A DNA stretch of 64,000 nucleotides. It comes from Ferruginibacter sp. GTDB taxonomy: Bacteria; Bacteroidota; Bacteroidia; Chitinophagales; Chitinophagaceae. Of the stretch, positions 1 to 64,000 are shown in pieces. How positions within the stretch are numbered: the first letter of the stretch is position 1; every line of letters begins with the position of its first letter. The notes under the pieces were generated by a model, which made no database searches, had not been told where the DNA came from, and saw only the letters and a program-made list of their open reading frames with translations. The stretch is taken from assembly GCA_016786725.1 (NCBI GenBank), contig JAEUVU010000003.1, forward strand, positions 62,001 to 126,000. Direction: 5' to 3'. Position numbers and translations under genes: made by a program.

Positions 1-1
1 C

Positions 2-709
2 AAGCTGCTGCAATCTGTTATTGAACAGTATTGCCCCGGCCTGCAGATTATGGCTTTGTGCGAAGATTTACCTGCAGGCATTAAGGCCATAAAAAAACAC
101 AAGCCTTCTTTAATTTTTTTAGATATTGAAATGCCGGGCCACAGCGGCCTGGAGCTGCTTGATTTTTTTAATGATGATGAAATTGATTTCAGCATCATTT
201 TTACAACCGCTTATAACGAATACGCCATACAGGCTTTCCGCTTTTCGGCCATTGATTATTTATTAAAGCCCATACAGCATACAGAGCTTGTTGGGGCAGT
301 GGACCGCTTTTTAAAAAAACAACAACTTCAACAACCGGCACAATTAAAAAGCCTTAAGCAAAACCTTAACAGCGCCGATGGCTGGAGTGAAAAACGCATT
401 GCAGTACCCAGTGCACAAACCATTCATTTTTTTAAGCCTGATGAGGTTATTATGATAAAAGGCGAAGCCGCCTACAGCGAAATTTATTTGGCCAGTGGCA
501 GCAAACTGCTTGCCAGCCGTAACCTGCGCCATTTTGAAGAAATGCTGAAAGACATACCGGTTTTTTTCCGCAGCCATAAATCGTACATCATCAACCGCAG
601 CGCCGTTAAGGAGTATGTTAAAAGCGATGGCGGTTATCTTACTTTACACAATGGCTTACAGGCCGGTTTATCGCCCGATAAAGCAGCAGATTTTTTAAAC
701 GGCATGTAA
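2..709 (+). CDS. LytTR-family response regulator, 5' end cut off by window
   Basis: A receiver domain is joined to a LytTR DNA-binding domain. The frame is open from base 2, so the true start and the first acidic residues of the receiver lie outside the window. The phospho-acceptor is the Asp in FLDIEMPG (visible residue 41), and TTAYNEYA and the Lys in LLKPI complete the receiver. Visible residues about 130-235 read as LytTR (AVPSAQTIHFF, then FFRSHKSYIINRSAV). Such regulators normally take phosphate from a LytS/YehU-type membrane kinase and bind promoter direct repeats; the partner would be expected just upstream, outside the window. The ATG at 50 is internal to the receiver and is not the start. 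The family assignment is firm; the target genes are unknown. Confidence 0.93.
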   Translation, partial: KLLQSVIEQYCPGLQIMALCEDLPAGIKAIKKHKPSLIFLDIEMPGHSGLELLDFFNDDEIDFSIIFTTAYNEYAIQAFRFSAIDYLLKPIQHTELVGAVDRFLKKQQLQQPAQLKSLKQNLNSADGWSEKRIAVPSAQTIHFFKPDEVIMIKGEAAYSEIYLASGSKLLASRNLRHFEEMLKDIPVFFRSHKSYIINRSAVKEYVKSDGGYLTLHNGLQAGLSPDKAADFLNGM

Positions 710-834
710 ATTTTACAACCTGTAGCAGCAATTTTTTTTACAACAGTGTTTTCCTAAAATTAAAACGGGCTTATATAAAACCGCAGTGTTTTACCATTTA
801 CAGGCACATCATCTTTGCCCGTAAACTTAAAACA

Positions 835-2112
835 ATGAAAAAAATATTTCTATTACTAGCCATGGCTGCAGGTTTAAGCAGCATTACACTTACAGGTGAA
901 GCACAGTTACTAAAAAAATTAAAAAACGCTGCCGGCGGCGGAGGCTCAAGCCAGGGAGCAACTGGTAAAGTGAGCGAAAAAGAAGAAAAGAATATTGAGG
1001 AAGAAGCCGCAAAAGATATGGCAAACCCATTGCTTGATGGCCAGCCTTTCGATAAACAGGATGATCAGAAAGCGTGTGGTATTTATTATGCTACCAGCCC
1101 GGTTATTGCAGTAAACGGCAGCAAAACAAAACAGTTTGGCGTGCAAAAGTTTTTGATAAACCGTGTTAAGAACGAGAACATCGTTTACGAAATATCTACT
1201 GCTTACGCTTTTGATGCAGATGATAAGAACAAAGTAGAACCATACAAAGTAAACCGGGAAACAAAATATTTTAAGTGGGATAAAAAGTGTGGAATGGGCA
1301 GCCTGCGTTATATATCTGATTGTTCTTTATTTTATATAGATGGCGACTTTACCTCAAAAATAAATAATGAAGGCAAAGATGTTTTCCCAACATCCGAAAC
1401 AAAAGTGATGCGTAACCTGAACGAAGTTAACCTGCATCTTTTAGAGCCGGGCATCATCATTGGCTACAAAAATATTTATGAAGAATGCTGCATTGATCCT
1501 AAAGGATCAGACTATGATGCCGCCAAAGCAAAAGCCTATGAAACTTTTCATAAGCCAATCATCTTCTACACCAAAGAAAAAGAAGCAAAAGCAAAAGCTT
1601 TAACGCTGCAGCAGGTACAAACAATTTTTAAAACATGGTACCAGAAGCTGCAGGGTATGTACAATGCCGGCGCCGGTGGCGAAGAATTGCCTGCGCCGGG
1701 AGCTGCGGCTTCAAGTTCTTTGTTCAGCGCTGCAAAAGCGCAGGTGTTAACTGCCATGAAAGCTTACCTGGCAAAAGAAGGCATGAGCCAGTATGTGCCT
1801 GAGTATGCATACATCTACAATAATTATTCAGAGTTTGGGCCCATAACCATGCCGCACCCGCAAACCGGTGTTACGGTTACCTCTGGCCGCACGGTTACCT
1901 TTTATGTTGTTTGTAAAAATTTAAAAACAAACGCTGCCGATGGCCGTAAGTTTTTTGATACCGACTATGTTTACTTTTGGGTAAACCTGGGCGAAGATGT
2001 GAAGCCGGGACAATACAACTCACAAAATTTTACCGGCAAGTGGTATATTTTTAACAGCCAGGCGCCTATTGGTTTGGATAAAGAAGAGGCAATGAAGTAT
2101 AAAGGAAAATAA
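835..2112 (+). CDS. exported protein of unknown function
   Basis: I do not recognise this family. It has 425 residues with a clear signal peptide (MKKIFLLLAMAAGLSS, cleavage probably near TGEAQ), then a Gly/Ser-rich stretch GGGGSS and a charged helix rich in Lys and Glu (about residues 45-62). The rest looks like a mixed alpha/beta soluble domain with scattered cysteines (KACG, KKCGMG, SDCSLF, EECCID), some of which could form disulfides outside the cytoplasm. There is no lipobox and no T9SS tail, so a periplasmic location is most likely. It is followed by a strong terminator and therefore seems to be a separate transcript from the exported-protein run that starts at 2292. Confidence 0.8.
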   Translation: MKKIFLLLAMAAGLSSITLTGEAQLLKKLKNAAGGGGSSQGATGKVSEKEEKNIEEEAAKDMANPLLDGQPFDKQDDQKACGIYYATSPVIAVNGSKTKQFGVQKFLINRVKNENIVYEISTAYAFDADDKNKVEPYKVNRETKYFKWDKKCGMGSLRYISDCSLFYIDGDFTSKINNEGKDVFPTSETKVMRNLNEVNLHLLEPGIIIGYKNIYEECCIDPKGSDYDAAKAKAYETFHKPIIFYTKEKEAKAKALTLQQVQTIFKTWYQKLQGMYNAGAGGEELPAPGAAASSSLFSAAKAQVLTAMKAYLAKEGMSQYVPEYAYIYNNYSEFGPITMPHPQTGVTVTSGRTVTFYVVCKNLKTNAADGRKFFDTDYVYFWVNLGEDVKPGQYNSQNFTGKWYIFNSQAPIGLDKEEAMKYKGK

Positions 2113-2144
2113 CCACTGTTTTTATTAACTCAACAAGCATTAAA

Positions 2145-2180
2145 TATAGAAGCCCGGCAAATTGCCGGGCTTCTATATTT
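2145..2180 (+). terminator. intrinsic terminator after the exported protein at 835
   Basis: Bases 2145-2160 (TATAGAAGCCCGGCAA) are perfectly complementary to 2062+100-2077+100, that is 2162-2177, leaving a minimal loop, and the hairpin is followed by a short T run. A perfect 16-bp GC-centred stem just after a stop codon is a classic rho-independent terminator; the near symmetry would let it act in both directions. Confidence 0.85.
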
Positions 2181-2291
2181 ATCGTTTTACCAATACATCC
2201 CAAAAAATCATCCTTTAGTGTACCTAAACCCTTTTTTTTGCGCCGCACTTTTACAGTGTAATCATTATCACTAAAACTTAAAATCAATTTT

Positions 2292-2642
2292 ATGTACAAA
2301 AAATTCATGCTGGCCATCATCATGACTGTAGCCGTAACAACAGTTTTCGCTCAAAAAAGCGAAAAGAAAAAACCTTACGACAAAACCCTGCTTGAAAGCC
2401 GCAAGAACCACAAACAACGCATACAGGAAGGCATTAAAGACGGCGACCTCTCTAAAAAAGAAGCCAAAGCCATCACCGACCAGGAAAAGAAAATTAAACA
2501 GGCCATGTACAAAGCCAAACAAAGCGGCGGCGTTATTGACGAGAACGAAAGAGCCCAGATAAAGCAAATGCAACTGGACCTTGATAAAATGATTGAAGAA
2601 AAGAAAAAGAACGATGAGTTGAGAAAAAAACCAAAAAGCTAA
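2292..2642 (+). CDS. small exported Lys/Glu-rich helical protein
   Basis: 116 residues. The first 20 form a signal peptide ending in VFAQ, a common Bacteroidota cleavage context. The mature part is almost entirely charged and helix-forming (KKEAKAITDQEKKIKQ, QMQLDLDKMIEEKKK) and would make a long helix or helical hairpin in the periplasm. No catalytic motif or known domain is visible. It stands 24 bp before the Tudor-like protein and on the same strand as the next five genes, so it is probably the first gene of an envelope operon that ends in the two-component system. Function unknown. Confidence 0.75.
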   Translation: MYKKFMLAIIMTVAVTTVFAQKSEKKKPYDKTLLESRKNHKQRIQEGIKDGDLSKKEAKAITDQEKKIKQAMYKAKQSGGVIDENERAQIKQMQLDLDKMIEEKKKNDELRKKPKS

Positions 2643-2666
2643 ATACAAGCGCTAAAACAAATTTGT

Positions 2667-4031
2667 ATGAAACAGACATTTCTTTTGGGCTTAGCCATTT
2701 TACTTGCAGGCAGCATGTTTGCCCAGCCTTCAAACCTGGCCGTCATCAATCGCCTGAACCATGCTGGTGTTACCAAAGTTGAGGTTGTAAAAACAGTAAA
2801 AGAATGGCACGGCGGTAAATATGTGTATGTGGCTTATGCCAATGTTATAAAAGCCATAGCACCTGAAAAAGTTTTTGGGCTCAAAGGTGTATCACTGGTT
2901 ATCGCCACCATGGCTTATTATGATATTGGCGCTTCTCAACCCTACCAGGTGCTGGGAACCGAAAGTAACGGCGAATATCGTGGCATTAACCTTCCCATTC
3001 CTTCTGTGGCAGAACTTACAAAGTATGCAACTGATGCTGCGCAAAAAAGTCCGGAGAAATTTTTTCTGCAGGCAAACTCTATTGTTGCGGTTGAGAAAGT
3101 TACGGTTACAAAACCCAACGCAGTTTGGCTTCATCCTGGCAAACTACAGTTTGAAGGCGATATGGTTTATGTAGATAAACTTACCAGAGAAACATTTCAG
3201 CGTGTGGGTGCGCCCTGTACTATTGTTTTGTACAGAGATGCGTTAACGGCACCCTGGTACTTAGGCAAGGCTGAAGCACAAACCATGCAGGCAAGATATG
3301 TTGGTGACATTGTGCATGCTGCAGATGCGCCACAGTGGGCAAATCTTCCGGCACTCAGCAGCAGATCTGTTGAAAATGCCAATAAAGAAAAAATAGCTGC
3401 GATGGGTTTAACGGCTCCGCCTGTTTTTAATGCCGCTAAAGACCTGGCGCTGCATTTTCATGAAAAACTGATGACGCTGAGTAAAGATCAATTTGCTGAG
3501 TACATGAAACTTTTGCTGCACAGCAGCCTGCGCCAGCCTGGTACTGCATTCACGCCGGATGGAAACGGGCAGCCCATGATTGACAGGGCTGTAGAGAAAG
3601 CTTATGTTGGCTGGGGAAAATACAAAGATCAGTACTGCATTGTGCCAAACCGTGTTGAAGAGATTGGCGGCACCTACAAATGGTACAACAAGCGTAACGA
3701 CAGGTATTGCAGCATTGACACAAAAAAAGATGGTAACACGTATGCCATAGATGGTATTGCCCTGGCATTGGATAAAAAACAGGAAGATGATGCCGCATTT
3801 AAAGCGATTGCCTGCAGTGGCGAAACCGTTTCATCGGCAGCAAGTAATAGTAATGCTTCTGCTGCAAATGCGGCTTATAAAACCGGCGACAAAGTAATGG
3901 TGGAAGAAAACGGCAAATGGTACCCTGCCACCGTTTTAGAAACAAAGCCAAACGAATGGTATATCCATTACGATGGATATTCTTCCAAATACGATCTGTG
4001 GGTGGGCCCCTCAAGAATTAAAAACAAATAA
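2667..4031 (+). CDS. exported protein with C-terminal Tudor/agenet-like domain
   Basis: 454 residues with a signal peptide (MKQTFLLGLAILLAGSMFAQ). Residues about 30-390 contain no motif I recognise. From about residue 405 the sequence reads as a Tudor/agenet or chromodomain-knot barrel: TGDKVMVEENGKWYPATVLE, then WYIHYDGYSSKYDLWVG. The W-Y-P-A-x-V and H-Y-D-G-[WY]-S-x-x-x-D-x-W-V spacing is characteristic of that fold. A low-complexity Ser/Ala/Asn linker (about 385-400) separates the two parts. In eukaryotes the fold binds methylated or nucleic-acid ligands; here, outside the cytoplasm, the ligand is unknown. The gene is 24 bp after the previous one and 20 bp before the next, consistent with an operon. 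Confidence 0.82.
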   Translation: MKQTFLLGLAILLAGSMFAQPSNLAVINRLNHAGVTKVEVVKTVKEWHGGKYVYVAYANVIKAIAPEKVFGLKGVSLVIATMAYYDIGASQPYQVLGTESNGEYRGINLPIPSVAELTKYATDAAQKSPEKFFLQANSIVAVEKVTVTKPNAVWLHPGKLQFEGDMVYVDKLTRETFQRVGAPCTIVLYRDALTAPWYLGKAEAQTMQARYVGDIVHAADAPQWANLPALSSRSVENANKEKIAAMGLTAPPVFNAAKDLALHFHEKLMTLSKDQFAEYMKLLLHSSLRQPGTAFTPDGNGQPMIDRAVEKAYVGWGKYKDQYCIVPNRVEEIGGTYKWYNKRNDRYCSIDTKKDGNTYAIDGIALALDKKQEDDAAFKAIACSGETVSSAASNSNASAANAAYKTGDKVMVEENGKWYPATVLETKPNEWYIHYDGYSSKYDLWVGPSRIKNK

Positions 4032-4051
4032 CCTTTTAAAAAATTACAAAA

Positions 4052-4432
4052 ATGAATAGGAACCTATTACTGCTGCTGATGGCGCTTTGCAGCTTTACAT
4101 ATACACAGGCACAAAAAAACAAAAATCAGCCAAATAAAGCCGCTGCTGCATCTGCCTCCGAAGATAAAGGCTGGAAGCCCACTAAAGGAGATACAAGAAA
4201 CCCCTTTGACACCACTAAAACAAAGCAGGCTAAAGCAGATGGTTTGAGTGCAGGCGATGATCCTTTTGGAAAAACCGGAGGCAAGTCAAAAAAGAAGCCC
4301 GTAAAAAAGAATGGCTATGCCAACCAGGAAATAAGCTATGTAAAGCCAAGCGGTTCTTCTTCGCAATCGCAAAGCCAAACAACACCCAAGCCTGTAAAAG
4401 GTAAAAAGCAACTTAAAACCAGGTCGAATTAA
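4052..4432 (+). CDS. small exported basic low-complexity protein
   Basis: 126 residues with a signal peptide (MNRNLLLLLMALCSFTYTQAQ). The mature region is rich in Lys, Ser, Gln and Pro (KKKPVKKNG, SSSQSQSQTTPKP) and looks intrinsically disordered, with a high positive charge that could bind lipopolysaccharide, nucleic acid or polysaccharide. No domain is recognisable. It stands 20 bp after the Tudor-like protein and 32 bp before a small lipoprotein, in the same operon-like run. That it is a real gene is supported by the signal peptide and by packing; the function cannot be assigned. Confidence 0.7.
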   Translation: MNRNLLLLLMALCSFTYTQAQKNKNQPNKAAAASASEDKGWKPTKGDTRNPFDTTKTKQAKADGLSAGDDPFGKTGGKSKKKPVKKNGYANQEISYVKPSGSSSQSQSQTTPKPVKGKKQLKTRSN

Positions 4433-4464
4433 TAAAACATCTTTAATCATAAAAACAAAAAATA

Positions 4465-4737
4465 ATGAAAGCAATTTTAATTTTAACTGTTTGCACTGCA
4501 TTATTGTCTTGCGGAGGCAGCAACGGCAAATGGACTGAAAAAGACAAAGAAAATGCCTACAAAAACTGCATGTTTGGCAAACCAGAGGGTTTTACCGATG
4601 AACAAATGAAAAAGCGCTGCGACTGCTTTGTTGAAAAAGTAATAGCGCTAAGCCCCGATCCAACCAAACAGGCCGAAATACCGATGGACCAGGTTCGCAA
4701 GCTGAATGATGACTGTACGGCTGAAGCAAAAAAATAG
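4465..4737 (+). CDS. small cysteine-rich lipoprotein
   Basis: 90 residues. A lipobox LLSC (Cys16) follows a short hydrophobic signal, so the mature protein should be a membrane-anchored lipoprotein of about 75 residues. It has four further cysteines (KNC, RCDC, DDC), a spacing compatible with two disulfides in a small helical domain. I do not recognise a named family. It is the last of the exported genes before the TPR sensor kinase, 55 bp upstream of it, so it may be co-expressed with that signalling pair. Confidence 0.75.
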   Translation: MKAILILTVCTALLSCGGSNGKWTEKDKENAYKNCMFGKPEGFTDEQMKKRCDCFVEKVIALSPDPTKQAEIPMDQVRKLNDDCTAEAKK

Positions 4738-4792
4738 ATCAACCTGTTTCCTGTTACCATTGTAAAAAGAATGTGGCTATATTAGTATTACC

Positions 4793-6724
4793 ATGCGCTT
4801 GTATAAAACTGCTTTTTTGTTGCTGATGATTTTACTGCTTTGCGAAAGCGGCAGATCGCAACATATATTTAAGCAGATACCAGGCTTCATTAACTACGCC
4901 GACAGCAATTCATATAAAGCTGCGCTGGATTACATCATCGAAAATTCAGAAAACAAAACAGAAGAATGCCTTGCCATAGCATTAAGCCTGGTTAACCGAA
5001 GTGAACTAGGTCAACTTAAAAAACATAAAGCACTGCTGGTAAAAAATACCGGGGTGCTTTATGATTATAAAGGAAACTTAGACAGCACCCTGTATTACCT
5101 GAACCTTGCCCGTGACATTTTTAAGCAACTTAAAAATGGGCTGGAAGAAAGCCACGTGGTAAATAATATTGCTGTTGCTTATTACTTAAGAGGCATTTAC
5201 GAGCTGGCAGTTAAAAATCACCTGGCCGCATTATCGCTGCGGCAAAAGGCAGGTTCGTTAAAACATATTGCACAATCTTACAACAACCTTGGGCTTTTGT
5301 ATCGTGCAAAAAAAGATTACAACTCTGCCATTGAAATGTATAATAAATCGCTGGCCATAAAACAGCAGCAAGCAGACAGTACCGGGCAATTAAATACTTT
5401 AATGAACATCGGCGCCTGTTACTCAAGCTGGGGCAAGTTTGATTCTTCTTTGGCATATTCAACCACCAGCGAACAGCTTGCAAGAACGCTGGGTAAAGTA
5501 GAAGATGTTATCGGAAGCAAAGCCAATAAAGCTTCTGCGTTGGTTAATCTTGGCCGTTTGGATGAAGGTATCAAACTGGCAAAGGAAGTACTAACCTTTC
5601 ATCCGGCAGATACAAAAACATTGCTTACGCTTTATGAAACATTAAGCGATGCCAGCCTCCAGGAGAAAAATTATCAGCAGGCGTTGCAATACACTCAAAT
5701 GGGTGCCTCCGAAGCGGAAAAAGCCAACCGCATTGAACAGATGGCGGTATTCTATCAAAACCTTTCTACCATTTATGAGGTGCTTAACCACAGTCCCAAA
5801 GCGTTGTACTATTTAAAGCGGCACCAGCAAATAACCGATAGCTTATACAAAGAAGAAAACAGCAGGCAGATAAACGAAATGGCTGCTGTGTTCGAAAGCG
5901 GACAAAAAGAAGCGTTGATAGGCAAGCTGAATGAATCGCTTACGGTGAAAGAACTAAGCGTTCAAAACAGGAAAAAGGAACGAAATATTTTTATTGCTGC
6001 AAGTGCTATTTTTTTACTGCTGAGTATTTTGCTGTTAAAAGCCTACCGGCAGATACGCAAAAACAAAAATGAGCTTTCGCAAAAGAATGCCGTTATTGAA
6101 AGCAGTTTAAAAGAAAAAGAAACGCTGATGAAGGAAATTCATCACCGGGTAAAAAACAACCTGCAGTTAATAAGCAGCCTGCTCAACATGCAAACCGATT
6201 TTGTTGGCGATGAAAAAGCAATTGATGCTATTGTTGAAAGCAGGAACCGGGTGATGAGCATGTCGCTTATTCATCAAAACCTGTATCAGCAAAATGATAT
6301 CACATCTGTAAATCTGAAAGCTTACACAGAGCAACTTTGCAGCAATATTCTTACTTCTTACCAAAGCAGCATAAAGCCGGTAAATTTAAAAACGGCTGCG
6401 CCGGATGTTTTGGTTGATGTTGATAAACTGGTGCCTGTTGGTCTTATTATAAATGAGCTTATTACCAATGCGGTTAAATATGCTTTTGCTTCGCAGGAAG
6501 AACCGAAGCTTAACGTGGCGTTGCAACAGCAGCAACAACAGCTTGTTGTAAGTGTAGAGGATAACGGGCCCGGGTTTGATTTTGACAGCATTAAACACCG
6601 CAACAGTTTTGGTTATAAGATCATCAATGCGTTTTTAAAAAAACTGAAAGGCGATATTAAAACCGGCAGGCAACATGGTTTTGTTGTACAAATAACTATT
6701 CCTGATTTTTTTAAGCAAGTTTAA
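4793..6724 (+). CDS. TPR-containing HisKA_2 sensor histidine kinase
   Basis: 643 residues: a signal peptide (residues 1-23), a periplasmic run of TPR repeats (about 75-350, including YNNLGLLYRAKKDYNSAIEMYNKSL), a single transmembrane helix (about 396-418, FIAASAIFLLLSILLL), a linking coiled coil and a kinase core. The phospho-acceptor block is EIHHRVKNNLQ at about residue 448, the signature of HisKA_2 kinases. The ATP-binding domain shows an N box (NELITNAVKYAF, about 552) and a G box (DNGPGFDF, about 590). The periplasmic TPRs suggest that it senses a protein or peptide partner. Its partner is surely the regulator that begins one base after its stop codon. A poly-Gln stretch in the ATPase domain is unusual but probably harmless. 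Confidence 0.92.
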   Translation: MRLYKTAFLLLMILLLCESGRSQHIFKQIPGFINYADSNSYKAALDYIIENSENKTEECLAIALSLVNRSELGQLKKHKALLVKNTGVLYDYKGNLDSTLYYLNLARDIFKQLKNGLEESHVVNNIAVAYYLRGIYELAVKNHLAALSLRQKAGSLKHIAQSYNNLGLLYRAKKDYNSAIEMYNKSLAIKQQQADSTGQLNTLMNIGACYSSWGKFDSSLAYSTTSEQLARTLGKVEDVIGSKANKASALVNLGRLDEGIKLAKEVLTFHPADTKTLLTLYETLSDASLQEKNYQQALQYTQMGASEAEKANRIEQMAVFYQNLSTIYEVLNHSPKALYYLKRHQQITDSLYKEENSRQINEMAAVFESGQKEALIGKLNESLTVKELSVQNRKKERNIFIAASAIFLLLSILLLKAYRQIRKNKNELSQKNAVIESSLKEKETLMKEIHHRVKNNLQLISSLLNMQTDFVGDEKAIDAIVESRNRVMSMSLIHQNLYQQNDITSVNLKAYTEQLCSNILTSYQSSIKPVNLKTAAPDVLVDVDKLVPVGLIINELITNAVKYAFASQEEPKLNVALQQQQQQLVVSVEDNGPGFDFDSIKHRNSFGYKIINAFLKKLKGDIKTGRQHGFVVQITIPDFFKQV

Positions 6725-6725
6725 A

Positions 6726-7346
6726 ATGACAACAGTACTGATTGTAGAAGACGACCCGATGATTGCTGAAGATCTTTTTGGGATTGTGAAAAAGCTGGGC
6801 TTCGATCCGTACGAACCCTGCTACTCAAAAGAAGAAGCGCTGCAGTTTTTGAACGGGCATAAAAAACCATCCATTGTTTTGCTCGATATAAACCTGGATG
6901 GCGAAGAAAGTGGTATTGAGATTGGCAGGAGGCTGAATGAACAGTTGCACACCCCTTTTATTTATGTAACCAGCTACAGCGATACGGCAACTGTTAAAAC
7001 CGCCAGCAAAACGCAACCGTTGGGTTATATTGTAAAACCTTTTACCAGCGCATCCGTGTACAGCGCTATTGAAATTGCTCTCGAAAATCATTCACAAAAA
7101 AACAAAAACAACCTTGTTTCATTTTCTCTTGAAAAAATAAACAAAAGCCTGCCAACACCATTAACTGACAGGGAATTTGAGTTGCTGCAACTGATAAATG
7201 ATGGTAGTAATAATACAGAAATATCCGACAAGCTTTTTGTAAGCATCAACACCACCAAAAAACATCTAAAGAATATTTTCGCCAAGCTGGATGTTACCAG
7301 CCGCACAGCTGCTATTGCTGCTGCAAGAAAACTGATGGAAGCATAA
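6726..7346 (+). CDS. response regulator, receiver plus LuxR-type HTH
   Basis: 206 residues. The receiver covers residues 1-120, with acidic residues EDD at 8-10, phospho-acceptor Asp54 (VLLDINLDG), the conserved Thr/Ser region (YVTSYSD) and Lys in IVKPF. A LuxR/GerE helix-turn-helix fills residues about 145-206 (LTDREFELLQLI through SINTTKKHLKNIFAKLDV). The ATG is one base after the stop of the HisKA_2 kinase, so the two are translationally linked and form one two-component system. Likely targets include the upstream exported-protein run, but no operator is evident. It abuts paaZ tail to tail with no spacer. Confidence 0.93.
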   Translation: MTTVLIVEDDPMIAEDLFGIVKKLGFDPYEPCYSKEEALQFLNGHKKPSIVLLDINLDGEESGIEIGRRLNEQLHTPFIYVTSYSDTATVKTASKTQPLGYIVKPFTSASVYSAIEIALENHSQKNKNNLVSFSLEKINKSLPTPLTDREFELLQLINDGSNNTEISDKLFVSINTTKKHLKNIFAKLDVTSRTAAIAAARKLMEA

Positions 7347-9419
7347 CTACTGTTCTTTCTTCGCTACCATAGTTAATATTGTTGCTACACCGGTAACTTC
7401 ATTTGTTTCATCAATCATTTCTACCAGCCATTTCACAATGCCTTTATCAATATCATCGCCACGCTTGAAATCTTCGGGTTTTTCAACAACCCTTTTATCG
7501 TTTTCCAACTTTTGTTTACAGGTAAAGCGAATATGAATTTCGCTGCCAGGATAAACCGGTTTGGTAAAACGCAGGTCATCTATGCCATAATTAAGCAGCA
7601 CCGGATTTTTCTCGTAACTGTCTACAAACAACCCTGCGGCAATGCTCATGATGAAATAACCATGGGCCACCTGCTGTTCAAACATGGTGCCTTCAAAATC
7701 GGTGGTTTTAATATGGGCATAAAAATGATCGCCGCTCAGGTCGGCAAATTTATCTATGTCTTCAGAGGTGATCGTTCTTTTTTCGGTGATGATCTGTTCA
7801 CCAACTTCCAGCTCTTCAAAATACTTTTTAAACGGATGTTTGCCGGGATCTTTAGCTTGTGCATATTGCTGGTAAACGTTTGTGATGGCAGTAATAGTTG
7901 TTGGCGAACCCTGTATAGCTGTACGTTGCAGGTAATGTTTTACACCACGCAATCCGCCCATTTCTTCGCCGCCGCCGGCACGGCCGGGACCACCATGCAC
8001 CAGCAAAGGCAATGGTGATCCATGGCCGGTGCTTTCTTTAGCACATTCATTATTCAACACTAAAATTCTTCCGTGGTGCGATGCTGCACCCACAACATAT
8101 TGTTGCGCCAGTTTATGATCGGCAGTTACAATGGTTGAAACTAAACTTCCTTTGCCAAGCTTGCTCAATGCAATCGCATCATCCATTTTTTTATAAGGCA
8201 TGATGGTGCTTACCGGACCAAAGGCTTCAATTTCATGCGGCTCTTTTGAAGTATGTGGTGTTTCATTCATCAATAACACCGGGCTCATGAAGGCTCCCTT
8301 GTTTGCATCGGCACCAACCACTTCCACGCTATCTAAACTGCCGTAAACTATTTGCGAAGAGGCCAGTAATTTTTGCACCTGTTCTTTTACTTCGTTGCGT
8401 TGGCTTTGTCCGGCAAGCGATCCCATTCTTACCGAAGCATTCAACGGATCGCCAATTACAGTCTGCGAAAGCGATGTGCCAATCTCTTTCCAGATATCTT
8501 CCATTTTATTTTCCGACACAAAAATGCGGCGGATGCCGGTGCAACGTTGGCCGGCTTTCAGCGTCATCTCTTTTCTTACTTCTTTTATAAAGATGCCCCA
8601 TTCTGGTTTATCCGGAGTTACATCTTCGCCCAGTACAATGCAATTCAAAGAATCTGCTTCCATATTAAAAGGAACATTTTCTCTTAGAATATTGGGATTA
8701 GATTTTAGCATCAGTCCTGTTGATGCAGAGCCTGTAAACGTCACTACATCTTGCGATGTTACATGATCTAAAATATCTCCGGCGCTGCCGCATAGTAATT
8801 GCAGGCTTCCTTCGGGTAAAATTTTTGAAGCGATTATTTCCTTTACAACAGCTTCAGTTAAATAGCTCGTAACGGTTGCCGGCTTTACAACACAGGGCAT
8901 TCCTGCCAAAAGATTTACGGCAATTTTTTCCAGCATGCCCCACACCGGAAAATTAAAGGCGTTGATGTGTACTGCAATTCCTTCTTTAGGAACCAGTATA
9001 TGTGTACCCATGAATGTATTATTAGCGCTCAGGTTGTGGCTGTCGCCATCCACACAAAAAACTTCATTGGGAAATTTGCGGCGAAGCGATGCGTTGGCAA
9101 ATAAATTACCAATACCGCCTTCAATATCAACCCAGCTATCGGCTTTGGTGGCGCCGGTTTTGTAACTGATGGCGTAAAATTTATCCAGGTGGTTTCTTAA
9201 ATGAAGCGCCAGCGCTTTCAGCATATTGCCCCGTTCATGAAAAGTCATTTTACGTAAGGCTGGATTACCAACGGTTCTTCCGTATTCAAGAATTTGTTTA
9301 AAATCTAATCCTTTTGTTGATGCAGTTGCAACAGCATCGCCGGTTACAGCATTGTATAATTGTTGTCCTTCACCATCACCGGTTATCCAGTTTCCTGTTA
9401 TATAGTTTTCGAGTTTCAT
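7347..9419 (-). CDS. paaZ: bifunctional phenylacetate-degradation protein PaaZ (oxepin-CoA hydrolase / semialdehyde dehydrogenase)
   Basis: 690 residues, the usual PaaZ length, with both domains present. The N-terminal aldehyde dehydrogenase (about 1-500) has the catalytic Cys in GQRCTG (residue 293), the Glu region MEADSLN and an NAD-site FTGSASTG. The C-terminal MaoC-like hydratase (about 530-690) has DLSGDHFYAH with the Asp/His pair, then QVAHGYFIMS. PaaZ opens the oxepin-CoA ring and oxidises the resulting semialdehyde in phenylacetyl-CoA catabolism. No other paa gene is in this window, so it is either an orphan or unlinked to the rest. A -7-like box and a terminator for the opposite neighbour lie just upstream. 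The identification is firm. Confidence 0.95.
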   Translation of the reverse strand: MKLENYITGNWITGDGEGQQLYNAVTGDAVATASTKGLDFKQILEYGRTVGNPALRKMTFHERGNMLKALALHLRNHLDKFYAISYKTGATKADSWVDIEGGIGNLFANASLRRKFPNEVFCVDGDSHNLSANNTFMGTHILVPKEGIAVHINAFNFPVWGMLEKIAVNLLAGMPCVVKPATVTSYLTEAVVKEIIASKILPEGSLQLLCGSAGDILDHVTSQDVVTFTGSASTGLMLKSNPNILRENVPFNMEADSLNCIVLGEDVTPDKPEWGIFIKEVRKEMTLKAGQRCTGIRRIFVSENKMEDIWKEIGTSLSQTVIGDPLNASVRMGSLAGQSQRNEVKEQVQKLLASSQIVYGSLDSVEVVGADANKGAFMSPVLLMNETPHTSKEPHEIEAFGPVSTIMPYKKMDDAIALSKLGKGSLVSTIVTADHKLAQQYVVGAASHHGRILVLNNECAKESTGHGSPLPLLVHGGPGRAGGGEEMGGLRGVKHYLQRTAIQGSPTTITAITNVYQQYAQAKDPGKHPFKKYFEELEVGEQIITEKRTITSEDIDKFADLSGDHFYAHIKTTDFEGTMFEQQVAHGYFIMSIAAGLFVDSYEKNPVLLNYGIDDLRFTKPVYPGSEIHIRFTCKQKLENDKRVVEKPEDFKRGDDIDKGIVKWLVEMIDETNEVTGVATILTMVAKKEQ

Positions 9420-9439
9420 GCAATCGTTTATTTGATCTT

Positions 9440-9447
9440 CAAAGTTA
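9440..9447 (-). promoter_or_regulatory. putative -7 promoter box of paaZ
   Basis: Read on the minus strand this is TAACTTTG, a perfect match to the Bacteroidota -7 consensus TAnnTTTG, 20 bases before the paaZ ATG. No good -33 element is visible at the expected spacing. Confidence 0.45.
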
Positions 9448-9457
9448 GCTTAAAAGA

Positions 9458-9477
9458 AAAGAGGCTTGCGCCTCTTT
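9458..9477 (-). terminator. intrinsic terminator after the DUF1569 gene
   Basis: An 8-bp stem (AAAGAGGC / GCCTCTTT) with a 4-base loop. On the minus strand it is followed by a T-rich run, so it ends leftward transcription from the DUF1569 gene before paaZ begins. Confidence 0.8.
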
Positions 9478-9485
9478 ATAAAATT

Positions 9486-9953
9486 TTATACCAGGCCAAA
9501 CTGCCTTAAATGATGCCTTACATGTTTATAATGCAACAAAACCCATTCTTCAAAATTCAGTTCTCCAAAAACGGGGTGCAGGGATGTTTTTAACGGATCG
9601 TCTTTAAAATAATCTTCAAATGCTGTTATTGAATCCGAAAATTTTTCTAATGCTTCTTCCATATTTGCGTAGCGCAGTGGCAGGGCTTCTTCGCTAATTA
9701 CACTGGTGGGTGCTTTGGTATTTTCCCTGAACTCCTTATCACTAAGCAGAAACTCTTTATACTTAGGCAAATGTTCAACCGGTGTTACCAAATCAAATTT
9801 TATCTTACCCGAAGAAACTGTAAAGAATGCAGCCATGTGCTCAACCGCCTGCTGGGCATTCATCTTGCCCCAGTTGCCCATTTTTTCTGCCGGTAAAGTT
9901 TTAAACAGCGCAACACTATGTTTTGTAATAAAATTAAGTTTATGCTCGTCCAT
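9486..9953 (-). CDS. DUF1569 / DinB-like protein
   Basis: 155 residues from the ATG at 9953. A longer frame begins at 10010, but that position lies at the foot of the adk terminator hairpin (9982-10007), so the downstream start is the sensible one. The signature WGKMNAQQAVEHMAAFF near the N terminus and a C-terminal LHYKHVRHHLRQFGL resemble the DinB/DUF1569 four-helix fold, in which three histidines may bind a metal; His residues occur in both motifs. The substrate is unknown. The gene has its own terminator and sits between adk and paaZ, both read leftward. Confidence 0.78.
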   Translation of the reverse strand: MDEHKLNFITKHSVALFKTLPAEKMGNWGKMNAQQAVEHMAAFFTVSSGKIKFDLVTPVEHLPKYKEFLLSDKEFRENTKAPTSVISEEALPLRYANMEEALEKFSDSITAFEDYFKDDPLKTSLHPVFGELNFEEWVLLHYKHVRHHLRQFGLV

Positions 9954-9981
9954 ATACAGTTTTTGTTGCACAATGTAAAAC

Positions 9982-10007
9982 AAAAAAGCACCCATAAAAT
10001 GGATGCT
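9982..10007 (-). terminator. intrinsic terminator after adk
   Basis: On the minus strand AGCATCCAT pairs with ATGGGTGCT (9 bp including one G-U) around a 3-base loop, and six T residues follow directly. It sits 25 bases after the adk stop and separates adk from the DUF1569 gene. Confidence 0.85.
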
Positions 10008-10031
10008 CAATACTTTTATACCTGTTTACTT

Positions 10032-10607
10032 TTAGGCCCGCTGATCAATTTCTTTACAAAGCCTTTCAAAAATATCATCAATGGTACCTTCGCCCTTTAT
10101 CATAACCACTTTATCAAATTGTTCGTAATAGTCTGCAACCATTGCTGTTTTGGTTTGGTATTCCACAATCCTTGCCCGTATCACATTTTCATTGGTATCA
10201 TCACTGCGTCCGCTGGTTTCTCCCCTTTTTAATAATCGCTTTACCAGTTCTTCTTCGCTTACTTCCAGCGCCAGCATGGCCGCTATTGGCGCTTCTTTTA
10301 ACTCCAGCAAATTATCAAGCGCTTTGGCCTGTGCCGCCGTTCTGGGAAAACCATCAAACAAAAAACCTTTGGCATCAGGGTTTTCATCAAGCGCCGAGCT
10401 TATCATACCGATCACCACTTCATCCGGCACCAGCTGCCCCTTATCCATAAAATTTTGTGCTTCTTTACCAAGCGGGGTTTCCCGGCAAATTTCACTACGC
10501 AACAGGTCGCCTGTGCTCAGGTGCTTTAAGCCATACTTGGCAATCAGTTTTTCGCTTTGGGTTCCTTTGCCGCTGCCGGGAGGTCCGAATAATATTAAAT
10601 TAAACAT
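10032..10607 (-). CDS. adk: adenylate kinase
   Basis: 191 residues. It catalyses ATP + AMP to 2 ADP in the cytoplasm. The P-loop GPPGSGKGTQ (residues 8-17), the AMP-binding HLSTGDLLR, and FDGFPRTAAQA are all present. The LID region is short (RGETSGRSDD), so this is the short-form enzyme without the zinc-binding insertion, normal for Bacteroidota. A -7 box stands 26 bases upstream and an intrinsic terminator follows, so it appears to be a single-gene unit. The identification is secure. Confidence 0.97.
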   Translation of the reverse strand: MFNLILFGPPGSGKGTQSEKLIAKYGLKHLSTGDLLRSEICRETPLGKEAQNFMDKGQLVPDEVVIGMISSALDENPDAKGFLFDGFPRTAAQAKALDNLLELKEAPIAAMLALEVSEEELVKRLLKRGETSGRSDDTNENVIRARIVEYQTKTAMVADYYEQFDKVVMIKGEGTIDDIFERLCKEIDQRA

Positions 10608-10632
10608 AAGCCAGTTGTGGTTGTGAAGACAG

Positions 10633-10640
10633 CAAATATA
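10633..10640 (-). promoter_or_regulatory. putative -7 promoter box of adk
   Basis: On the minus strand this reads TATATTTG, a perfect TAnnTTTG match, 26 bases upstream of the adk ATG. The -33 region is not convincing. Confidence 0.5.
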
Positions 10641-10749
10641 AGAATCGTACCTTAAATATTCATTAACATTATCGTCAACCTGTTTAAAATCTTAAAATAA
10701 CTGCTTTCCGTACATAAAGAACTATTTATCACGAAATTTGTTAAACCAG

Positions 10750-11310
10750 ATGCGGCTATTATTTTACATATTGATCATTGTTTTATTAACCCATGCCGGT
10801 TGCAGTAACTCTCCGGATAAAAAAACCAAAACGGTCACCATGGATTCAGCTAAAAAAGAAAATCCTTTCTTTTCTAAAACAGATACTTCCAAAATAGAAG
10901 TAAGTAATGAAGAGTGGAAAAAGGTGTTATCAAAAGATGTTTACGAAATAGCCCGTGAAAAAGGTACCGAAAGGGCTTTTACCGGCAAATTCTGGGATCA
11001 TAAAGAAGGGGGGACCTATTATTGTGCGGCTTGTGGCAATCCTCTGTTCAACAGCAACGGCAAATTCGACAGCAACTGCGGTTGGCCAAGTTTTTTTGAA
11101 CCCATCAGCAAAGGCAGTATTATATATGCCCCGGATAATAGCTACGGCATGAAACGCACCGAAGTAATGTGCGGCAAATGCAAAGCACACCTGGGCCATG
11201 TGTTTGACGACGGGCCTCCTCCAACCGGTTTGCGTTATTGTATCAACTCTGTAATTCTCGATTTTGAAAAAGCAAAAGATGCTGAAAAAAAGTTTGGTGG
11301 TAATCAATAA
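10750..11310 (+). CDS. msrB: peptide-methionine (R)-S-oxide reductase, lipoprotein form
   Basis: 186 residues from the ATG at 10750; an in-frame TTG four codons earlier is a less likely start. A hydrophobic leader ends in a lipobox (HAGC), so the enzyme should be membrane-anchored in the periplasm. The MsrB domain carries the two zinc pairs CAAC (about residues 93-96) and CGKC (about 141-144), the motif GWPSFFEP, GHVFDDGPPPTG, and the catalytic Cys in RYCINS (about 164). It reduces methionine R-sulfoxide in oxidised proteins. It abuts the next gene tail to tail with no spacer. Confidence 0.95.
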   Translation: MRLLFYILIIVLLTHAGCSNSPDKKTKTVTMDSAKKENPFFSKTDTSKIEVSNEEWKKVLSKDVYEIAREKGTERAFTGKFWDHKEGGTYYCAACGNPLFNSNGKFDSNCGWPSFFEPISKGSIIYAPDNSYGMKRTEVMCGKCKAHLGHVFDDGPPPTGLRYCINSVILDFEKAKDAEKKFGGNQ

Positions 11311-11799
11311 TCAATCAACCTTTCTTACACAAACCAAATGGCAGAGGTCAACTTTTTGCACATTGTAAAATGCGCCGCTGTAAAAATATTTGGTTACCGC
11401 CTGTGTACCATTTGCTTCGGTTGAGCTCCAGATGGTCATCTTTTCATCAAAATTCAGTTTGGTGTAGTTCAGGTGAATGATATCGGTTTCATCTTTACAG
11501 GGTAAATACCAGTCGCTGTGGCCGCCTGCTGTAAGTGTATCGCAAACCTTGGCTGCATAAACTTTTCCGTCATAACCACTGTTTTTACCAACAGCAGCAA
11601 CAATAGCTTTTGTGTTGGCTGCACCATCAGTTTCGCTTTGGGCCGCTTTGCCAATTTGCTCGTAACCACCCCAGGTAATACGATCCATAAATGTCATATC
11701 AGCTATCATCAGTTTTTTACCATTGCCGCCTATGGTAGCTGTTTTTTGTGCTGTGGCGCTAAAAGAAAAGAATAAAACAACGAAGAGTATATTTTTCAT
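11311..11799 (-). CDS. exported DUF1566-like protein
   Basis: 162 residues with a signal peptide ending in SATAQ. The fold is recognisable from GGHSDWYLPCKDET, WSSTEAN and the terminal CVRKV, the pattern of DUF1566/Lcl C-terminal domains, which are related to C-type-lectin-like folds (the usual wording is W-Y-L-P-s-k-x-E ... W-S-S-T). It is a single domain without further anchor and is probably periplasmic or secreted. The ligand is unknown. The stop codon is directly next to the msrB stop. Confidence 0.8.
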   Translation of the reverse strand: MKNILFVVLFFSFSATAQKTATIGGNGKKLMIADMTFMDRITWGGYEQIGKAAQSETDGAANTKAIVAAVGKNSGYDGKVYAAKVCDTLTAGGHSDWYLPCKDETDIIHLNYTKLNFDEKMTIWSSTEANGTQAVTKYFYSGAFYNVQKVDLCHLVCVRKVD

Positions 11800-11950
11800 A
11801 ATGCAGTTTTTAGTAGTGTAAATAAAATATAAATTTCTGAAATTATTTGAATTATTTAAACCGGCAAAGACGCTGCTTTTTTGTATTTTTAATTTAAGCT
11901 GTTATCCTGGTAAAACCATTGTGTTTTTTTCTTCACAGTAAAATTATATG

Positions 11951-14900
11951 ATGTATAAAATTTTTATACTTGCTGTTGCAGTTTCTATAATGCCTGTTTC
12001 CTATAATCTTACCACTGCTGATCTTTCAGCATCAGAAAATTCAGACCAATCTCATTATATTTTTCATTTTACAAATACAAGTGCCGAAAGCCCTTTTGAT
12101 CCAGAAAAAAAAGCTTCTCAACCGTGGAGCCAAAACTGGATGGCAGCAGCACAGGAAAACATCCGCAAAAGCGAATATCATTTTAAATGGGAAGAAAAAT
12201 TAAAAGCATATTGCACACCCAACCGCAAAAACAACCTCCGGTTTTTTTATGATGAAGATGGTTTTGTTGTAGAGCCACGGCAGACTAAGATACCGGTTGA
12301 CAAGGTTGACAGGTTGATAAAGGCAGAGGACATCAGGTACAAGACCATCCCTTACTGGAAAGTAAAATTTAGCCTCGATAAAAAGCAGGTGGGTAATGGT
12401 AAATGGCAAATCTTAAACAACAAAGCCGAATACATCACAGAAAAAATAACCGTACAATACATCAACAACGACGATGGCATGCGGCAGAACTTTGTTGTCC
12501 ATTCTCCTCTTTCAAAAGATGATGAGCTGAAAATAAATTTCAGTGTCAATACAAAACTTAAAACTTATTTATGCAGTAACCAATTGCAGTTTTTTAAAAA
12601 CAAAACCAACGTTTTAAATTATAGGGATTTAAATGTTTGGGATGCAAACAACAAGCCACTAACCGCCTCTTTTCAAAAAAATAAAAACGGTAAGTTTTTT
12701 ATTAAGGTAGATGCTAAAAATGCAGCTTATCCCATTACCATTGATCCTCTCAGCACAACCCCTTCGGCAATACTTGTAAACAATCAGTCTAATTCAAATA
12801 TGGGCGGGTCGGTAGCTGCTGCTGGTGATGTAAACGGCGATGGTTACAGTGATGTAATTGTGGGAGCCCCCACTTTTGATAATCCGGAAGCTAATGAGGG
12901 TGTTGTTTTTATCTACCATGGCTCCATAAATGGAATTACTGCAACCCCGGCCGCAACGTTAGAGATTAATCAAATTAATGCACAATTTGGATTTAGTGTT
13001 TCAACGGCCGGCGATGTAAATGGCGATGGTTACAGCGATATAATTGTTGGCTCTCCCTTATATGACAATACTGAAAATAGTGAGGGTGCGGCATTTGTTT
13101 ATCATGGTTCTGCAACTGGTATTGTTACCACTCCTGCGGCAGTAATTGAAAGCAACCAGGCAGGCGCCCAATTGGGCTTTTCGGTTGCCTGTGCAGGCGA
13201 TGTAAATAATGATGGTTTTAGCGATATAATTGCTGGTGCCTGGCTTTACGATGATGGGGAAGCAAATGAAGGTGTGGCTTTTGTTCATCATGGTAGTGCT
13301 GCAGGAATAAGTACAACGCCGGCCATTGTGCTGCAGGCAAATCAATCAGCCGCTAATTATGGTATTGCGGTTGCCTGTGCCGGTGATGTAAATGGCGATG
13401 GATTTAGTGATGTAATTGTAGGGGCAGAAGATTATGATAATGGCAATACCGATGAAGGAGTGGTTTTTGTGTATCATGGCAGCGCCGCTGGATTAAATAA
13501 TACAGCCGCAGTAATGTTAGAAGGCAATCAGGACCTTTCGCAATTTGGCTTTGCAGTTTCATCTGCAGGTGATGTAAATGGCGATGGATACAGTGATGTT
13601 ATTGTTGGCGCTTACCTTTTTGATAACGGAGAAACCAATGAAGGCAATGCTTTTGTTTATCATGGTTCTGCTGCCGGCATTGTTAATACTATCGCTACTA
13701 CATTGCAAAGCAACCAGTCTTCTTCCGGCTTTGGCATATCTGTAAAATGTGCAGGAGATATTAATGGAGATGGGTTTAGCGATATAATTGCAGGGGCAGA
13801 CACCTATCAGAATGGACAAAGTGCAGAAGGCGCTGCATTTGTTTATTTTGGCACCGGTTCGGGCATTAATATTACCCCTACAGTTTTAGAAAGCAACCAG
13901 GCAAATGCCAGAATGGGAAGGGGTATTGGAAGTGCCGGCGATGTAAATGGTGATGGATATAGTGATGTAATTATTGGTGCTTATTTTTACACGAATACAC
14001 AAAGCTTTGAAGGGGCTGCTTTTGTGTATCATGGCTCAGCTGGCGGCATAAATACTACTACCACAGCCCTGGTACAAAGCGATCAGGCAAGCGCTTACCT
14101 GGGTATGTCAGTAGCATCTGCCGGAGATGTAAACAGCGATGGTTACAGCGATATTATTGTTGGCGCTTACCAGTATGATAACGGGCAATCCAACGAAGGA
14201 GCCGCATTTGTGTATCATGGTTCGGCTACTGGTATTACCACCACGGCAGCCGCTATGGTTCAAAGCGACCAGGCAAGCGCCTACCTGGGCATTTCAGTGG
14301 CATCTGCCGGAGATGTAAATAGCGACGGATATGGCGATGTTATTGCCGGTGCTTATGGTTATTCAAACGGGCAACTGGCCGAAGGCGCTGCATTTATTTA
14401 TCATGGTTCTGCGGCAGGCATCGGTACTACTCCCTCGGCAATAACAGAAAGCAACCAGGTAGCTGGCAGAATGGGTTATTCAGTTGCATGCGCTGGCGAT
14501 GTAAACGGCGATGGTTACAGCGATGTTATTACAGGGGCCTATCAGTATGATAATGGCCAGGCAGATGAAGGTGCTGCATTTATTTACCACGGTTCTGCTG
14601 TTGGAATAAATACCACGGCGAGCGTTGTGCTTGAATGTAATCAGGCTGGCGCCAGTTTCGGCGTTTCTGTAAGCGGGGCCGGCGATGTTAATAGCGATGG
14701 TTACAGTGATGTAATTGCGGGGGCATATAATTATACAAACGGACAGGCATTTGAAGGCGCTGCATTTGTTTATCATGGATCTGCCACCGGTGTTAACAGC
14801 ACTGCGGCCACAGTGCCGGAAAGCAACCAGGTAAATGCCAGCCTGGGTGTTTCTGTTGCAGCGGCCGGTGATGTTAATGGCGATGGTTATGGCGATGTAA

Positions 14901-16291
14901 TTGCTGGTGCTAATTTTTATTCTAACGGGCAGGGTAATGAAGGCGTTGCGTTTATTTATCATGGTTCTGCATCGGGCATCAATATTACGCCTGCCACTAT
15001 CATTGAAGGCAACTTTATAGGGGCTTACCTTGGAAGTTCTGTTGCGGGGGCTGGCGATGTAAACGGAGATGGTTACAATGATGTGGTTATTGGGGGCTTT
15101 GGATATGATAACGGACAAACAGACGAAGGACATGTTTTTGTACACCATGGCTCAGCTACAGGCATCAGCGCTACAGCTGCAGCCACATTAGAAAGTAACC
15201 AGTCACAGGCATTTCTCGGTCAGTCGGTAAGTTTCGCCGGTGATGTAAATGGCGATGGTTACAGCGATATAATTGCAGGTGCCTATGGTTATGATAACGG
15301 GCAAACAGATGAGGGGGTAGCATTGGTTCACCACGGCAACAATCCTGGCAATGGAAATCGCAACAGGCTCCGTCTTTATAATGCCGACCTTATAACCCCC
15401 ATCAATAGCAGCAATTTCATCTTCAGCAATTTTGGTGCAGGCCTGTATGCCAGATCTTTTCTGGGCAGAGATAAGGGTAAGCTGGTTTGGGAAACAAGGT
15501 TAAACTACAACGCTTACAGCGGCACACCAATCACCAACAGCACTTTATTTACTGCCCAACAGCCTGCTTACACTGATATGGGTTTAACAGGTGTTGAGTT
15601 AAAAGATGTTATTTCTAAAATTTCCGGTGGCAGGTACACCAAACTAAGGGCCCGGATAAAATACGATCCAGTTACCGCTATCACGGGGCAGGTTTACAGC
15701 CCCTGGCGCAATGTTTCATCTATCATTGATGCAAATAATCTGGGTGTGCTGCCGATTGAATTTATTTCCTTCAATGCTTCATGGATTCAAAAAGGAAAAA
15801 CCGCCCGGCTCGATTTTAAAACAGATAAAGAAAGTGGCATCTGTTGTTTTGAAATTGAAAAAAGCAGCGATGGCTTTAATTTTTATTCCATCGGAACTTT
15901 GCCTGCAAAAAATGTAAGTGGTATACAATCATATTCTTTTATTGATGGCAACGCAACTGGCAAAAAACAATTTTACCGCATAAAAATAAAAGGCATTACC
16001 GGTCAGGTTGATTACAGCAATATGCAGTATTTACAAAATGATAAAGCAACTGAAATACTTGTATTCCCCAACCCGACAACCGATAAGCTGCAATTCCAGT
16101 TTAATAAATGGTACCATAAGATGAATGTACAGGTTATAAACAGTGCCGGGCAAATGATAAAACAGTTCACCCGCCTTCCCGTATCCGGACAAACACTTTC
16201 AATTCCGGTTCATGACCTGCCCGCTGGCCAGTACTGGCTTACATTACAAAGTGGTGATGAAAAACAGTTGTTACAGTTCGTAAAGCAATAA
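11951..16291 (+). CDS. giant FG-GAP repeat surface protein, T9SS type A (paralogue 1)
   Basis: About 1446 residues. The start is set at the second of two adjacent ATGs (11948 and 11951) because both paralogues begin MYK[IV]FTL. Order of parts: a short signal peptide; a conserved N-terminal module (about 45-265) starting PWSQNWMAAAQENIRKSEY and ending YPITIDPLS; 14 FG-GAP repeats (about 268-1132) each with a calcium-binding loop of the D-x-N-x-D-G-[YF]-x-D type; a conserved C-terminal block (about 1137-1300); and a T9SS type A sorting domain (VFPNPTTDKLQ to the terminal QLLQFVKQ). Fourteen repeats would build two seven-bladed beta-propellers. It is likely exposed on the cell surface or released. 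This copy uses a repeat variant with ESNQ and EGAAFVYHGSA wording, distinct from paralogues 2 and 3. Confidence 0.93.
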   Translation: MYKIFILAVAVSIMPVSYNLTTADLSASENSDQSHYIFHFTNTSAESPFDPEKKASQPWSQNWMAAAQENIRKSEYHFKWEEKLKAYCTPNRKNNLRFFYDEDGFVVEPRQTKIPVDKVDRLIKAEDIRYKTIPYWKVKFSLDKKQVGNGKWQILNNKAEYITEKITVQYINNDDGMRQNFVVHSPLSKDDELKINFSVNTKLKTYLCSNQLQFFKNKTNVLNYRDLNVWDANNKPLTASFQKNKNGKFFIKVDAKNAAYPITIDPLSTTPSAILVNNQSNSNMGGSVAAAGDVNGDGYSDVIVGAPTFDNPEANEGVVFIYHGSINGITATPAATLEINQINAQFGFSVSTAGDVNGDGYSDIIVGSPLYDNTENSEGAAFVYHGSATGIVTTPAAVIESNQAGAQLGFSVACAGDVNNDGFSDIIAGAWLYDDGEANEGVAFVHHGSAAGISTTPAIVLQANQSAANYGIAVACAGDVNGDGFSDVIVGAEDYDNGNTDEGVVFVYHGSAAGLNNTAAVMLEGNQDLSQFGFAVSSAGDVNGDGYSDVIVGAYLFDNGETNEGNAFVYHGSAAGIVNTIATTLQSNQSSSGFGISVKCAGDINGDGFSDIIAGADTYQNGQSAEGAAFVYFGTGSGINITPTVLESNQANARMGRGIGSAGDVNGDGYSDVIIGAYFYTNTQSFEGAAFVYHGSAGGINTTTTALVQSDQASAYLGMSVASAGDVNSDGYSDIIVGAYQYDNGQSNEGAAFVYHGSATGITTTAAAMVQSDQASAYLGISVASAGDVNSDGYGDVIAGAYGYSNGQLAEGAAFIYHGSAAGIGTTPSAITESNQVAGRMGYSVACAGDVNGDGYSDVITGAYQYDNGQADEGAAFIYHGSAVGINTTASVVLECNQAGASFGVSVSGAGDVNSDGYSDVIAGAYNYTNGQAFEGAAFVYHGSATGVNSTAATVPESNQVNASLGVSVAAAGDVNGDGYGDVIAGANFYSNGQGNEGVAFIYHGSASGINITPATIIEGNFIGAYLGSSVAGAGDVNGDGYNDVVIGGFGYDNGQTDEGHVFVHHGSATGISATAAATLESNQSQAFLGQSVSFAGDVNGDGYSDIIAGAYGYDNGQTDEGVALVHHGNNPGNGNRNRLRLYNADLITPINSSNFIFSNFGAGLYARSFLGRDKGKLVWETRLNYNAYSGTPITNSTLFTAQQPAYTDMGLTGVELKDVISKISGGRYTKLRARIKYDPVTAITGQVYSPWRNVSSIIDANNLGVLPIEFISFNASWIQKGKTARLDFKTDKESGICCFEIEKSSDGFNFYSIGTLPAKNVSGIQSYSFIDGNATGKKQFYRIKIKGITGQVDYSNMQYLQNDKATEILVFPNPTTDKLQFQFNKWYHKMNVQVINSAGQMIKQFTRLPVSGQTLSIPVHDLPAGQYWLTLQSGDEKQLLQFVKQ
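12765..15345 (+). repeat. 14 tandem FG-GAP repeats, about 186-bp period (paralogue 1)
   Basis: Fourteen in-frame copies of a unit of about 62 codons can be counted by the loop AGD[VI]N[GSN]DG[YF]. Most copies keep the sequence gatgtaaatggcgatgg nearly unchanged at DNA level, so the array is a direct-repeat tract able to recombine within itself and with the arrays in the two paralogues. Boundaries are approximate. Confidence 0.9.
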
Positions 16292-16488
16292 CATATCAAA
16301 CAGTTTTGAAAAGCCTCCGGGAAAAAAGCCTTGATTGGTTTTTTGCCCAACCAGCAAAAGGGCATTTTGTCCAGTTCCCTCATTTTAACTCCCAATTACA
16401 CGGCCGGCTGAAATTTGTGTTTCCTGTTTCTTTATCTTTATATGTTTAACGCTTACTTTCTAAAATCAGAGCGCTTTATCTATAAAAT

Positions 16489-19400
16489 ATGTACAAAATT
16501 TTTACCCTCTCTGCGGCCATTGCCATAATGCCGCTTTCGCAAAATATTCTTTCATCAAATATCAAAGAGGATAGCAGTTTTAACATTCCGGTCTTTCTTT
16601 CTAATATTAAAAATACGGTTACGCCTAATCCATTCGAACCAGAAAAAAAAGCAACAGAACCATGGAGCCAGAACTGGATGGCGACAGCACAGGAAAACAT
16701 CCGCAAAAGCGAATACCATTTTACCTGGGAAGAAAAGTTAAAAGCCTATTGCACCCCCAACCGGAAAAACAATCTTCGTTTTTTTTACAACGAGAAAGGG
16801 TTTTCTGTTGAGCCGCGGCAGGTAAAAATACCGGTTGATAAAGTTGATAAGATGGCAGGGCCAGAGGATATCAAATACAGAACCATTCCTAATTGGAAGG
16901 TTAGATTTGAATTAGATAAAGGCCTTTTGAGCCAAATGCCTTCAGCCAATGGCAAACAACAAATGGTAAATGAAAATAAATGGCAAATCGTAAACAACAA
17001 AGCCGAATACATCACAGAAAAAATAACCGTACAGTACATTAACAACTACGAAGGCATGCGCCAGAACTTTATTGTGCATACTCCTTTATCAAAAAATAAC
17101 GAGCTCAAAATAAACTTCAGCATAAAAACAAAACTGAAAAGCAAACTCACCGGTAACTGTTTACAATTCTTCCATAAAAAAACAAATGTTTTAAACTACC
17201 GCGACCTGAAAGTGTGGGATGCAAACAATAAACTGTTGAAAGCTTCTTTCCATAAAAAAAATAAAGGGCGTTTTTATATACAGGTTAATACAAAAGATGC
17301 TGTTTATCCCATAACCATAGATCCTATAAGTACCGGTACAACCGGTACTCCCGACTGGATTGGAGATGATGCCGACCAGGCCGGGGCAATTTTTGGCAGC
17401 AGTGTGGCCAGCGCAGGTGATGTAAATGGCGATGGGTACAGCGATGTAATTATTGGAGCTCCCCGTTTTGATGAAGGTGCAAACCTGGATGAGGGCAGGG
17501 CTTTTGTGTATCACGGCAGTGCGGCGGGCTTATCCGCCACACCAAGCAGCACACCCGACGATGCTGACCAGGCTAATGCATTTTTTGGAACCAGTGTGGC
17601 CACTGCAGGCGATGTAAACGGGGACGGTTACAGCGATGTGATCATTGGCGCTTACTTATACGATGATGGCGCTTTTTCAAACGAAGGCAGGGCTTTTGTA
17701 TATCATGGATCAGCAACCGGGTTGGTAACAACGCCCAGCAGTATGCCGGATGATTGCAACCAGGTCGGTGCCAGGTTTGGCGCCAGTGTTGCCTCTGCCG
17801 GTGATGTGAATGGCGATGGATATAGTGATGTAATTATTGGTGCCAACTTATTTGATGATGGCGCAAATACCGATGAAGGAAGGGCTTTTGTTTATTATGG
17901 AAGTGCAACAGGCATAAGTGCAAGCCCCAACAGCATACCCGATGATGCCAACCAGATATTTGCCGAGTTTGGTAATTGCGTAGCCAGCGCCGGAGATGTG
18001 AATGGCGATGGCTACAGTGATGTGGTGATAGGCGCTTTTATGTGGGATGAGGTGCCAACCTTTACCAATGACGGAAAGTGTTTTGTTTATCATGGCAGCG
18101 CAGCAGGCCTGGCAGCATCGCCAAACAATACCCTTGATGCTACCAATGAGAACAATGCAAACCTGGGCATCAGTGTTGCCTGTGCCGGAGATGTAAATGG
18201 CGATGGTTACAGCGATATTATTGCCGGTGCCCCCGGTCTTGATGATGGGGCAAATTTTGATGAAGGCAAAGCCTTTGTTTATTTTGGAAGCGCTGCCGGT
18301 GCATCAGCTAGCCCCGGTATAACTTTAGACGATGCTAACCAGCTGGGTGCCTCATTTGGTTCATGTGTAGCATCTGCGGGTGATGTAAACGGTGATGGTT
18401 TCAGCGATGTGATGGTGGGTGCAGAATTATATGACGATACACATACCAATGAAGGGGTTTGTTTTATTTATTATGGAAATGCAGCAGGAACAATGGTGAG
18501 CCCGGTTTGTACACTTGATGATGCCGATCAGAACGATGCAGCCGTTGGTTCAAGCGTAGCATCTGCCGGAGATGTAAATGGCGATGGGTACAGCGATGTA
18601 ATTATTGGTGCCTATTTTTTTACCGATGGCGGAAATGCCCAGGAAGGCCGGGCGTTTGTATATCATGGTTCGGCGGCGGGTTTATCAGCCTCGCCAACCA
18701 ATACCCCCAATGATGCTGACCAGGTAAATGCCAGTTTTGGTATTAGCGTAGCATCAGCGGGAGATATAAATGCAGATGGGTATAGCGATGTGATTATTGG
18801 AGCCAGTCAATTTACCGATGGGGCAAATTCAAACGAAGGAAGAGCCTTTTTATATCACGGCTCGGCTACAGGTTTACCCGGCACCCCAAATAGTATTTTA
18901 GATAATGCAAACCAGGCAAATGCCCAGTTTGGAATTAGTGTTTCAAGCGCCGGAGATGTAAATGGAGATGGGTATGGCGATGTAGTTATTGGGGCTTTAC
19001 TATATACTGACGGTGTAAACGGAGCGGAAGGCCGGGCCTTTGTGTACCATGGATCAGCGGCAGGATTATCTACAACACCCAATAGTACACCAGACGATGC
19101 TGACCAGATGAATGCTAATTTTGGGGTTAGTGTAGCTTGCGCCGGAGATGTAAATGGCGATGGGTATAGCGATATAATTATTGGAGCTGCTAACTTTGAT
19201 GATGGCGTATTTACTGATGAAGGAAGAGCGTACATATATTATGGGGCTTCAACAGGATTGTCTTCAACCCCGGACAATATTGCTGATGATGCAGACCAGG
19301 CAAGCGCATACTTTGGTTATAGCGTGGCTTCAGCAGGCGATGTAAATGGCGATGGGTACAGCGATGTGATTATTGGTGCTTATGCGTATAACGACGGGTT

Positions 19401-20958
19401 TATTGATGAAGGAAAAGTATTTATTTATCACGGTTCGGCTACAGGAATTTCAGCAACCCCCAACAGCACACCAGATGATATTGATCAGGCAAATGCTGAT
19501 TTTGGCATAAGTGTATCAAGCGCAGGCGATGTAAATGGCGATGGATATAGCGATGTTATTATTGGTGCTTATCTGTTTGATGATGGAATAAACAATGAAG
19601 AGGGCAGGGCTTTGGTCTATCATGGTTCGGTCACGGGTTTATCTTCATCTCCAAACAGTATTTTGGATGATGCGAACCAATCTGTAGCGCTATTTGGCAG
19701 ATCGGTATCTTCAGCAGGTGATGTAAATGGCGACGGATATGGTGATGTTATTATTGGAGCCGATGGCTTTGATGATGGGTTCGGGGATGAAGGCAAGGCC
19801 TTCGTATATTATGGTTCAGTTACAGGGCTTTCTAATTCCCCGGGCAATACACCCGATGACGCAAATCAAGCCAGCGCCTGGTTTGGCAGAAGCGTTGCCT
19901 GTGCAGGAGACGTAAATGGAGATGGTTACAGCGATATAATTATTGGCGCCCCTGTTTATAATGACGGAGGAAATACGGATGAAGGGAATGCCTATTTATA
20001 TAATGGCAACGAGTTTACAACCAACAAACGCAACAACCTCCGCCTTTACAATACCGATCTTATCACACCTATCAACAGCAGCAATTTTTTATTCGGCAAT
20101 TTTGGTACCGGCTTGTATGCCAAATCTTTTTTAGGCAGAGACAAGGGTAAACTGGTGTGGGAAACAAGGTTGAATTACAATACCTACAGCGGTACTCCAA
20201 TCACCAACAGCACTTTCTATACAGCACAACAGGCAACATTTACTGATATGGGGTTAACGGGTGTTGAGTTAAAAAATATCATCAATAAAATATGGGGTGG
20301 TAAATACACCAAGATCAGGGCAAGGGTAAAATACAATCTGGTAACCGCTGTCACCGGTCAGGTATATGGCCCCTGGCGGTATGTTTCAAACATCATTGAT
20401 GCAAATCATTTGGGTGTTTTACCCATAGAATTGATTTCTTTTAATGCGGGCTGGCTACAAAAAGGCAAAACAGCAAAACTTGATTTTAAAACCGATAAAG
20501 AATATGGCCTGTGCTGTTTTGATATAGAAAAAAGCACTGATGGTTTTAATTTTTATTCCATCGGAACATTGCCTGCAAAAAACACAAGCGGTATTCAGTC
20601 TTATTCATTTATTGATGCCAATGCAACGGGTAAGAAACAATTCTATCGTTTGAAGATAAAGGGTATTGCGGGCCAGGTTGATTACAGCAATATGCAGTAT
20701 TTGCAAAATGATAAAGCTACAGAAATTATAGTTTTTCCAAACCCAGCAACCGATGTGCTGCAGCTGCAATTGAATAAATCCTATGATAAAATGAATGTAC
20801 AGATTATAAGCAGCGAAGGCCGGGTTGTAAAAAAATTAACTGTTCCTGCATTTAATCAAATTATAACTGTACCGGTTCAAAATTTACCTGCAGGTAAATA
20901 CTGGCTGCATTTGCAAAGCGGAGTGGAAAAACAGGTGCTGCAATTTGTGAAGCAGTAG
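16489..20958 (+). CDS. giant FG-GAP repeat surface protein, T9SS type A (paralogue 2)
   Basis: 1489 residues with the same plan as paralogue 1: signal peptide, N-terminal module from PWSQNWMATAQENIRKSEY to YPITIDPIS (with a 13-residue or so insertion before NENKWQIVNNKAEY), 14 FG-GAP repeats (about 284-1178), a conserved block starting KRNNLRLYNTDLITP, and a T9SS type A tail (VFPNPATDVLQ to VLQFVKQ). Its repeats use the wording PDDADQANA, DDGANTDEGRAFVYHGSA. The calcium loops DVNGDGYSD are intact in nearly every copy; one reads DINADG. Its stop lies 3 bp from the stop of the converging LuxR regulator. It probably acts as an adhesin or extracellular scaffold; this is inference from fold and export signal. 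Confidence 0.93.
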   Translation: MYKIFTLSAAIAIMPLSQNILSSNIKEDSSFNIPVFLSNIKNTVTPNPFEPEKKATEPWSQNWMATAQENIRKSEYHFTWEEKLKAYCTPNRKNNLRFFYNEKGFSVEPRQVKIPVDKVDKMAGPEDIKYRTIPNWKVRFELDKGLLSQMPSANGKQQMVNENKWQIVNNKAEYITEKITVQYINNYEGMRQNFIVHTPLSKNNELKINFSIKTKLKSKLTGNCLQFFHKKTNVLNYRDLKVWDANNKLLKASFHKKNKGRFYIQVNTKDAVYPITIDPISTGTTGTPDWIGDDADQAGAIFGSSVASAGDVNGDGYSDVIIGAPRFDEGANLDEGRAFVYHGSAAGLSATPSSTPDDADQANAFFGTSVATAGDVNGDGYSDVIIGAYLYDDGAFSNEGRAFVYHGSATGLVTTPSSMPDDCNQVGARFGASVASAGDVNGDGYSDVIIGANLFDDGANTDEGRAFVYYGSATGISASPNSIPDDANQIFAEFGNCVASAGDVNGDGYSDVVIGAFMWDEVPTFTNDGKCFVYHGSAAGLAASPNNTLDATNENNANLGISVACAGDVNGDGYSDIIAGAPGLDDGANFDEGKAFVYFGSAAGASASPGITLDDANQLGASFGSCVASAGDVNGDGFSDVMVGAELYDDTHTNEGVCFIYYGNAAGTMVSPVCTLDDADQNDAAVGSSVASAGDVNGDGYSDVIIGAYFFTDGGNAQEGRAFVYHGSAAGLSASPTNTPNDADQVNASFGISVASAGDINADGYSDVIIGASQFTDGANSNEGRAFLYHGSATGLPGTPNSILDNANQANAQFGISVSSAGDVNGDGYGDVVIGALLYTDGVNGAEGRAFVYHGSAAGLSTTPNSTPDDADQMNANFGVSVACAGDVNGDGYSDIIIGAANFDDGVFTDEGRAYIYYGASTGLSSTPDNIADDADQASAYFGYSVASAGDVNGDGYSDVIIGAYAYNDGFIDEGKVFIYHGSATGISATPNSTPDDIDQANADFGISVSSAGDVNGDGYSDVIIGAYLFDDGINNEEGRALVYHGSVTGLSSSPNSILDDANQSVALFGRSVSSAGDVNGDGYGDVIIGADGFDDGFGDEGKAFVYYGSVTGLSNSPGNTPDDANQASAWFGRSVACAGDVNGDGYSDIIIGAPVYNDGGNTDEGNAYLYNGNEFTTNKRNNLRLYNTDLITPINSSNFLFGNFGTGLYAKSFLGRDKGKLVWETRLNYNTYSGTPITNSTFYTAQQATFTDMGLTGVELKNIINKIWGGKYTKIRARVKYNLVTAVTGQVYGPWRYVSNIIDANHLGVLPIELISFNAGWLQKGKTAKLDFKTDKEYGLCCFDIEKSTDGFNFYSIGTLPAKNTSGIQSYSFIDANATGKKQFYRLKIKGIAGQVDYSNMQYLQNDKATEIIVFPNPATDVLQLQLNKSYDKMNVQIISSEGRVVKKLTVPAFNQIITVPVQNLPAGKYWLHLQSGVEKQVLQFVKQ
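17350..20010 (+). repeat. 14 tandem FG-GAP repeats, about 190-bp period (paralogue 2)
   Basis: Fourteen copies counted by the AGD[VI]N[GA]DG[YF] loop, each unit 63-64 codons. Copies are highly alike at DNA level, especially around the calcium loop. Boundaries approximate. Confidence 0.9.
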
Positions 20959-20961
20959 GTT

Positions 20962-21639
20962 TTACAATAATCCTTTCTGATAAGCCAGGTGCAATGCCTG
21001 TGCCCGGCTGTTTACGTGCAGTTTGTCGTAAATATTGATCACGTGCTTTTTTGCTGTGTTGGGGCTGATATCGAGCTTGCTGCCAATTTCTTTATAAGAC
21101 ATGCCCTGCATCAGCAACTGCAGTATTTCTTTTTCCCTGTCGGTGAGGTCGAACAATGCTTTGGTATCAGGCTCTGCTTTTTTTTGAAGCAGCGTTAGCT
21201 GGTTGTTTTGCACCAGTTGCAGAATTTTGTGTGCTATCCCCGGCGAAATAGGCCCGGCGCCACTTTCATGCATCTGCCAAAGCACCTCATTGATGTTTTC
21301 TGCACTCTCGTCTTTTAATAAATAACCAAAAGCGCCCGCTTTAATTGCTTTAAATATTTTATCCTCATCATCAAAAATAGAAAGCACCACAAATTTTACA
21401 GAAGGATAAAATGAAGATCCGGCAGCAATAGCGTCCACTCCATCCATATTCGGCATTTCCAGGTCCATCAGCGTTACATCCGGCAGGTTTTCTACAGGCA
21501 GGGCTTTCATCTTTTCTAAAAAATCCTTCCCGTCTTCTGCCATCAATGTAATTTCAAAATGGCCGTGGCGCAGCAACTTATCTTTAATAATGTTGCGGTT
21601 GCTGGCCTTATCATCTACTATGGCAATTTTTATCGGCAT
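20962..21639 (-). CDS. response regulator with LuxR-type HTH, partner of the propeller kinase
   Basis: 225 residues from the ATG at 21639 (MPIKIAIVDD); the frame extends to a TTG at 21690, but the added residues do not belong to a receiver. The receiver has DD at 9-10, phospho-acceptor Asp59 (LMDLEMPNMDG), VLSIFDD and Lys in YLLKDE. The C-terminal LuxR HTH (about 165-225) reads LTDREKEILQLLMQGMSYKEIG through SPNTAKKHVINIYDKL. This is the NarL/DesR-type architecture that pairs with HisKA_3 kinases. It starts 66 bp after the kinase stop on the same strand, so the pair is one operon. It converges on FG-GAP paralogue 2 with a 3-bp gap. Confidence 0.93.
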   Translation of the reverse strand: MPIKIAIVDDKASNRNIIKDKLLRHGHFEITLMAEDGKDFLEKMKALPVENLPDVTLMDLEMPNMDGVDAIAAGSSFYPSVKFVVLSIFDDEDKIFKAIKAGAFGYLLKDESAENINEVLWQMHESGAGPISPGIAHKILQLVQNNQLTLLQKKAEPDTKALFDLTDREKEILQLLMQGMSYKEIGSKLDISPNTAKKHVINIYDKLHVNSRAQALHLAYQKGLL

Positions 21640-21705
21640 CTTTTTATTCGTCAAATATTCATAAATAATTTTACCGGTGTAATAATCCAACAGGGTACCC
21701 TGTTT

Positions 21706-24702
21706 TTAAATAAGTACGGTAATTCTTGTTCCGTTACCCGGTATTGATGAAACGGTAAATTCAATTTCGGATTCGGCAGCCCGTTTGCTCATGTTCATCA
21801 ATCCGTTGCCAAGTTCGGTATCTTTTATTGCTTCGTAATCAAATCCCTTTCCGTCATCAGTAACGGCCAGCTTCCATTTATCATCGCTGGCGTTGCCCGA
21901 TAAAGTGATGTTTTTTGCTGCCGCATGTTTTATAGCGTTGGTTACGGCCTCCTGCACAATCCTTACCACATGCAATGCTTTGGTATGATGCAATACTTTT
22001 TCCGTGGGTGCATCCACTTCTGTTTTAAACTGTATGTGCGGATAATAGCGTGACAGCGCCTGCATAAAATTTTTTATCCGCAGCAAACATTCTTCCGCTG
22101 TGTAGTTATCTTTTTTTAAAGCCCATACCGTTTCTCTTAAAGAAGTAATAATGTCTTTGGATGCAAACTTCAGGTCGTTCATTAAAGCATTTTTTTCTTC
22201 ACTGTTGCTTTCTTTTTGCAGTAGTTCGGTATTGTATAAAACAGCATTGGCATACGCTCCCACACTATCGTGCAAATCACGGCTGATGCGTTCTCTTTCC
22301 ATTTGTATCCTGTGTTCATTCTCCAGCACTGCCAGTTTTTTCTGGTATTTATTTTTATTGTACCGGTTGAATGAATAAGCCAATGCAGCAATTGCCAGCA
22401 AAATCATGGCTGTAATAAACCACCAGGTTTTCCAAAAGGGCGGATTGATGATGATGCGTATCTCTTTCATCGGTTTTGCATCCTTATCAAAGAACCGGGA
22501 GGCGTAAATTTTTAAAGTATAATTACCCGGCGGTAATAGATACCTTACTGTTTGCAACCCTTCGTTTTGTATCCACTGCTCATCAATGCCTTCCATTTTA
22601 TATTGGTAGATGTATTGGCCGGGGTTTTTGCCAGACATGGCAACGAAATCAAAAGACAGGGAGTTTTTATCATAGGGCAGATCTATCTTGCTGATATTCC
22701 AAACTGCTGTATCGGTAAAGGCATCCTGGTTGTTCACTCTTATCCTTGTTACAAGCAGGTTTATTTTTTCTTCAAAGCTGTTAATGGCTGATGGATAAAA
22801 GCTGCTGATGCCGTTAACGCCACCAAAGAAAATTTCGCCGTTATCGGCCCGGGCAACCACGTTGGTATTAAATTCGTTCTCCTGCAGTCCGTCTTCTTTG
22901 GTTAATTGAAAAATACTGTTGTCTGTTTTTATTTTAAAGATGCCTTTATTGCTGCTGCACCAAAGCGAACCACTCTCATCAAAAGCCATAGCATAAATAC
23001 ATTCGTCGGGAAGCCCGTCTGCCTTTGTGAGCTGCTTCAATATTTTGCCTGTCGCATCTGTCTTAAAAATACCTTTATTGCACCCCATATAAATGTTGCC
23101 TGCATTGTCTTTTAAAAAACACCTTACATAGCCGGTGTTTTTAAAGGGTATTCTTTTTATTTCCTTAAATGTTGCTGCATCAATATAAAAAAGCTCGTTG
23201 TTGGCATGGCTGATGATGGTGCCGTTATAGTATAATCCACTATGTGTATACGATTTGGTGAATTCATACTCTGTACAGGTTCCTGCAGTAAAATCTGTCT
23301 TATACAATCTCCCCTGTGCCTGGGTAATGGCCATTTTTTCATCCTGGTAAAGCGTACTTCCAAAATAGTCAATATTCATCTTTTGGCCTGCCTGTGATCT
23401 GCCGGGAAACTCTTTAAAATGCAGCAGGTCGGCAGATAAAGACCAGATCTTATTATCGCTGTTACAAAAAAGCAGGTAGCTATTTTTATTGTCTTTTATG
23501 ATGCAGTTAAAATACCTTGGCGAAGTATCGCCGGGAAGGGCTTTGATATGTTTTACCAGGCGCTGCAGCGTATCAAACACGAGCAGGCCGTTGCCCGACG
23601 TGCCGGCCAGTATCCTGTTATTTTTTTTATCGGGCAGAATACTGAGTATATTGTTGTTGTCGTCTTTTTTTAAAGTTCCATAATACCTGATCGGGTAATT
23701 ATTTTTTATTATTTTTCTTACACCTGATGTAATGGTAGTAACAAAAAGGTTTCCGAAATTATCCCCGGCAAGCCTGGCAATGGTAGCCCTTCCTCCAATG
23801 GGTTCATTCTGGTAATTAACCAGCTCGGCGCCCAAAGCAAAGTTTACCGGATCAAACTCGTACAGGCGTTCGTTAAAGCTGATAAGTGTTTTGTTTTGCC
23901 AGGGAAAAATGATACTGCGGCCAATATTCCGGTCATCTTTGCCCTTAATGATTTTTGTGCTGCTGGTATTGGCAGTAAAGTTGTAAAGCTGAAGGGAGTT
24001 ATGAATATCATAGCTGTAATACAGTACTTCATTTGCCGATACCATTCTTAAAAAATAGGAAGCAAGGGATTTAATGGGCGGGGATTGTGCAATTAATTGT
24101 TTCTTTTTAAGGTCCCAGCAATAAAGCACATCCTTAATGCCGATGGTGGTTTTATGATCTGCAATATTGCTGCTGAAAGAAGGGCGAAAATCGCTATTGG
24201 ATGAATAATCGGGCAAGCCGGTTTTTGTATTGCTGTTTACAGCAAATCCATTTAGTTTAATGCCTGTAACATAGCCTTCTACTGTATAGAAATAAATAAC
24301 CTGTTCATCTTCGCCAATGAACTGTGCAGCCTTTTTTGAACCGGCATAACTATATACCTGTTCAAACCTGTTCCCGTTAATATCGTATTTGCTGATGCCC
24401 TGCGAATGGCTGATGAGCAGGTCGCCATTACTGCAGCGGAAAAAGGTTACAAATTTATCATCTGGCAGGCCGGGTTGTATGGGTACTATGGTAAACTCCC
24501 TGCCATCAAATTTTTGAATACCGTTGGGGAAACTTATCCAGCAAAAATTGTTTTTATCGTAAGCTATATCTGTTATTGTGGTTTGCAGCAGGCCTTCGTT
24601 AACGCTGTAGCTGAAGGTATTGAACCGTTCTGTCTGCTGGGCCTGTACAAAAAGGCCCGCCTGTAAAAACACAATGCATAATATGGCTTTTAAAAAACTC
24701 AA
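21706..24702 (-). CDS. two-component regulator-propeller (Reg_prop/Y_Y_Y) HisKA_3 sensor kinase
   Basis: 998 residues. A signal peptide (SFLKAILCIVFLQAGLFVQAQ) leads a long periplasmic region with propeller blades of the Reg_prop type (ITDIAYDKNNFCWISFPNGIQKFDG; YAMAFDESGSLWCSSNKGIFK), then a Y_Y_Y Ig-like domain ending LLPPGNYTLKIYASRFFD (about 726), one transmembrane helix (about 760-778), a HisKA_3 box with His near residue 811 (RISRDLHDSVGA), and an ATPase domain with N box QEAVTNAIKHA and G box DDGKGFDYEA. It lacks a fused DNA-binding domain and works through the LuxR regulator downstream. The start is TTG at 24702: a stop codon lies 11 codons upstream and no ATG is available in between. 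It is divergent from FG-GAP paralogue 3. Confidence 0.92.
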   Translation of the reverse strand: MSFLKAILCIVFLQAGLFVQAQQTERFNTFSYSVNEGLLQTTITDIAYDKNNFCWISFPNGIQKFDGREFTIVPIQPGLPDDKFVTFFRCSNGDLLISHSQGISKYDINGNRFEQVYSYAGSKKAAQFIGEDEQVIYFYTVEGYVTGIKLNGFAVNSNTKTGLPDYSSNSDFRPSFSSNIADHKTTIGIKDVLYCWDLKKKQLIAQSPPIKSLASYFLRMVSANEVLYYSYDIHNSLQLYNFTANTSSTKIIKGKDDRNIGRSIIFPWQNKTLISFNERLYEFDPVNFALGAELVNYQNEPIGGRATIARLAGDNFGNLFVTTITSGVRKIIKNNYPIRYYGTLKKDDNNNILSILPDKKNNRILAGTSGNGLLVFDTLQRLVKHIKALPGDTSPRYFNCIIKDNKNSYLLFCNSDNKIWSLSADLLHFKEFPGRSQAGQKMNIDYFGSTLYQDEKMAITQAQGRLYKTDFTAGTCTEYEFTKSYTHSGLYYNGTIISHANNELFYIDAATFKEIKRIPFKNTGYVRCFLKDNAGNIYMGCNKGIFKTDATGKILKQLTKADGLPDECIYAMAFDESGSLWCSSNKGIFKIKTDNSIFQLTKEDGLQENEFNTNVVARADNGEIFFGGVNGISSFYPSAINSFEEKINLLVTRIRVNNQDAFTDTAVWNISKIDLPYDKNSLSFDFVAMSGKNPGQYIYQYKMEGIDEQWIQNEGLQTVRYLLPPGNYTLKIYASRFFDKDAKPMKEIRIIINPPFWKTWWFITAMILLAIAALAYSFNRYNKNKYQKKLAVLENEHRIQMERERISRDLHDSVGAYANAVLYNTELLQKESNSEEKNALMNDLKFASKDIITSLRETVWALKKDNYTAEECLLRIKNFMQALSRYYPHIQFKTEVDAPTEKVLHHTKALHVVRIVQEAVTNAIKHAAAKNITLSGNASDDKWKLAVTDDGKGFDYEAIKDTELGNGLMNMSKRAAESEIEFTVSSIPGNGTRITVLI

Positions 24703-24757
24703 TAGCGGCTTACCGTTGCGGTTTATTTCAAATTACGTAATCCTTATCAAACAATAT

Positions 24758-24777
24758 AATAATCCAAATGGATTATT
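24758..24777. promoter_or_regulatory. perfect 20-bp inverted repeat, candidate operator
   Basis: AATAATCCA-AA-TGGATTATT is a perfect 9-bp inverted repeat with a 2-base centre. It lies in the 156-bp divergent region between the propeller kinase (start 24702) and FG-GAP paralogue 3 (start 24859), where a dimeric regulator could control both. Binding by the adjacent LuxR-type regulator is a guess. Confidence 0.45.
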
Positions 24778-24858
24778 GCCCGTAACTATGAAATAGAATT
24801 AATTTATTTATAAAATCCCATCCTCGCAAAGCTGTTTCTTTCATTTAAGCATGACAGG

Positions 24859-27800
24859 ATGTATAAAGTTTTTACACTTGCAGTGGCGGTTTCTGTTTTG
24901 CCACTATCCAAACAATATTATTCGCCGGCCATTAATAATGAGGCCGAAAGCCAGCCTTATATCTTTCAGTTTAAAAATAACATTACCACAAATCCTTTTG
25001 AGCCGGAAAAAAAAGCAACAGCTGAACCCTGGAGCCAAAACTGGATGGCAAGCGCACAGGAAAACATCCGCAAGAGCGAGTATAATTTTAAATGGGAAGA
25101 GAAATTAAATACTTATTGCACACCCAACCGTAAAAACAACCTGCGCTTTTTTTACAGTGAGAAAGGTTTTGTTGTTGAGCCTCGTACAACTAAAATCCCT
25201 CTTGGTAAAATTGATAAAACAATATTGCCCGGAGACATTAAATACAAAACCATTCCTAACTGGAAAATAAATTTCAACCTTGATAAAAACCAGGTTGGTG
25301 ATGGTAAATGGCAAATCGTAAACAACAAAGCCGAATACATCACAGAAAAAATAACCGTGCAATACACCAACAACGATGAAGGCATGCGGCAGAATTTTAT
25401 TGTGCATTCACCTTTATCAACCGATGATGAGTTAAAAATTAACTTCAGCATAAAAACAAAACTCAAAACTTATTTACACGGAAACCAGTTGCAGTTCTTT
25501 CATAAAATAACAAATGTGCTTAATTATGAGCAGTTAAAGGTTTGGGATGCGGAGGGAAAACCTTTGGAAGCAGGAATCAAAAAAAACAGGAAGAACAAAT
25601 TTTACATACAGGTTAATACAAAAAATGCAGTTTATCCAGTTACGATTGATCCATTAAGTGTAACACCTAACAGTACCTTGGATGACGCAAACCAGTCGTT
25701 TGCTTCTTTCGGAAATTCAGTAGCTTCAGCCGGGGATGTAAATGGCGATGGATACAGTGATGTAATTATTGGCACTCCAAACTATGATGATGGTGCCAAT
25801 ACAAACGAAGGCCGTGCATTTGTCTATCATGGGTCATCAACGGGCTTGTCTGCCAGTCCTAATAATACGCCTGATGATGCAAATCAGGCCAGTGCTCAAT
25901 TTGGAGTTTGTGTGGCTTCTGCAGGTGATGTAAACGGTGATGGATACAGCGACGTAATCATTGGAGCTAGCGGATACAGTGATGGCGCAAACAGTTTTGA
26001 GGGCCGTGCATACGTTTATCATGGCTCTGCTTCAGGTCTTACTGCAAGCCCTGCAAGCATGCCCGATGATGCCAACCAGGCTAATGCTTCATTTGGTATC
26101 AGTGTTGCTTGTGCAGGTGATGTAAACGGCGATGGATACAGCGATGTGGTCATTGGTGCTCCATTCTATGATGATGGTGCCAATGCAAACGAGGGCCGGG
26201 TATTTATCTATCATGGGTCGGGCACCGGAATAGCGGCATCTCCAACCGGTTTCCGGAGTGATGCCAACCAGGCAGGAGCCACATATGGCTTTTCTGTTGC
26301 TTCTGCAGGAGATGTTAATGGTGATGGATATTACGATTTAATTGTTGGGGCCTATAATTATAATGACGGCTTGGGTTCAGAAGGCAGGGCCTTTATATAT
26401 CATGGTTCAGCATCTGGCATATCCGCCGCACCAAGCAGTACAAGAAGTGATGGAAATCAATTTAACTGCTGGTTCGGATATTCGGTAGCCTGTGCCGGAG
26501 ATATAAACGGCGATGGATACAGCGATGTGATTATTGGCGCTAACCAGTACGATGATGGTGCAAATGCAACTGAAGGGCGGGCTTTTGTATATCATGGCTC
26601 AGCATCTGGCATTTCGGCAACACCCAATAGCACCCCTGATGATGCAGATCAGTCAAATGCTTTTTTGGGATTTTCGGTTGCCTGTGCAGGGGATGTTAAC
26701 GGGGATGGGTACAGCGATGTAATAATTGGAGCCTGGGGTTATGCAGAAAACGGTAATTCAGATGAAGGCAAGGCTTTTGTTTATCATGGTTCTTCTACAG
26801 GGTTATCGCCAAACCCAAATACACTAATTGATGATGGCAACCAAGCAGATGCCAGGTCGGGGAGGTCGGTTGCTTCTGCCGGTGATGTTAATGGTGATGG
26901 GTATAGCGATGTAATTGTTGGCGCACCAAACTATGATGATGGCGCCAATGTAGATGAAGGCCGGGCCTGGGTTCACCACGGCTCTGCTACAGGTTTATCA
27001 TCCACACCCAACAACATACAGGATGATGCAAACCAGGCTAACGCCAATTTTGGATATTCTGTTTCCACTGCCGGCGATGTAAATAGTGATGGATACAGCG
27101 ATGTGATTATTGGCGCATGGAGCTATGATGATGGGGCAAATACTGATGAGGGCAGGGCTTTTGTATATCATGGTTCCGCATCGGGTTTATCGGCTTCGCC
27201 CAGCAATACGCAGGATGATGCAAACCAGGCAGGGGCACAGTTTGGCTTTTCGGTAGCTGACGCCGGGGATGTGAATGGTGATGGATATGGCGATGTGATC
27301 ATTGGCGCTAATGGATATGATGATGGGGCCAACCTTAATGAAGGCCGGGCTTTTGTATATCATGGTTCCGCATCAGGTTTATCGGCCACGCCCAATAATA
27401 CTCCCGATGATGCAAACCAGGCGGGCTCCAATTTTGGTTATTCGGTAGCCGGCGCCGGTGATGTGAATGGTGACGGGTACAGCGATGTAATTATTGGCGC
27501 CAGGCAATATGACGACGGGGCCAATACAGAAGAGGGCCGGGCTTTTGTATATCATGGTTCGGCAACGGGCCTATCCGCTACTCCTAATAGTACACCTGAT
27601 GACTGCAACCAGGCCAATGCCAATTTTGGTATTTCGGTAGCCGGCGCCGGTGATGTAAATGGCGATGGTTATTGCGATGTGATCATCGGCGCATACCAGT
27701 TTGATGACGGCGCTAATGCCAATGAAGGAAGGGCTTATGTTTATCATGGTTCTGCTTCCGGTATATCGGCATCGCCCAATAGTACCCCCGATGATGCCAA

Positions 27801-29280
27801 CCAGGCGGGGGCTTGCTTTGGTGTGGCTGTTTCATCGGCCGGGGATGTGAACGGAGACGGGTATGCTGATATTATCATTGGTGTGTACCTGTATGATGAC
27901 GGTGCTAATACAGATGAAGGGCGGGCCTATATTTATCATGGCTCTGCAACGGGCGTATCGGCAACACCGAATAATACACAGGATGACAGCAACCAGGCTT
28001 TCGCCAATTTTGGCCTCTCTGTTTCCACTGCAGGTGATGTAAACGGCGATGGGTACAGCGATGTGATAATCGGGGCTCCTCAATACGATGACGGTGCAAA
28101 CACCAATGAAGGCAGGGCCTATATTTATTACGGTTCATCAACCGGTTTGGCAGCCAGCCCAAGCAGCATTATTGATGACGCAAACCAGGCTAATACATTG
28201 CTTGCAAATAATGCTTCCACCGCCGGTGATGTAAACGGAGACGGTTATAGTGACATTATTGTTGGTGCCAACGGGTATGATGATGGCGCCAACACAGATG
28301 AAGGCCGTGCTTTTGTTTACAACGGAAATGAGTTTACTAACAACAAGCGCAATAACCTGAGGCTGTATAACACCAACCTCACCACACCTATTAGCAACAG
28401 CAATTTTATACTGGGCAATTTTGGTATCGGGCTTTTTGCAAAGTCTTTCCTGGGCCGCAACAGCGGTAAGCTTGTTTGGCAAACCAGGCTTAGCCAGAAT
28501 GCTTATAGCGGCAACCCCATTACAAACAGCGTACTCTTTTCGGGGCAGGAGGCAAGCTATAGCAACCTGGGTCTTTCTGGTACGGAACTTAAAGAAGTGA
28601 TCAGCAAACTTAATGGCGCAGGCAAATATACCAAGGTCAGGGCAAGGGTTAAATACAATCCTGTGCTGGCCATCACCGGCCAGGTTTATGGCCCATGGCG
28701 TTATGTATCTTCCATTATTGATGGAAATAATTTAGGTGCTTTGCCTATTGAGCTGATCTCTTTTAAAGCAGCCTGGAAAGAAAAAGGAAAGTCTGCAAAA
28801 ATTGAATTTGCAACCGATAAAGAAAGCGGCATCTGTTGTTTTGATATTGAAAAGAGTACCGACGGTTTTAATTATTATGCTATCGCCACTTTACCGGCAA
28901 AAAATTCTGCAAATGTTGAACAATATGATTTTGTAGATAACAATGCAAAGAACAAAAATCAATTCTATCGCCTTAAAATAAAAGGAGAAACCGGCAAGGT
29001 TGAGTACAGTAGCATTCAACAATTAGAGAATGATAAGGCAACAGAGATAATCGTTTTCCCCAACCCAACAACTAATGTTTTGCAATTGCAATTGAATAAC
29101 TCATTTACTAAGGTGAATATACGGATCATAAACAGCGCCGGGCAGGTTGTAAAGCAATTAACTATTCCTTCATTTTACCAAACAATTACCATACCTGTAC
29201 AAAATTTAGCTAACGGTACATACTGGCTGCATTTACAAAGCGCCGATGAAAAACAGGTGTTGCAGTTTGTGAAGCAGTAG
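24859..29280 (+). CDS. giant FG-GAP repeat surface protein, T9SS type A (paralogue 3)
   Basis: 1473 residues with the same order of parts as the other two: signal peptide (MYKVFTLAVAVSVLPLS), N-terminal module (PWSQNWMASAQENIRKSEY to YPVTIDPLS), 14 FG-GAP repeats (about 268-1158) in the DDANQ / YDDGANTDEGRAFVYHGSA style, conserved block (NNKRNNLRLYNTNL), and T9SS type A tail (VFPNPTTNVLQ to VLQFVKQ). The repeats of this copy are the most uniform of the three. Calcium loops are DVNGDGY[SYCAG]D in almost all copies. It is read away from the propeller kinase and is followed by another T9SS cargo gene. A surface adhesin or ligand-binding scaffold is the likely role; no catalytic domain is visible. 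Confidence 0.93.
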   Translation: MYKVFTLAVAVSVLPLSKQYYSPAINNEAESQPYIFQFKNNITTNPFEPEKKATAEPWSQNWMASAQENIRKSEYNFKWEEKLNTYCTPNRKNNLRFFYSEKGFVVEPRTTKIPLGKIDKTILPGDIKYKTIPNWKINFNLDKNQVGDGKWQIVNNKAEYITEKITVQYTNNDEGMRQNFIVHSPLSTDDELKINFSIKTKLKTYLHGNQLQFFHKITNVLNYEQLKVWDAEGKPLEAGIKKNRKNKFYIQVNTKNAVYPVTIDPLSVTPNSTLDDANQSFASFGNSVASAGDVNGDGYSDVIIGTPNYDDGANTNEGRAFVYHGSSTGLSASPNNTPDDANQASAQFGVCVASAGDVNGDGYSDVIIGASGYSDGANSFEGRAYVYHGSASGLTASPASMPDDANQANASFGISVACAGDVNGDGYSDVVIGAPFYDDGANANEGRVFIYHGSGTGIAASPTGFRSDANQAGATYGFSVASAGDVNGDGYYDLIVGAYNYNDGLGSEGRAFIYHGSASGISAAPSSTRSDGNQFNCWFGYSVACAGDINGDGYSDVIIGANQYDDGANATEGRAFVYHGSASGISATPNSTPDDADQSNAFLGFSVACAGDVNGDGYSDVIIGAWGYAENGNSDEGKAFVYHGSSTGLSPNPNTLIDDGNQADARSGRSVASAGDVNGDGYSDVIVGAPNYDDGANVDEGRAWVHHGSATGLSSTPNNIQDDANQANANFGYSVSTAGDVNSDGYSDVIIGAWSYDDGANTDEGRAFVYHGSASGLSASPSNTQDDANQAGAQFGFSVADAGDVNGDGYGDVIIGANGYDDGANLNEGRAFVYHGSASGLSATPNNTPDDANQAGSNFGYSVAGAGDVNGDGYSDVIIGARQYDDGANTEEGRAFVYHGSATGLSATPNSTPDDCNQANANFGISVAGAGDVNGDGYCDVIIGAYQFDDGANANEGRAYVYHGSASGISASPNSTPDDANQAGACFGVAVSSAGDVNGDGYADIIIGVYLYDDGANTDEGRAYIYHGSATGVSATPNNTQDDSNQAFANFGLSVSTAGDVNGDGYSDVIIGAPQYDDGANTNEGRAYIYYGSSTGLAASPSSIIDDANQANTLLANNASTAGDVNGDGYSDIIVGANGYDDGANTDEGRAFVYNGNEFTNNKRNNLRLYNTNLTTPISNSNFILGNFGIGLFAKSFLGRNSGKLVWQTRLSQNAYSGNPITNSVLFSGQEASYSNLGLSGTELKEVISKLNGAGKYTKVRARVKYNPVLAITGQVYGPWRYVSSIIDGNNLGALPIELISFKAAWKEKGKSAKIEFATDKESGICCFDIEKSTDGFNYYAIATLPAKNSANVEQYDFVDNNAKNKNQFYRLKIKGETGKVEYSSIQQLENDKATEIIVFPNPTTNVLQLQLNNSFTKVNIRIINSAGQVVKQLTIPSFYQTITIPVQNLANGTYWLHLQSADEKQVLQFVKQ
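25665..28330 (+). repeat. 14 tandem FG-GAP repeats, about 192-bp period (paralogue 3)
   Basis: Fourteen copies of a 64-codon unit counted by the AGD[VI]N[GS]DGY loop. Neighbouring units share long stretches of identical DNA (for example gatgatgcaaaccaggc and ttttgtatatcatggttc), so the array should be prone to copy-number change. Boundaries approximate. Confidence 0.9.
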
Positions 29281-29383
29281 CAGGGCGATTTAGAATTCTA
29301 CAAAAAATATTTACCTTTAAATCTTAGCTGTTGACTTTTGTTGCTGACAGGTTGCCTGTTTGTTTATAAATAAAACAAAAAAT

Positions 29384-30898
29384 ATGCTTTCTTTTTACAC
29401 CACAAACACTCTTTGTAATTCACAAAAGCCTTTACTGGTTCTGTCTTTTCTTTTTTTGTTTGCCGTGCCTGCCCGGGCACAAACTTATACCATGCCCACA
29501 ACAGGCTTGCAAAACACTTATACCGGGGCCTGCCCGGTAGCAACCTGCAGCGGAACTTTTTATGATAATGGGGGCGCCGGTGGTAATTATTCTCCTAATA
29601 ATAACGCTACCGAATGGACTTTTGCCCCCAGCACGCCCGGTATGTGTGTACGTGCAGCATTTACTTCTTTTAGTATGAACGATACATACTTTTTATGTTT
29701 TGGCCCCAGCAGCTGCTGCGATTACCTGCGGATTTATGATGGCCCTAATATTAACTCCCCACTCCTTTATAATAACTGTACCTCTTCGCCGGGCACCATA
29801 ACTTCTACCAACGGTAGTTTAACTTTTAAATTTGTGAGCGATGGGAGCGTTCAGCTTGCAGGCTGGGCGGCTACAATTTCCTGTGTGGCCTGTGCCGGCG
29901 GGGCGCCAGCCAATACACCAAGCGATTGCCCCAATGCAACTACTATTTATGGCACGGATTTTTTTCCAAACCCTTCTAACGGTGTCGGCAATGTTGCGGA
30001 GGGTTGCAACGGTTGTTCGCTTGGAGAAACCTATTCGCATTGGTATAAATTCACCATCAAAACCGGGGGCACGCTGGCTTTTACAATAGACCCAATAAAC
30101 AATGCCAATGATTTTGATTTTGCATTGTTTGGCCCTGGTGTTACCTGTGGCACCTTAGGCTCACCAATCAGGTGCAGCAACGCCGCCGTATCCGGAAACG
30201 GAAATACCGGGTTAGGGAATGGTGCCGGAGATGTATCGGAAGATATTACAGGAGACCAATGGGTTTCGCAATTAAATGTAACAGCTGGGCAGTCATTCTA
30301 TCTTTTGGTTGACGCAGCTTTGACGGGTAATTCGGGCTTTAACTTTATTGTTACTGGTACGGCCGTTATTGAAGAGCCTTTGCCGCTTAGGCTTGCCAGC
30401 TTCAGCGGTAAAAATCAAAATGGCCGTAACTACATACAATGGGAAACAACAAATGAGATCAATACAAAAACATTCGAACTCGAACGGGGTACAGATGGAG
30501 CAGGCTATACAAAAATTGCCAGCCTTCAGTCTGCCGGTTCTGGTAATAATATGTATGTATATAACGATCCTTTTGTTTCGGGCAGTAAAGTTTTTTATCG
30601 TTTAAAAATAATTGACCTGTCGGGTGCTTTTACCTACAGCCATGCTATATGGATTGATGCTGATTTAAGAAGTACTGTTAAAGTTTATCCTACACCAGCC
30701 AGCAATGTCTTGAATATACATATGGGTAAACCCAACCTGGTCAACTCCCGTGCAATGGTATATGATGTTACAGGAAAATTTCTACATAGTTTTTTGATAC
30801 AAAACATACAACAGCAGTTGGATATAAGCCGTCTTTCGCAGGGCATGTATATTTTAAAGTTTGAGGACGGTACGGCAACAAGGTTCGTGAAAAAATAA
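29384..30898 (+). CDS. T9SS type A cargo protein with CUB-like domain
   Basis: 504 residues from the ATG at 29384; an in-frame TTG at 29360 is less likely. A signal peptide ends at AVPARAQ. Residues about 35-170 read as a CUB-like domain: four-plus cysteines, W-T-F-A-P, and the hallmark DYLRIYDGPN followed by LTFKFVSDGSV and GWAATISC. Next comes a jelly-roll/pre-peptidase-like domain (HWYKFTIKTGGTLAFTID ... DFDFALFGPG), a fibronectin-like region (IQWETTNEINTKTFELERG), and a T9SS type A tail (VYPTPASNVLN to FVKK). It follows FG-GAP paralogue 3 by about 100 bp and may be co-transcribed. Probably a surface binding protein; no protease residues seen. Confidence 0.88.
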   Translation: MLSFYTTNTLCNSQKPLLVLSFLFLFAVPARAQTYTMPTTGLQNTYTGACPVATCSGTFYDNGGAGGNYSPNNNATEWTFAPSTPGMCVRAAFTSFSMNDTYFLCFGPSSCCDYLRIYDGPNINSPLLYNNCTSSPGTITSTNGSLTFKFVSDGSVQLAGWAATISCVACAGGAPANTPSDCPNATTIYGTDFFPNPSNGVGNVAEGCNGCSLGETYSHWYKFTIKTGGTLAFTIDPINNANDFDFALFGPGVTCGTLGSPIRCSNAAVSGNGNTGLGNGAGDVSEDITGDQWVSQLNVTAGQSFYLLVDAALTGNSGFNFIVTGTAVIEEPLPLRLASFSGKNQNGRNYIQWETTNEINTKTFELERGTDGAGYTKIASLQSAGSGNNMYVYNDPFVSGSKVFYRLKIIDLSGAFTYSHAIWIDADLRSTVKVYPTPASNVLNIHMGKPNLVNSRAMVYDVTGKFLHSFLIQNIQQQLDISRLSQGMYILKFEDGTATRFVKK

Positions 30899-30902
30899 AG
30901 TT

Positions 30903-30946
30903 GGGTTGCTCTTAAAAATGCAGTTCCGATGCAACTCTTTTTTATT
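30903..30946 (+). terminator. weak intrinsic terminator after the CUB-like gene
   Basis: GGTTGC near 30904 can pair with GCAACT near 30931 (one G-U), and a run of six T residues follows. The loop is long, so confidence is moderate. Confidence 0.45.
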
Positions 30947-30947
30947 C

Positions 30948-30978
30948 TTTGCCATCCCCCTGTAAGTTTTTATTTTTG
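30948..30978 (+). promoter_or_regulatory. Bacteroidota-type promoter of the aminotransferase gene
   Basis: A -33 element TTTG (30948-30951) and a -7 element TATTTTTG (30971-30978) are separated by exactly 19 bp, matching the Bacteroidota sigma-ABfr consensus TTTG-N19-TAnnTTTG. The ATG follows 17 bases after the -7 box, giving a leader of only about 14 bases. This is the best promoter in the window. Confidence 0.75.
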
Positions 30979-30995
30979 CCACTTAATCAAAGCTT

Positions 30996-32261
30996 ATGGG
31001 TAATCTTAAATTGAGTGTGCTGGCCGAAACTTTGCAGGCTTCTGAAATTGTGCGCCTGGGTGCAACCATCAAGGAAAAAATGAGGCAGGGTGCCAGCATT
31101 TATAATTATACCATCGGCGATTTTGATTCCGGCATCTTTCCCATACCTGCCGAACTTGAAGCAGAGATCATTGATGCATACAAAAACGGTTATACAACTT
31201 ATCCTGCGGCAGAAGGTAATTTAGACCTGAGGGAGGCGGTTGCTTCCTTCATGTCAACCAGGTGCAACCTGCATTACGGAACCAATGAAATTTTAATAGC
31301 CGCCGGCGGCAGGCCGTTGATCTATGCTTTGTATCGTTCTATTGTTGATAAAGGCGATAAAGTAATTTACCCGGCGCCGAGCTGGAACAATAATCATTAT
31401 GTTCATTTCAACGAAGGCGAACATATTATGCTGGAGGCCGGAAAAGAAAATAACTTTATGCTCACGGCTGAACAAATTGCACCGCATATAAAAGGGGCTA
31501 CTTTACTTTCATTATGTTCCCCTTTGAATCCAACCGGTACTACTTTCTCTAAAGAAGAGTTAAGCGCCATCTGCGACCTGGTGATTGAAGAAAATAAAAC
31601 CCGTGCCGAAGGCGAAAAAAAATTATACCTGATGTACGACCAGATATACTGGACACTTACATTCGGCAATACACAACACCACAACCCGGTTACCTTAAAC
31701 CCGGCGATGAAAGATTTTACCATTTTTATTGATGGCATCAGCAAGGCTTTTGCTGCAACGGGTGTAAGGGTTGGCTGGGCAATGGGCCCGTCAGAGGTTA
31801 TTGTAAAAATGAGGTCTATCAACAGTCATGTTGGTGCATGGGCGCCCATGGCCGAGCAAAAAGCGGTTGCAAATTATTTGCGTAAAACAGATGCTATTGA
31901 CAAATACTTTGCTCATTTTAAGGCTGAAGTAAATGAACGCCTTCAAAACATCTTTGATGGTTTTCAGCAAATGAAAGGCGCCGGTTTTAGGGTTGATGCC
32001 ATTGCGCCGGAGGCGGCCATTTATCTTACCATACAAATTGATTACGTTGGTAAAAAAACAGCAGATGGAAAATTATTAGAAACACAGGCCGATGTTACTT
32101 CTTATGTTTTGGATGAGGCAAGGCTGGCAATAGTTCCGTTTTATTGTTTTGGCGCCGGCCGAAACAGCAGCTGGTACAGGCTAAGTGTGGGTACCTGTAA
32201 AAAAGAAGAGATTGGGGAGATGCTGGGAGCCTTACAAGCCGCTTTGAAAAAATTGAACTGA
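30996..32261 (+). CDS. class I/II PLP-dependent aminotransferase
   Basis: 421 residues, the usual length for aspartate-aminotransferase-fold enzymes. Motifs: YTTYPAAEGNLDLREAVASF, the cofactor-region AAGGRPLIYAL, SPLNPTGTTFS, YDQIYW, and the PLP lysine in DGISKAFAATGVRVGW (about residue 250). It transfers an amino group between an amino acid and a 2-oxo acid; the substrate cannot be read from sequence, though the aspartate/aromatic subgroup is likely. It has its own promoter with a very short leader and stands alone on the plus strand, converging on the small genes at 32.3 kb. Confidence 0.92.
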   Translation: MGNLKLSVLAETLQASEIVRLGATIKEKMRQGASIYNYTIGDFDSGIFPIPAELEAEIIDAYKNGYTTYPAAEGNLDLREAVASFMSTRCNLHYGTNEILIAAGGRPLIYALYRSIVDKGDKVIYPAPSWNNNHYVHFNEGEHIMLEAGKENNFMLTAEQIAPHIKGATLLSLCSPLNPTGTTFSKEELSAICDLVIEENKTRAEGEKKLYLMYDQIYWTLTFGNTQHHNPVTLNPAMKDFTIFIDGISKAFAATGVRVGWAMGPSEVIVKMRSINSHVGAWAPMAEQKAVANYLRKTDAIDKYFAHFKAEVNERLQNIFDGFQQMKGAGFRVDAIAPEAAIYLTIQIDYVGKKTADGKLLETQADVTSYVLDEARLAIVPFYCFGAGRNSSWYRLSVGTCKKEEIGEMLGALQAALKKLN

Positions 32262-32298
32262 TACCTCTGCGTAATCAAATCAATTCTTTAATCTGCTT

Positions 32299-32547
32299 TT
32301 AGTTCTTACAATTCAAAAAAACAAAAGGCTTTAATTCACGCTGGCGGAAAAGTTTCTGGAGCAGGGGGATTTTATTGCTTACTTTATATTTATTCAGGTC
32401 TATAACTTCGTGGGCTATAACTAAATTATCAATTCTTTCAATGGAATACAAAAGCTGATGAAGCAACTCTACTTCATGCTCGATAGATTGCGGAGTCATC
32501 AGCTCCTGGTTGAACAAAACCAGCAGGTCCCGGTTCGGATTGTTCAT
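32299..32547 (-). CDS. small hypothetical protein
   Basis: 82 residues, no signal peptide and no recognised domain. The sequence is helix-rich and amphipathic (IEHEVELLHQLLYSIERIDNL, KIPLLQKLFRQREL) and would form a small cytoplasmic helical bundle. It lies 18 bp after a 42-residue lipoprotein gene on the same strand, and the two probably share a transcript. Existence is supported by spacing and by an uninterrupted ATG frame only, so confidence is moderate. Confidence 0.55.
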   Translation of the reverse strand: MNNPNRDLLVLFNQELMTPQSIEHEVELLHQLLYSIERIDNLVIAHEVIDLNKYKVSNKIPLLQKLFRQRELKPFVFLNCKN

Positions 32548-32565
32548 AGTTTCTGTAGTTAAAAA

Positions 32566-32694
32566 TTACCTTCTGTTGCCATAGCCAACAAAACCTTCGC
32601 AGCCGCAGGTGCTTTTTCTCGAAGAAGAACAGCTTGCTGTGAGCAAAACGGTGGCTATAACGAATAGCAATAATGTTATTTTACTTAGTTTCAT
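32566..32694 (-). CDS. 42-residue cysteine-rich lipoprotein
   Basis: A very short gene: ATG at 32694, stop TAA at 32566-32568. The translation starts MKLSKITLLLFVIATVLL and has a good lipobox LTASC, then a mature tail of about 21 residues with SSSRKSTCGCEGFVGYGNRR. A signal peptide with a lipobox directly before a C-x-C, Gly/Tyr-rich, basic tail is unlikely by chance. It resembles the tiny lipoproteins common in Bacteroidota that carry little more than an anchor and a short conserved tail; no function is known to me. It is 18 bp upstream of the 82-residue gene. Confidence 0.65.
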   Translation of the reverse strand: MKLSKITLLLFVIATVLLTASCSSSRKSTCGCEGFVGYGNRR

Positions 32695-32794
32695 AATTTT
32701 CAGGTTACCAAATTAAACTATTTTCACAAACAATTATTGCATTGTTTTGATAAAAGGCGAAAATTTTAACATCCCCGGCAACCCACAGGGTCCT

Positions 32795-33892
32795 ATGGGC
32801 AAGCCCTGTATTCTGGTAGCCCCGCTGGATTGGGGCCTGGGCCATGCAACCCGTTGCATTCCAGTCATCTCATCTCTCATACAACAAAATTGTACCGTTA
32901 TTGTTGCGGCCGAAGGGCAGGTAAAACTATTATTGCAGAAAGAATTCCCTGGCCTTGAGTATATCGAATTAAGGGGCTACAGGGTAAAGTACAGTCGTTA
33001 CAAATTCTGGATGCCGGTTAAGCTTTTGCTCCAACTACCTAAAATCATGTTCAGGATATATGCTGAAAACCAGTGGTTGAAAAAGGCAGTTGAAAAAAAT
33101 AAGATCAATGCTGTTATTTCTGACAACCGCATGGGCTTGTTCCATAAAAAAATACCCTGTGTTTATATAACGCACCAGTTAACCATAAAAACCGGAAGCC
33201 GGTTTACCGAAAACATTGCCCAAAAAATTCATTACCATTTCATAAATAAATTCAGCGCCTGCTGGGTGCCGGATGCAAAAGGAGAGTTGAATCTTGCCGG
33301 AACATTATCGCACCCTGCAGCATTACCTAAAGTGCCGGTTAATTACCTGGGCATTTTATCCCGGTTTAAAAAGCAGGATGTTGAATGCAAATACGATCTG
33401 TGCATTGTTTTATCTGGTCCTGAACCGCAAAGGACCATTTTTGAAAAAACCATTTTGGAAGATTTGAAGAAGGAGGAAGGAAGAATATTTTTTATCCGTG
33501 GGTTGCCGGGAGAAACAGAAATGTCCGAATTGAAAAATTTATCCATCGAAATAAAAAATCATCTTACTGCAGATGAGTTGTGCAACATCATTCAGCAATC
33601 AAAAATTGTAATAAGCCGTTGTGGCTATTCAACTGTAATGGACCTGGTGAAGCTGCAAAAAAAAGCGATACTGGTTCCTACGCCAGGGCAAACAGAGCAG
33701 GAATACCTTGCTGAATATTTACAGAAACAAAGGTTGTTTTATTGTGTTGATCAGGGTAAATTTTCTTTACCCGAAGCCATAGAAAAAGCAACGCAATTTG
33801 AGTTTGCTGCATTGCCTTTGCAGGATGATCGCTACAAAAATGTTGTAGAAAAATTTATTGCGTCTCTCAAGATTGATAGTGCAGATACTTAA
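32795..33892 (+). CDS. MurG-like glycosyltransferase (GT-B fold)
   Basis: 365 residues from the ATG at 32795 (MGKPCILVAPLDWGLGHATRC); a TTG 16 codons earlier gives an unstructured extension. The N-terminal GxGHATR glycine loop and the C-terminal nucleotide-sugar site ISRCGYSTVMDLVKLQKKAILVPTPGQTEQEYLA are those of GT28/MurG-type enzymes. It is not MurG itself, which has GGSQG; the corresponding wording here is VLSGPEPQR. The donor and acceptor are unknown, but a lipid- or surface-glycan role fits the neighbouring GT2 fusion. Its 3' end overlaps that gene's 3' end by 26 bp on the opposite strand. Confidence 0.85.
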   Translation: MGKPCILVAPLDWGLGHATRCIPVISSLIQQNCTVIVAAEGQVKLLLQKEFPGLEYIELRGYRVKYSRYKFWMPVKLLLQLPKIMFRIYAENQWLKKAVEKNKINAVISDNRMGLFHKKIPCVYITHQLTIKTGSRFTENIAQKIHYHFINKFSACWVPDAKGELNLAGTLSHPAALPKVPVNYLGILSRFKKQDVECKYDLCIVLSGPEPQRTIFEKTILEDLKKEEGRIFFIRGLPGETEMSELKNLSIEIKNHLTADELCNIIQQSKIVISRCGYSTVMDLVKLQKKAILVPTPGQTEQEYLAEYLQKQRLFYCVDQGKFSLPEAIEKATQFEFAALPLQDDRYKNVVEKFIASLKIDSADT

Positions 33893-35816
33893 ACCCTCTT
33901 GCAATTTTTTTAAGGTCGGTAATTGCAGTATAACCAACTGCATACCACTCATCGCTTTTTTGTAAACTTCCTTTTGGCAGGTCGTTCAATGTTTTTGGTA
34001 AAGCAGTGCTTGTAATAACCGAAGGCTTAATAACCGGAAGCTCTTTGTTTTCATTTGCATAGCCTACCCATGTTTTTGTTCCCGTCAATACGGCAAATAC
34101 ATTATTATAAAACCCGGCTATCTTTTTTTTAACAAATACGATAACCGGTACAGCAAGAATAAAAAGCAGTGAAACGGAAATGTCTATCGTTCTTTTATTG
34201 CGCCGCTGCAGCGGCATGCCGATATTATATTTTTTTGAAAGGGCGATAAAACCGCCGCTGGTGTTTTTGCTGTCGCTGCCAATAATACTGTTGCTACCCG
34301 ATGCATGAAATTTGTTCCGGGTTGTTACAGGTAAGGTTTGAATAGCATTAATAATCCCTTTGAAACTTAATCCATTCTCACAAAAAATTATTTCCTTCAG
34401 CTGGTATTTTTTTACAAGCTGCGGAAGTTGTGCAATTGTTCCTAATACAGTTGAGGCGCCCGAGGTTTCGTTGCTCACACGGCCTAAAACCCTCTCTGTC
34501 ATTCCCGCATTTTCCAGCATTTCTGCAATGATCAAATAATCTTTTTCGTTTGCCACAACAATGGTTTGCCTGCGCTCTTCGTTTTCGTTGCTTGTTTCGA
34601 GGTAACGCCATTTTATAAAAAGCAGCCGCATAAGATTCATCAGTACAAAAGCAAGCATAATTCCTGTTATTAAAACGCCTCTCGAAAACCGGACACTTTC
34701 GGGCAACAAAGCATATACACTTAATAAAACCAACGCAGCGATGGTGGTTGATCGTACCAGTTGCATTTGTTTATAGCCCTTATCATACAGGCCGCTGTAA
34801 AATGCCGTGATTAAAAACAGGGCTGTAAAAACCGGGAAGGCAATAAAGAGAACATTGGGCGAATAGTTTATTTCCTGCCGTATATAATTGCTCCACAATA
34901 TCCTGGTAAGCCCGAAGGAGCCCAAAATAATACAGGCATCAAGTATGGGCAGGCCAATTATCTTGAGCAATTTTCCAAGAGCCGAAAAAAATGCCCTGAT
35001 CATTATAGCAACCTGTATCAAAAAAGTAAACACACCAGCCTTGCTGCCGCTGTAATGTTTTTTTACAAACAAGCTCATGGCTTTGTAAAACAGTCTTACG
35101 TAGTTCAGGCTTCCTCTTTTTGTGCTCTCGCCTTTAAAATGTATGATGGTACTTTCTGCAAAATAATAATTCTTGTAGCCTGCTTTTTGTATGCGGTAAC
35201 TCAGGTCCACATCTTCCCCATACATAAAAAATCGTTCGTCAAAATTTCCGATCTCCTTCAGTACTTTTCCGGGCATCATCATAAAGGCTCCGGCCAACAC
35301 ATCCACTTCTTGATTTTCTTTTTCAGATAAATGACCAAGGTGGTATCGTGCAAAAGTTTTTGAGCGGGGAAACAATTTTGCAAGCCCTGATAATTTAAAT
35401 AAAGAAGTTAAGGGGGAGGGAAAAGCCCTTTTGCTTTCTTTCAGAAATTTACCCGACCCATCAACCATGTGTATGCCTATAGCGCCGGTTTCAGGGTGTG
35501 TTGCAAAAAAATGCAGGCTCTTTTCGATACTGTCTTCGGCAAGTATTGTATCGGGATTTAAAAAAAGAATAAACTCTCCCTTCGCTTTTTCAAGCGCCAG
35601 GTTATTGGCTTTTGCAAAGCCGGTGTTTTCATTATTCCAGATAAAATTTACTGACGGGAAATTCTTCTTCAGGTATTCGCCGCTGCCATCAGTTGAACTG
35701 TTGTCTGTTACAATAATTTCTGAATCAATATTAACACAGGCTTTTTGAACCGAATACAGGCATTGCTCCAGGAAGTATTTTACATTATAGTTTACTATGA
35801 TTACCGATAATTGCAA
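33867..35816 (-). CDS. GT2 glycosyltransferase fused to a degenerate polyprenyl-phosphate sugar transferase module
   Basis: 649 residues. Residues 1-240 are a GT2 domain: SVIIVNYNVKYFLEQCL, DNSSTDGSGEYL, FLNPDT (the metal-binding region) and FMYGEDVDLSYRIQKAG. Next come several transmembrane helices (about 255-405) and a soluble Rossmann-like part (IVVANEKDYLIIAEML) as in WbaP/WcaJ-type proteins. The C-terminus begins like a sugar-phosphate transferase (KRTIDISVSLLFILAVPVIV) and then jumps to VFAVLTGTKTWVGYA, which matches the family's NVLKGDMSLVGPRP block, so the catalytic stretch between is absent. The start is TTG at 35816: a stop lies just upstream in frame, and AAAGG stands 2-6 bases before the TTG. 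It begins 9 bp after the BBE-like gene. Membrane-bound surface-glycan synthesis is likely. Confidence 0.85.
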   Translation of the reverse strand: MQLSVIIVNYNVKYFLEQCLYSVQKACVNIDSEIIVTDNSSTDGSGEYLKKNFPSVNFIWNNENTGFAKANNLALEKAKGEFILFLNPDTILAEDSIEKSLHFFATHPETGAIGIHMVDGSGKFLKESKRAFPSPLTSLFKLSGLAKLFPRSKTFARYHLGHLSEKENQEVDVLAGAFMMMPGKVLKEIGNFDERFFMYGEDVDLSYRIQKAGYKNYYFAESTIIHFKGESTKRGSLNYVRLFYKAMSLFVKKHYSGSKAGVFTFLIQVAIMIRAFFSALGKLLKIIGLPILDACIILGSFGLTRILWSNYIRQEINYSPNVLFIAFPVFTALFLITAFYSGLYDKGYKQMQLVRSTTIAALVLLSVYALLPESVRFSRGVLITGIMLAFVLMNLMRLLFIKWRYLETSNENEERRQTIVVANEKDYLIIAEMLENAGMTERVLGRVSNETSGASTVLGTIAQLPQLVKKYQLKEIIFCENGLSFKGIINAIQTLPVTTRNKFHASGSNSIIGSDSKNTSGGFIALSKKYNIGMPLQRRNKRTIDISVSLLFILAVPVIVFVKKKIAGFYNNVFAVLTGTKTWVGYANENKELPVIKPSVITSTALPKTLNDLPKGSLQKSDEWYAVGYTAITDLKKIARGFKYLHYQS

Positions 35817-35825
35817 TGCCTTTGT

Positions 35826-37256
35826 TTATGCTTTAATGCTTTGATCGTGCCGGATCAGGTTAGCAGGATCGTATTTATTTTTTAATTGCTGGAGCCTTGT
35901 ATAGTTTGCGCCATAATACATTTCCTGCCAGTTAGTAAATTTTATATCCGGGTAATTCCTGTACTGTGTTTTAATTCCGTTGTTGATGAACATCATCTGT
36001 ACTTCCTGGAATTTTTCCAGCGACCTTACTTCTTGTTTTGGCTGCTCCCAATAGGTTTGCAGTTCAGAAAAATAGGTATATGCCCGGTGCGGAAAGCAGG
36101 ATTCTTTTTCAAATGCGGCATTTTGGATATTGCCGCCGAGTGTATTTACCTGGTAGATCATACCCGGCGTTGCAATAACCGTATCAATCACTTTATCAAT
36201 GCAGGTTTCAATATCGGCAAATTGTTTGTACAAACCTGCTGATGCATTTTTAAAATACAGCGGTTCCCTTCTTCCATAAAAAACCTTTAAGGCTGTAGTT
36301 ATTGGCTGCGGTTTTGTTTTTGTTGTTTTTTCAGATACGGCAGACAGGGCATCAATTACTTTTTGCACTTCTGCATTGTGTTTATCAGCATTGGTAAGTA
36401 AAATATAAATTGTTGACCGGTTCAATACAAAAGCCGAAAAGCAACCGGTTGGCAGGCCCGGTGTTACTTCAAACCATTTTTGCAAAACAGCTTTCACTTT
36501 TTTTGTATCAACTTTATACGATTTAAAACGGTAGCTTGTTAAAGAAGCAGGCGCTTTGCTCAATCTGAATTTCATTTCTGTTATCACACCAAAATTTCCG
36601 TTGCCGCCGCCTTTGCAGGCCCACAGCAGGTCTTTATCATTTACTGAGTTTTGTATATTTCCCTGACCATCAACCATGGTTACCTCATAAAGGCTATCGC
36701 AGGTAAGTCCGAATTTTCTTCCCAGCAAACCATAGCCGCCGCCCAATGTAAGTCCGCCAATGCCAACGCCGGCACAAGATCCGCCGGGCAAAATTTTCTT
36801 TTTAGGCAATACCTCATCATAAATGTTCGAAAGCGTGCAACCCGGACCTGCTTTGATATTATTACTATCTATCCACCCGATCTTATTCAACAAAGAAAGA
36901 TTGATGACCATGCCGCCATCGTTGCAGGAAAAGCCTTCCATACAATGTCCCCCGCTTTTTACAGCCACAGGTAAATTATTTTGTGCGGCATATTTTACAG
37001 CTTCGGCAACACCGGCTGTGTTTTTACACAATGCAATGATCTGCGGAAATTTTTCTATCCGTTTATTAAATCCTTTTCTCAACAGTTCATACTCCGCATC
37101 ACCTTTTTTAAAAAAGGTTACATTATCGTTTGAAGGCGCCGGGGAATATGTTGAAAAATGCCCAGAAAATCCTTCAAGCGGTTTTGCGATTAGCCCCAGG
37201 TTGGCAAGCAGTGCAAGTTTTAAAAACTCCTTTCGTTTCAGTTGATTTTGCATCAT
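35826..37256 (-). CDS. BBE-type FAD-dependent oxidoreductase, exported
   Basis: About 476 residues. The frame opens at 37271, but MMQNQLKRKEFLKLALLAN at 37256/37253 looks like the true start; KRKEFLKLA resembles a weak Tat-type signal. The FAD-binding PCMH domain has VKSGGHCMEGFS, in which the His normally bonds to FAD, and LPGGSCAGVGIGGLTLGGGYG, whose Cys is placed where BBE enzymes form a second covalent bond. The C-terminal segment PDIKFTNWQEMYYGANYTRLQQLKNKYDP is the BBE tail. The family oxidises carbohydrates, alcohols or alkaloids with oxygen or another acceptor. Substrate unknown. The gene runs into the GT2 fusion with a 9-bp gap. Confidence 0.88.
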   Translation of the reverse strand: MMQNQLKRKEFLKLALLANLGLIAKPLEGFSGHFSTYSPAPSNDNVTFFKKGDAEYELLRKGFNKRIEKFPQIIALCKNTAGVAEAVKYAAQNNLPVAVKSGGHCMEGFSCNDGGMVINLSLLNKIGWIDSNNIKAGPGCTLSNIYDEVLPKKKILPGGSCAGVGIGGLTLGGGYGLLGRKFGLTCDSLYEVTMVDGQGNIQNSVNDKDLLWACKGGGNGNFGVITEMKFRLSKAPASLTSYRFKSYKVDTKKVKAVLQKWFEVTPGLPTGCFSAFVLNRSTIYILLTNADKHNAEVQKVIDALSAVSEKTTKTKPQPITTALKVFYGRREPLYFKNASAGLYKQFADIETCIDKVIDTVIATPGMIYQVNTLGGNIQNAAFEKESCFPHRAYTYFSELQTYWEQPKQEVRSLEKFQEVQMMFINNGIKTQYRNYPDIKFTNWQEMYYGANYTRLQQLKNKYDPANLIRHDQSIKA

Positions 37257-37296
37257 CAAATCTAAAATCATAAATCCGAAATCCGAAATCGGAGTT

Positions 37297-37304
37297 TATC
37301 TTTG
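37297..37304 (+). promoter_or_regulatory. putative -7 box immediately before the IMPase-family gene
   Basis: TATCTTTG matches TAnnTTTG perfectly and ends only 4 bases before the ATG at 37309, so transcription should begin at or next to the start codon (leaderless or nearly so). No clear -33 box; three copies of a 7-base unit (AAATCCG, AAATCCG, AAATCGG) occupy 37272-37292 instead. Confidence 0.5.
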
Positions 37305-37308
37305 CGCC

Positions 37309-38091
37309 ATGTTAAAAACAACCCTTTTGAATGCCGTAGAAGCCGGCGCTGTACAACTAAGGCATTATTTTAATAACGAAGATCTGAAGATCAGCAACAA
37401 AGAAGGAATTAACAACTGGGTTACCGAAGCTGACCATGCCGCAGAAAAAGCGATCATTGGGGTTATCAAGGCTGCTCATCCGGATCATTTTATTTTGAGT
37501 GAAGAAGCTGGTGAAATGGCAACCGGCAGCGATACCAAGTGGATCATTGATCCTATTGACGGCACCATTAATTATGCCTGTGGTATTCCGCTCTGCTGCG
37601 TAAGCATTGGTTTGGAGCAAAACGGAGAAATGATCATGGGCGCTGTTTACAATCCTTTCATCAACGAATTGTTTTTTGCAGAAAAGGGCCACGGTGCATC
37701 ACTGAATGATAAAAAAATAAGTGTGAGCAAAAAATCGGAAGTAATACATAGTTGCTTAGTTACCGGTTTTCCATACTCTTATTTGGATATGGAAAACGGG
37801 CCTTTGCAGGTATTTGAGCGTTTTATCCGCAAGGGTGTGCCTGTTCGCAGGCTGGGAAGTGCGGCCATTGATCTGTGTTGGGTTGCCGCCGGAAGGTTTG
37901 AAGGTTTTTTTGAACACAGCCTGAGCGCCTGGGATTCTGCAGCTGGTTATTTAATTGTTGAAGAGGCCGGAGGCAAAGTAACTGACATGAATGGTAATAA
38001 ATACTCTCCTTATCAAAGAAAGATTGTGGCAACGAATGGCCTTATACACGATGAGTTAATCGAAGTCATCCACAATAGAAAACAGCTTTAA
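37309..38091 (+). CDS. inositol-monophosphatase-family phosphatase
   Basis: 260 residues. The metal-site motifs of the family are complete: SEEAGE (Glu65-Glu66), WIIDPIDGTINYACG (Asp81 and Asp84) and the C-terminal SAWDSAAGYLIVEEAGG. The family includes SuhB, CysQ and fructose-1,6-bisphosphatase-like enzymes that hydrolyse a phosphate ester with Mg2+; which one this is cannot be decided by eye, but length and wording resemble SuhB. A -7 box ends 4 bases before the ATG. The stop codon TAA (38089-38091) runs into the left arm of the inverted repeat that bounds the following IVP gene. Confidence 0.9.
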   Translation: MLKTTLLNAVEAGAVQLRHYFNNEDLKISNKEGINNWVTEADHAAEKAIIGVIKAAHPDHFILSEEAGEMATGSDTKWIIDPIDGTINYACGIPLCCVSIGLEQNGEMIMGAVYNPFINELFFAEKGHGASLNDKKISVSKKSEVIHSCLVTGFPYSYLDMENGPLQVFERFIRKGVPVRRLGSAAIDLCWVAAGRFEGFFEHSLSAWDSAAGYLIVEEAGGKVTDMNGNKYSPYQRKIVATNGLIHDELIEVIHNRKQL

Positions 38092-38122
38092 TGTACGATG
38101 TTGGATGTACGTTGTACGACAG
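38090..38122. repeat. left arm of 33-bp inverted repeat around the IVP gene
   Basis: This arm matches the reverse complement of 38496-38528 at 29 of 33 positions by my count. It consists of repeated TGTACG words and begins at the stop codon of the IMPase-family gene. The two arms enclose a 439-bp unit holding one gene. Confidence 0.8.
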
Positions 38123-38145
38123 CTTCTAAACTATAAGCAAGTTTT

Positions 38146-38493
38146 ATGGACTCAGAAGAAATGAAACGCAGAACAAAACAGTTTGCAATTAATGTTGGAG
38201 TTTTAACACAGGGGCTTCCGGAATCTCAGATCAATAGGGCATACAGCAATCAAATTATCCGGTCCAGTAGTTCGGTTGGAGCAAATTACAGAGCTTCGAG
38301 AAGGGCAAAATCGAATGCTGATTTTATAAACAAACTAAAAATTGTTGAGGAGGAATTAGATGAAAGTTTGTTTTTTCTTGAATTGCTGGCATTCTTTAAC
38401 CAACCACAAAAAGATGATATCGGAGTTTTATATAGTGAAGGTGAAACTCTTTTAAAAATAATTGTAGCATCAATCGTTTCATCAAGAAAGTAA
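38146..38493 (+). CDS. four-helix-bundle protein (23S rRNA intervening-sequence/IVP family)
   Basis: 115 residues, all helical. The family signature is clear: MKRRTKQFAINV, then QIIRSSSSVGANYRASRRAKSNADFINKLKIVEEELDE, then a last helix LLKIIVASIVSSRK. The family was first seen as open frames inside 23S rRNA intervening sequences; free-standing copies are common in Bacteroidota and homologous bundles serve as accessory proteins of diversity-generating retroelements. No rRNA or reverse transcriptase is near. The gene is bounded by a 33-bp inverted repeat and sits neatly between the IMPase-family gene and thiL, suggesting insertion as a unit. Role unknown. Confidence 0.9.
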   Translation: MDSEEMKRRTKQFAINVGVLTQGLPESQINRAYSNQIIRSSSSVGANYRASRRAKSNADFINKLKIVEEELDESLFFLELLAFFNQPQKDDIGVLYSEGETLLKIIVASIVSSRK

Positions 38494-38495
38494 AA

Positions 38496-38528
38496 CTGGC
38501 GTACATCGTACATCTAAAATCGTACATT
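38496..38528. repeat. right arm of 33-bp inverted repeat around the IVP gene
   Basis: Reverse complement of the left arm at 29 of 33 positions, starting 3 bases after the IVP stop codon and ending 6 bases before the thiL ATG. Composed of GTACAT/TACGTAC-like words. Confidence 0.8.
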
Positions 38529-38534
38529 TAAATT

Positions 38535-39560
38535 ATGGAAGAACGTACAGAAATATCAACACTCGGCGAATTTGGTTTGATTGACCACTTGACAAGAAAC
38601 AATGAAACAAAAAATGCATCCACAATTCTAAGTGTAGGTGATGATGCAGCTGTGATAGACCACTTTGGCAGGCAAACCGTTGTAACAACCGACCTGCTTG
38701 TGGAGGGTATTCATTTTGACCTTATGTACACTCCGTTAAAACATTTGGGATATAAATCGGTGATAGTGAACCTTAGTGACATTTATGCCATGAATGCCAC
38801 GCCAACGCAAATTGTTATCAGCATCGCCATAAGTAATAAGTTCAGCGTAGAAGCGTTAGATGAATTTTACGAGGGTGTGTATGCCGCCTGCGAAAATTAT
38901 GGTGTTGACCTGGTGGGTGGAGATACCACCACATCGCAACGTGGTTTCATCATCAGCATCACCGCCATCGGGGAGGTGGCACCGGATAGTTACGTAAAAA
39001 GAGATGGTGCAAAAGTGAATGATCTTATTTGTGTGAGCGGCGACCTTGGTGGTGCGTTTTTGGGATTAACCATTTTGGAAAGAGAGAAAAAAATATTCCA
39101 GGAAACCGGTGCCCAGCCCGACCTGGAGAACAGGGCTTACATTGTTGGCCGTTTATTAAAGCCCGAAGCAAGAAAAGATGTGATAGAATATTTTGCAGAA
39201 CACAAGATTGTACCTACCAGTATGATGGACATCAGCGACGGGTTAAGCAGCGAAATGCTTCACATATGCAAGCAAAGTAATGTTGGCTGTGTTTTGTACG
39301 AAGACAAATTGCCGCTGAATGAAGACAGCAAGGATTTTGCTTACAAACTTGAGCTTGACCCAACAGCCTGTGCATTAAGCGGCGGCGAAGATTATGAATT
39401 ACTGTTCACCGTGTCGCAGGCTGATTACGAAAAGATCAATGCCAACAACGGCTTAAGCATTATTGGTTACATTACTGAAGCATCAGAAGGAAAAACCTTT
39501 ATTACCCGGGGCGGAAATAAGCATGAGCTGGTAGCACAGGGTTGGAACCATTTGAAATAA
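38535..39560 (+). CDS. thiL: thiamine-monophosphate kinase
   Basis: 341 residues. It phosphorylates thiamine monophosphate to thiamine diphosphate, the last step of the pathway. Recognised by GEFGLIDHL, SVGDDAAVID, TTDLLVEGIHFDL, KSVIVNLSDIYAMNATP, VDLVGGDTTTSQ, DISDGLSSEML and SGGEDYELLFTV, all in the right order for a ThiL/PurM-fold enzyme. Its ATG is 6 bases after the IVP-unit repeat, so the inserted unit separates it from the IMPase-family gene and may have displaced its original promoter. No other thiamine gene is in the window. Confidence 0.95.
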   Translation: MEERTEISTLGEFGLIDHLTRNNETKNASTILSVGDDAAVIDHFGRQTVVTTDLLVEGIHFDLMYTPLKHLGYKSVIVNLSDIYAMNATPTQIVISIAISNKFSVEALDEFYEGVYAACENYGVDLVGGDTTTSQRGFIISITAIGEVAPDSYVKRDGAKVNDLICVSGDLGGAFLGLTILEREKKIFQETGAQPDLENRAYIVGRLLKPEARKDVIEYFAEHKIVPTSMMDISDGLSSEMLHICKQSNVGCVLYEDKLPLNEDSKDFAYKLELDPTACALSGGEDYELLFTVSQADYEKINANNGLSIIGYITEASEGKTFITRGGNKHELVAQGWNHLK

Positions 39561-39598
39561 AAACAGGCAGTGCTGAATATTTAGTTCAGCAAACAGAA

Positions 39599-41095
39599 AT
39601 GAAAACTTTAAAAAATATACCCTTCTTTGTACTTGCACTGTTCTTATACTCCTGCACCACCACCAATAATTTCAATCTTCAAAAAAAATATGCTGCAAGT
39701 GAATTGCAGGAAGATTATTCCTTACTGAGAAATATTCTTGAAGCAAAGCACCCCTCCCTTTACTGGTACACGCCTAAAGACAGTATGGATTTTTATTTTG
39801 ATCAATATTACAATTCGATCAAAGACAGCATGACTGAACAACAGTTTGGCTGGAAGGTCATCGCTCCTTTGACAGATAAAATTCATTGCGGACACACCAG
39901 TTTCAGCAGGAGCAATGCTTATAACAACTGGGCTACAGGCAAAAGACAACCCTCCTTTCCGCTATTTTTAAAAGTGTGGAATGATACGATGGCTGTTACA
40001 GGCAATTTAGACAGGAAAGATTCTGTTTTAAAAAGAGGAACGATCATCACTTCTATAAACGGAATTAAAAATGCAGATCTTATTAATAAGATGTTTGGCT
40101 TTATGACAGAAGACGGCTATGCCAACAATGTTAATTACAACAGGCTCAGCAATAATTTTGCCTACTACCACCGCAACATAATGGGTATCAGTAAAACCTA
40201 CCGGGTAACCTATCTTGATGATAAAGGAACAGAGCAACTTATCAACATTCCGGCCTGGGGATTAACTGTTGACACAACAAAAAAAGCCAAAGACACCATT
40301 GCAATACGCCAGCCGGCTCCACCTAAACAAACCCGTCAGCAACGTTTGCAGGAAATACGGTCACTTGCTGTTGACACAACAAACAATACTGCAATCATAA
40401 CAATCAACTCTTTTTCATCGGGCAACCTCCGCAGTTTTTACAGGCAAACTTTTGCGTACATTAAAAATACAGGAATTGATAATGTTGTGCTAGACATACG
40501 AAGTAATGGCGGTGGCAGGATCAGGTTATCTACCTTGCTAACAAAATATGTAACCCGTACAAATTTTAAGGTAGCCGATACTTCATTTGCCATTACAAAA
40601 TCTTTGAGCCCCTATGGAAAATATATCAAAGGGAGCTTTGTAAATAATCTTGGACTCTTCTTTCTTACAAAAAAGAAAAAAGACGGGCTTTATCATTTTG
40701 GCCATTGGGAAAGAAAAATCAATAAGCCAAAAGCTGAAAATAATTATACCGGTAATTTATATATCCTCATCAATGGAAATACTTTTTCTGCTGCTTCTTT
40801 ATTCAGCAATGCCTTAAAAGGCCAGCCTGGCGTTGTTTTGCTGGGAGAAGAAACGGGCGGCGGCTGGCATGGTAACAATGGTATTTTGATTCCCGATATT
40901 ATTTTACCAAACACCCATATTAAAGTAAGGCTGCCGTTGTTCAGGCTGGTTCAACACAACCATGCACCAAAAGATGGCCGTGGCATACCGCCTGATATTT
41001 ATCTCGGTACCAATTACGATGCGTTGCTAAAAGGTATTGATTACAAAATGAAATTTGTGATGGATATGATCAAAGCAAAAGGAATTCGTAATTAG
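39599..41095 (+). CDS. S41-family peptidase, lipoprotein
   Basis: 498 residues from the ATG at 39599; the open frame extends back to a TTG inside thiL. A signal with lipobox LYSC makes it a membrane-anchored lipoprotein. A PDZ-like region (VLKRGTIITSINGIKNADLI) precedes the tail-specific-protease domain: NVVLDIRSNGGG, ILINGNTFSAASLFSNAL with the candidate nucleophile Ser near residue 398, LLGEETGGGWHGNNG, and PDGRGIPPDIY-like KDGRGIPPDIY. S41 enzymes cleave C-terminal regions of periplasmic proteins; the catalytic Lys is less easily placed here. It begins 39 bp after thiL and may share its transcript. Confidence 0.88.
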   Translation: MKTLKNIPFFVLALFLYSCTTTNNFNLQKKYAASELQEDYSLLRNILEAKHPSLYWYTPKDSMDFYFDQYYNSIKDSMTEQQFGWKVIAPLTDKIHCGHTSFSRSNAYNNWATGKRQPSFPLFLKVWNDTMAVTGNLDRKDSVLKRGTIITSINGIKNADLINKMFGFMTEDGYANNVNYNRLSNNFAYYHRNIMGISKTYRVTYLDDKGTEQLINIPAWGLTVDTTKKAKDTIAIRQPAPPKQTRQQRLQEIRSLAVDTTNNTAIITINSFSSGNLRSFYRQTFAYIKNTGIDNVVLDIRSNGGGRIRLSTLLTKYVTRTNFKVADTSFAITKSLSPYGKYIKGSFVNNLGLFFLTKKKKDGLYHFGHWERKINKPKAENNYTGNLYILINGNTFSAASLFSNALKGQPGVVLLGEETGGGWHGNNGILIPDIILPNTHIKVRLPLFRLVQHNHAPKDGRGIPPDIYLGTNYDALLKGIDYKMKFVMDMIKAKGIRN

Positions 41096-41096
41096 G

Positions 41097-41144
41097 GATT
41101 GGTAATTGGGCGGTATACTAATAACAGTATTTATAAAACCAATC
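41097..41144. terminator. hairpin between converging genes
   Basis: GATTGGT (41097-41103) pairs with ACCAATC (41138-41144) and an inner ATACT/AGTAT pair lies between. The structure fills the 50-bp gap between the S41 peptidase and the omega-amidase, both ending here. No long T run, so terminator function is tentative. Confidence 0.35.
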
Positions 41145-41145
41145 A

Positions 41146-41934
41146 CTATTCAATCCTAAATTCATCGGCGTCTTTCCAGAAAGGAAACTTTGTTCTTACT
41201 TCTTCCAATAATTCTTTTTGCAGCGTTATGGTATTTACGTCTTCTTCATCTGCCATATGATAAAGCACCTGGCCCAAAGGATCAATAACCAAACTGTTGC
41301 CGCTGTGATAAACATTATTGCCATCACTACCGATACGGTTTACGCCAATCACATAACTTTGGTTCTCTATTGCCCTTGCACACAATAATGTTTTCCAGGC
41401 GTGGCTTCGTCGCTCCGGCCAGTTGGCAACATAGATCAATACATCGTACTCGGTGCCGGCTTCATTGTTTTGTTGTCTTGCCCAAACCGGAAAGCGCAGA
41501 TCATAACAAACCAGTAAATTTATTTTCCATCCTTTTACAGATGCAATCAGTCTTTTATTGCCGGGGCTGTAGTGCTTGTCTTCTTCGCCAAATGCAAAGA
41601 GGTGCCGTTTATCGTAATACCCCAATTGTTCGTTAGGCAGCATCCAGATAAGGCGATTGTAATAATTTTCCGCTTCTTTGATCATTGTGCTTCCCGTAAG
41701 CACAATTCCGTTTTCCCTGCTCACTCTTTTCATCCACGCTACCGTTTCTCCTTCCATGGTTTCTGCAAGCGCTTCGGGCCGCATGCTAAAACCGGTGCTG
41801 AACATTTCGGGCAATACAACAATTTCTGTTTCTTCTTCCATGCCGGCGATTTTTTGCTCAAACATGCGGAGGTTGGCTGATTTATCTTCCCAGGCGAGGT
41901 TGCTTTGTATAGTTGTGATTGTTAGTGTTGACAT
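41146..41934 (-). CDS. nitrilase-superfamily omega-amidase (YafV-like)
   Basis: 262 residues. The catalytic triad of the nitrilase superfamily is visible: Glu43 (LPEMF), Lys109 (YYDKRHLF) and Cys143 (LLVCYDLRFPVWAR). The wording STGFSMRPE and DKRHLFAFGEEDKHYSPG is that of the YafV/Nit2 omega-amidases, which hydrolyse 2-oxoglutaramate or 2-oxosuccinamate to the oxo acid and ammonia, usually to clear products of glutamine transaminases or methionine salvage. Cytoplasmic, no leader. The gene is read toward the S41 peptidase and away from the RNA helicase. Confidence 0.9.
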   Translation of the reverse strand: MSTLTITTIQSNLAWEDKSANLRMFEQKIAGMEEETEIVVLPEMFSTGFSMRPEALAETMEGETVAWMKRVSRENGIVLTGSTMIKEAENYYNRLIWMLPNEQLGYYDKRHLFAFGEEDKHYSPGNKRLIASVKGWKINLLVCYDLRFPVWARQQNNEAGTEYDVLIYVANWPERRSHAWKTLLCARAIENQSYVIGVNRIGSDGNNVYHSGNSLVIDPLGQVLYHMADEEDVNTITLQKELLEEVRTKFPFWKDADEFRIE

Positions 41935-42008
41935 GAGTGTGGGTTATGCTCAAATTTACGAAACCCGTTGTTAATACTCCTCTTGCAGCTCATTAAAAAA
42001 CAAAACCG

Positions 42009-42016
42009 TAGCTTTG
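42009..42016 (+). promoter_or_regulatory. putative -7 box of the DEAD-box helicase gene
   Basis: TAGCTTTG matches TAnnTTTG; a TTG at 41983-41985 sits 23 bp upstream, at the long end of the allowed -33 spacing. The leader that follows is about 115 bases and contains a GGCCTG-TTG-CAGGCC hairpin (around 42039-42053), which could influence expression. Confidence 0.4.
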
Positions 42017-42132
42017 CGTTCCACTTTCTTTTACAAGACGGCCTGTTGCAGGCCTTGTGGACATAATAATTTTCCTGCTGATTCAGAATTTGCAACGTCT
42101 TTGCCAGCCCACAAACATAAATAAACCATTTA

Positions 42133-43416
42133 ATGGCATTTAAACAATTAGATCTGATAGATCCTATCCTCAAAGCATTAAACACTGAAGGATACACAAC
42201 ACCCACGCCCATACAGGCACAAAGCATCCCCTTAATTTTAGAGCAAAGAGACCTGCTTGGCTGTGCACAAACCGGTACCGGAAAAACAGCGGCATTTGCT
42301 ATTCCTATTCTACAGTTATTACATCAAAACAAAAACGAAGAACGGGGGCCACACAAAATAAAAGTGCTCATACTTACACCAACACGGGAACTTGCAATAC
42401 AGATAGATGAGAGCTTTGCAGCTTACGGCAAACATACCGGCCTAAGCCATACCGTAATATTTGGCGGTGTTTCTCAATTAAACCAAACCAATGCTTTGCG
42501 AAGGGGTGTTGACATTCTGGTGGCTACGCCCGGCCGCTTACTTGACCTGATCAGCCAGGGATTTATTGATCTGAAGTTTTTAAAAATATTTGTGCTGGAC
42601 GAAGCAGACCGTATGCTTGATATGGGTTTTATACACGATGTAAAAAGGATCATCACCAAGCTGCCCGAAAAAAGGCAAACGCTTTTTTTCTCTGCCACCA
42701 TGCCGCCCGAAATTCAAAAGCTGGCTCATGTTTTATTAACCAATCCGGCTTATGTAGAAGTTACACCGGTTTCATCAACTGTTGAAGTAATTGAACAAAG
42801 CCTGTATTATGTTGCCAAGGCAGATAAACCAAAGCTGCTTTTACATTTACTGAAAGATAAGAGCATTGTTACAGCACTTGTATTTACACGTACAAAACAC
42901 GGTGCCGATAAGGTTGTAAAATTTTTGCATAAGCATGAAATTACTGCCGCAGCCATACACGGTAACAAGTCGCAAAATGCCAGGCAAAATGCTTTAAACA
43001 ATTTTAAGAATGGAAACATCCGTGTTTTGGTTGCAACTGATATTGCTGCCCGTGGTATTGATATTGACGACCTGAGCCATGTTTTTAATTTTGAATTACC
43101 CAATGTACCGGAAACCTATGTACACCGCATTGGCCGTACAGGCCGGGCCGGTAACACCGGTATCGCCATTTCTTTTTGCGATGCGGAAGAAAGAGATGAG
43201 TTGAAAGATATTCAAAAACTGATCGGGCTAAGTATTCCGGTGGTTGGAGGTCATCCGTATCCATTAAGTATTTCAACAATTACAGCCGCTCCGGTTGTCC
43301 CAATCCAAAGGCCCGGCGGCAATAAAAAACGCTCCAGGGGTTTTGGCAGAAATGATAAAGGAAATAACAGGAATTTTTCTAACAACAGAAAACAATCAAA
43401 TAAAAATACCCAATAA
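42133..43416 (+). CDS. DEAD-box ATP-dependent RNA helicase, RhlE-like
   Basis: 427 residues. Motif Q ([10 protein letters not shown]), Walker A AQTGTGKT (45-52), [20 protein letters not shown] within [15 protein letters not shown] (FFSATMP), and the second-domain motifs [12 protein letters not shown] and [10 protein letters not shown] are complete. The C-terminal tail from about residue 385 is basic and Gly/Asn/Arg-rich ([18 protein letters not shown]), typical of RhlE-type enzymes that unwind rRNA or mRNA, often in the cold. A 115-base leader with a hairpin precedes it and an intrinsic terminator follows, so it is a single-gene unit. Confidence 0.95.
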
Positions 43417-43436
43417 CATTTTTTGACTAATTTATC

Positions 43437-43466
43437 AAACCGGGGCGATGGTTCCGGTTTTTTTAT
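43437..43466 (+). terminator. intrinsic terminator after the DEAD-box helicase gene
   Basis: AAACCGG (43437-43443) pairs with CCGGTTT (43454-43460) across a 10-base loop, and further T residues follow directly. Confidence 0.8.
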
Positions 43467-43523
43467 TTGTTTATTTTTCGTGGCCGGTAATTTGAAGTAA
43501 ATTTATTTTTTAATCATTCTGCC

Positions 43524-44615
43524 ATGCCGGTACACGATTATCTTTCTTACTTATTGAACCCGCTGGAATTGTTGCGTACAAAAAAGGTATTGCACGTAAA
43601 TCCAACTGTAGTTTCGCACAGAAAAGAGCCTGTAGAAACAAAGTTTACGATATATGATTATAATACAGGCAATATTGAAATAAAAGAGTTTAATAAAGTT
43701 GCGGATTGTTATCCTTATATAGATCCTAAAACGGTTTCGTGGATAAATGTTGATGGCCTGAGAAAAGATGATGTAGAATCTATCTGCAAACATTTTGGGA
43801 TACACTACCTGATCACCGAAGACATTTTAAGCCTGGGCCAGCGGCCAAAGATGGATGAAATAGATGGCCTGCTGTTCTGTTTGCTTAATATGCTTTACTT
43901 TAATGAAAAAGATTCTGCCGTAGAGATAGAACAGATAAGTATTGTACTGGGTAAAAATTTTGTTATCAGTTTCCAGGAGGATGCTACCAGGGATGTTTTT
44001 AATCCTTTGCGTGAAAGGCTGAAAGTTGGAAATACAAAAGTAAGGCAGAATGGTGCCGATTTTTTGTTTTACGCTTTGATAGACATGATCGTTGATAATT
44101 ATTATGTGGTGATGGAAAAGCTGGGTGAAAAAATTGAGGGTCTTGAGGAGGATATTGTGAGAAGCCCCAACACTAAAAGCCTGGCCAAGATAAATATGCT
44201 GCGTAAAGAAATGATCATACTTAAAAGAAGTGTGGCGCCGGTGAGAGAAATGGTAAATGGTATTTTGAGAAGTGAGAGTGAACTGATTGAAGAGAAGACC
44301 GAAAAATATTTCAAAGATGTTTATGACCATATTGTCCAGGCAAATGAACTTGCAGAAAACTATCGTGATATGATGATGAACCTGCACGACCTCTACCTGA
44401 GTAATGTGAATTTAAAGATGAATGAAGTGATGAAAGTGATGGCGGTAGTAACCTGCTTGCTTGCGCCGGCTACAGTTATCGGCGGCATCTTTGGAATGAA
44501 CTTTGAAATTATTCCGCTGCTGCACAACAAGTGGGGGTTTTTTATTTCTGTAGGGTTGATGTTGTTTATACCGCTTGCTATGGTTAGAATATTCAGAAGG
44601 CGGGGATGGTTTTAA
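43524..44615 (+). CDS. corA: CorA-family magnesium/cobalt transporter
   Basis: 363 residues, the standard CorA length. The long cytoplasmic funnel domain is followed by the stalk helix and two C-terminal transmembrane segments. The pore signature GMN is in IGGIFGMNFEI (about residue 323) and the cytoplasmic tail ends in a basic cluster (RIFRRRGWF). EEDIVRSPNTKSLAKINMLRKEMIILKRSVAPVREM is typical stalk sequence. It forms a pentameric Mg2+ channel in the inner membrane. Preceded by the helicase terminator and apparently transcribed alone. Confidence 0.95.
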   Translation: MPVHDYLSYLLNPLELLRTKKVLHVNPTVVSHRKEPVETKFTIYDYNTGNIEIKEFNKVADCYPYIDPKTVSWINVDGLRKDDVESICKHFGIHYLITEDILSLGQRPKMDEIDGLLFCLLNMLYFNEKDSAVEIEQISIVLGKNFVISFQEDATRDVFNPLRERLKVGNTKVRQNGADFLFYALIDMIVDNYYVVMEKLGEKIEGLEEDIVRSPNTKSLAKINMLRKEMIILKRSVAPVREMVNGILRSESELIEEKTEKYFKDVYDHIVQANELAENYRDMMMNLHDLYLSNVNLKMNEVMKVMAVVTCLLAPATVIGGIFGMNFEIIPLLHNKWGFFISVGLMLFIPLAMVRIFRRRGWF

Positions 44616-44682
44616 ATCGTGAGTTACTCTTGCGTTTGATAACAATTTTTTTTATCAGTCCTCAAAGGTTACGATTGACGTT

Positions 44683-45198
44683 TCACACCTCACGTTTCTT
44701 TTTATAAACCGGCACGGTGCTGCAAGGCTCTCCATACATAATGCTTTTTGCAACCGGCATCAGTTTATTGGTGATCGCAACATAGGCTGTTTCGGAAATT
44801 GGTAATTCTCCACAACCTTTAACTACCACACGCTGATCTTTGTAATCCCCGGCATTAATATGATCAATATTTTTTAAGAAAAGAGTTTTGTGTAAAAAAT
44901 CTGCATCGCCAAAAACAATTTCTTTGGCAATGGGTTGCAGGTAACTTGCAACCAGCATATAGGCCCACATCGGTATAACGGCATCTGCAGAACAGGTAAT
45001 CGCTACGTTTTTTTCTTTGTATGGGGTAAGATCAAGGGCCCTCATTGTTTCCCTGAAATCTTTTTCTTTCAGTATAAGGCCCATAAAAAGATGATCCTTC
45101 ATATCAAAAACAGCAACTTCTTCTTTTGGATAAAATTCTTCCAGGTCCAAAGTAATGATACCGCTTTCTGAAACTTTATTTACAAATTCCGCTTCCAT
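44683..45198 (-). CDS. DUF2480 family protein
   Basis: 171 residues, cytoplasmic, no leader. The sequence begins NKVSESGIITLDLEEFYP and contains FMGLILKEKDFRE, IPMWAYMLVASYL and VVVKGCGELPISETAYVAITNKLMPVAKSIMYGEPCSTVP, which I recognise as the DUF2480 family restricted to Bacteroidota. Members are conserved and near-universal in the phylum, but no activity is known to me; the conserved Cys in CGEL and EPCS may bind a metal. It is separated from ppiD upstream by a strong hairpin. Confidence 0.85.
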   Translation of the reverse strand: MEAEFVNKVSESGIITLDLEEFYPKEEVAVFDMKDHLFMGLILKEKDFRETMRALDLTPYKEKNVAITCSADAVIPMWAYMLVASYLQPIAKEIVFGDADFLHKTLFLKNIDHINAGDYKDQRVVVKGCGELPISETAYVAITNKLMPVAKSIMYGEPCSTVPVYKKKREV

Positions 45199-45295
45199 TT
45201 TGTAAAGATAGGGCTACACTTAAAACCCGGGTAATTTTAAAAGTTAAACAATTTCGTCCCGGGTATTTTTTCCTGAAAAGGTAAATCCTAAATGC

Positions 45296-45325
45296 AAAAC
45301 GGCCATCAAGTTTGATGGCCGTTTT
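45296..45325 (-). terminator. hairpin terminator after ppiD
   Basis: A perfect 14-bp stem (AAAACGGCCATCAA / TTGATGGCCGTTTT) with a 2-base nominal loop, 33 bases after the ppiD stop codon. The A/T-ended symmetric stem allows termination in either direction. Confidence 0.8.
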
Positions 45326-45357
45326 AAATATGTATCTAAATATCTAAAAGTTCTGTT

Positions 45358-47490
45358 TTAGAAAAATTTGCTTCTGTTGTCTTTGATAGTTGCTTTTTTG
45401 CGTAACCCTTCAAACCAGTTTGATACTGCCTGGTTTCGCAATGCAGTTGTTTGCTGTAACCTCATTTGAATTTTATCTTCATTGGGGTCTGCTGCTTTTT
45501 CGCCGGTACTGTTCACTTTAAAAACAAATACGCCTGCTTTGCCGGCAACCGGAGATACTTTATTGAGATTTGCTTTATTAAATATGGCGCCTATTAATTT
45601 GGGTTCATAGCCTATTGAGTCTATCATCTGCGATTTAAATGTAATTGAAGAATCCGCTCCGGCCATTTTAATTTCTTTGGCATATTTAGCTGCCGCACTT
45701 TCCAGGGTGGGGTTAGCGCCTAAGCCGCCGATAATTTGCTCGGCTTTCTTTTCCTCTCTTATTGCATTTTCAGCTAAGGACCTGGCTGTTTCCACGTCTT
45801 GTGTTCCTTCTTCGTAAATCTTATCAACAGTTGCAACCACAAACTGGTCGCCAACCGGCATTGGATCACTAACATCGCCTTTCTTGGCTTCAAAAATCCA
45901 GCGTACCAATTGTCTTGCATCCTGCATTTGTCCTATGGTTGCATCATTCTCTTTAATAAGAGTGGGTACTGCAATTTTTGACAAGCCATTCTTTTGTACA
46001 TATGCTTCCATTTTTTTGGCATCTTTTAAAGAGGCTAGTTCAACGGCTTTGTTACTTGCGTTGTTTATGGTTTCTTCGCTTGCATATATTTCCTTTGCCA
46101 AAAAGCCTATCTTATATGCCGGGCCCGATCCTTTTTGGCTCAGTAGTTCAATTATATGATATCCAAACTGTGTTTTTACAACACCACGGGACCCCGCCGG
46201 CTTTTCAAAACAAAATTTATTGAATTCCGGCACCATTGTACCATAGCTGAATGTTCCAAGGTCGCCTCCTTTATCTTTACTTCCGTCGGCCGAATACTGC
46301 ATTGCCAACATTGCAAAGTTTGCGCCTGCGTTAATTGCATTATAAATACTGTCGGCCCGTTTTTTTGCAACACTATCTTCAAGTATGGGCTGTCCTGTTT
46401 GGGTATTTACTGTTGCTATTAATATATGTTTGGCATGTGCACTATCCGGAACGGTTTTGCTGCCAAGCATTTTTGCAAGTACGTAACTTTTGTTTTCAAC
46501 ATAGGGCCCATATATTGAACCGGCCGGTAATTTTACAATTGAATCTGTAAATCCGCTTGGAATTTTTGATTTTGGAATATAGTTGGTATCAAAATCTATG
46601 GCAGAAGCATTCCTGGCTAAAAAATTCTTTACATTGTTTTCGGCCGCAAATTCACTTTTTAATCCTTCAACCTGTGCTTTTGTCTTTGCACTGTCTGCTG
46701 CGCTTGGTAACTGGCTAAAACCTACATAAGATATCATACGCCCGGCATCCTGTTTAAACAGGCCTTTATGCTTGTCAACATATTTTTTTATCTCTTCATC
46801 AGATACTTTGATTGATTTTATTGAGCTGTCGCCGATACTTTGGTAAGGTATCTGCACATAAGAAATGGAAGCAAAGGTTTTGTTTTCTTTTGCATCCTTT
46901 TCCTCCATCCAGCCAGGGTAGTAGGCGCCGGCATTTAACATTGCAAAATATTTTTGAGAAATGCTGGTTAATTTTTGTGGTTCGAAAATTTGAGAATTGA
47001 TCATTTCCAATTGCTCTCCTTTTGCTTTTTTAATGGTGTTTAATGCCTGTGTTAGTTTGGCGGGGTCCATTTTTCCGGTTGCCGGGTCTATCATTGATCT
47101 GTCTTGCATCAGCGGATTGGATGGATCATCGCTTTTTAAAATCTTATCAAGCTCTTTAGAAGTAAAGTTTATACCCAGTTTTTCTGCTTCGGCATAAAAA
47201 ACTTTTTCAGCTACAATCTGGTTCCAAACCTGCTCACGAATTTGTGATAGTTGTGTATTTGAAGGTTTCTGCCCGGTCCGCTGTTCTTCCTGGTTCTCTG
47301 CATTCTGTAGTTTTTTGTTAAACTCATTCTGGCTGATACGTGATCCGTTTACTTTTCCTATGCTTTCGGAGGCAGAAACACCGCCTTTATCTTGCCTGGC
47401 ATCCATTAAAATAAAGGCAATTAGTGCCAGTGCAATAGCCGCAATTGTTATTGGTGCCCCTTTTTCACGTATTGTCTGAATAATCTGCAT
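45358..47490 (-). CDS. ppiD: PpiD-like peptidyl-prolyl isomerase / periplasmic chaperone
   Basis: 710 residues. A short cytoplasmic N terminus (MQIIQTIREKGAP) and one transmembrane anchor (about 13-29, ITIAAIALALIAFILMD) are followed by a SurA_N-type chaperone region (NGSRISQNEFNKKLQ, QIREQVWNQIVAEKVFYAEAEKLGI) and a parvulin domain at about 350-455 (AHAKHILIATVNTQ, FAMLAMQYSADGSKDKGGDLGTFSYGTMVPEFNKFCFE, VKTQFGYHIIELLSQ). PpiD helps folding of exported and outer-membrane proteins at the Sec translocon, which fits the many secreted proteins here. A second, weaker parvulin-like segment may follow. Confidence 0.93.
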   Translation of the reverse strand: MQIIQTIREKGAPITIAAIALALIAFILMDARQDKGGVSASESIGKVNGSRISQNEFNKKLQNAENQEEQRTGQKPSNTQLSQIREQVWNQIVAEKVFYAEAEKLGINFTSKELDKILKSDDPSNPLMQDRSMIDPATGKMDPAKLTQALNTIKKAKGEQLEMINSQIFEPQKLTSISQKYFAMLNAGAYYPGWMEEKDAKENKTFASISYVQIPYQSIGDSSIKSIKVSDEEIKKYVDKHKGLFKQDAGRMISYVGFSQLPSAADSAKTKAQVEGLKSEFAAENNVKNFLARNASAIDFDTNYIPKSKIPSGFTDSIVKLPAGSIYGPYVENKSYVLAKMLGSKTVPDSAHAKHILIATVNTQTGQPILEDSVAKKRADSIYNAINAGANFAMLAMQYSADGSKDKGGDLGTFSYGTMVPEFNKFCFEKPAGSRGVVKTQFGYHIIELLSQKGSGPAYKIGFLAKEIYASEETINNASNKAVELASLKDAKKMEAYVQKNGLSKIAVPTLIKENDATIGQMQDARQLVRWIFEAKKGDVSDPMPVGDQFVVATVDKIYEEGTQDVETARSLAENAIREEKKAEQIIGGLGANPTLESAAAKYAKEIKMAGADSSITFKSQMIDSIGYEPKLIGAIFNKANLNKVSPVAGKAGVFVFKVNSTGEKAADPNEDKIQMRLQQTTALRNQAVSNWFEGLRKKATIKDNRSKFF

Positions 47491-48075
47491 ATCTTTTTAT
47501 ATTAAATTTGGACGGCAAAAATAGGGTAAAATTGAATATAAAACCTGTTTTTAAAAGCTTCAGATACTTTATAATGCAGTAGCAAAAGGGCTTATGGCTT
47601 TTTTGGTTTTCCTTTTTCTTATTACATAATTATATTTTGTCTCTTTTTTGGGGTTCTTAACAATACAATGTTGATAATATAACAAATAGGTTAATAACTG
47701 CATTTTTCTGGAATTACTGTCTATGTATAAAATGAGGAAAACAGTAAGTGGTATTTATAAATAAGAGAAGTGTTGTTATTAAGTCCTGAATTATAAAGCC
47801 GATATCAACATCAGCAAATATGTTATGTGTTATTTTTCTTTACACCTTAATAATTATTAACTGGTTGGTAAATCTTTTTATAAAAGGTGTAAGAATAAGG
47901 CGTGGATTTGTGTTTACCGGCAAATATTTAAATATATCAATGTTAATTACCTGTGGATGACGGTTAATAAATTAAAGGTTTTAATTTTGCAAAAGCCGCT
48001 GTTTTTTTCTTTCCACAAATTAACAGCCCTAATAGTAATAGGTGATTATATAAATAATAAGTATTAATACATATT
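47491..48075. other. 585-bp AT-rich intergenic region with DnaA-box-like sites
   Basis: No frame with coding character was found on either strand. The region is strongly AT-rich. It contains a minus-strand TATTTTTG -7 box for ppiD (47516-47523), a plus-strand TAATTTTG -7 box for nadA (47982-47989), a 9-bp inverted repeat TTACACCTT/AAGGTGTAA (47840-47848 and 47884-47892), and three sequences close to the DnaA box TTATCCACA: TGTGGATGA at 47952 (one mismatch on the reverse strand), CTTTCCACA near 48009 and CGTGGATTT near 47901 (weaker). It may simply be a long divergent regulatory region, or a replication-related site. Confidence 0.5.
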
Positions 48076-49080
48076 ATGGCAGATATTAACAGTTCATTTG
48101 CAGCAATTGAAAAAAAGGGTTTTCTGGATATTGATATAGATCCGACCATTGATTTGTTTGCTGAAATTGAAAACCTGAAAAAAGAAAAAAATGCTATTAT
48201 ACTTGCTCATTATTATCAGGAACCGGATATACAGGATGTTGCCGATTATATAGGTGATAGTTTAGGGTTAGCCCAGCAGGCAGAAAAAACTCAGGCTGAT
48301 ATAATAGTTTTTGCAGGCGTACACTTTATGGCAGAAACTGCCAAAATACTAAATCCGTCTAAAAAAGTTTTATTACCTGATATGAACGCCGGTTGTTCTT
48401 TAAGTGATTCTGCACCTCCTGCACTTTTTAAATTATTTAAAGAAAAGCATCCCAAACATAAAGTAATAACTTATATCAATTGTTCTGCGGGTATTAAGGC
48501 ATTGAGTGATATTATCTGCACTTCTTCCAATGCCCAAAAAATAGTTGAGAGTTTACCGGCGGATCAACCGATAATTTTTGCACCTGATAAAAACCTTGGC
48601 GCTTATATAAACAAGCAAACGGGCAGAAATATGATTTTATGGAACGGTGCCTGTATGGTTCATGAAATATTCAGTTTAGAAAAAATAATCAGGTTAAAAA
48701 TCCGCCACCCGGAAGCCAAAATTATAGCACATCCTGAATGTGAGGAAGCAATTTTAAAAACAGCGGATTTTATTGGCAGCACTACTGGTTTGCTAAAATT
48801 TACAAAAACAGATTCAGCTACTATTTATATTGTGGCTACCGAAACAGGCATATTACACCAAATGCAGAAGGAAAGCCCGGATAAAACATTTATTCCGGCA
48901 CCCCCGGATAATAGTTGTGCCTGTAATGATTGTCCGCATATGAAGCTAAATACACTGGAAAAATTGTATTTATGCCTTAAATATGAAGCACCTGAAATAC
49001 AAATGGATGAGCAGCTACGCCTGGAGGCAAAGAAACCAATTGATGAAATGCTAAAAATAAGTGCATATTATGGGCTTTAA
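48076..49080 (+). CDS. nadA: quinolinate synthase A
   Basis: 334 residues. It condenses iminoaspartate with dihydroxyacetone phosphate to quinolinate in NAD synthesis, using a [4Fe-4S] cluster. The family wording is intact: [55 protein letters not shown] (Cys about 107), WNGACMVHE (Cys about 193) and [18 protein letters not shown] (Cys about 285). No nadB or nadC is beside it, though nadD is about 3 kb away on the other strand. It overlaps the next lipoprotein gene by 11 bp. Confidence 0.96.
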
Positions 49081-49579
49081 AAAATCACATATTTTTTTTA
49101 TTGGGATAGCTGCTATGTTTTGTTTAACTACCGGATGTTATGACCAGGGAAAGAGTAATATTGAGAATACATTTTATATTGAGCTGGTAAATTTTAATCA
49201 CGATAGTCTTAAGCAAAATGTATCTGATAAAATTTTTGGTAAGGTTTCATTTTACAGGAATGATAAATTGGAAATATTATCACAAAACTACCTGACCGAC
49301 GATTATGAAAAAATGCATTTTTTTAAAAATGCTTCAGACCTTAATAAAGAAATAGAGCCTGAAACAAAAAAAATAAGGTTGGAATTTGGTGGTATATTTA
49401 CAAGGGACAGTATTACATATTCCCTGCAAAAATTTATTTATAGGGATAATAAATGGAAAAAAACATCTGATATGGGTTTTATTAAAGCTGTTAATACCTA
49501 TATCAGGACCAAGCAGTTCGCTGTAGATCAGTATGGAAAGCAGATACTGAACGAATTGGTTTTATACTCGTATAATTGA
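49070..49579 (+). CDS. lipoprotein of unknown function, coupled to nadA
   Basis: 169 residues from the ATG at 49070, which lies inside the last codons of nadA in another frame (11-bp overlap), suggesting translational coupling. An in-frame GTG three codons earlier is possible. The leader [17 protein letters not shown] ends in a lipobox. The mature part has alternating beta-like segments ([37 protein letters not shown]) and could be a small beta-rich domain. No family recognised. The coupling to nadA is probably one of expression, not function. Confidence 0.75.
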
Positions 49580-49602
49580 GCCCTGCATTTATTTATAAGC
49601 AG

Positions 49603-49618
49603 AATTACATGTGTAATT
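49603..49618. promoter_or_regulatory. 16-bp inverted repeat upstream of the 2OG oxygenase gene
   Basis: AATTACA-TG-TGTAATT, a 7-bp inverted repeat with a 2-base centre, 17 bases before the ATG at 49635. The position suits an operator; no regulator is identified. Confidence 0.35.
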
Positions 49619-49634
49619 ATTAAAGATATATTTT

Positions 49635-50576
49635 ATGGCAATTCCATCAGTTGATCTAAGTGAATTTTTATCCGAAGATCCGGATAAGAAAAATCAGTTT
49701 GTGCAAAACCTTGGTAAAGCTTACGAAGAAGTAGGTTTTGTTGCAGTAAAAAATCATGGAATTTCAGACAACCTTATTACTGACCTTTATAAATATGTTC
49801 AGGAATTTTTTTCATTACCGCTTGATCAAAAGAAGCAGTATGAAATTAAAGGCCTCGCTGGGCAGCGTGGATATACAAGTTTTGGTAAAGAACATGCGAA
49901 AGGAAGTGAAGCTCCGGATCTGAAGGAATTTTTTCAATATGGTCAAACAGCCAGGGATAATTTCAATGAGATGATTTATCCTGAAAATGTTTCAATTAAG
50001 GAAATCCCTGATTTTGATAAAACACTTGCTGAAGCCTATCGTGCATTTGAAAGATCAGGCACAGCTTTACTGCAGGCAATTGCTTTATACCTGGAACTTG
50101 ATGAAAATTATTTTGATAAGTTTGTTTTTAATGGAAATTCTATTTTAAGGGCGATACACTATCCGCCCATAACCACAGAACCCGCAAGTGCCATCAGGGC
50201 AGAGCAACATGAGGACATAAACCTTATAACATTACTGGTTGGCGCATCAGCTGATGGCTTAGAGATATTATCAAAGCAGGATGAATGGATTCCGGTTACA
50301 TCACTACCCGATCAGATTGTTGTGAATGTTGGCGATATGTTGCAACGTTTAACTAATAACAAACTTCGCAGTACTACACACAGGGTTGTAAATCCGGCAA
50401 GGCAATTCTGGCACACTTCACGTTTTTCTATACCTTTCTTTTTGCATCCCAAAACATCAATGAGCCTGAAATGCTTGGAAAACTGTATTAATGAACAGCA
50501 TCCAAAACAATATGATGATATAACAGCGGGCGAATACCTGGATGAAAGATTAAGAGAGATAGGGTTAAAAGCATAA
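49635..50576 (+). CDS. 2-oxoglutarate/Fe(II)-dependent oxygenase, isopenicillin-N-synthase-like
   Basis: 313 residues. The N-terminal DIOX_N part ([35 protein letters not shown]) leads into the catalytic jelly roll with the iron ligands His192 and Asp194 ([13 protein letters not shown]) and His249 (RSTTHRVV), and the 2-oxoglutarate or carboxylate-binding RxS at Arg263-Ser265 (SRFSIPFF). The family hydroxylates, desaturates or cyclises small molecules with O2. Substrate unknown; in Bacteroidota such genes are common outside any antibiotic cluster. A 16-bp inverted repeat precedes it and the chromate transporter starts 19 bp after it. Confidence 0.92.
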
Positions 50577-50595
50577 AACAGTAATTAACTGCATA

Positions 50596-51849
50596 TTGAA
50601 TAAACTGGTCAGGCATATTCCTTTTTTAAAGGCCGTGTTCTTACACAGCGTTACAGCTTTTGGCGGCCCTCAGGGGCATATTGGCATGGTTTTAAAAACT
50701 TTTGTGGAGAGAAGAAAGGATATAACCAGGGATGAGCTGATGGAATATGTTTCTTTTTGTCAGATGCTGCCTGGTGCATCTTCTACTCAAACCCTTACAT
50801 TAATAGGCTTTAAAAGAGGCGGGGTTAAATTAGCTGTACTTACATTGCTTATCTGGATATTTCCGGCCTGTGCTTTAATGGGCGGATTATCTTTTGTTGT
50901 TGGCAATATCGGCACCAGTAATATTAAACCAACGCTGTTTCAGTTTATACAACCAATGGCAATTGGCTTTTTGGCATATGCAGCATTTAAAGCCTACCAT
51001 ATCAGTATAAAAAATACTATTACCCAGGTAATTATGCTGGTGGCTTTATTGGCTACTTATTTTCTTTTTAAAACCCCCTGGATAATTCCAACGCTGATTG
51101 TTTGTGGCGGTATTGCCACCAACTTTAGCAGCAGGCGTATCCCGGAAAAAGAAGTGATAAAACCAAAACAAATAAGATGGACAAATATCTGGGTGTTTGT
51201 TTTGATTTTTGTGGTTGCTGGTTTTTTAAGTGAAACAGCCAGAAAGCAAAGCTGGGAAAATAAAAAGCCATATAATCTTTTTGAAAATTTTTATCGTTTC
51301 GGATCTTTTGTATTTGGCGGTGGAGATGTTTTGATACCTCTAATGCTTGATCAGTATGTGGTAAGGCCAACTTCGGAAAGAGTTTTACGAAAAAATCCTG
51401 ATCCTATTAAAGTTGAAAGAGAAGAACTGTTGACGGGCGCTGGTATTGTAAGAGCTATCCCCGGGCCTGTTTTTTCAATTGCATCCTATATGGGTGGCAT
51501 AGCGTTAAAAAATGAAGGGCCAAGAGTACAACTGCTGGGTTGTGTAATCGGATCCATAGCCATATTTCTGCCCAGCGCCTTACTGGTACTTTTCTTTTTT
51601 CCGGTTTGGCAAAACTTAAAAAAATTTGTAGTTGTCCTCCGCTCTCTTGAAGGAATAAATGCCGCCGTAGTGGGGATTATGATTGCGGCGACATTATATT
51701 TACTGAAGGATGTTTCAATAGTGTCATTCAATACCGTAAGTTATATTAATATCGGTGTAATACTGGGAACCCTGCTTGTTTTACTTTACTCAAAAACTCC
51801 CCCGCCGTTCATTGTTTTGGTATGCCTTATAACGGGTTTTATTTTTTGA
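50596..51849 (+). CDS. chrA: chromate transporter, two-domain ChrA
   Basis: 417 residues with about ten to twelve hydrophobic segments and the two CHR half-domains of long-chain ChrA: the first begins [19 protein letters not shown] with [10 protein letters not shown] and the second [19 protein letters not shown] with [15 protein letters not shown]. ChrA exports chromate by coupling to the membrane potential; sulfate-like oxyanions are a possible natural substrate. The start is TTG at 50596: no ATG is available before the first conserved block. It follows the 2OG oxygenase by 19 bp, and its stop codon directly abuts that of nadD on the other strand. Confidence 0.92.
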
Positions 51850-52422
51850 TCATCCTTTGTAATACCCGGCTTTTTCAATTTCTTCTTTAACAACATCAGG
51901 CACTAAAAAGCGAATAGGTTTTTTTGCTTTAATTAACTCACGTATATGTGTAGACGATATTTCGAGTAAGGGTGCATCCAGAATATGTATTGATGCCCCA
52001 AAATTTTCTGTAACCTCAAATCCCGGCCGTTTGTATATGTAAAAACTGTAGTTGGCAATTAATACCTCATAATTTTTCCACTTGTTTATATTTTGAAATC
52101 CATCACTTCCCATTAAGATGGAAAATTCATGTTCGGGATGTTTTTCTTTCAGGTAGGCTAAAGTATCAATGGTATAAGACGGTTTGGGTAAATTGAACTC
52201 AACACTGCTGGCCCGCAAACTGTTTTCTCCTTCAATTGCTGACTTGATTAAATGCAACCGGTGATATTCATTAAGTAAAGAAACGGATTGTTTAAAAGGA
52301 TTTTGAGGAGATACTACAAACCAAACCTGGTTAAGGTCTGTTTCGTTGGTAGTATGAGATGCAATTATTAAATGGCCAACATGAACAGGATTAAATGAGC
52401 CAAAATAAAGTCCGATTTTCAT
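51850..52422 (-). CDS. nadD: nicotinate-nucleotide adenylyltransferase
   Basis: 190 residues. The nucleotidyltransferase signature GSFNPVHVGHLIIA (about 8-21), the middle DKWKNYE-like NKWKNYEVL, GSDGFQNINKW and the C-terminal SSTHIRELIKAKKPI identify NadD, which joins nicotinate mononucleotide and ATP to make deamido-NAD. It shares the minus strand with the FeoA-like gene just upstream (15-bp gap) and abuts chrA tail to tail with no spacer. With nadA nearby, two steps of NAD synthesis are encoded within 5 kb but on opposite strands. Confidence 0.95.
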   Translation of the reverse strand: MKIGLYFGSFNPVHVGHLIIASHTTNETDLNQVWFVVSPQNPFKQSVSLLNEYHRLHLIKSAIEGENSLRASSVEFNLPKPSYTIDTLAYLKEKHPEHEFSILMGSDGFQNINKWKNYEVLIANYSFYIYKRPGFEVTENFGASIHILDAPLLEISSTHIRELIKAKKPIRFLVPDVVKEEIEKAGYYKG

Positions 52423-52437
52423 TCGCTATATTATCAT

Positions 52438-52686
52438 TTAAATGTGTACGGTCTTCTCCTCAACCCAAATCATTTCAGCTTCATCTAATCTTAAGCTTAA
52501 GTGGTAGCCGGATACAGTAATAGAAATAGGGTCTCCAAGCGGAGCTATTTGATCGATCTTAACCGTCTCCCCGGGTATGCAACCCATCTCCATCAGTTTT
52601 AAAAAAATATCATCATTTTCAAATTCAGTGATAACCGCACACTTACCAGCTGTGACTTCCGATAACCTTTTCTTCATTTCAACCAT
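52438..52686 (-). CDS. FeoA-domain protein, without feoB
   Basis: 82 residues, one SH3-like FeoA domain: RLSEVTAGKCAVITEF, LKLMEMGCIPGETVKI, PLGDPISITVSGYHLSLRLDEAEMIWVE. FeoA normally assists the ferrous-iron channel FeoB, but no feoB is in this window, so it may be a stand-alone copy or its partner is elsewhere. Two ATGs (52686 and 52677) are possible starts. It is divergent from ybeY, with 66 bp between them, and forms a two-gene unit with nadD. Confidence 0.85.
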   Translation of the reverse strand: MVEMKKRLSEVTAGKCAVITEFENDDIFLKLMEMGCIPGETVKIDQIAPLGDPISITVSGYHLSLRLDEAEMIWVEEKTVHI

Positions 52687-52752
52687 CTTTAAAGTAGATA
52701 CAAATGTATCAAATCAATATTGTTATCTAATTTCGATATAAGAAATAAAGGC

Positions 52753-53178
52753 ATGCAAAAAATTCAGTTTTATTCTCTTGACCGTGAACCGGTATTGAAA
52801 GATCGTACAAGGTTGAAGATCTTTATTGAAAACCTTTTCACCAAGGAAAAAAAAAGCATAGGGGGCCTTTCTTATATATTTTGCTCAGATGAGCACCTTC
52901 TGAAGATTAATCAAAAATTTCTTAAGCATGATTTTTACACCGATGTCATCACTTTTGATTTAAGCTCATCCAATATTGAAATACAAGGAGAGGTCTATTT
53001 AAGTATTGATAGAATAAAAGATAATGCAAAGCAATTAGGCGTTTCTTTTAAAGAAGAACTTCATCGTGTTATATTTCACGGAGCTTTACATTTGTGTGGA
53101 TACAAAGACAAGAATAGAGGAGATATAGCAAAAATGAGAGAAAAGGAAGAGAAATACATAAGCGAGTATTTTACTTAA
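52753..53178 (+). CDS. ybeY: endoribonuclease YbeY, rRNA maturation factor
   Basis: 141 residues from the ATG at 52753; a TTG 11 codons upstream adds a non-conserved stretch. The core motif is FHGALHLCGYKDKNRGD, matching the family HGxLHLxGYDH. The first two zinc-binding histidines are kept, whereas the third is replaced by Asp (GYKDK instead of GYDH), a change I believe is usual in Bacteroidota and may still bind the metal. YbeY takes part in 16S rRNA 3'-end processing and ribosome quality control. It lies just before two parS-like palindromes and mnmG. Confidence 0.93.
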   Translation: MQKIQFYSLDREPVLKDRTRLKIFIENLFTKEKKSIGGLSYIFCSDEHLLKINQKFLKHDFYTDVITFDLSSSNIEIQGEVYLSIDRIKDNAKQLGVSFKEELHRVIFHGALHLCGYKDKNRGDIAKMREKEEKYISEYFT

Positions 53179-53191
53179 ATAGCATTTTCGA

Positions 53192-53207
53192 TTTTTCACG
53201 TGGAACA
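53192..53207. promoter_or_regulatory. parS-like site 1 (imperfect palindrome)
   Basis: TTTTTCACGTGGAACA, centred on CACGTG, matches the ParB-binding parS consensus TGTTNCACGTGAAACA at 14 of 16 positions (counting N as a match). It is 13 bases after the ybeY stop. Confidence 0.6.
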
Positions 53208-53237
53208 TCAGAAAATCAATCCTTTATTTAAATCATG

Positions 53238-53253
53238 GGTTTCACGTGAAACC
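53238..53253. promoter_or_regulatory. parS-like site 2 (perfect 16-bp palindrome)
   Basis: GGTTTCACGTGAAACC is a perfect palindrome holding the 14-base parS core GTTTCACGTGAAAC unchanged; only the outermost bases differ from TGTTTCACGTGAAACA. It lies 46 bp centre-to-centre from site 1 and 45 bases before the mnmG ATG. Confidence 0.75.
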
Positions 53254-53284
53254 GTGATTTATTATAGACGTCAAATTCGTTTCC

Positions 53285-53292
53285 TACCTTTG
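53285..53292 (+). promoter_or_regulatory. putative -7 box of mnmG
   Basis: TACCTTTG matches TAnnTTTG and ends 5 bases before the mnmG ATG, so the transcript should start at or very near the start codon. No clear -33 element. Confidence 0.5.
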
Positions 53293-53297
53293 CACGG

Positions 53298-55166
53298 ATG
53301 TTTCAAAATTACGATATTATAGTAGTGGGAGCCGGTCATGCCGGTTGTGAGGCGGCTGCATCAGCCGCAAACCTGGGAAGCAGGGTATTGTTAATCACCA
53401 TGAACCTGCAAACCATTGCTCAAATGAGCTGCAATCCTGCAATGGGAGGTATAGCAAAGGGGCAAATTGTACGTGAAATTGATGCAATGGGTGGATATAG
53501 CGGCATTGTGACTGATAAAAGCATGATTCAGTTCAGGATGCTTAACCGCTCAAAAGGTCCGGCCATGTGGAGCCCGAGGGTGCAAAGCGATAGAATGTTA
53601 TTTGCGGCAACTTGGAGAGAAATGCTTGAAAATACGCCCAATGTTGACTTTTACCAGGATACTGTACAAGGCCTTATTATTAAAGATGGGAAGGTAGCAG
53701 GAGTCACAACAGGCCTTGGCCATAAAATAAGATCCCAGGCTGTTATTTTAACCAATGGAACTTTTTTAAACGGCGTGATACATATTGGGGAGAAAAATTT
53801 TGGAGGAGGAAGAATGGCAGAAAAAGCATCAACCGGTATAACTGAGCAATTAATCTCTTTGGGATTTGAAACTGACAGGTTGAAAACGGGTACACCACCC
53901 AGAATTGATGGGAGAAGCCTCGACTACTCAAAAATGGAAGAGCAGAAAGGCGATGATGAAATTGTTGGATTCAGCTATTTAAATGAATACAAAATAAGAC
54001 CGAATCAGCAAAAAAGCTGCTGGATAACCTATACAAATGATGACGTACATGAACTATTAAAAACCGGGTTTGAAAAAAGCCCGATGTATCAGGGACGAAT
54101 ACAGGGAACCGGTCCCAGATATTGCCCAAGTATAGAAGATAAAATCAGCCGTTTTGCTCAAAGAGATCGGCATCAATTATTTGTAGAACCAGAGGGGTTT
54201 AATACCATAGAAATATATGTTAATGGTTTTTCTACTTCGTTACCAGAAGATGTTCAATATCAAGCACTTAAACTCGTTCCTGGATTTGAAAACTGTAAAA
54301 TGTTCAGGCCGGGCTATGCCATTGAATATGACTTTTTTCCACCAACACAGCTAAAATTCAGCCTTGAAACTAAGCTTATTGATAATTTATTTTTTGCAGG
54401 CCAGATTAATGGAACCACTGGCTATGAAGAGGCGGCTTGCCAGGGCCTGATGGCCGGCATTAATGCGCACCAAAAAGTAAAAACCTTAGAGCCGTTTATT
54501 TTAAAAAGAAGCGAAGCATATATTGGGGTATTAATTGACGATCTTATAAACAAGGGAACCGATGAACCATACCGCATGTTTACAAGCCGTGCCGAATTCA
54601 GGACCTTATTAAGACAGGACAATGCAGATATCCGCCTAACAGAAAAAAGCTATCGCCTCGGCCTTGCATCGCAGGAAAGAATGGATAAAGTGAGGGCAAA
54701 GATTGAAAGCGTTGAAAAAGTAAAATCAATACTATCAGCTACCAGCCTGGACCCTGAGGATGCAGACATCTACCTAGAAAGCGTACAATCTTCACTGCTA
54801 CCATCCAAACAAAAAGCAGCACAGGTGTTGTTGAGACCAATGGTTGGGCTTGCGGAAATGATAGATCATATTCCTAAACTGAAAACAGCCCTGGAAGGCT
54901 TTGACAAAGAAACGTTGGAACAGGCCGAAATTCAGGTTAAGTACGATACTTACATAGAAAAAGAAAAGGAACTGGTTTCAAAAATGGGTCAGCTTGAAGA
55001 CCTGGTAATACCGGATAATTTTAATTACGAAAAACTGAGTTCGCTTAGTAATGAAGCCCGACAGAAATTTATCAAAATAAAACCAAGAACGTTGGGGCAG
55101 GCTTCCCGTATTTCAGGTGTAAATCCCAGCGATGTGCAGATTTTAATGGTTTTTATGGGCAGATAA
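53298..55166 (+). CDS. mnmG: tRNA uridine-5-carboxymethylaminomethyl(34) synthesis enzyme MnmG (GidA)
   Basis: 622 residues, full length. The FAD-binding GAGHAGCEAA (about 10-19), SCNPAMGGIAKGQIVREIDAMGG, the long conserved GEKNFGGGRMAE and RLKTGTPPRIDGRS blocks, GYEEAACQGLMAGINA and the C-terminal GQASRISGVNPSDVQILMVFM are all present. With MnmE it modifies the wobble uridine of several tRNAs. In many bacteria mnmG lies beside parA/parB and the origin; here the two parS-like sites are next to it but parAB, mnmE and rsmG are not. It ends 5 bp from the converging helicase gene. Confidence 0.97.
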   Translation: MFQNYDIIVVGAGHAGCEAAASAANLGSRVLLITMNLQTIAQMSCNPAMGGIAKGQIVREIDAMGGYSGIVTDKSMIQFRMLNRSKGPAMWSPRVQSDRMLFAATWREMLENTPNVDFYQDTVQGLIIKDGKVAGVTTGLGHKIRSQAVILTNGTFLNGVIHIGEKNFGGGRMAEKASTGITEQLISLGFETDRLKTGTPPRIDGRSLDYSKMEEQKGDDEIVGFSYLNEYKIRPNQQKSCWITYTNDDVHELLKTGFEKSPMYQGRIQGTGPRYCPSIEDKISRFAQRDRHQLFVEPEGFNTIEIYVNGFSTSLPEDVQYQALKLVPGFENCKMFRPGYAIEYDFFPPTQLKFSLETKLIDNLFFAGQINGTTGYEEAACQGLMAGINAHQKVKTLEPFILKRSEAYIGVLIDDLINKGTDEPYRMFTSRAEFRTLLRQDNADIRLTEKSYRLGLASQERMDKVRAKIESVEKVKSILSATSLDPEDADIYLESVQSSLLPSKQKAAQVLLRPMVGLAEMIDHIPKLKTALEGFDKETLEQAEIQVKYDTYIEKEKELVSKMGQLEDLVIPDNFNYEKLSSLSNEARQKFIKIKPRTLGQASRISGVNPSDVQILMVFMGR

Positions 55167-55171
55167 ATTTT

Positions 55172-57628
55172 CTACTTTGTAATTGAAGCCAACACCATTC
55201 TCACTTCTCCATAACCAATATTTTTTGGCAGGTTACCAATTAAATTTTTAAGGCTGGCTGTTCCGTGTTTCGCAACAGCTTCTGCAATTGTTTTTTGTTT
55301 TTCGGAGCTGACAAAATCATTTACATCAATATCGCCGGTGCCAATAAAGTAAGCCAGGTGTCCTTCAATTGTAGTAGTAGTAAAATTTCTTTCTTTAGCA
55401 ATGGCTGAAATTTCCATCCCGTTTTTATACATTTCAAAAGTAACAGCTTTTGTATCAATTTTCGGCTCAGTACTTTTCAACTTCCTTTCTTTCTTAGGCA
55501 CTCCGCCTCTGGCATGCATATTTGTTTCAAGGCCATATCTTTCACAAAAACTCTGCACGGTTTCTAAAATTTCATCACCGTATTTTTCTGCCTTGGCTTT
55601 GCCAAAGCCACTTATCTGCATCAGATCTTTTTTTGTTAGAGGAAGATATGTCGCAATTTCCTGCAACGAAGCCTGGTTGGCAACCATGTAAATTGGCTGA
55701 TCGTTTTCTTTACAAATAATATTTCGCCAACGTGTTAAGGTATCGTACAATTCAGCATTCAAAAAATCACCGACTGCCCCTTTTGATTCAACTGCATAGC
55801 ATGTTAAATCAAATCTTGGTTGAACGTATTTTAATTTATGCTGTAAAAAACCGGTTACAGAAAAGGGCTGCTTACAATACTGCAAATAAAAATTGCAATT
55901 AAATAAAGCCAGGGCCAGTTCGTTTAGCTTTTCGTTGACAACAGTTGCGGCTTCTTTATGCTCTGTATTGATTGGGTGCGATTTTAATTCACGTATATAG
56001 GCTTCATTTTTTGGAATAAAATGATTGGCTGCATCAGAAATCCTTTTTTGAAGAGCAGGATTTTTTTCAATAACAGCTTCGTCTTTCATTAAAAAAGAAA
56101 CATGGCCAATAAATTTCAAGCCAACTTCCTTATCTGAAGCCAAATGTTGCCTTAAATTTTCTATCCAGATTTTAGAATTCTCATTTAATTTATCGGCATG
56201 CTGATGAATTTGAAAAGCCAATTGTTCAAGAGCAGAAATTGTTTCGTAAAAAGAGAAAATCTCTTCCAGTAATTGTTGTGTAAATAACTGCCTTGCGCCG
56301 GCAAATCTTTCTGCAAGGGAACCCTTGTGCGTTAATGATTGCTGGCCTTTAATTACATGATCGTTACTAAAAAGCGTTGCGGATGAAAGCTTGCTCAACA
56401 ACACAATTCCCTCTAAACTGGTGCAGCGGCTCAGCGCTACATACACCTGGCCGCTGCTGAATGATGCTCCCGCATCGATCATCACCTTTTCAAAAGTTAA
56501 GCCCTGGCTTTTGTGAATAGTAATGGCCCAGGCAAGCCGTAAAGGATATTGTGTAAAAGTGCCCAATGTTTCCTGCTCAAGTTTTCCATCCGTTCGGTTT
56601 AAGGTGTAGCGGGTATTTTCCCAGGTTTCTTTTACTACTTCAATTTCCACACCATCGCAATCCACAACAATTTTATCTTTTTCCAACAGCTTTACTACGC
56701 CGATCTTTCCATTAAAATATCTCCTTGAAATAATATCATTTTTTAAAAACATTACCTGTGCTCCTTCTTTTAAAACAAGTTCTGCTTCTGCAGGAAAAGC
56801 ATGCTCCGGAAAATCTTCTTCAACAACAGCCCTGAAAGTGAATGCTGGCGTAAACAACACCTCTATTTTATTCTGATTAATTTCTGCAGCCTGTTTGTTG
56901 TGTGATGTGAGCGTGATATACTTTTCACCAGGCATGGGCGAAAACAACGGATCATAGCGCATGTGCAGGTCTTCAAAATCATCGGCATCCATTTGATTGT
57001 TGCGAACCTTGTTAAGCAGGCGTACAAATGAATCTTCTTTTTGCCGGTAAATTTTGTTCAACTCAATCAGTAGCGGTATTTGCTCCTTAATAGCAAGGCT
57101 ATCGAAGAAAAAGGGTGAAGTATAATACTCCTGCAAAATACCCCACTCGTGATTTTGTGCAACAGGCGGCAATTGATGCAGATCCCCAATGCATAATAAT
57201 TGTACACCACCAAACGGCGTGGCATAATTCCGGCGAATGCTTTTTAGAATAGTATCAATTGCATCCAAAACATCGCAACGAACCATGCTGATCTCGTCAA
57301 TCACCAGCAACTCTATTTTGCGCAGCAGTTGCTGGCGCTGTTTGTTGTATCTTATTTTGGCCAGCAGTTCATCTTTATTATTCCTGGTTGGTAAAAACGG
57401 ATGAAAAGGCAATTGAAACAAACTGTGTAATGTAACGCCACCAGCATTAATTGCGGCCACACCGGTTGGCGCAGCCACCACAATGTTTTTAGTAGAATTC
57501 TCTTTCAGGTATTTCAAAAAAGTGGTTTTGCCCGTACCGGCCTTACCTGTTAGAAAAATATTTTCATTCGTTTCGGTAACGAATCTGTAAGCCAGGTCGA
57601 ATATCTCGTTATGTTCAATTGTTTGCAT
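55172..57628 (-). CDS. PIF1-like helicase with HRDC and C-terminal HTH domains
   Basis: 818 residues from the ATG at 57628; the frame continues upstream into ssb but through the ssb terminator, so that part is not coding. The helicase core has Walker A GKAGTGKTTFLKYL (about 24-37), LLVIDEISMVR (Walker B), QLLCIGDLHQLPPV, and WAITIHKSQGLTFEKVMIDAG near residue 370, as in PIF1/RecD2-type SF1B enzymes. An HRDC domain (about 625-690, LTRWRNIICKENDQPIYMVANQASLQEIA) and a RecQ-like HTH (about 725-818, MYKNGMEISAIAKERNFTTTTIEGHLAYFI) follow. Such proteins unwind DNA at forks or G-quadruplexes. It stands directly after ssb. Confidence 0.92.
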   Translation of the reverse strand: MQTIEHNEIFDLAYRFVTETNENIFLTGKAGTGKTTFLKYLKENSTKNIVVAAPTGVAAINAGGVTLHSLFQLPFHPFLPTRNNKDELLAKIRYNKQRQQLLRKIELLVIDEISMVRCDVLDAIDTILKSIRRNYATPFGGVQLLCIGDLHQLPPVAQNHEWGILQEYYTSPFFFDSLAIKEQIPLLIELNKIYRQKEDSFVRLLNKVRNNQMDADDFEDLHMRYDPLFSPMPGEKYITLTSHNKQAAEINQNKIEVLFTPAFTFRAVVEEDFPEHAFPAEAELVLKEGAQVMFLKNDIISRRYFNGKIGVVKLLEKDKIVVDCDGVEIEVVKETWENTRYTLNRTDGKLEQETLGTFTQYPLRLAWAITIHKSQGLTFEKVMIDAGASFSSGQVYVALSRCTSLEGIVLLSKLSSATLFSNDHVIKGQQSLTHKGSLAERFAGARQLFTQQLLEEIFSFYETISALEQLAFQIHQHADKLNENSKIWIENLRQHLASDKEVGLKFIGHVSFLMKDEAVIEKNPALQKRISDAANHFIPKNEAYIRELKSHPINTEHKEAATVVNEKLNELALALFNCNFYLQYCKQPFSVTGFLQHKLKYVQPRFDLTCYAVESKGAVGDFLNAELYDTLTRWRNIICKENDQPIYMVANQASLQEIATYLPLTKKDLMQISGFGKAKAEKYGDEILETVQSFCERYGLETNMHARGGVPKKERKLKSTEPKIDTKAVTFEMYKNGMEISAIAKERNFTTTTIEGHLAYFIGTGDIDVNDFVSSEKQKTIAEAVAKHGTASLKNLIGNLPKNIGYGEVRMVLASITK

Positions 57629-57658
57629 TGCGATAAAGATAAGAGGAGATAATAAGAA

Positions 57659-57692
57659 AAGAACACCGGTCAATTTCTCAACCGGCGTTCTT
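57659..57692 (-). terminator. hairpin terminator after ssb
   Basis: AAGAACACCGGT pairs with ACCGGCGTTCTT with one mismatch across a 10-base loop, 10 bases after the ssb stop. On the minus strand the hairpin is followed by TTCTTATTATCT, a moderately T-rich tail. Confidence 0.7.
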
Positions 57693-57701
57693 GAACAAGG
57701 C

Positions 57702-58046
57702 TTACGCCTCAGCTTTGCTTCCCAACAGCAAAAGTTCATTCACCTCTACTTCAGTAACATACTTTTTGTTTCCATCTTTATCGGTGTAACTGCGGTTGAT
57801 AAGTTTACCTTCAATTGCAATTTCTTTTCCTTTTGTTAGATACTTTTCGGCAAGCTCTGCCACTTTACCCCAGGCTACGAGGTTGTGCCAGGTTGTTTCT
57901 TTTACTTTTTCGCCGTGGGCGTTTCGATAGCTTTCACTTGTTGCCAGGCTGAAACGGGCCAGCTTTTTACCGCTTTCAATTGTTTTTACTTCTGGTGCGT
58001 TGCCCAGGTTGCCAATCAGTTGAACTTTGTTTTTTAATGTGTACAT
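57702..58046 (-). CDS. ssb: single-stranded DNA-binding protein, short form
   Basis: 114 residues: an OB-fold domain only (NKVQLIGNLGNAPEVKTIESGKKLARFSLATSE, TTWHNLVAWGKVAELAEKYLTKGKEIAIEGKL, YVTEVEVNELLLLG). It ends ...LGSKAEA and lacks the flexible tail and acidic DDxxPF tip with which the main bacterial SSB recruits partners, so it is likely a secondary SSB. It lies next to a PIF1-type helicase but is separated from it by a hairpin. A strong 7-bp hairpin stands only 15 bases upstream of its ATG, in the leader, where it could affect translation. Confidence 0.93.
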   Translation of the reverse strand: MYTLKNKVQLIGNLGNAPEVKTIESGKKLARFSLATSESYRNAHGEKVKETTWHNLVAWGKVAELAEKYLTKGKEIAIEGKLINRSYTDKDGNKKYVTEVEVNELLLLGSKAEA

Positions 58047-58061
58047 GTTTTTTTGTTTTAT

Positions 58062-58081
58062 GTTCCGCTTTTGGGCGGAAC
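58062..58081 (-). promoter_or_regulatory. hairpin in the ssb leader
   Basis: GTTCCGC and GCGGAAC form a perfect 7-bp stem with a 6-base loop, ending 15 bases before the ssb ATG. No plus-strand gene ends here, so it is more likely a leader structure of ssb than a terminator. Confidence 0.45.
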
Positions 58082-58242
58082 GGTTTTTAATTTATTTCAA
58101 TCAACCGGTTTGTTTGTGGTTGACAGTGCAAAGGTGGGGTGGCCAGAGAGCGATAGCCGGAGATTAAACATTTGCTTACCTTTATAACCGTATGTAAACG
58201 GTTGTATCGGAACGGCCAATTTCTAAAACCTAAACCTGCATT

Positions 58243-58617
58243 ATGTTACAGCAAAACGAAGCCAAAGCCTGCCTCTATTGCAAAAAGCCCGTAAAAGGCC
58301 GCAGCGATAAAAAATTCTGCGATGATTATTGCAGGGCCGCCTATAATAACGAACTGAAAAGCGCTGCGAATAACTATATCCGAAACGTAAATAATGCCTT
58401 AGGAAAAAACCGCCGAATATTAGAAAGCCTGCTGCCGGATGGAGAGGCAACAACAAAAGCCAGTCGCGATAAACTGATAGAAAAAGGGTTTCAGTTTAAA
58501 TACCATACCCATCAATACACGGCAAAAAACGGTAACACTTATTTATATTGCTATGAGTATGGTTACCTTCCTTTGGAAAATAACTGGTTTCTTATAGTTA
58601 AAAGAAACGAAGAATAA
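58243..58617 (+). CDS. zinc-ribbon protein (DUF2116-like)
   Basis: 124 residues. The N-terminal cysteines C10-x2-C13-x12-C26-x3-C30 (CLYCKKPVKGRSDKKFCDDYC) form a small zinc-binding module resembling DUF2116 ribbons; the C-terminal part (KGFQFKYHTHQYTAKNGNTYLYCYEYGYLPLENNWFLIV) is a small alpha/beta domain that I have seen attached to the same ribbon in Bacteroidota proteins. Cytoplasmic, possibly nucleic-acid binding. It is divergent from ssb across a 196-bp region that also contains a short AACCGT/ACGGTT inverted repeat (58186-58203). Function unknown. Confidence 0.82.
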   Translation: MLQQNEAKACLYCKKPVKGRSDKKFCDDYCRAAYNNELKSAANNYIRNVNNALGKNRRILESLLPDGEATTKASRDKLIEKGFQFKYHTHQYTAKNGNTYLYCYEYGYLPLENNWFLIVKRNEE

Positions 58618-58680
58618 CATGCTGGCCAAAGCAACAATTCCTTAATATTTTACATCTTAGTTTATGCAGCCATTATAAAT

Positions 58681-58688
58681 TAACTTTG
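58681..58688 (+). promoter_or_regulatory. putative -7 box of the T9SS type B gene
   Basis: TAACTTTG matches TAnnTTTG, 12 bases before the ATG at 58701. A degenerate TTAG lies 20 bp upstream at the -33 position. Confidence 0.5.
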
Positions 58689-58700
58689 CAGGCTTAATAA

Positions 58701-60641
58701 ATGAATTTGAGATTGCTTTTAAATAAGATTACAGGGCTCGTTCTCATACTTACCTGTTGCTTTTCGCAAAATGCGGATTCGCAATGCACAACTCCTGTAA
58801 ATATTTTTCCTTACACCGAAGGTTTTGAAACTACAAATGGCAACTGGACCAGCGGTGGCACCGCCAGCGACTGGGCATGGGGCACACCCAATAAAACTGT
58901 AATTACCGGTGCCGCTACCGGCACCAAATGCTGGATAGCCGGAGGGTTAACCGGGGGTAGTTATAATAACGGAGAAAGATCATGGCTGCAAAGCCCCTGC
59001 TTCGATTTCACAGCATTACAATATCCGCATATTTCATTTAATGTTTTTTGGGAAACAGAGCAGCGTTTTGACGGAGCAACTTTTGAATACTCTACAGACC
59101 TGGGTGCAACCTGGGCTAATGTGGGCTGGGTATTTGAAGGAGCTAATTGTTTAAACGATAACTGGTTCAATAACGCTTCAATAGTATATATTTCACCGCC
59201 TGCATTTACAGCCAATGGATGGTCTGGTAATATACAGTCAACCAGCGGTAGTTGCCTGGGCGGAGAGGGTAGCGGAGGGTGGCTTAGTGCAAAACATACC
59301 CTTATTAACCTTGCAGGACAACCAAATGTAATTTTCCGTTTTGTTTTTGGTGCCGGCACACAATGTAATGCTTACGATGGCTTTGCTGTTGATGATATCG
59401 TAATTGGTGATGCCCCGCCAAACAACGCTTCATTCACCTGGTCGTGCACCAATAATAATACAGTGGTATTCACCAATACATCGGCACTTTGCCCAACCGG
59501 TACCGCCTGGGATTTTGGCGATCCTGCCTCTGGTGCAAACAATACATCATCGCTGCCAAACCCAACACATATTTTTTCGGGGCCGGGGCAATACACAGTT
59601 ACCTTAACTGCAACGGGTCCGGGCAATGCCCCATCAACATTTCCTCAAACCATCAATATACTTGGTGTAACAACAGCGGTAACGGGAACCAATAATTGTG
59701 CAGGCGAGAATAATGGTTCAATTACAGCCAATGTTATTCCTGCTGTGGCTTCACCATTGTTTTACAACTGGAACACAGTTCCTGCTCAAACAACACAAAC
59801 CATTTCGGGCCTGGGCGCCGGAACATATACAGTAAATGTAAGCGCCCTGAACAGTTGCGCTGTTTCAGCCACAGAAACGATAACCGCACCCGCCGCACTG
59901 TCGCACACAGTTAGTATTTTAAATCCCGGCTGTGGAATACCATCAGGCACTGCAACTATTACAGAGTCTGGAGGAACACCACCTTACGCCTACTTATGGT
60001 CTCCTTATGGAGGCAGCGGCTCAACGGCAACCGGATTAATACCGGGCAACTATACAGTTACAGTTACAGACAGCAAGGGCTGTTTTGAAAACATACCCGT
60101 TTCCATTACTAATGCAACGCCCCCTGCCATTAGCATAATCAATAAAAAAGATGCAGGCTGTTTTGGGTTGAGCAATGGGGCTGCAACTGCCCAGGTAACC
60201 GGCGGTACGCCACCTTTTAGCTATAGCTGGAACACGGTACCCGCCCAAACAACTGCAACAGTCAATAACCTACCTGCCGGTATTTATACAATAACAGTTA
60301 TGGATGATAATACCTGCACCTCATCTGCCACCGTGCAGATAAACGAACCGGCCGCCGGCAGTTGCGGCGATGTATATTTTCCCAATGCTTTTACGCCCAA
60401 TGGCGATGCAACCAATCCCGACTTTGGCGCCCTGGGTAACCTGGCTGCCGTAAGCAATTATTTGCTGCATATTTACAACCGGTATGGCGAACTTATCTTT
60501 TACACCCGCGACCCTTACAAAAAATGGGATGGTTTGTACAAAGGCAAACAATTAAGTGGCAATTATGTGTGGGTTGCAAGTTTTACTTACAAGGGAAATA
60601 TTAAAAGAGAAGAACAGGGAACGGTGATGATCATCAGATAA
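58701..60641 (+). CDS. T9SS type B surface protein with jelly-roll, PKD and SprB-type repeats
   Basis: 646 residues with a signal peptide (residues about 1-28, ending NADSQC). Residues 35-235 form a MAM/choice-of-anchor-J-like jelly roll (YTEGFETTNGNWTSGG, DGFAVDDIVIG). Then a PKD domain (TAWDFGDPASGANNTSSLPNPTHIFSGPGQYTVTLTA written in pieces: AWDFGDPASG, HIFSGPGQYTVTLTA), two to three SprB-like repeats (NNCAGENNGSITANV, GGTPPFSYSWNTVPAQTT, LPAGIYTITVMDDNTC), and the gliding-motility C-terminal domain FPNAFTPNGDATNPDF ... LHIYNRYGELIFYT. This tail type sends cargo through T9SS to surface polysaccharide-independent anchoring, as in SprB-like adhesins. It has its own -7 box. Confidence 0.92.
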   Translation: MNLRLLLNKITGLVLILTCCFSQNADSQCTTPVNIFPYTEGFETTNGNWTSGGTASDWAWGTPNKTVITGAATGTKCWIAGGLTGGSYNNGERSWLQSPCFDFTALQYPHISFNVFWETEQRFDGATFEYSTDLGATWANVGWVFEGANCLNDNWFNNASIVYISPPAFTANGWSGNIQSTSGSCLGGEGSGGWLSAKHTLINLAGQPNVIFRFVFGAGTQCNAYDGFAVDDIVIGDAPPNNASFTWSCTNNNTVVFTNTSALCPTGTAWDFGDPASGANNTSSLPNPTHIFSGPGQYTVTLTATGPGNAPSTFPQTINILGVTTAVTGTNNCAGENNGSITANVIPAVASPLFYNWNTVPAQTTQTISGLGAGTYTVNVSALNSCAVSATETITAPAALSHTVSILNPGCGIPSGTATITESGGTPPYAYLWSPYGGSGSTATGLIPGNYTVTVTDSKGCFENIPVSITNATPPAISIINKKDAGCFGLSNGAATAQVTGGTPPFSYSWNTVPAQTTATVNNLPAGIYTITVMDDNTCTSSATVQINEPAAGSCGDVYFPNAFTPNGDATNPDFGALGNLAAVSNYLLHIYNRYGELIFYTRDPYKKWDGLYKGKQLSGNYVWVASFTYKGNIKREEQGTVMIIR

Positions 60642-60697
60642 TGATTTAGAATTATTGGTTTACATTTATAAAAGCATTTACCAGATTAATATACTTT

Positions 60698-61363
60698 ATG
60701 AAACAACTGATAACCCTGGTATTTATTTCCTGCGTTTTATTTAGCTGTAAGAAATCATCCGGCGAAGATGAATATTATACTGTAACAGGAATAGTTTTGG
60801 ATTTCGACTCTCATACCCCGATTTCTGATGCAAAAGTTTATGTAAAAGTGTTTACAACGATAACAGTATTAGATAGCGCTGTTTCAGATGCCAATGGAAA
60901 AGTTTCATTTAGATTTAAAAATGACGGAAGGCATATGACTCTTCATCCAGCTAAGCCAGCTCTTCTGAATCCTGTATACCTATATCTTTCTTACATAGAT
61001 GAAAAAGACAGAACAGATACCTTGTATCTGGCCAGGCCATCATTTGTGAACTTTACATCGCACAAAACAGGGATCTACTTAGCTACCGATACAGTAAACA
61101 TTCAGGTGCAAAATGATTACATAGAACCAACCGGTATACAATATTCTCATCCAAGAACCATATACAAAGGTCCTGCAAATGTTGCGGATAAAACCTTTAA
61201 TCTGCAAACAATTTATGGACATAACATCGGCAGCTTCTTTTTTGGCGCAACAAAAATGTATTTTGGTTGCGAAATAATACGAAACGGAGGCGTGATTGCT
61301 GCCATATCAGATTCAACAAACATTATCCGTTTCGGCACACAAAATTTTACACTTAATTATTGA
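60698..61363 (+). CDS. lipoprotein with carboxypeptidase-regulatory-like domain
   Basis: 221 residues. The lipobox LFSC (about Cys17) gives an anchored lipoprotein. Residues about 28-125 (YYTVTGIVLDFDSHTPISDAKVYVK ... DSAVSDANGKVSFRF) have the wording of the beta-sandwich carboxypeptidase regulatory-like (CarboxypepD_reg) domain, often found in surface proteins and at the front of TonB receptors. The rest is beta-rich without a known motif. It lies 56 bp after the T9SS type B gene and may be co-transcribed. Ligand unknown. Confidence 0.8.
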   Translation: MKQLITLVFISCVLFSCKKSSGEDEYYTVTGIVLDFDSHTPISDAKVYVKVFTTITVLDSAVSDANGKVSFRFKNDGRHMTLHPAKPALLNPVYLYLSYIDEKDRTDTLYLARPSFVNFTSHKTGIYLATDTVNIQVQNDYIEPTGIQYSHPRTIYKGPANVADKTFNLQTIYGHNIGSFFFGATKMYFGCEIIRNGGVIAAISDSTNIIRFGTQNFTLNY

Positions 61364-61502
61364 GCCACTCTAACCAATAAAAATCTATAGCACTCTGATT
61401 TTTTATTCTTGAATCTTTGCCCCGCTTTTTTCGCAACAACATCCCATTAACATAACCCATACAAAAAAATGATAAGTACTTTGTAGCTTTATAAAAAACT
61501 GA

Positions 61503-61847
61503 TTGTTTGTTTTGAGTAAGCTAACGGCCATATTTTTTCTGCTGACATTTGCCTGGCTGCAATACAGCAGGCAATTGAGTTTTTTTCACTGTAAAATAAC
61601 CAATACTTTTTCTGTGGACCAATGCGATTGTGAAAAACTGGTATCTGATACAGCCTATGATAGCGAACAAAATTTACCGCTGCAGAAAACAACCGAACAA
61701 ACTTTAACAGATGAGTATTATACTCCGGTAACAACCTGTTTTTATATTTCTCTTATAATAAACAGCAACACCCGTCACGCAGTGCGGCTTCCTTGGGGGT
61801 ATACATTTCGCTATGCCAATAACCTGCTAAAGCCTCCACAGGCTTAA
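61503..61847 (+). CDS. small exported or membrane protein
   Basis: 114 residues. The frame has no ATG; TTG at 61503 or, more probably, TTG at 61512 would start the hydrophobic leader LTAIFFLLTFAWLQ. The mature part has four cysteines (FFHCK, QCDCEK, TTCFY) and ends RYANNLLKPPQA. Small proteins of this size with an N-terminal leader, Cys-x-Cys and a terminal PP motif occur in Bacteroidota near metal-uptake genes, but none are here and I cannot name the family. Confidence that it is real is moderate because of the start codon. Confidence 0.5.
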   Translation: MFVLSKLTAIFFLLTFAWLQYSRQLSFFHCKITNTFSVDQCDCEKLVSDTAYDSEQNLPLQKTTEQTLTDEYYTPVTTCFYISLIINSNTRHAVRLPWGYTFRYANNLLKPPQA

Positions 61848-61936
61848 TTAACATAACAATTCCTTTTTTAGTTTTATTTAGCTTCATGCAAATGAAGATG
61901 AGCGCCTTTTTACCATTTCAAAAAAATAATCAGACT

Positions 61937-62815
61937 ATGAAATATATATTAACAACCATTGCAGCTTCTCTGATTTTATCTGTTCATGCACAGCAGGCAA
62001 AGCCCGATGTTATTTTATACGGAAAAATAAGCAGCAGCGATTTAGCGGCAGCACCTTACAATAAATGGTTTGATAAAGGCTATAAAGAATACCATAGCAA
62101 TACCCAAACAAAAAACAGGTTAACGCCAACTCTTACAAAAGGAATAAGCATTGAAATATTTCTGGGCACCTGGTGTGGCGACAGCAAAAGAGAAGTGCCC
62201 AGGTTTATAAAAATACTGGATGAAATTGGATTTAATATGGCCAATGTAAAAATAATTGCCCTTGGTGGCAGCGACTCTTTGTACAAACAATCGCCGCAGG
62301 GCGAAGAAAAAGGAAAGGGTATTTACCGGGTTCCTGCTTTTATTTTTTATCGTAACGGCTTAGAAATAAACCGGATAAATGAATACCCGGCCCTGTCTCT
62401 GGAAAAAGATTTTTTAACCATTGCAAACGGCGAAGGGTATACAGCTAATTACAAAAGTTTTGCTTCAATTAACGGGTGGATGAAGGACGGCATTTTGCTG
62501 GATAGTAATGTTGCACCACGAAGCCTTGCTATGCAGCTAAAGCAACTGGTAAGTAATGAAAATGAATTAAACAGCCTTGGATATCTGCTGCTGAAACAAA
62601 AATTTACAAAGGAGGCACTTGCTGTTTTCAGGATCAATGCAAACCTGTATCCCGAATCGGCCAATATACTTAGTAGCCTGGGCGAAGGATATTTGAAAAA
62701 TGGCAACAATGAAAAAGCAGTACAGGCTTTAGAAAACAGCCTGGCCCTTGCAAAAGACCCGGCCATAATAAAAGACATACTGCCGCTTTTGTACCAGGCA
62801 AAAGGGATAAAGTAA
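61937..62815 (+). CDS. exported thioredoxin-like protein with TPR repeats
   Basis: 292 residues from the ATG at 61937 (MKYILTTIAASLILSVHAQQ, a signal peptide); an in-frame ATG at 61886 would place a poorly fitting extension in front. A thioredoxin-like domain follows (about 60-160) with FLGTWCGDSKREVPRFIKIL and YRVPAFIFYRNG, but the active site reads CGDS, one cysteine instead of CxxC, so it cannot form the usual disulfide and may act as a scaffold or reduce by a one-Cys mechanism. The C-terminal half has two TPR-like repeats (AVFRINANLYPESANILSSLGEGYLKNGNNEKAVQALE in parts). Periplasmic. Confidence 0.85.
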   Translation: MKYILTTIAASLILSVHAQQAKPDVILYGKISSSDLAAAPYNKWFDKGYKEYHSNTQTKNRLTPTLTKGISIEIFLGTWCGDSKREVPRFIKILDEIGFNMANVKIIALGGSDSLYKQSPQGEEKGKGIYRVPAFIFYRNGLEINRINEYPALSLEKDFLTIANGEGYTANYKSFASINGWMKDGILLDSNVAPRSLAMQLKQLVSNENELNSLGYLLLKQKFTKEALAVFRINANLYPESANILSSLGEGYLKNGNNEKAVQALENSLALAKDPAIIKDILPLLYQAKGIK

Positions 62816-62831
62816 TGATTGTAAAATATAA

Positions 62832-62864
62832 AAGGCCCGGGCAGCAGAAAGGTGCCCGGGCCTT
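62832..62864 (+). terminator. strong hairpin after the thioredoxin-like gene
   Basis: AAGGCCCGGGCA pairs perfectly with TGCCCGGGCCTT (12 bp, ten of them G/C) across a 9-base loop, 17 bases after the stop codon. No T run follows, so it is a hairpin-type terminator or a 3'-end stabiliser. Confidence 0.75.
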
Positions 62865-62980
62865 CGACAACACAAAACAGCTTATTACATACCCGTAAAT
62901 TAAAAAGCTGCATTTGGCAAAATAGAGTATAAATTTTTGTTACTAACTTAACAATATTATTTGCCAAAAAATTTTCTAAA

Positions 62981-63364
62981 ATGAGAACATTAACAAATTT
63001 CATCTCAGGCATTGTACTTATTTCCCTTTACAGCTGCAGTGGCTCAGACACTTATCGTGGTGCCTGGAAAGCCATTAACGAAAAAGGAGAAAAATCTGAG
63101 ATTGTCTTCGAGGCAAAAAGCTTCACTTTTAAAGATAGCGGAGGCCAGGTAAAAACATACACGTACAAACAAAACTCCGTATCCATAAAAAATGGTATTG
63201 AAACCTATGGCATACAGGTAAGCGATGGGAAAAGTTACCAGATAAATTTTCCCATTGCCAATGATGAAAGCAAGGGTGTTATTAAAGACGGCTCTGGAAT
63301 GCTCATTTATTTAATTGGCCGAAATGAGTATGTGAAGTATGAAGATCTTTATGGGTTGAAATAA
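62981..63364 (+). CDS. small lipoprotein of unknown function
   Basis: 127 residues. The leader ends in a lipobox LYSC (about Cys19), so the mature protein is an anchored lipoprotein of about 108 residues. It is beta-rich with regular spacing (YRGAWKAINEKGEKSEIVFEAK, SFTFKDSGGQVKTYTYKQ in parts) and looks like a small lipocalin- or META-like sandwich, though I do not recognise a named family. The stop is one base before the ATG of the next gene, indicating coupling. Confidence 0.78.
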   Translation: MRTLTNFISGIVLISLYSCSGSDTYRGAWKAINEKGEKSEIVFEAKSFTFKDSGGQVKTYTYKQNSVSIKNGIETYGIQVSDGKSYQINFPIANDESKGVIKDGSGMLIYLIGRNEYVKYEDLYGLK

Positions 63365-63365
63365 G

Positions 63366-64000
63366 ATGAAACAGAATAAGAAACAAAAATTCAACGCCAT
63401 CATCCACATAATCGGCATAAATCCATTTGTGTTTGTACCGACCAAAGTACTCGAAATTTGTTTTAAGCAAGCTGGCAGAGATAAAGGGCCCATCCCAATC
63501 AAAGGCTCTATTAATGGTAAAGATTACAAGCAAACCCTGGTTCGCTACAGCAACGAATGGCGATTGTACATAAATACGATGATGCTTAAAGATTCCCCCA
63601 AAAGGATCGGGGAAAAGATAGAGGTCACTATTGCTGTTGATACTGAAAGCAGAGAAATTGAAATGCCACCAGCATTTGCAAAAGCATTAAAAGCAAACAA
63701 GGCAGCAACCCTCGCTTTTGAACAACAAACAGCATCCAGAAAAAAAGAGATCGTTCGTTACCTGGCAAATCTTAAAACAAAAGAAAGCCTTGAAAGAAAT
63801 ATTGTAAAAGCTATTGGCTTTTTAACCGGTAGAGAAAAGTTTGTGGGAAGAGAAAAAAATAAGCCAGCTACAGAAAAAGCTGTGCCGCCACAGGCCTGGC
63901 ATGTAACTCAGCAAAAGAAGGGAAAAGTAAAACCAACGACGGTAAACAGCGCCGAAAAATTGGTTAATGATAATGATGCACTGGAAAAAGAAGCAGGTGT
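63366..64000 (+). CDS. DUF1905 / YdeI-OmdA fusion protein, 3' end cut by window
   Basis: An ATG frame starting one base after the preceding lipoprotein stop runs open to the end of the window (211 codons visible). Residues about 1-90 match DUF1905: a small barrel with FVFVPTKVLEICFKQAG, KGPIPIKGSINGKDY and WRLYINTMMLKDSPKRIGEKIEV. Residues about 100-150 match the YdeI/OmpD-associated (OmdA) helical domain: PPAFAKALKANKAATLAFEQQTASRKKEIVRYLANLK in part, then ERNIVKAIGFLTG. The two domains often occur together in Bacteroidota. After that a basic low-complexity tail begins (VTQQKKGKVKPTTV). Stress-related cytoplasmic proteins by family; activity unknown. Confidence 0.85.
   Translation, partial: MKQNKKQKFNAIIHIIGINPFVFVPTKVLEICFKQAGRDKGPIPIKGSINGKDYKQTLVRYSNEWRLYINTMMLKDSPKRIGEKIEVTIAVDTESREIEMPPAFAKALKANKAATLAFEQQTASRKKEIVRYLANLKTKESLERNIVKAIGFLTGREKFVGREKNKPATEKAVPPQAWHVTQQKKGKVKPTTVNSAEKLVNDNDALEKEAG

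Follow-up and report, generated by a model that had tools for sequence, protein, structure and literature searches.

The window analysed here, a stretch of 64,000 nucleotides from a Ferruginibacter genome, contains three large paralogous genes (P1, P2 and P3; Table 1) whose products carry 14 FG-GAP repeats each. The usual account of propellers is one of growth by single blades and drifting blade numbers; the question raised by this locus is what keeps the number at 14. In our reading, which we consider highly probable, P1-P3 are likely surface proteins exported by the type IX secretion system (T9SS), each with two predicted seven-bladed calcium propellers. Among their relatives, inheritance, duplication and replacement appear to act on entire propellers. 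In this large bacterial family the closed ring of seven blades thus resembles a unit of evolution, and the family lends itself to testing how copy number stays fixed in a repeat protein.

Genes, repeats and export signals

Table 1. Positions in the window of the three genes and of the parts of their products.
Feature	Positions	Strand	Remarks
P1	11948..16291	+	1447 aa; 14 type-A blades, period 61-62 aa; T9SS sorting tail
P1 N-terminal domain	12089..12736	+	match to alignment A1, the domain kind used for gathering the family
P1 propeller 1, blades 1-7	12743..14044	+	residues 266-699; predicted closed integrin-type propeller (model residues 12-445)
P1 propeller 2, blades 8-14	14045..15349	+	residues 700-1134; predicted (model residues 445-880)
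P1 T9SS C-terminal sorting domain	16061..16288	+	TIGR04183
P2	16489..20958	+	1489 aa; 14 type-B blades, period 63-65 aa; T9SS sorting tail
P2 N-terminal domain	16627..17313	+	
P2 blades 1-7	17341..18684	+	residues 285-732; boundaries from repeat register alone
P2 blades 8-14	18685..20022	+	residues 733-1178; boundaries from repeat register alone
P2 T9SS C-terminal sorting domain	20731..20955	+	
P3	24859..29280	+	1473 aa; 14 type-B blades, period 63-64 aa; T9SS sorting tail
P3 N-terminal domain	24991..25641	+	without Pfam match up to E 1
P3 propeller 1, blades 1-7	25660..26991	+	residues 268-711; predicted closed integrin-type propeller (model residues 244-687)
P3 propeller 2, blades 8-14	26992..28344	+	residues 712-1162; predicted (model residues 687-1138)
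P3 T9SS C-terminal sorting domain	29053..29277	+	

As stated in a preliminary description of this locus, the calcium loop AGD[VI]NxDG[YF]xD occurs 14 times in each of the three open reading frames. A looser version of the motif again gives 14 in each, and a DxDxDG-type calcium loop is present in all 14 blades of every protein. The Pfam FG-GAP model (PF01839) matches P1, P2 and P3 with 304, 333 and 345 bits (cut-off 22.1) in 13, 14 and 14 separate stretches, with E-values (6.5e-93, 5.5e-102 and 9.7e-106) that rule out chance. The strand register, read by eye, is [strand 4-1-2-3] repeated 14 times with no strand left over at the ends. Matches of the blades to the NCBIfam models SaoC, XAC2610 and GWxTD look like cross-matches of the calcium loop.

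The repeats have indeed diverged between copies, as had been claimed: mean blade identity is 51, 52 and 64% between the three proteins. It is 58, 62 and 67% inside P1, P2 and P3, respectively, with 0.81 for the highest pair. The flanks, compared pairwise, are 71-76% (N-terminal domains) and 66-78% (C-terminal regions) identical. Two candidate descriptions were tried on the blades and rejected: (i) recent duplication of one seven-blade propeller, since no offset-7 identity peak appears in any of the three; and (ii) blade orthology by position across the three proteins, of which none was seen. In half-to-half comparisons the positional excess is at most 0.024, and for blades 8-14 of P2 no positional partner exceeds 0.05.

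The N-terminal domain has three matches in the Ferruginibacter genome, namely these three genes. In Pfam, no match for it was found in the first member, and three weak matches, each in one of nine members (E 0.05-0.08), were taken as chance. By eye, the N-termini of P1-P3 resemble signal peptides.

At the other end, the sorting domain TIGR04183 scores 31.6-36.7 (P1), 36.8 (P2) and 35.9-42.0 (P3) bits against a cut-off of 23, and PF18962 scores 37.8, 42.7 and 45.6 bits against a cut-off of 27. In a search directed at the translocon part of the T9SS, SprA_N was matched in the genome, with 474 bits, by a frame of 2460 aa. The sorting domains and this translocon gene make it probable that the type IX system carries P1-P3 to the cell surface.

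Blade counts across the family

The family was gathered from the matches listed for the searches (120 of 166 and 120 of 147), most of its homologues bearing metagenome-type source labels. From 167 proteins, 153 (including P1-P3) were retained as full-length after leaving out two duplicate translations (P0123, P0125) and 12 partial proteins, defined by fewer than 150 aa before or fewer than 100 aa after the blades; the latter have 5, 7 (four proteins), 8 (two), 10, 13 (two) and 14 (two) blades. Two translations of genome loci with 21 blades each (P0122, P0124) were retained, and P0135 was entered as 7, its blades being weak and irregular. Among the matches listed, 141 of these 153 proteins have a multiple of seven blades (14 in 129, 7 in five and 21 in seven), and the remaining 12 have 13 (n = 7), 8 (n = 2), 10 (n = 2) or 12 (n = 1). 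The expectation of multiples of seven in homologues is supported by these counts. The proteins with 21 blades represent few independent cases, because six of the seven (P0122, P0126-P0130) trace to one query and its matches; blade identity within the 21-blade proteins shows no cuts at 7 and 14.

The N-terminal domain occurs in 25 of the 294 family genomes. From 23 of the 24 besides the genome of the window itself (G048 was left out), 28 regions were fetched, yielding 29 frames, which were kept out of the 153 and some of which may duplicate genes already there. Fourteen blades were detected in seven frames and 19 in one (L087); the other 21 have 5-8 irregularly spaced detectable blades, and we take them for degenerate single propellers.

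It had been suggested that the fixed count reflects selection on number. This is only partly supported: counts do concentrate on 7, 14 and 21, but inheritance and whole-propeller duplication also yield multiples of seven, and the 12 other counts as well as the 19 blades of L087 speak against it. In one 14-blade protein, corresponding blades of the two halves share 93-100% identity, which looks like a fresh whole-propeller duplication; therefore, such an event can raise 7 to 14 in one step. Most of the 14-blade counts, in turn, may be inherited. Taken to its full extent, the number would merely have come down by gene duplication from one two-propeller ancestor, with no need for present selection. 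Given that the flanks of P1-P3 are alike and that 129 of the 153 proteins among the matches listed carry 14 blades, common descent accounts for much of the agreement. Nevertheless, the blades of P1-P3 lack positional correspondence, so that replacement or re-amplification of their propellers seems to have followed the split of the genes, still with seven blades each, and other relatives carry 7 and 21. We therefore regard inheritance as a possible full explanation, but lean against it. Most likely the count remains at 14 because seven blades close a ring properly and because it is often a whole ring that changes.

Hybrids and whole-propeller differences

Of the 121 14-blade proteins, 103 have clear blade types, and these were also the ones used for a tree of the N-terminal domain: 39 are AA, 39 are BB and 25 mix both types. 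In all 25 hybrids the type switches exactly between blades 7 and 8, in both orders (AB and BA). Some observations count against the propeller as unit. For six of 109 proteins no type could be assigned; three of these have confident switches at other places or across the join. Non-hybrids have no 7|8 boundary in the identity matrix, the best cut falling at 7 in 3 of 39 AA and 3 of 39 BB proteins. P1-P3 belong to this group without an identity boundary. Inserts longer than 3 aa are located at 7|8 in three proteins, at 3|4 in three, and at 4|5, 5|6 and 6|7 in one each.

Some close relatives have kept one propeller along with both flanks, yet their other propellers, compared blade against blade, show no relationship. 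In pairs with one propeller in common, 112 of 177 and 42 of 57 breakpoints follow blade 7. A single crossover is not favoured as the general cause, because the N- and C-regions of such pairs (0.69/0.76 and 0.75/0.77) both exceed the background of 200 random pairs (0.61/0.64). It does fit the pair P0015/P0029, with a C-region 100% identical, blades 9-14 at 94-100%, blade 8 at 79% and blades 1-7 at 64-79%.

Alternatively, propellers might be regrown singly and in place from one blade, by amplification followed by divergence, without transfer between genes. Propeller growth from single blades is documented (PMC9218822), and two cases in this family favour it: blade 1 of P0092, the same as blade 1 of P0094, is 80-89% identical to blades 2-6 of P0094 and 48-57% to blades 7-13, and blades 1 and 2 of P0140 are 97% identical; moreover, no donor was identified for any replaced propeller in the data examined. 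Against regrowth, the differing propeller of hybrids can be assigned to one of the two types already present, A or B, and single propellers have close partners in otherwise less similar proteins, such as P0048 and P0057 (propeller 1 97% identical, N-terminal domains 76%). We consider it conceivable, though on balance rather doubtful.

Far less probable is that hybrids and odd counts are artefacts of assembling repetitive genes from metagenomes. Nine of the ten blades of P0092 are 100% identical to their partners in P0094 (13 blades), and the blades of odd-count proteins are somewhat more alike (median maximum 0.854 vs 0.793, p = 0.011). But random chimeras at alike stretches would not hit 7|8 in 25 of 25 hybrids and in both orders, both flanks still match in several swap pairs, and type-A and type-B blades, at 51-52% protein and 56-57% DNA identity (P1 against P2 or P3), make a poor target for misjoining.

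Predicted fold

Structures were predicted with AlphaFold2 for P1 and P3. In both models each half gives a closed ring of seven four-stranded blades, solved integrin heads are matched separately by blades 1-7 and 8-14, and the dip of confidence within the repeats falls at 7|8. For P1 and P3, the prediction thus favours two closed integrin-type seven-bladed propellers; as to the stacking proposed in the preliminary description, the relative placement of the rings is uncertain (pTM 0.49 and 0.52). As a caveat, AlphaFold2 training included integrin propellers. Of the 50 structure-match rows per model, 22 (P3) and 19 (P1) cannot delimit one ring, because their ends are located in different propellers or in the C-region, and one row per model covers the first propeller alone. 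The lists are filled by integrins, so that the absence of other folds from them does not exclude such folds; the searches were run with the blade-bearing models. In the models, each ring would draw its fourth strand from residues immediately preceding the first blade of that ring ('velcro' closure).

A single giant ring of 14 blades would agree with the continuous repeats, which have no linker at the 7|8 join in P1-P3, and would suffice with one N-terminal velcro strand, but it is most improbable in view of the separate matches of each half to complete integrin heads in both models, the confidence break at 7|8, the relatives with seven blades, and the switch of all 25 hybrids at that same join.

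Possible function of the propellers

The relatives that differ by one whole propeller suggest that each propeller is likely an exchangeable cassette, with a putative role in binding. The fixed calcium loops would hold the rings rigid, while a few positions per blade (17, 20, 41 and 42, then 15 and 49 of the 64-position unit) would vary freely and may form a ligand-binding face. Swapping one propeller would then give a new ligand, the frame, the export signal and the other propeller staying the same. More tentatively, we propose a cassette system with a fixed frame (N-terminal domain, sorting tail and two sockets), in which propellers might be replaced whole, the first only by first-position and the second only by second-position propellers, yielding a combinatorial repertoire of AA, AB, BA and BB surface binders. 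If the propellers do bind ligands, these would be bacteria that diversify surface proteins by exchanging integrin-like heads.

Relation to known systems

A matched set of two-propeller T9SS cargo had been thought undescribed. Paralogues with 14 FG-GAP repeats are, however, already in print: four entries of one genome, Rhodobacterales HTCC 2654, have 14 repeats each and were read as tandem seven-bladed propellers (PMC3192720). As in P1-P3, there are several paralogues per genome with the calcium motif in every blade, and closure is attributed to a strand before blade 1. On the other hand, the T9SS tail, the N-terminal domain and whole-propeller exchange of the present family are not described in the portion of PMC3192720 consulted. 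In the literature searched, no paper links FG-GAP with T9SS or presents FG-GAP T9SS cargo, no report of whole FG-GAP propeller exchange was found among the papers listed, and '14-bladed' together with 'propeller' gave no match. The new element is the propeller as an apparent evolving unit.

The WRAP protein of Nostoc punctiforme likewise has 14 consecutive blades in two seven-bladed rings, but these are near-identical WD40 blades (PMC9218822), whereas P1-P3 have FG-GAP blades in which near-identity of the WRAP type, a sign of recent amplification, was not found (mean identity 0.58-0.67). According to the sections consulted of the same source, highly repetitive propellers show ongoing growth from single blades, the blade numbers of WD40 propellers peak at 7 and 14, and VCBS-type lineages have many blade numbers, for instance, 3, 4, 6 and 9 within one chitinase group; in the present family, in contrast, most counts are 7, 14 or 21, and a ring differs as a whole.

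Integrin alpha-subunit heads share about 20-26% identity with P1-P3. Only some calcium loops are kept in human integrins (PMC3192720), compared to all 14 blades here. The metazoan integrin alpha subunit continues into leg domains and a membrane helix and has a beta partner; the chains of P1-P3 end instead in a T9SS sorting domain, which, as in type A cargo of this system, is C-terminal and scores above the curated cut-off.

Three FG-GAP Proteins With Two Predicted Propellers Each

The three large FG-GAP proteins of the window, named P1, P2 and P3 (1447, 1489 and 1473 aa), consist of an N-terminal domain (N-domain), 14 blades and a C-region. An exact motif count in the three ORFs confirmed the 14 calcium loops per protein of the preliminary description, spaced 61-65 aa apart; a looser motif gave no extra loops in P1-P3. 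Pfam assigns FG-GAP to the three proteins (304-345 bits) and a type IX sorting domain terminates each of them. These domains, together with the SprA-type translocon gene present in the same genome, point to likely type IX export of P1-P3. Sorting-domain matches in this genome number 64 (62 above the cut-off). A CUB-domain protein with such a domain, 79 bases after P3, is likely a fourth exported protein of the cluster. In the same genome, the N-domain has three matches, all of them P1, P2 and P3; two other FG-GAP frames lack a match in that search.

Features with coordinates (window positions unless a contig or locus is named)
Feature	Coordinates	Strand	Content
P1 ORF	11948-16291	+	14 copies AGD[VI]NxDG[YF]xD
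P2 ORF	16489-20958	+	14 copies AGD[VI]NxDG[YF]xD
LuxR-type response regulator	20962-21690	-	between P2 and P3
Sensor kinase	21706-24702	-	Reg_prop / Y_Y_Y / HisKA_3; between P2 and P3
P3 ORF	24859-29280	+	14 copies AGD[VI]NxDG[YF]xD
CUB-domain protein	29360-30898	+	512 aa; T9SS sorting domain
FG-GAP frame, own genome	C1:328418-330385		1125 aa; 4 matches
FG-GAP frame, own genome	C21:206776-208947		1126 aa; 3 matches
Tandem copies, Ferruginibacter assembly L031	2362-6804 and 6982-11421		see text

The prediction that 14 blades build two seven-bladed propellers (blades 1-7 and 8-14) is well supported. WRAP is already known to arrange its 14 blades as two seven-bladed rings (PMC9218822, available part). 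The set had also been called undescribed. In this respect, paralogues with 14 FG-GAP repeats, read as tandem seven-bladed propellers, are already in print (PMC3192720, available part); a search thin on subscription papers, in turn, found no literature joining FG-GAP with T9SS, with Ferruginibacter or with any of several double-propeller phrases. Broader queries gave nothing on the subject by title among the matches listed.

Two blade types can be distinguished: (i) type A, the blades of P1, with a period of 61-62 aa; and (ii) type B, those of P2 and P3, with a period of 63-65. Blades in P1-P3 resemble those from the same protein or of the same type (mean identity 0.58 within P1, 0.51 for P1-P2, 0.64 for P2-P3 and 0.67 within P3), with neither an offset-7 identity peak nor a position-by-position correspondence among the three proteins. 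The flanks are more alike than the blades (N-domains 71-76%, C-regions 66-78%), which argues that the repeats have evolved faster than the frame while blade number stayed constant.

Blade Number in Homologues

Homologues were collected via the N-domain, with genome loci added, which kept blade number from influencing their selection, apart from the limits set on length. Among the matches listed, the 153 full-length proteins (P1-P3 included) have 7 (n=5), 8 (n=2), 10 (n=2), 12 (n=1), 13 (n=7), 14 (n=129) or 21 blades (n=7), six of the seven 21-blade proteins tracing to one query and its matches. The genome loci, some of whose proteins are also counted among the 153, include (i) seven blades in Niastella soli (L038) and Dyadobacter MSC1_007 (L037); (ii) 12 in L049; (iii) 14; and (iv) 21 in Dyadobacter soli (L039), Desulfocapsa (L043, L044) and Ignavibacteria (L046, L048). 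Two Paraflavitalea loci (L050, L051) have 7 and 8 irregular blades. The N-domain also occurs in metagenome assemblies labelled Desulfocapsaceae (L042), Desulfocapsa (L043, with 21 blades), Chitinispirillaceae (L045) and WOR-3 (L047), which may reflect transfer or a binning error. The collected protein P0062, which has seven blades, differs in its C-terminal half and gives a match to PF13927, an Ig family.

Blades are somewhat more alike in odd-count proteins than in the remaining ones. Since nine of the 10 blades of P0092 are 100% identical to a blade of P0094 (13 blades), assembly collapse or strain variation contributes to odd counts. As for the proposed selection on number, the 7-14-21 series supports ring closure as what may hold blade number; inheritance and whole-ring duplication could also account for this series.

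Apparent Exchange and Duplication of Whole Propellers

Typing every blade of 109 fourteen-blade proteins gave 39 AA, 39 BB, 15 AB, 10 BA and 6 unclear architectures. In all 25 hybrids (AB or BA) the switch lies between blades 7 and 8. A type-free test, which looks for the optimal cut in the matrix of blade identities, likewise placed it at 7 in 25/25 hybrids, versus just 3/39 AA and 3/39 BB proteins. On an N-domain tree of 103 proteins, at least 31 architecture changes are needed (19 with weak branches collapsed), where shuffling gave means of 49.6 and 37.5, respectively. Architecture is thus not fixed by ancestry, nor does it vary at random.

Of 5886 protein pairs, 252 have at least one propeller whose blades correspond one by one (propeller 1 only, 181; propeller 2 only, 58; both, 13). 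No pair links a first- with a second-position propeller, and no such correspondence arose in 141264 cyclic-shift controls. In slightly stricter classes, blade 7 is the last one before the change in 112/177 and 42/57 pairs. Two pairs differ clearly in one propeller: P0043/P0067 (N-domain 87, propeller 1 95, propeller 2 57, C-region 94% identity) and P0021/P0044 (83, 94, 56 and 88%). Regarding the window, the best positional partners are P0090 (0.22) and P0084 (0.17) for the first and second halves of P1, P0013 (0.12) and P0025 (0.17) for those of P3, and P0046 and P0021 (0.25) for the first half of P2, whose second half has none above 0.05. Propeller amplification from single blades has been described (PMC9218822, available part). 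Whole-propeller exchange seems to be the new part; its route may be the transfer of propellers from one gene to another or their regrowth at the same site.

P0140, with 7 blades, and P0141, with 14, look like a case of whole-propeller duplication: blades 9-13 of P0141 are the same as 2-6, with 95% identity for pair 1/8 and 93% for 7/14. The N-domain of P0141 shares 96% identity with that of the Niastella query. The tandem copies in L031, identical in DNA over nearly the whole gene and differing just near the 3' end, represent either a gene duplicated very recently or a repeat introduced by assembly.

A Proposed Variable Face

Averaged within the 109 fourteen-blade proteins over a 64-position blade unit, mean entropy is <=0.02 bits at calcium-loop positions 27, 29, 31 and 35, and highest at 17, 20, 41 and 42 (2.56-2.75 bits), followed by 15 and 49 (2.24 and 2.18). 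These six variable positions presumably correspond to the 4-1 and 2-3 loops, the ligand-binding face of integrins, opposite the calcium loops. Taken together, invariant loops and variable face suggest two rigid calcium-held discs per protein, each with a variable face, which would be exported and held at the cell surface. Carbohydrates are the typical target of VCBS-type propellers (PMC9218822, available part).
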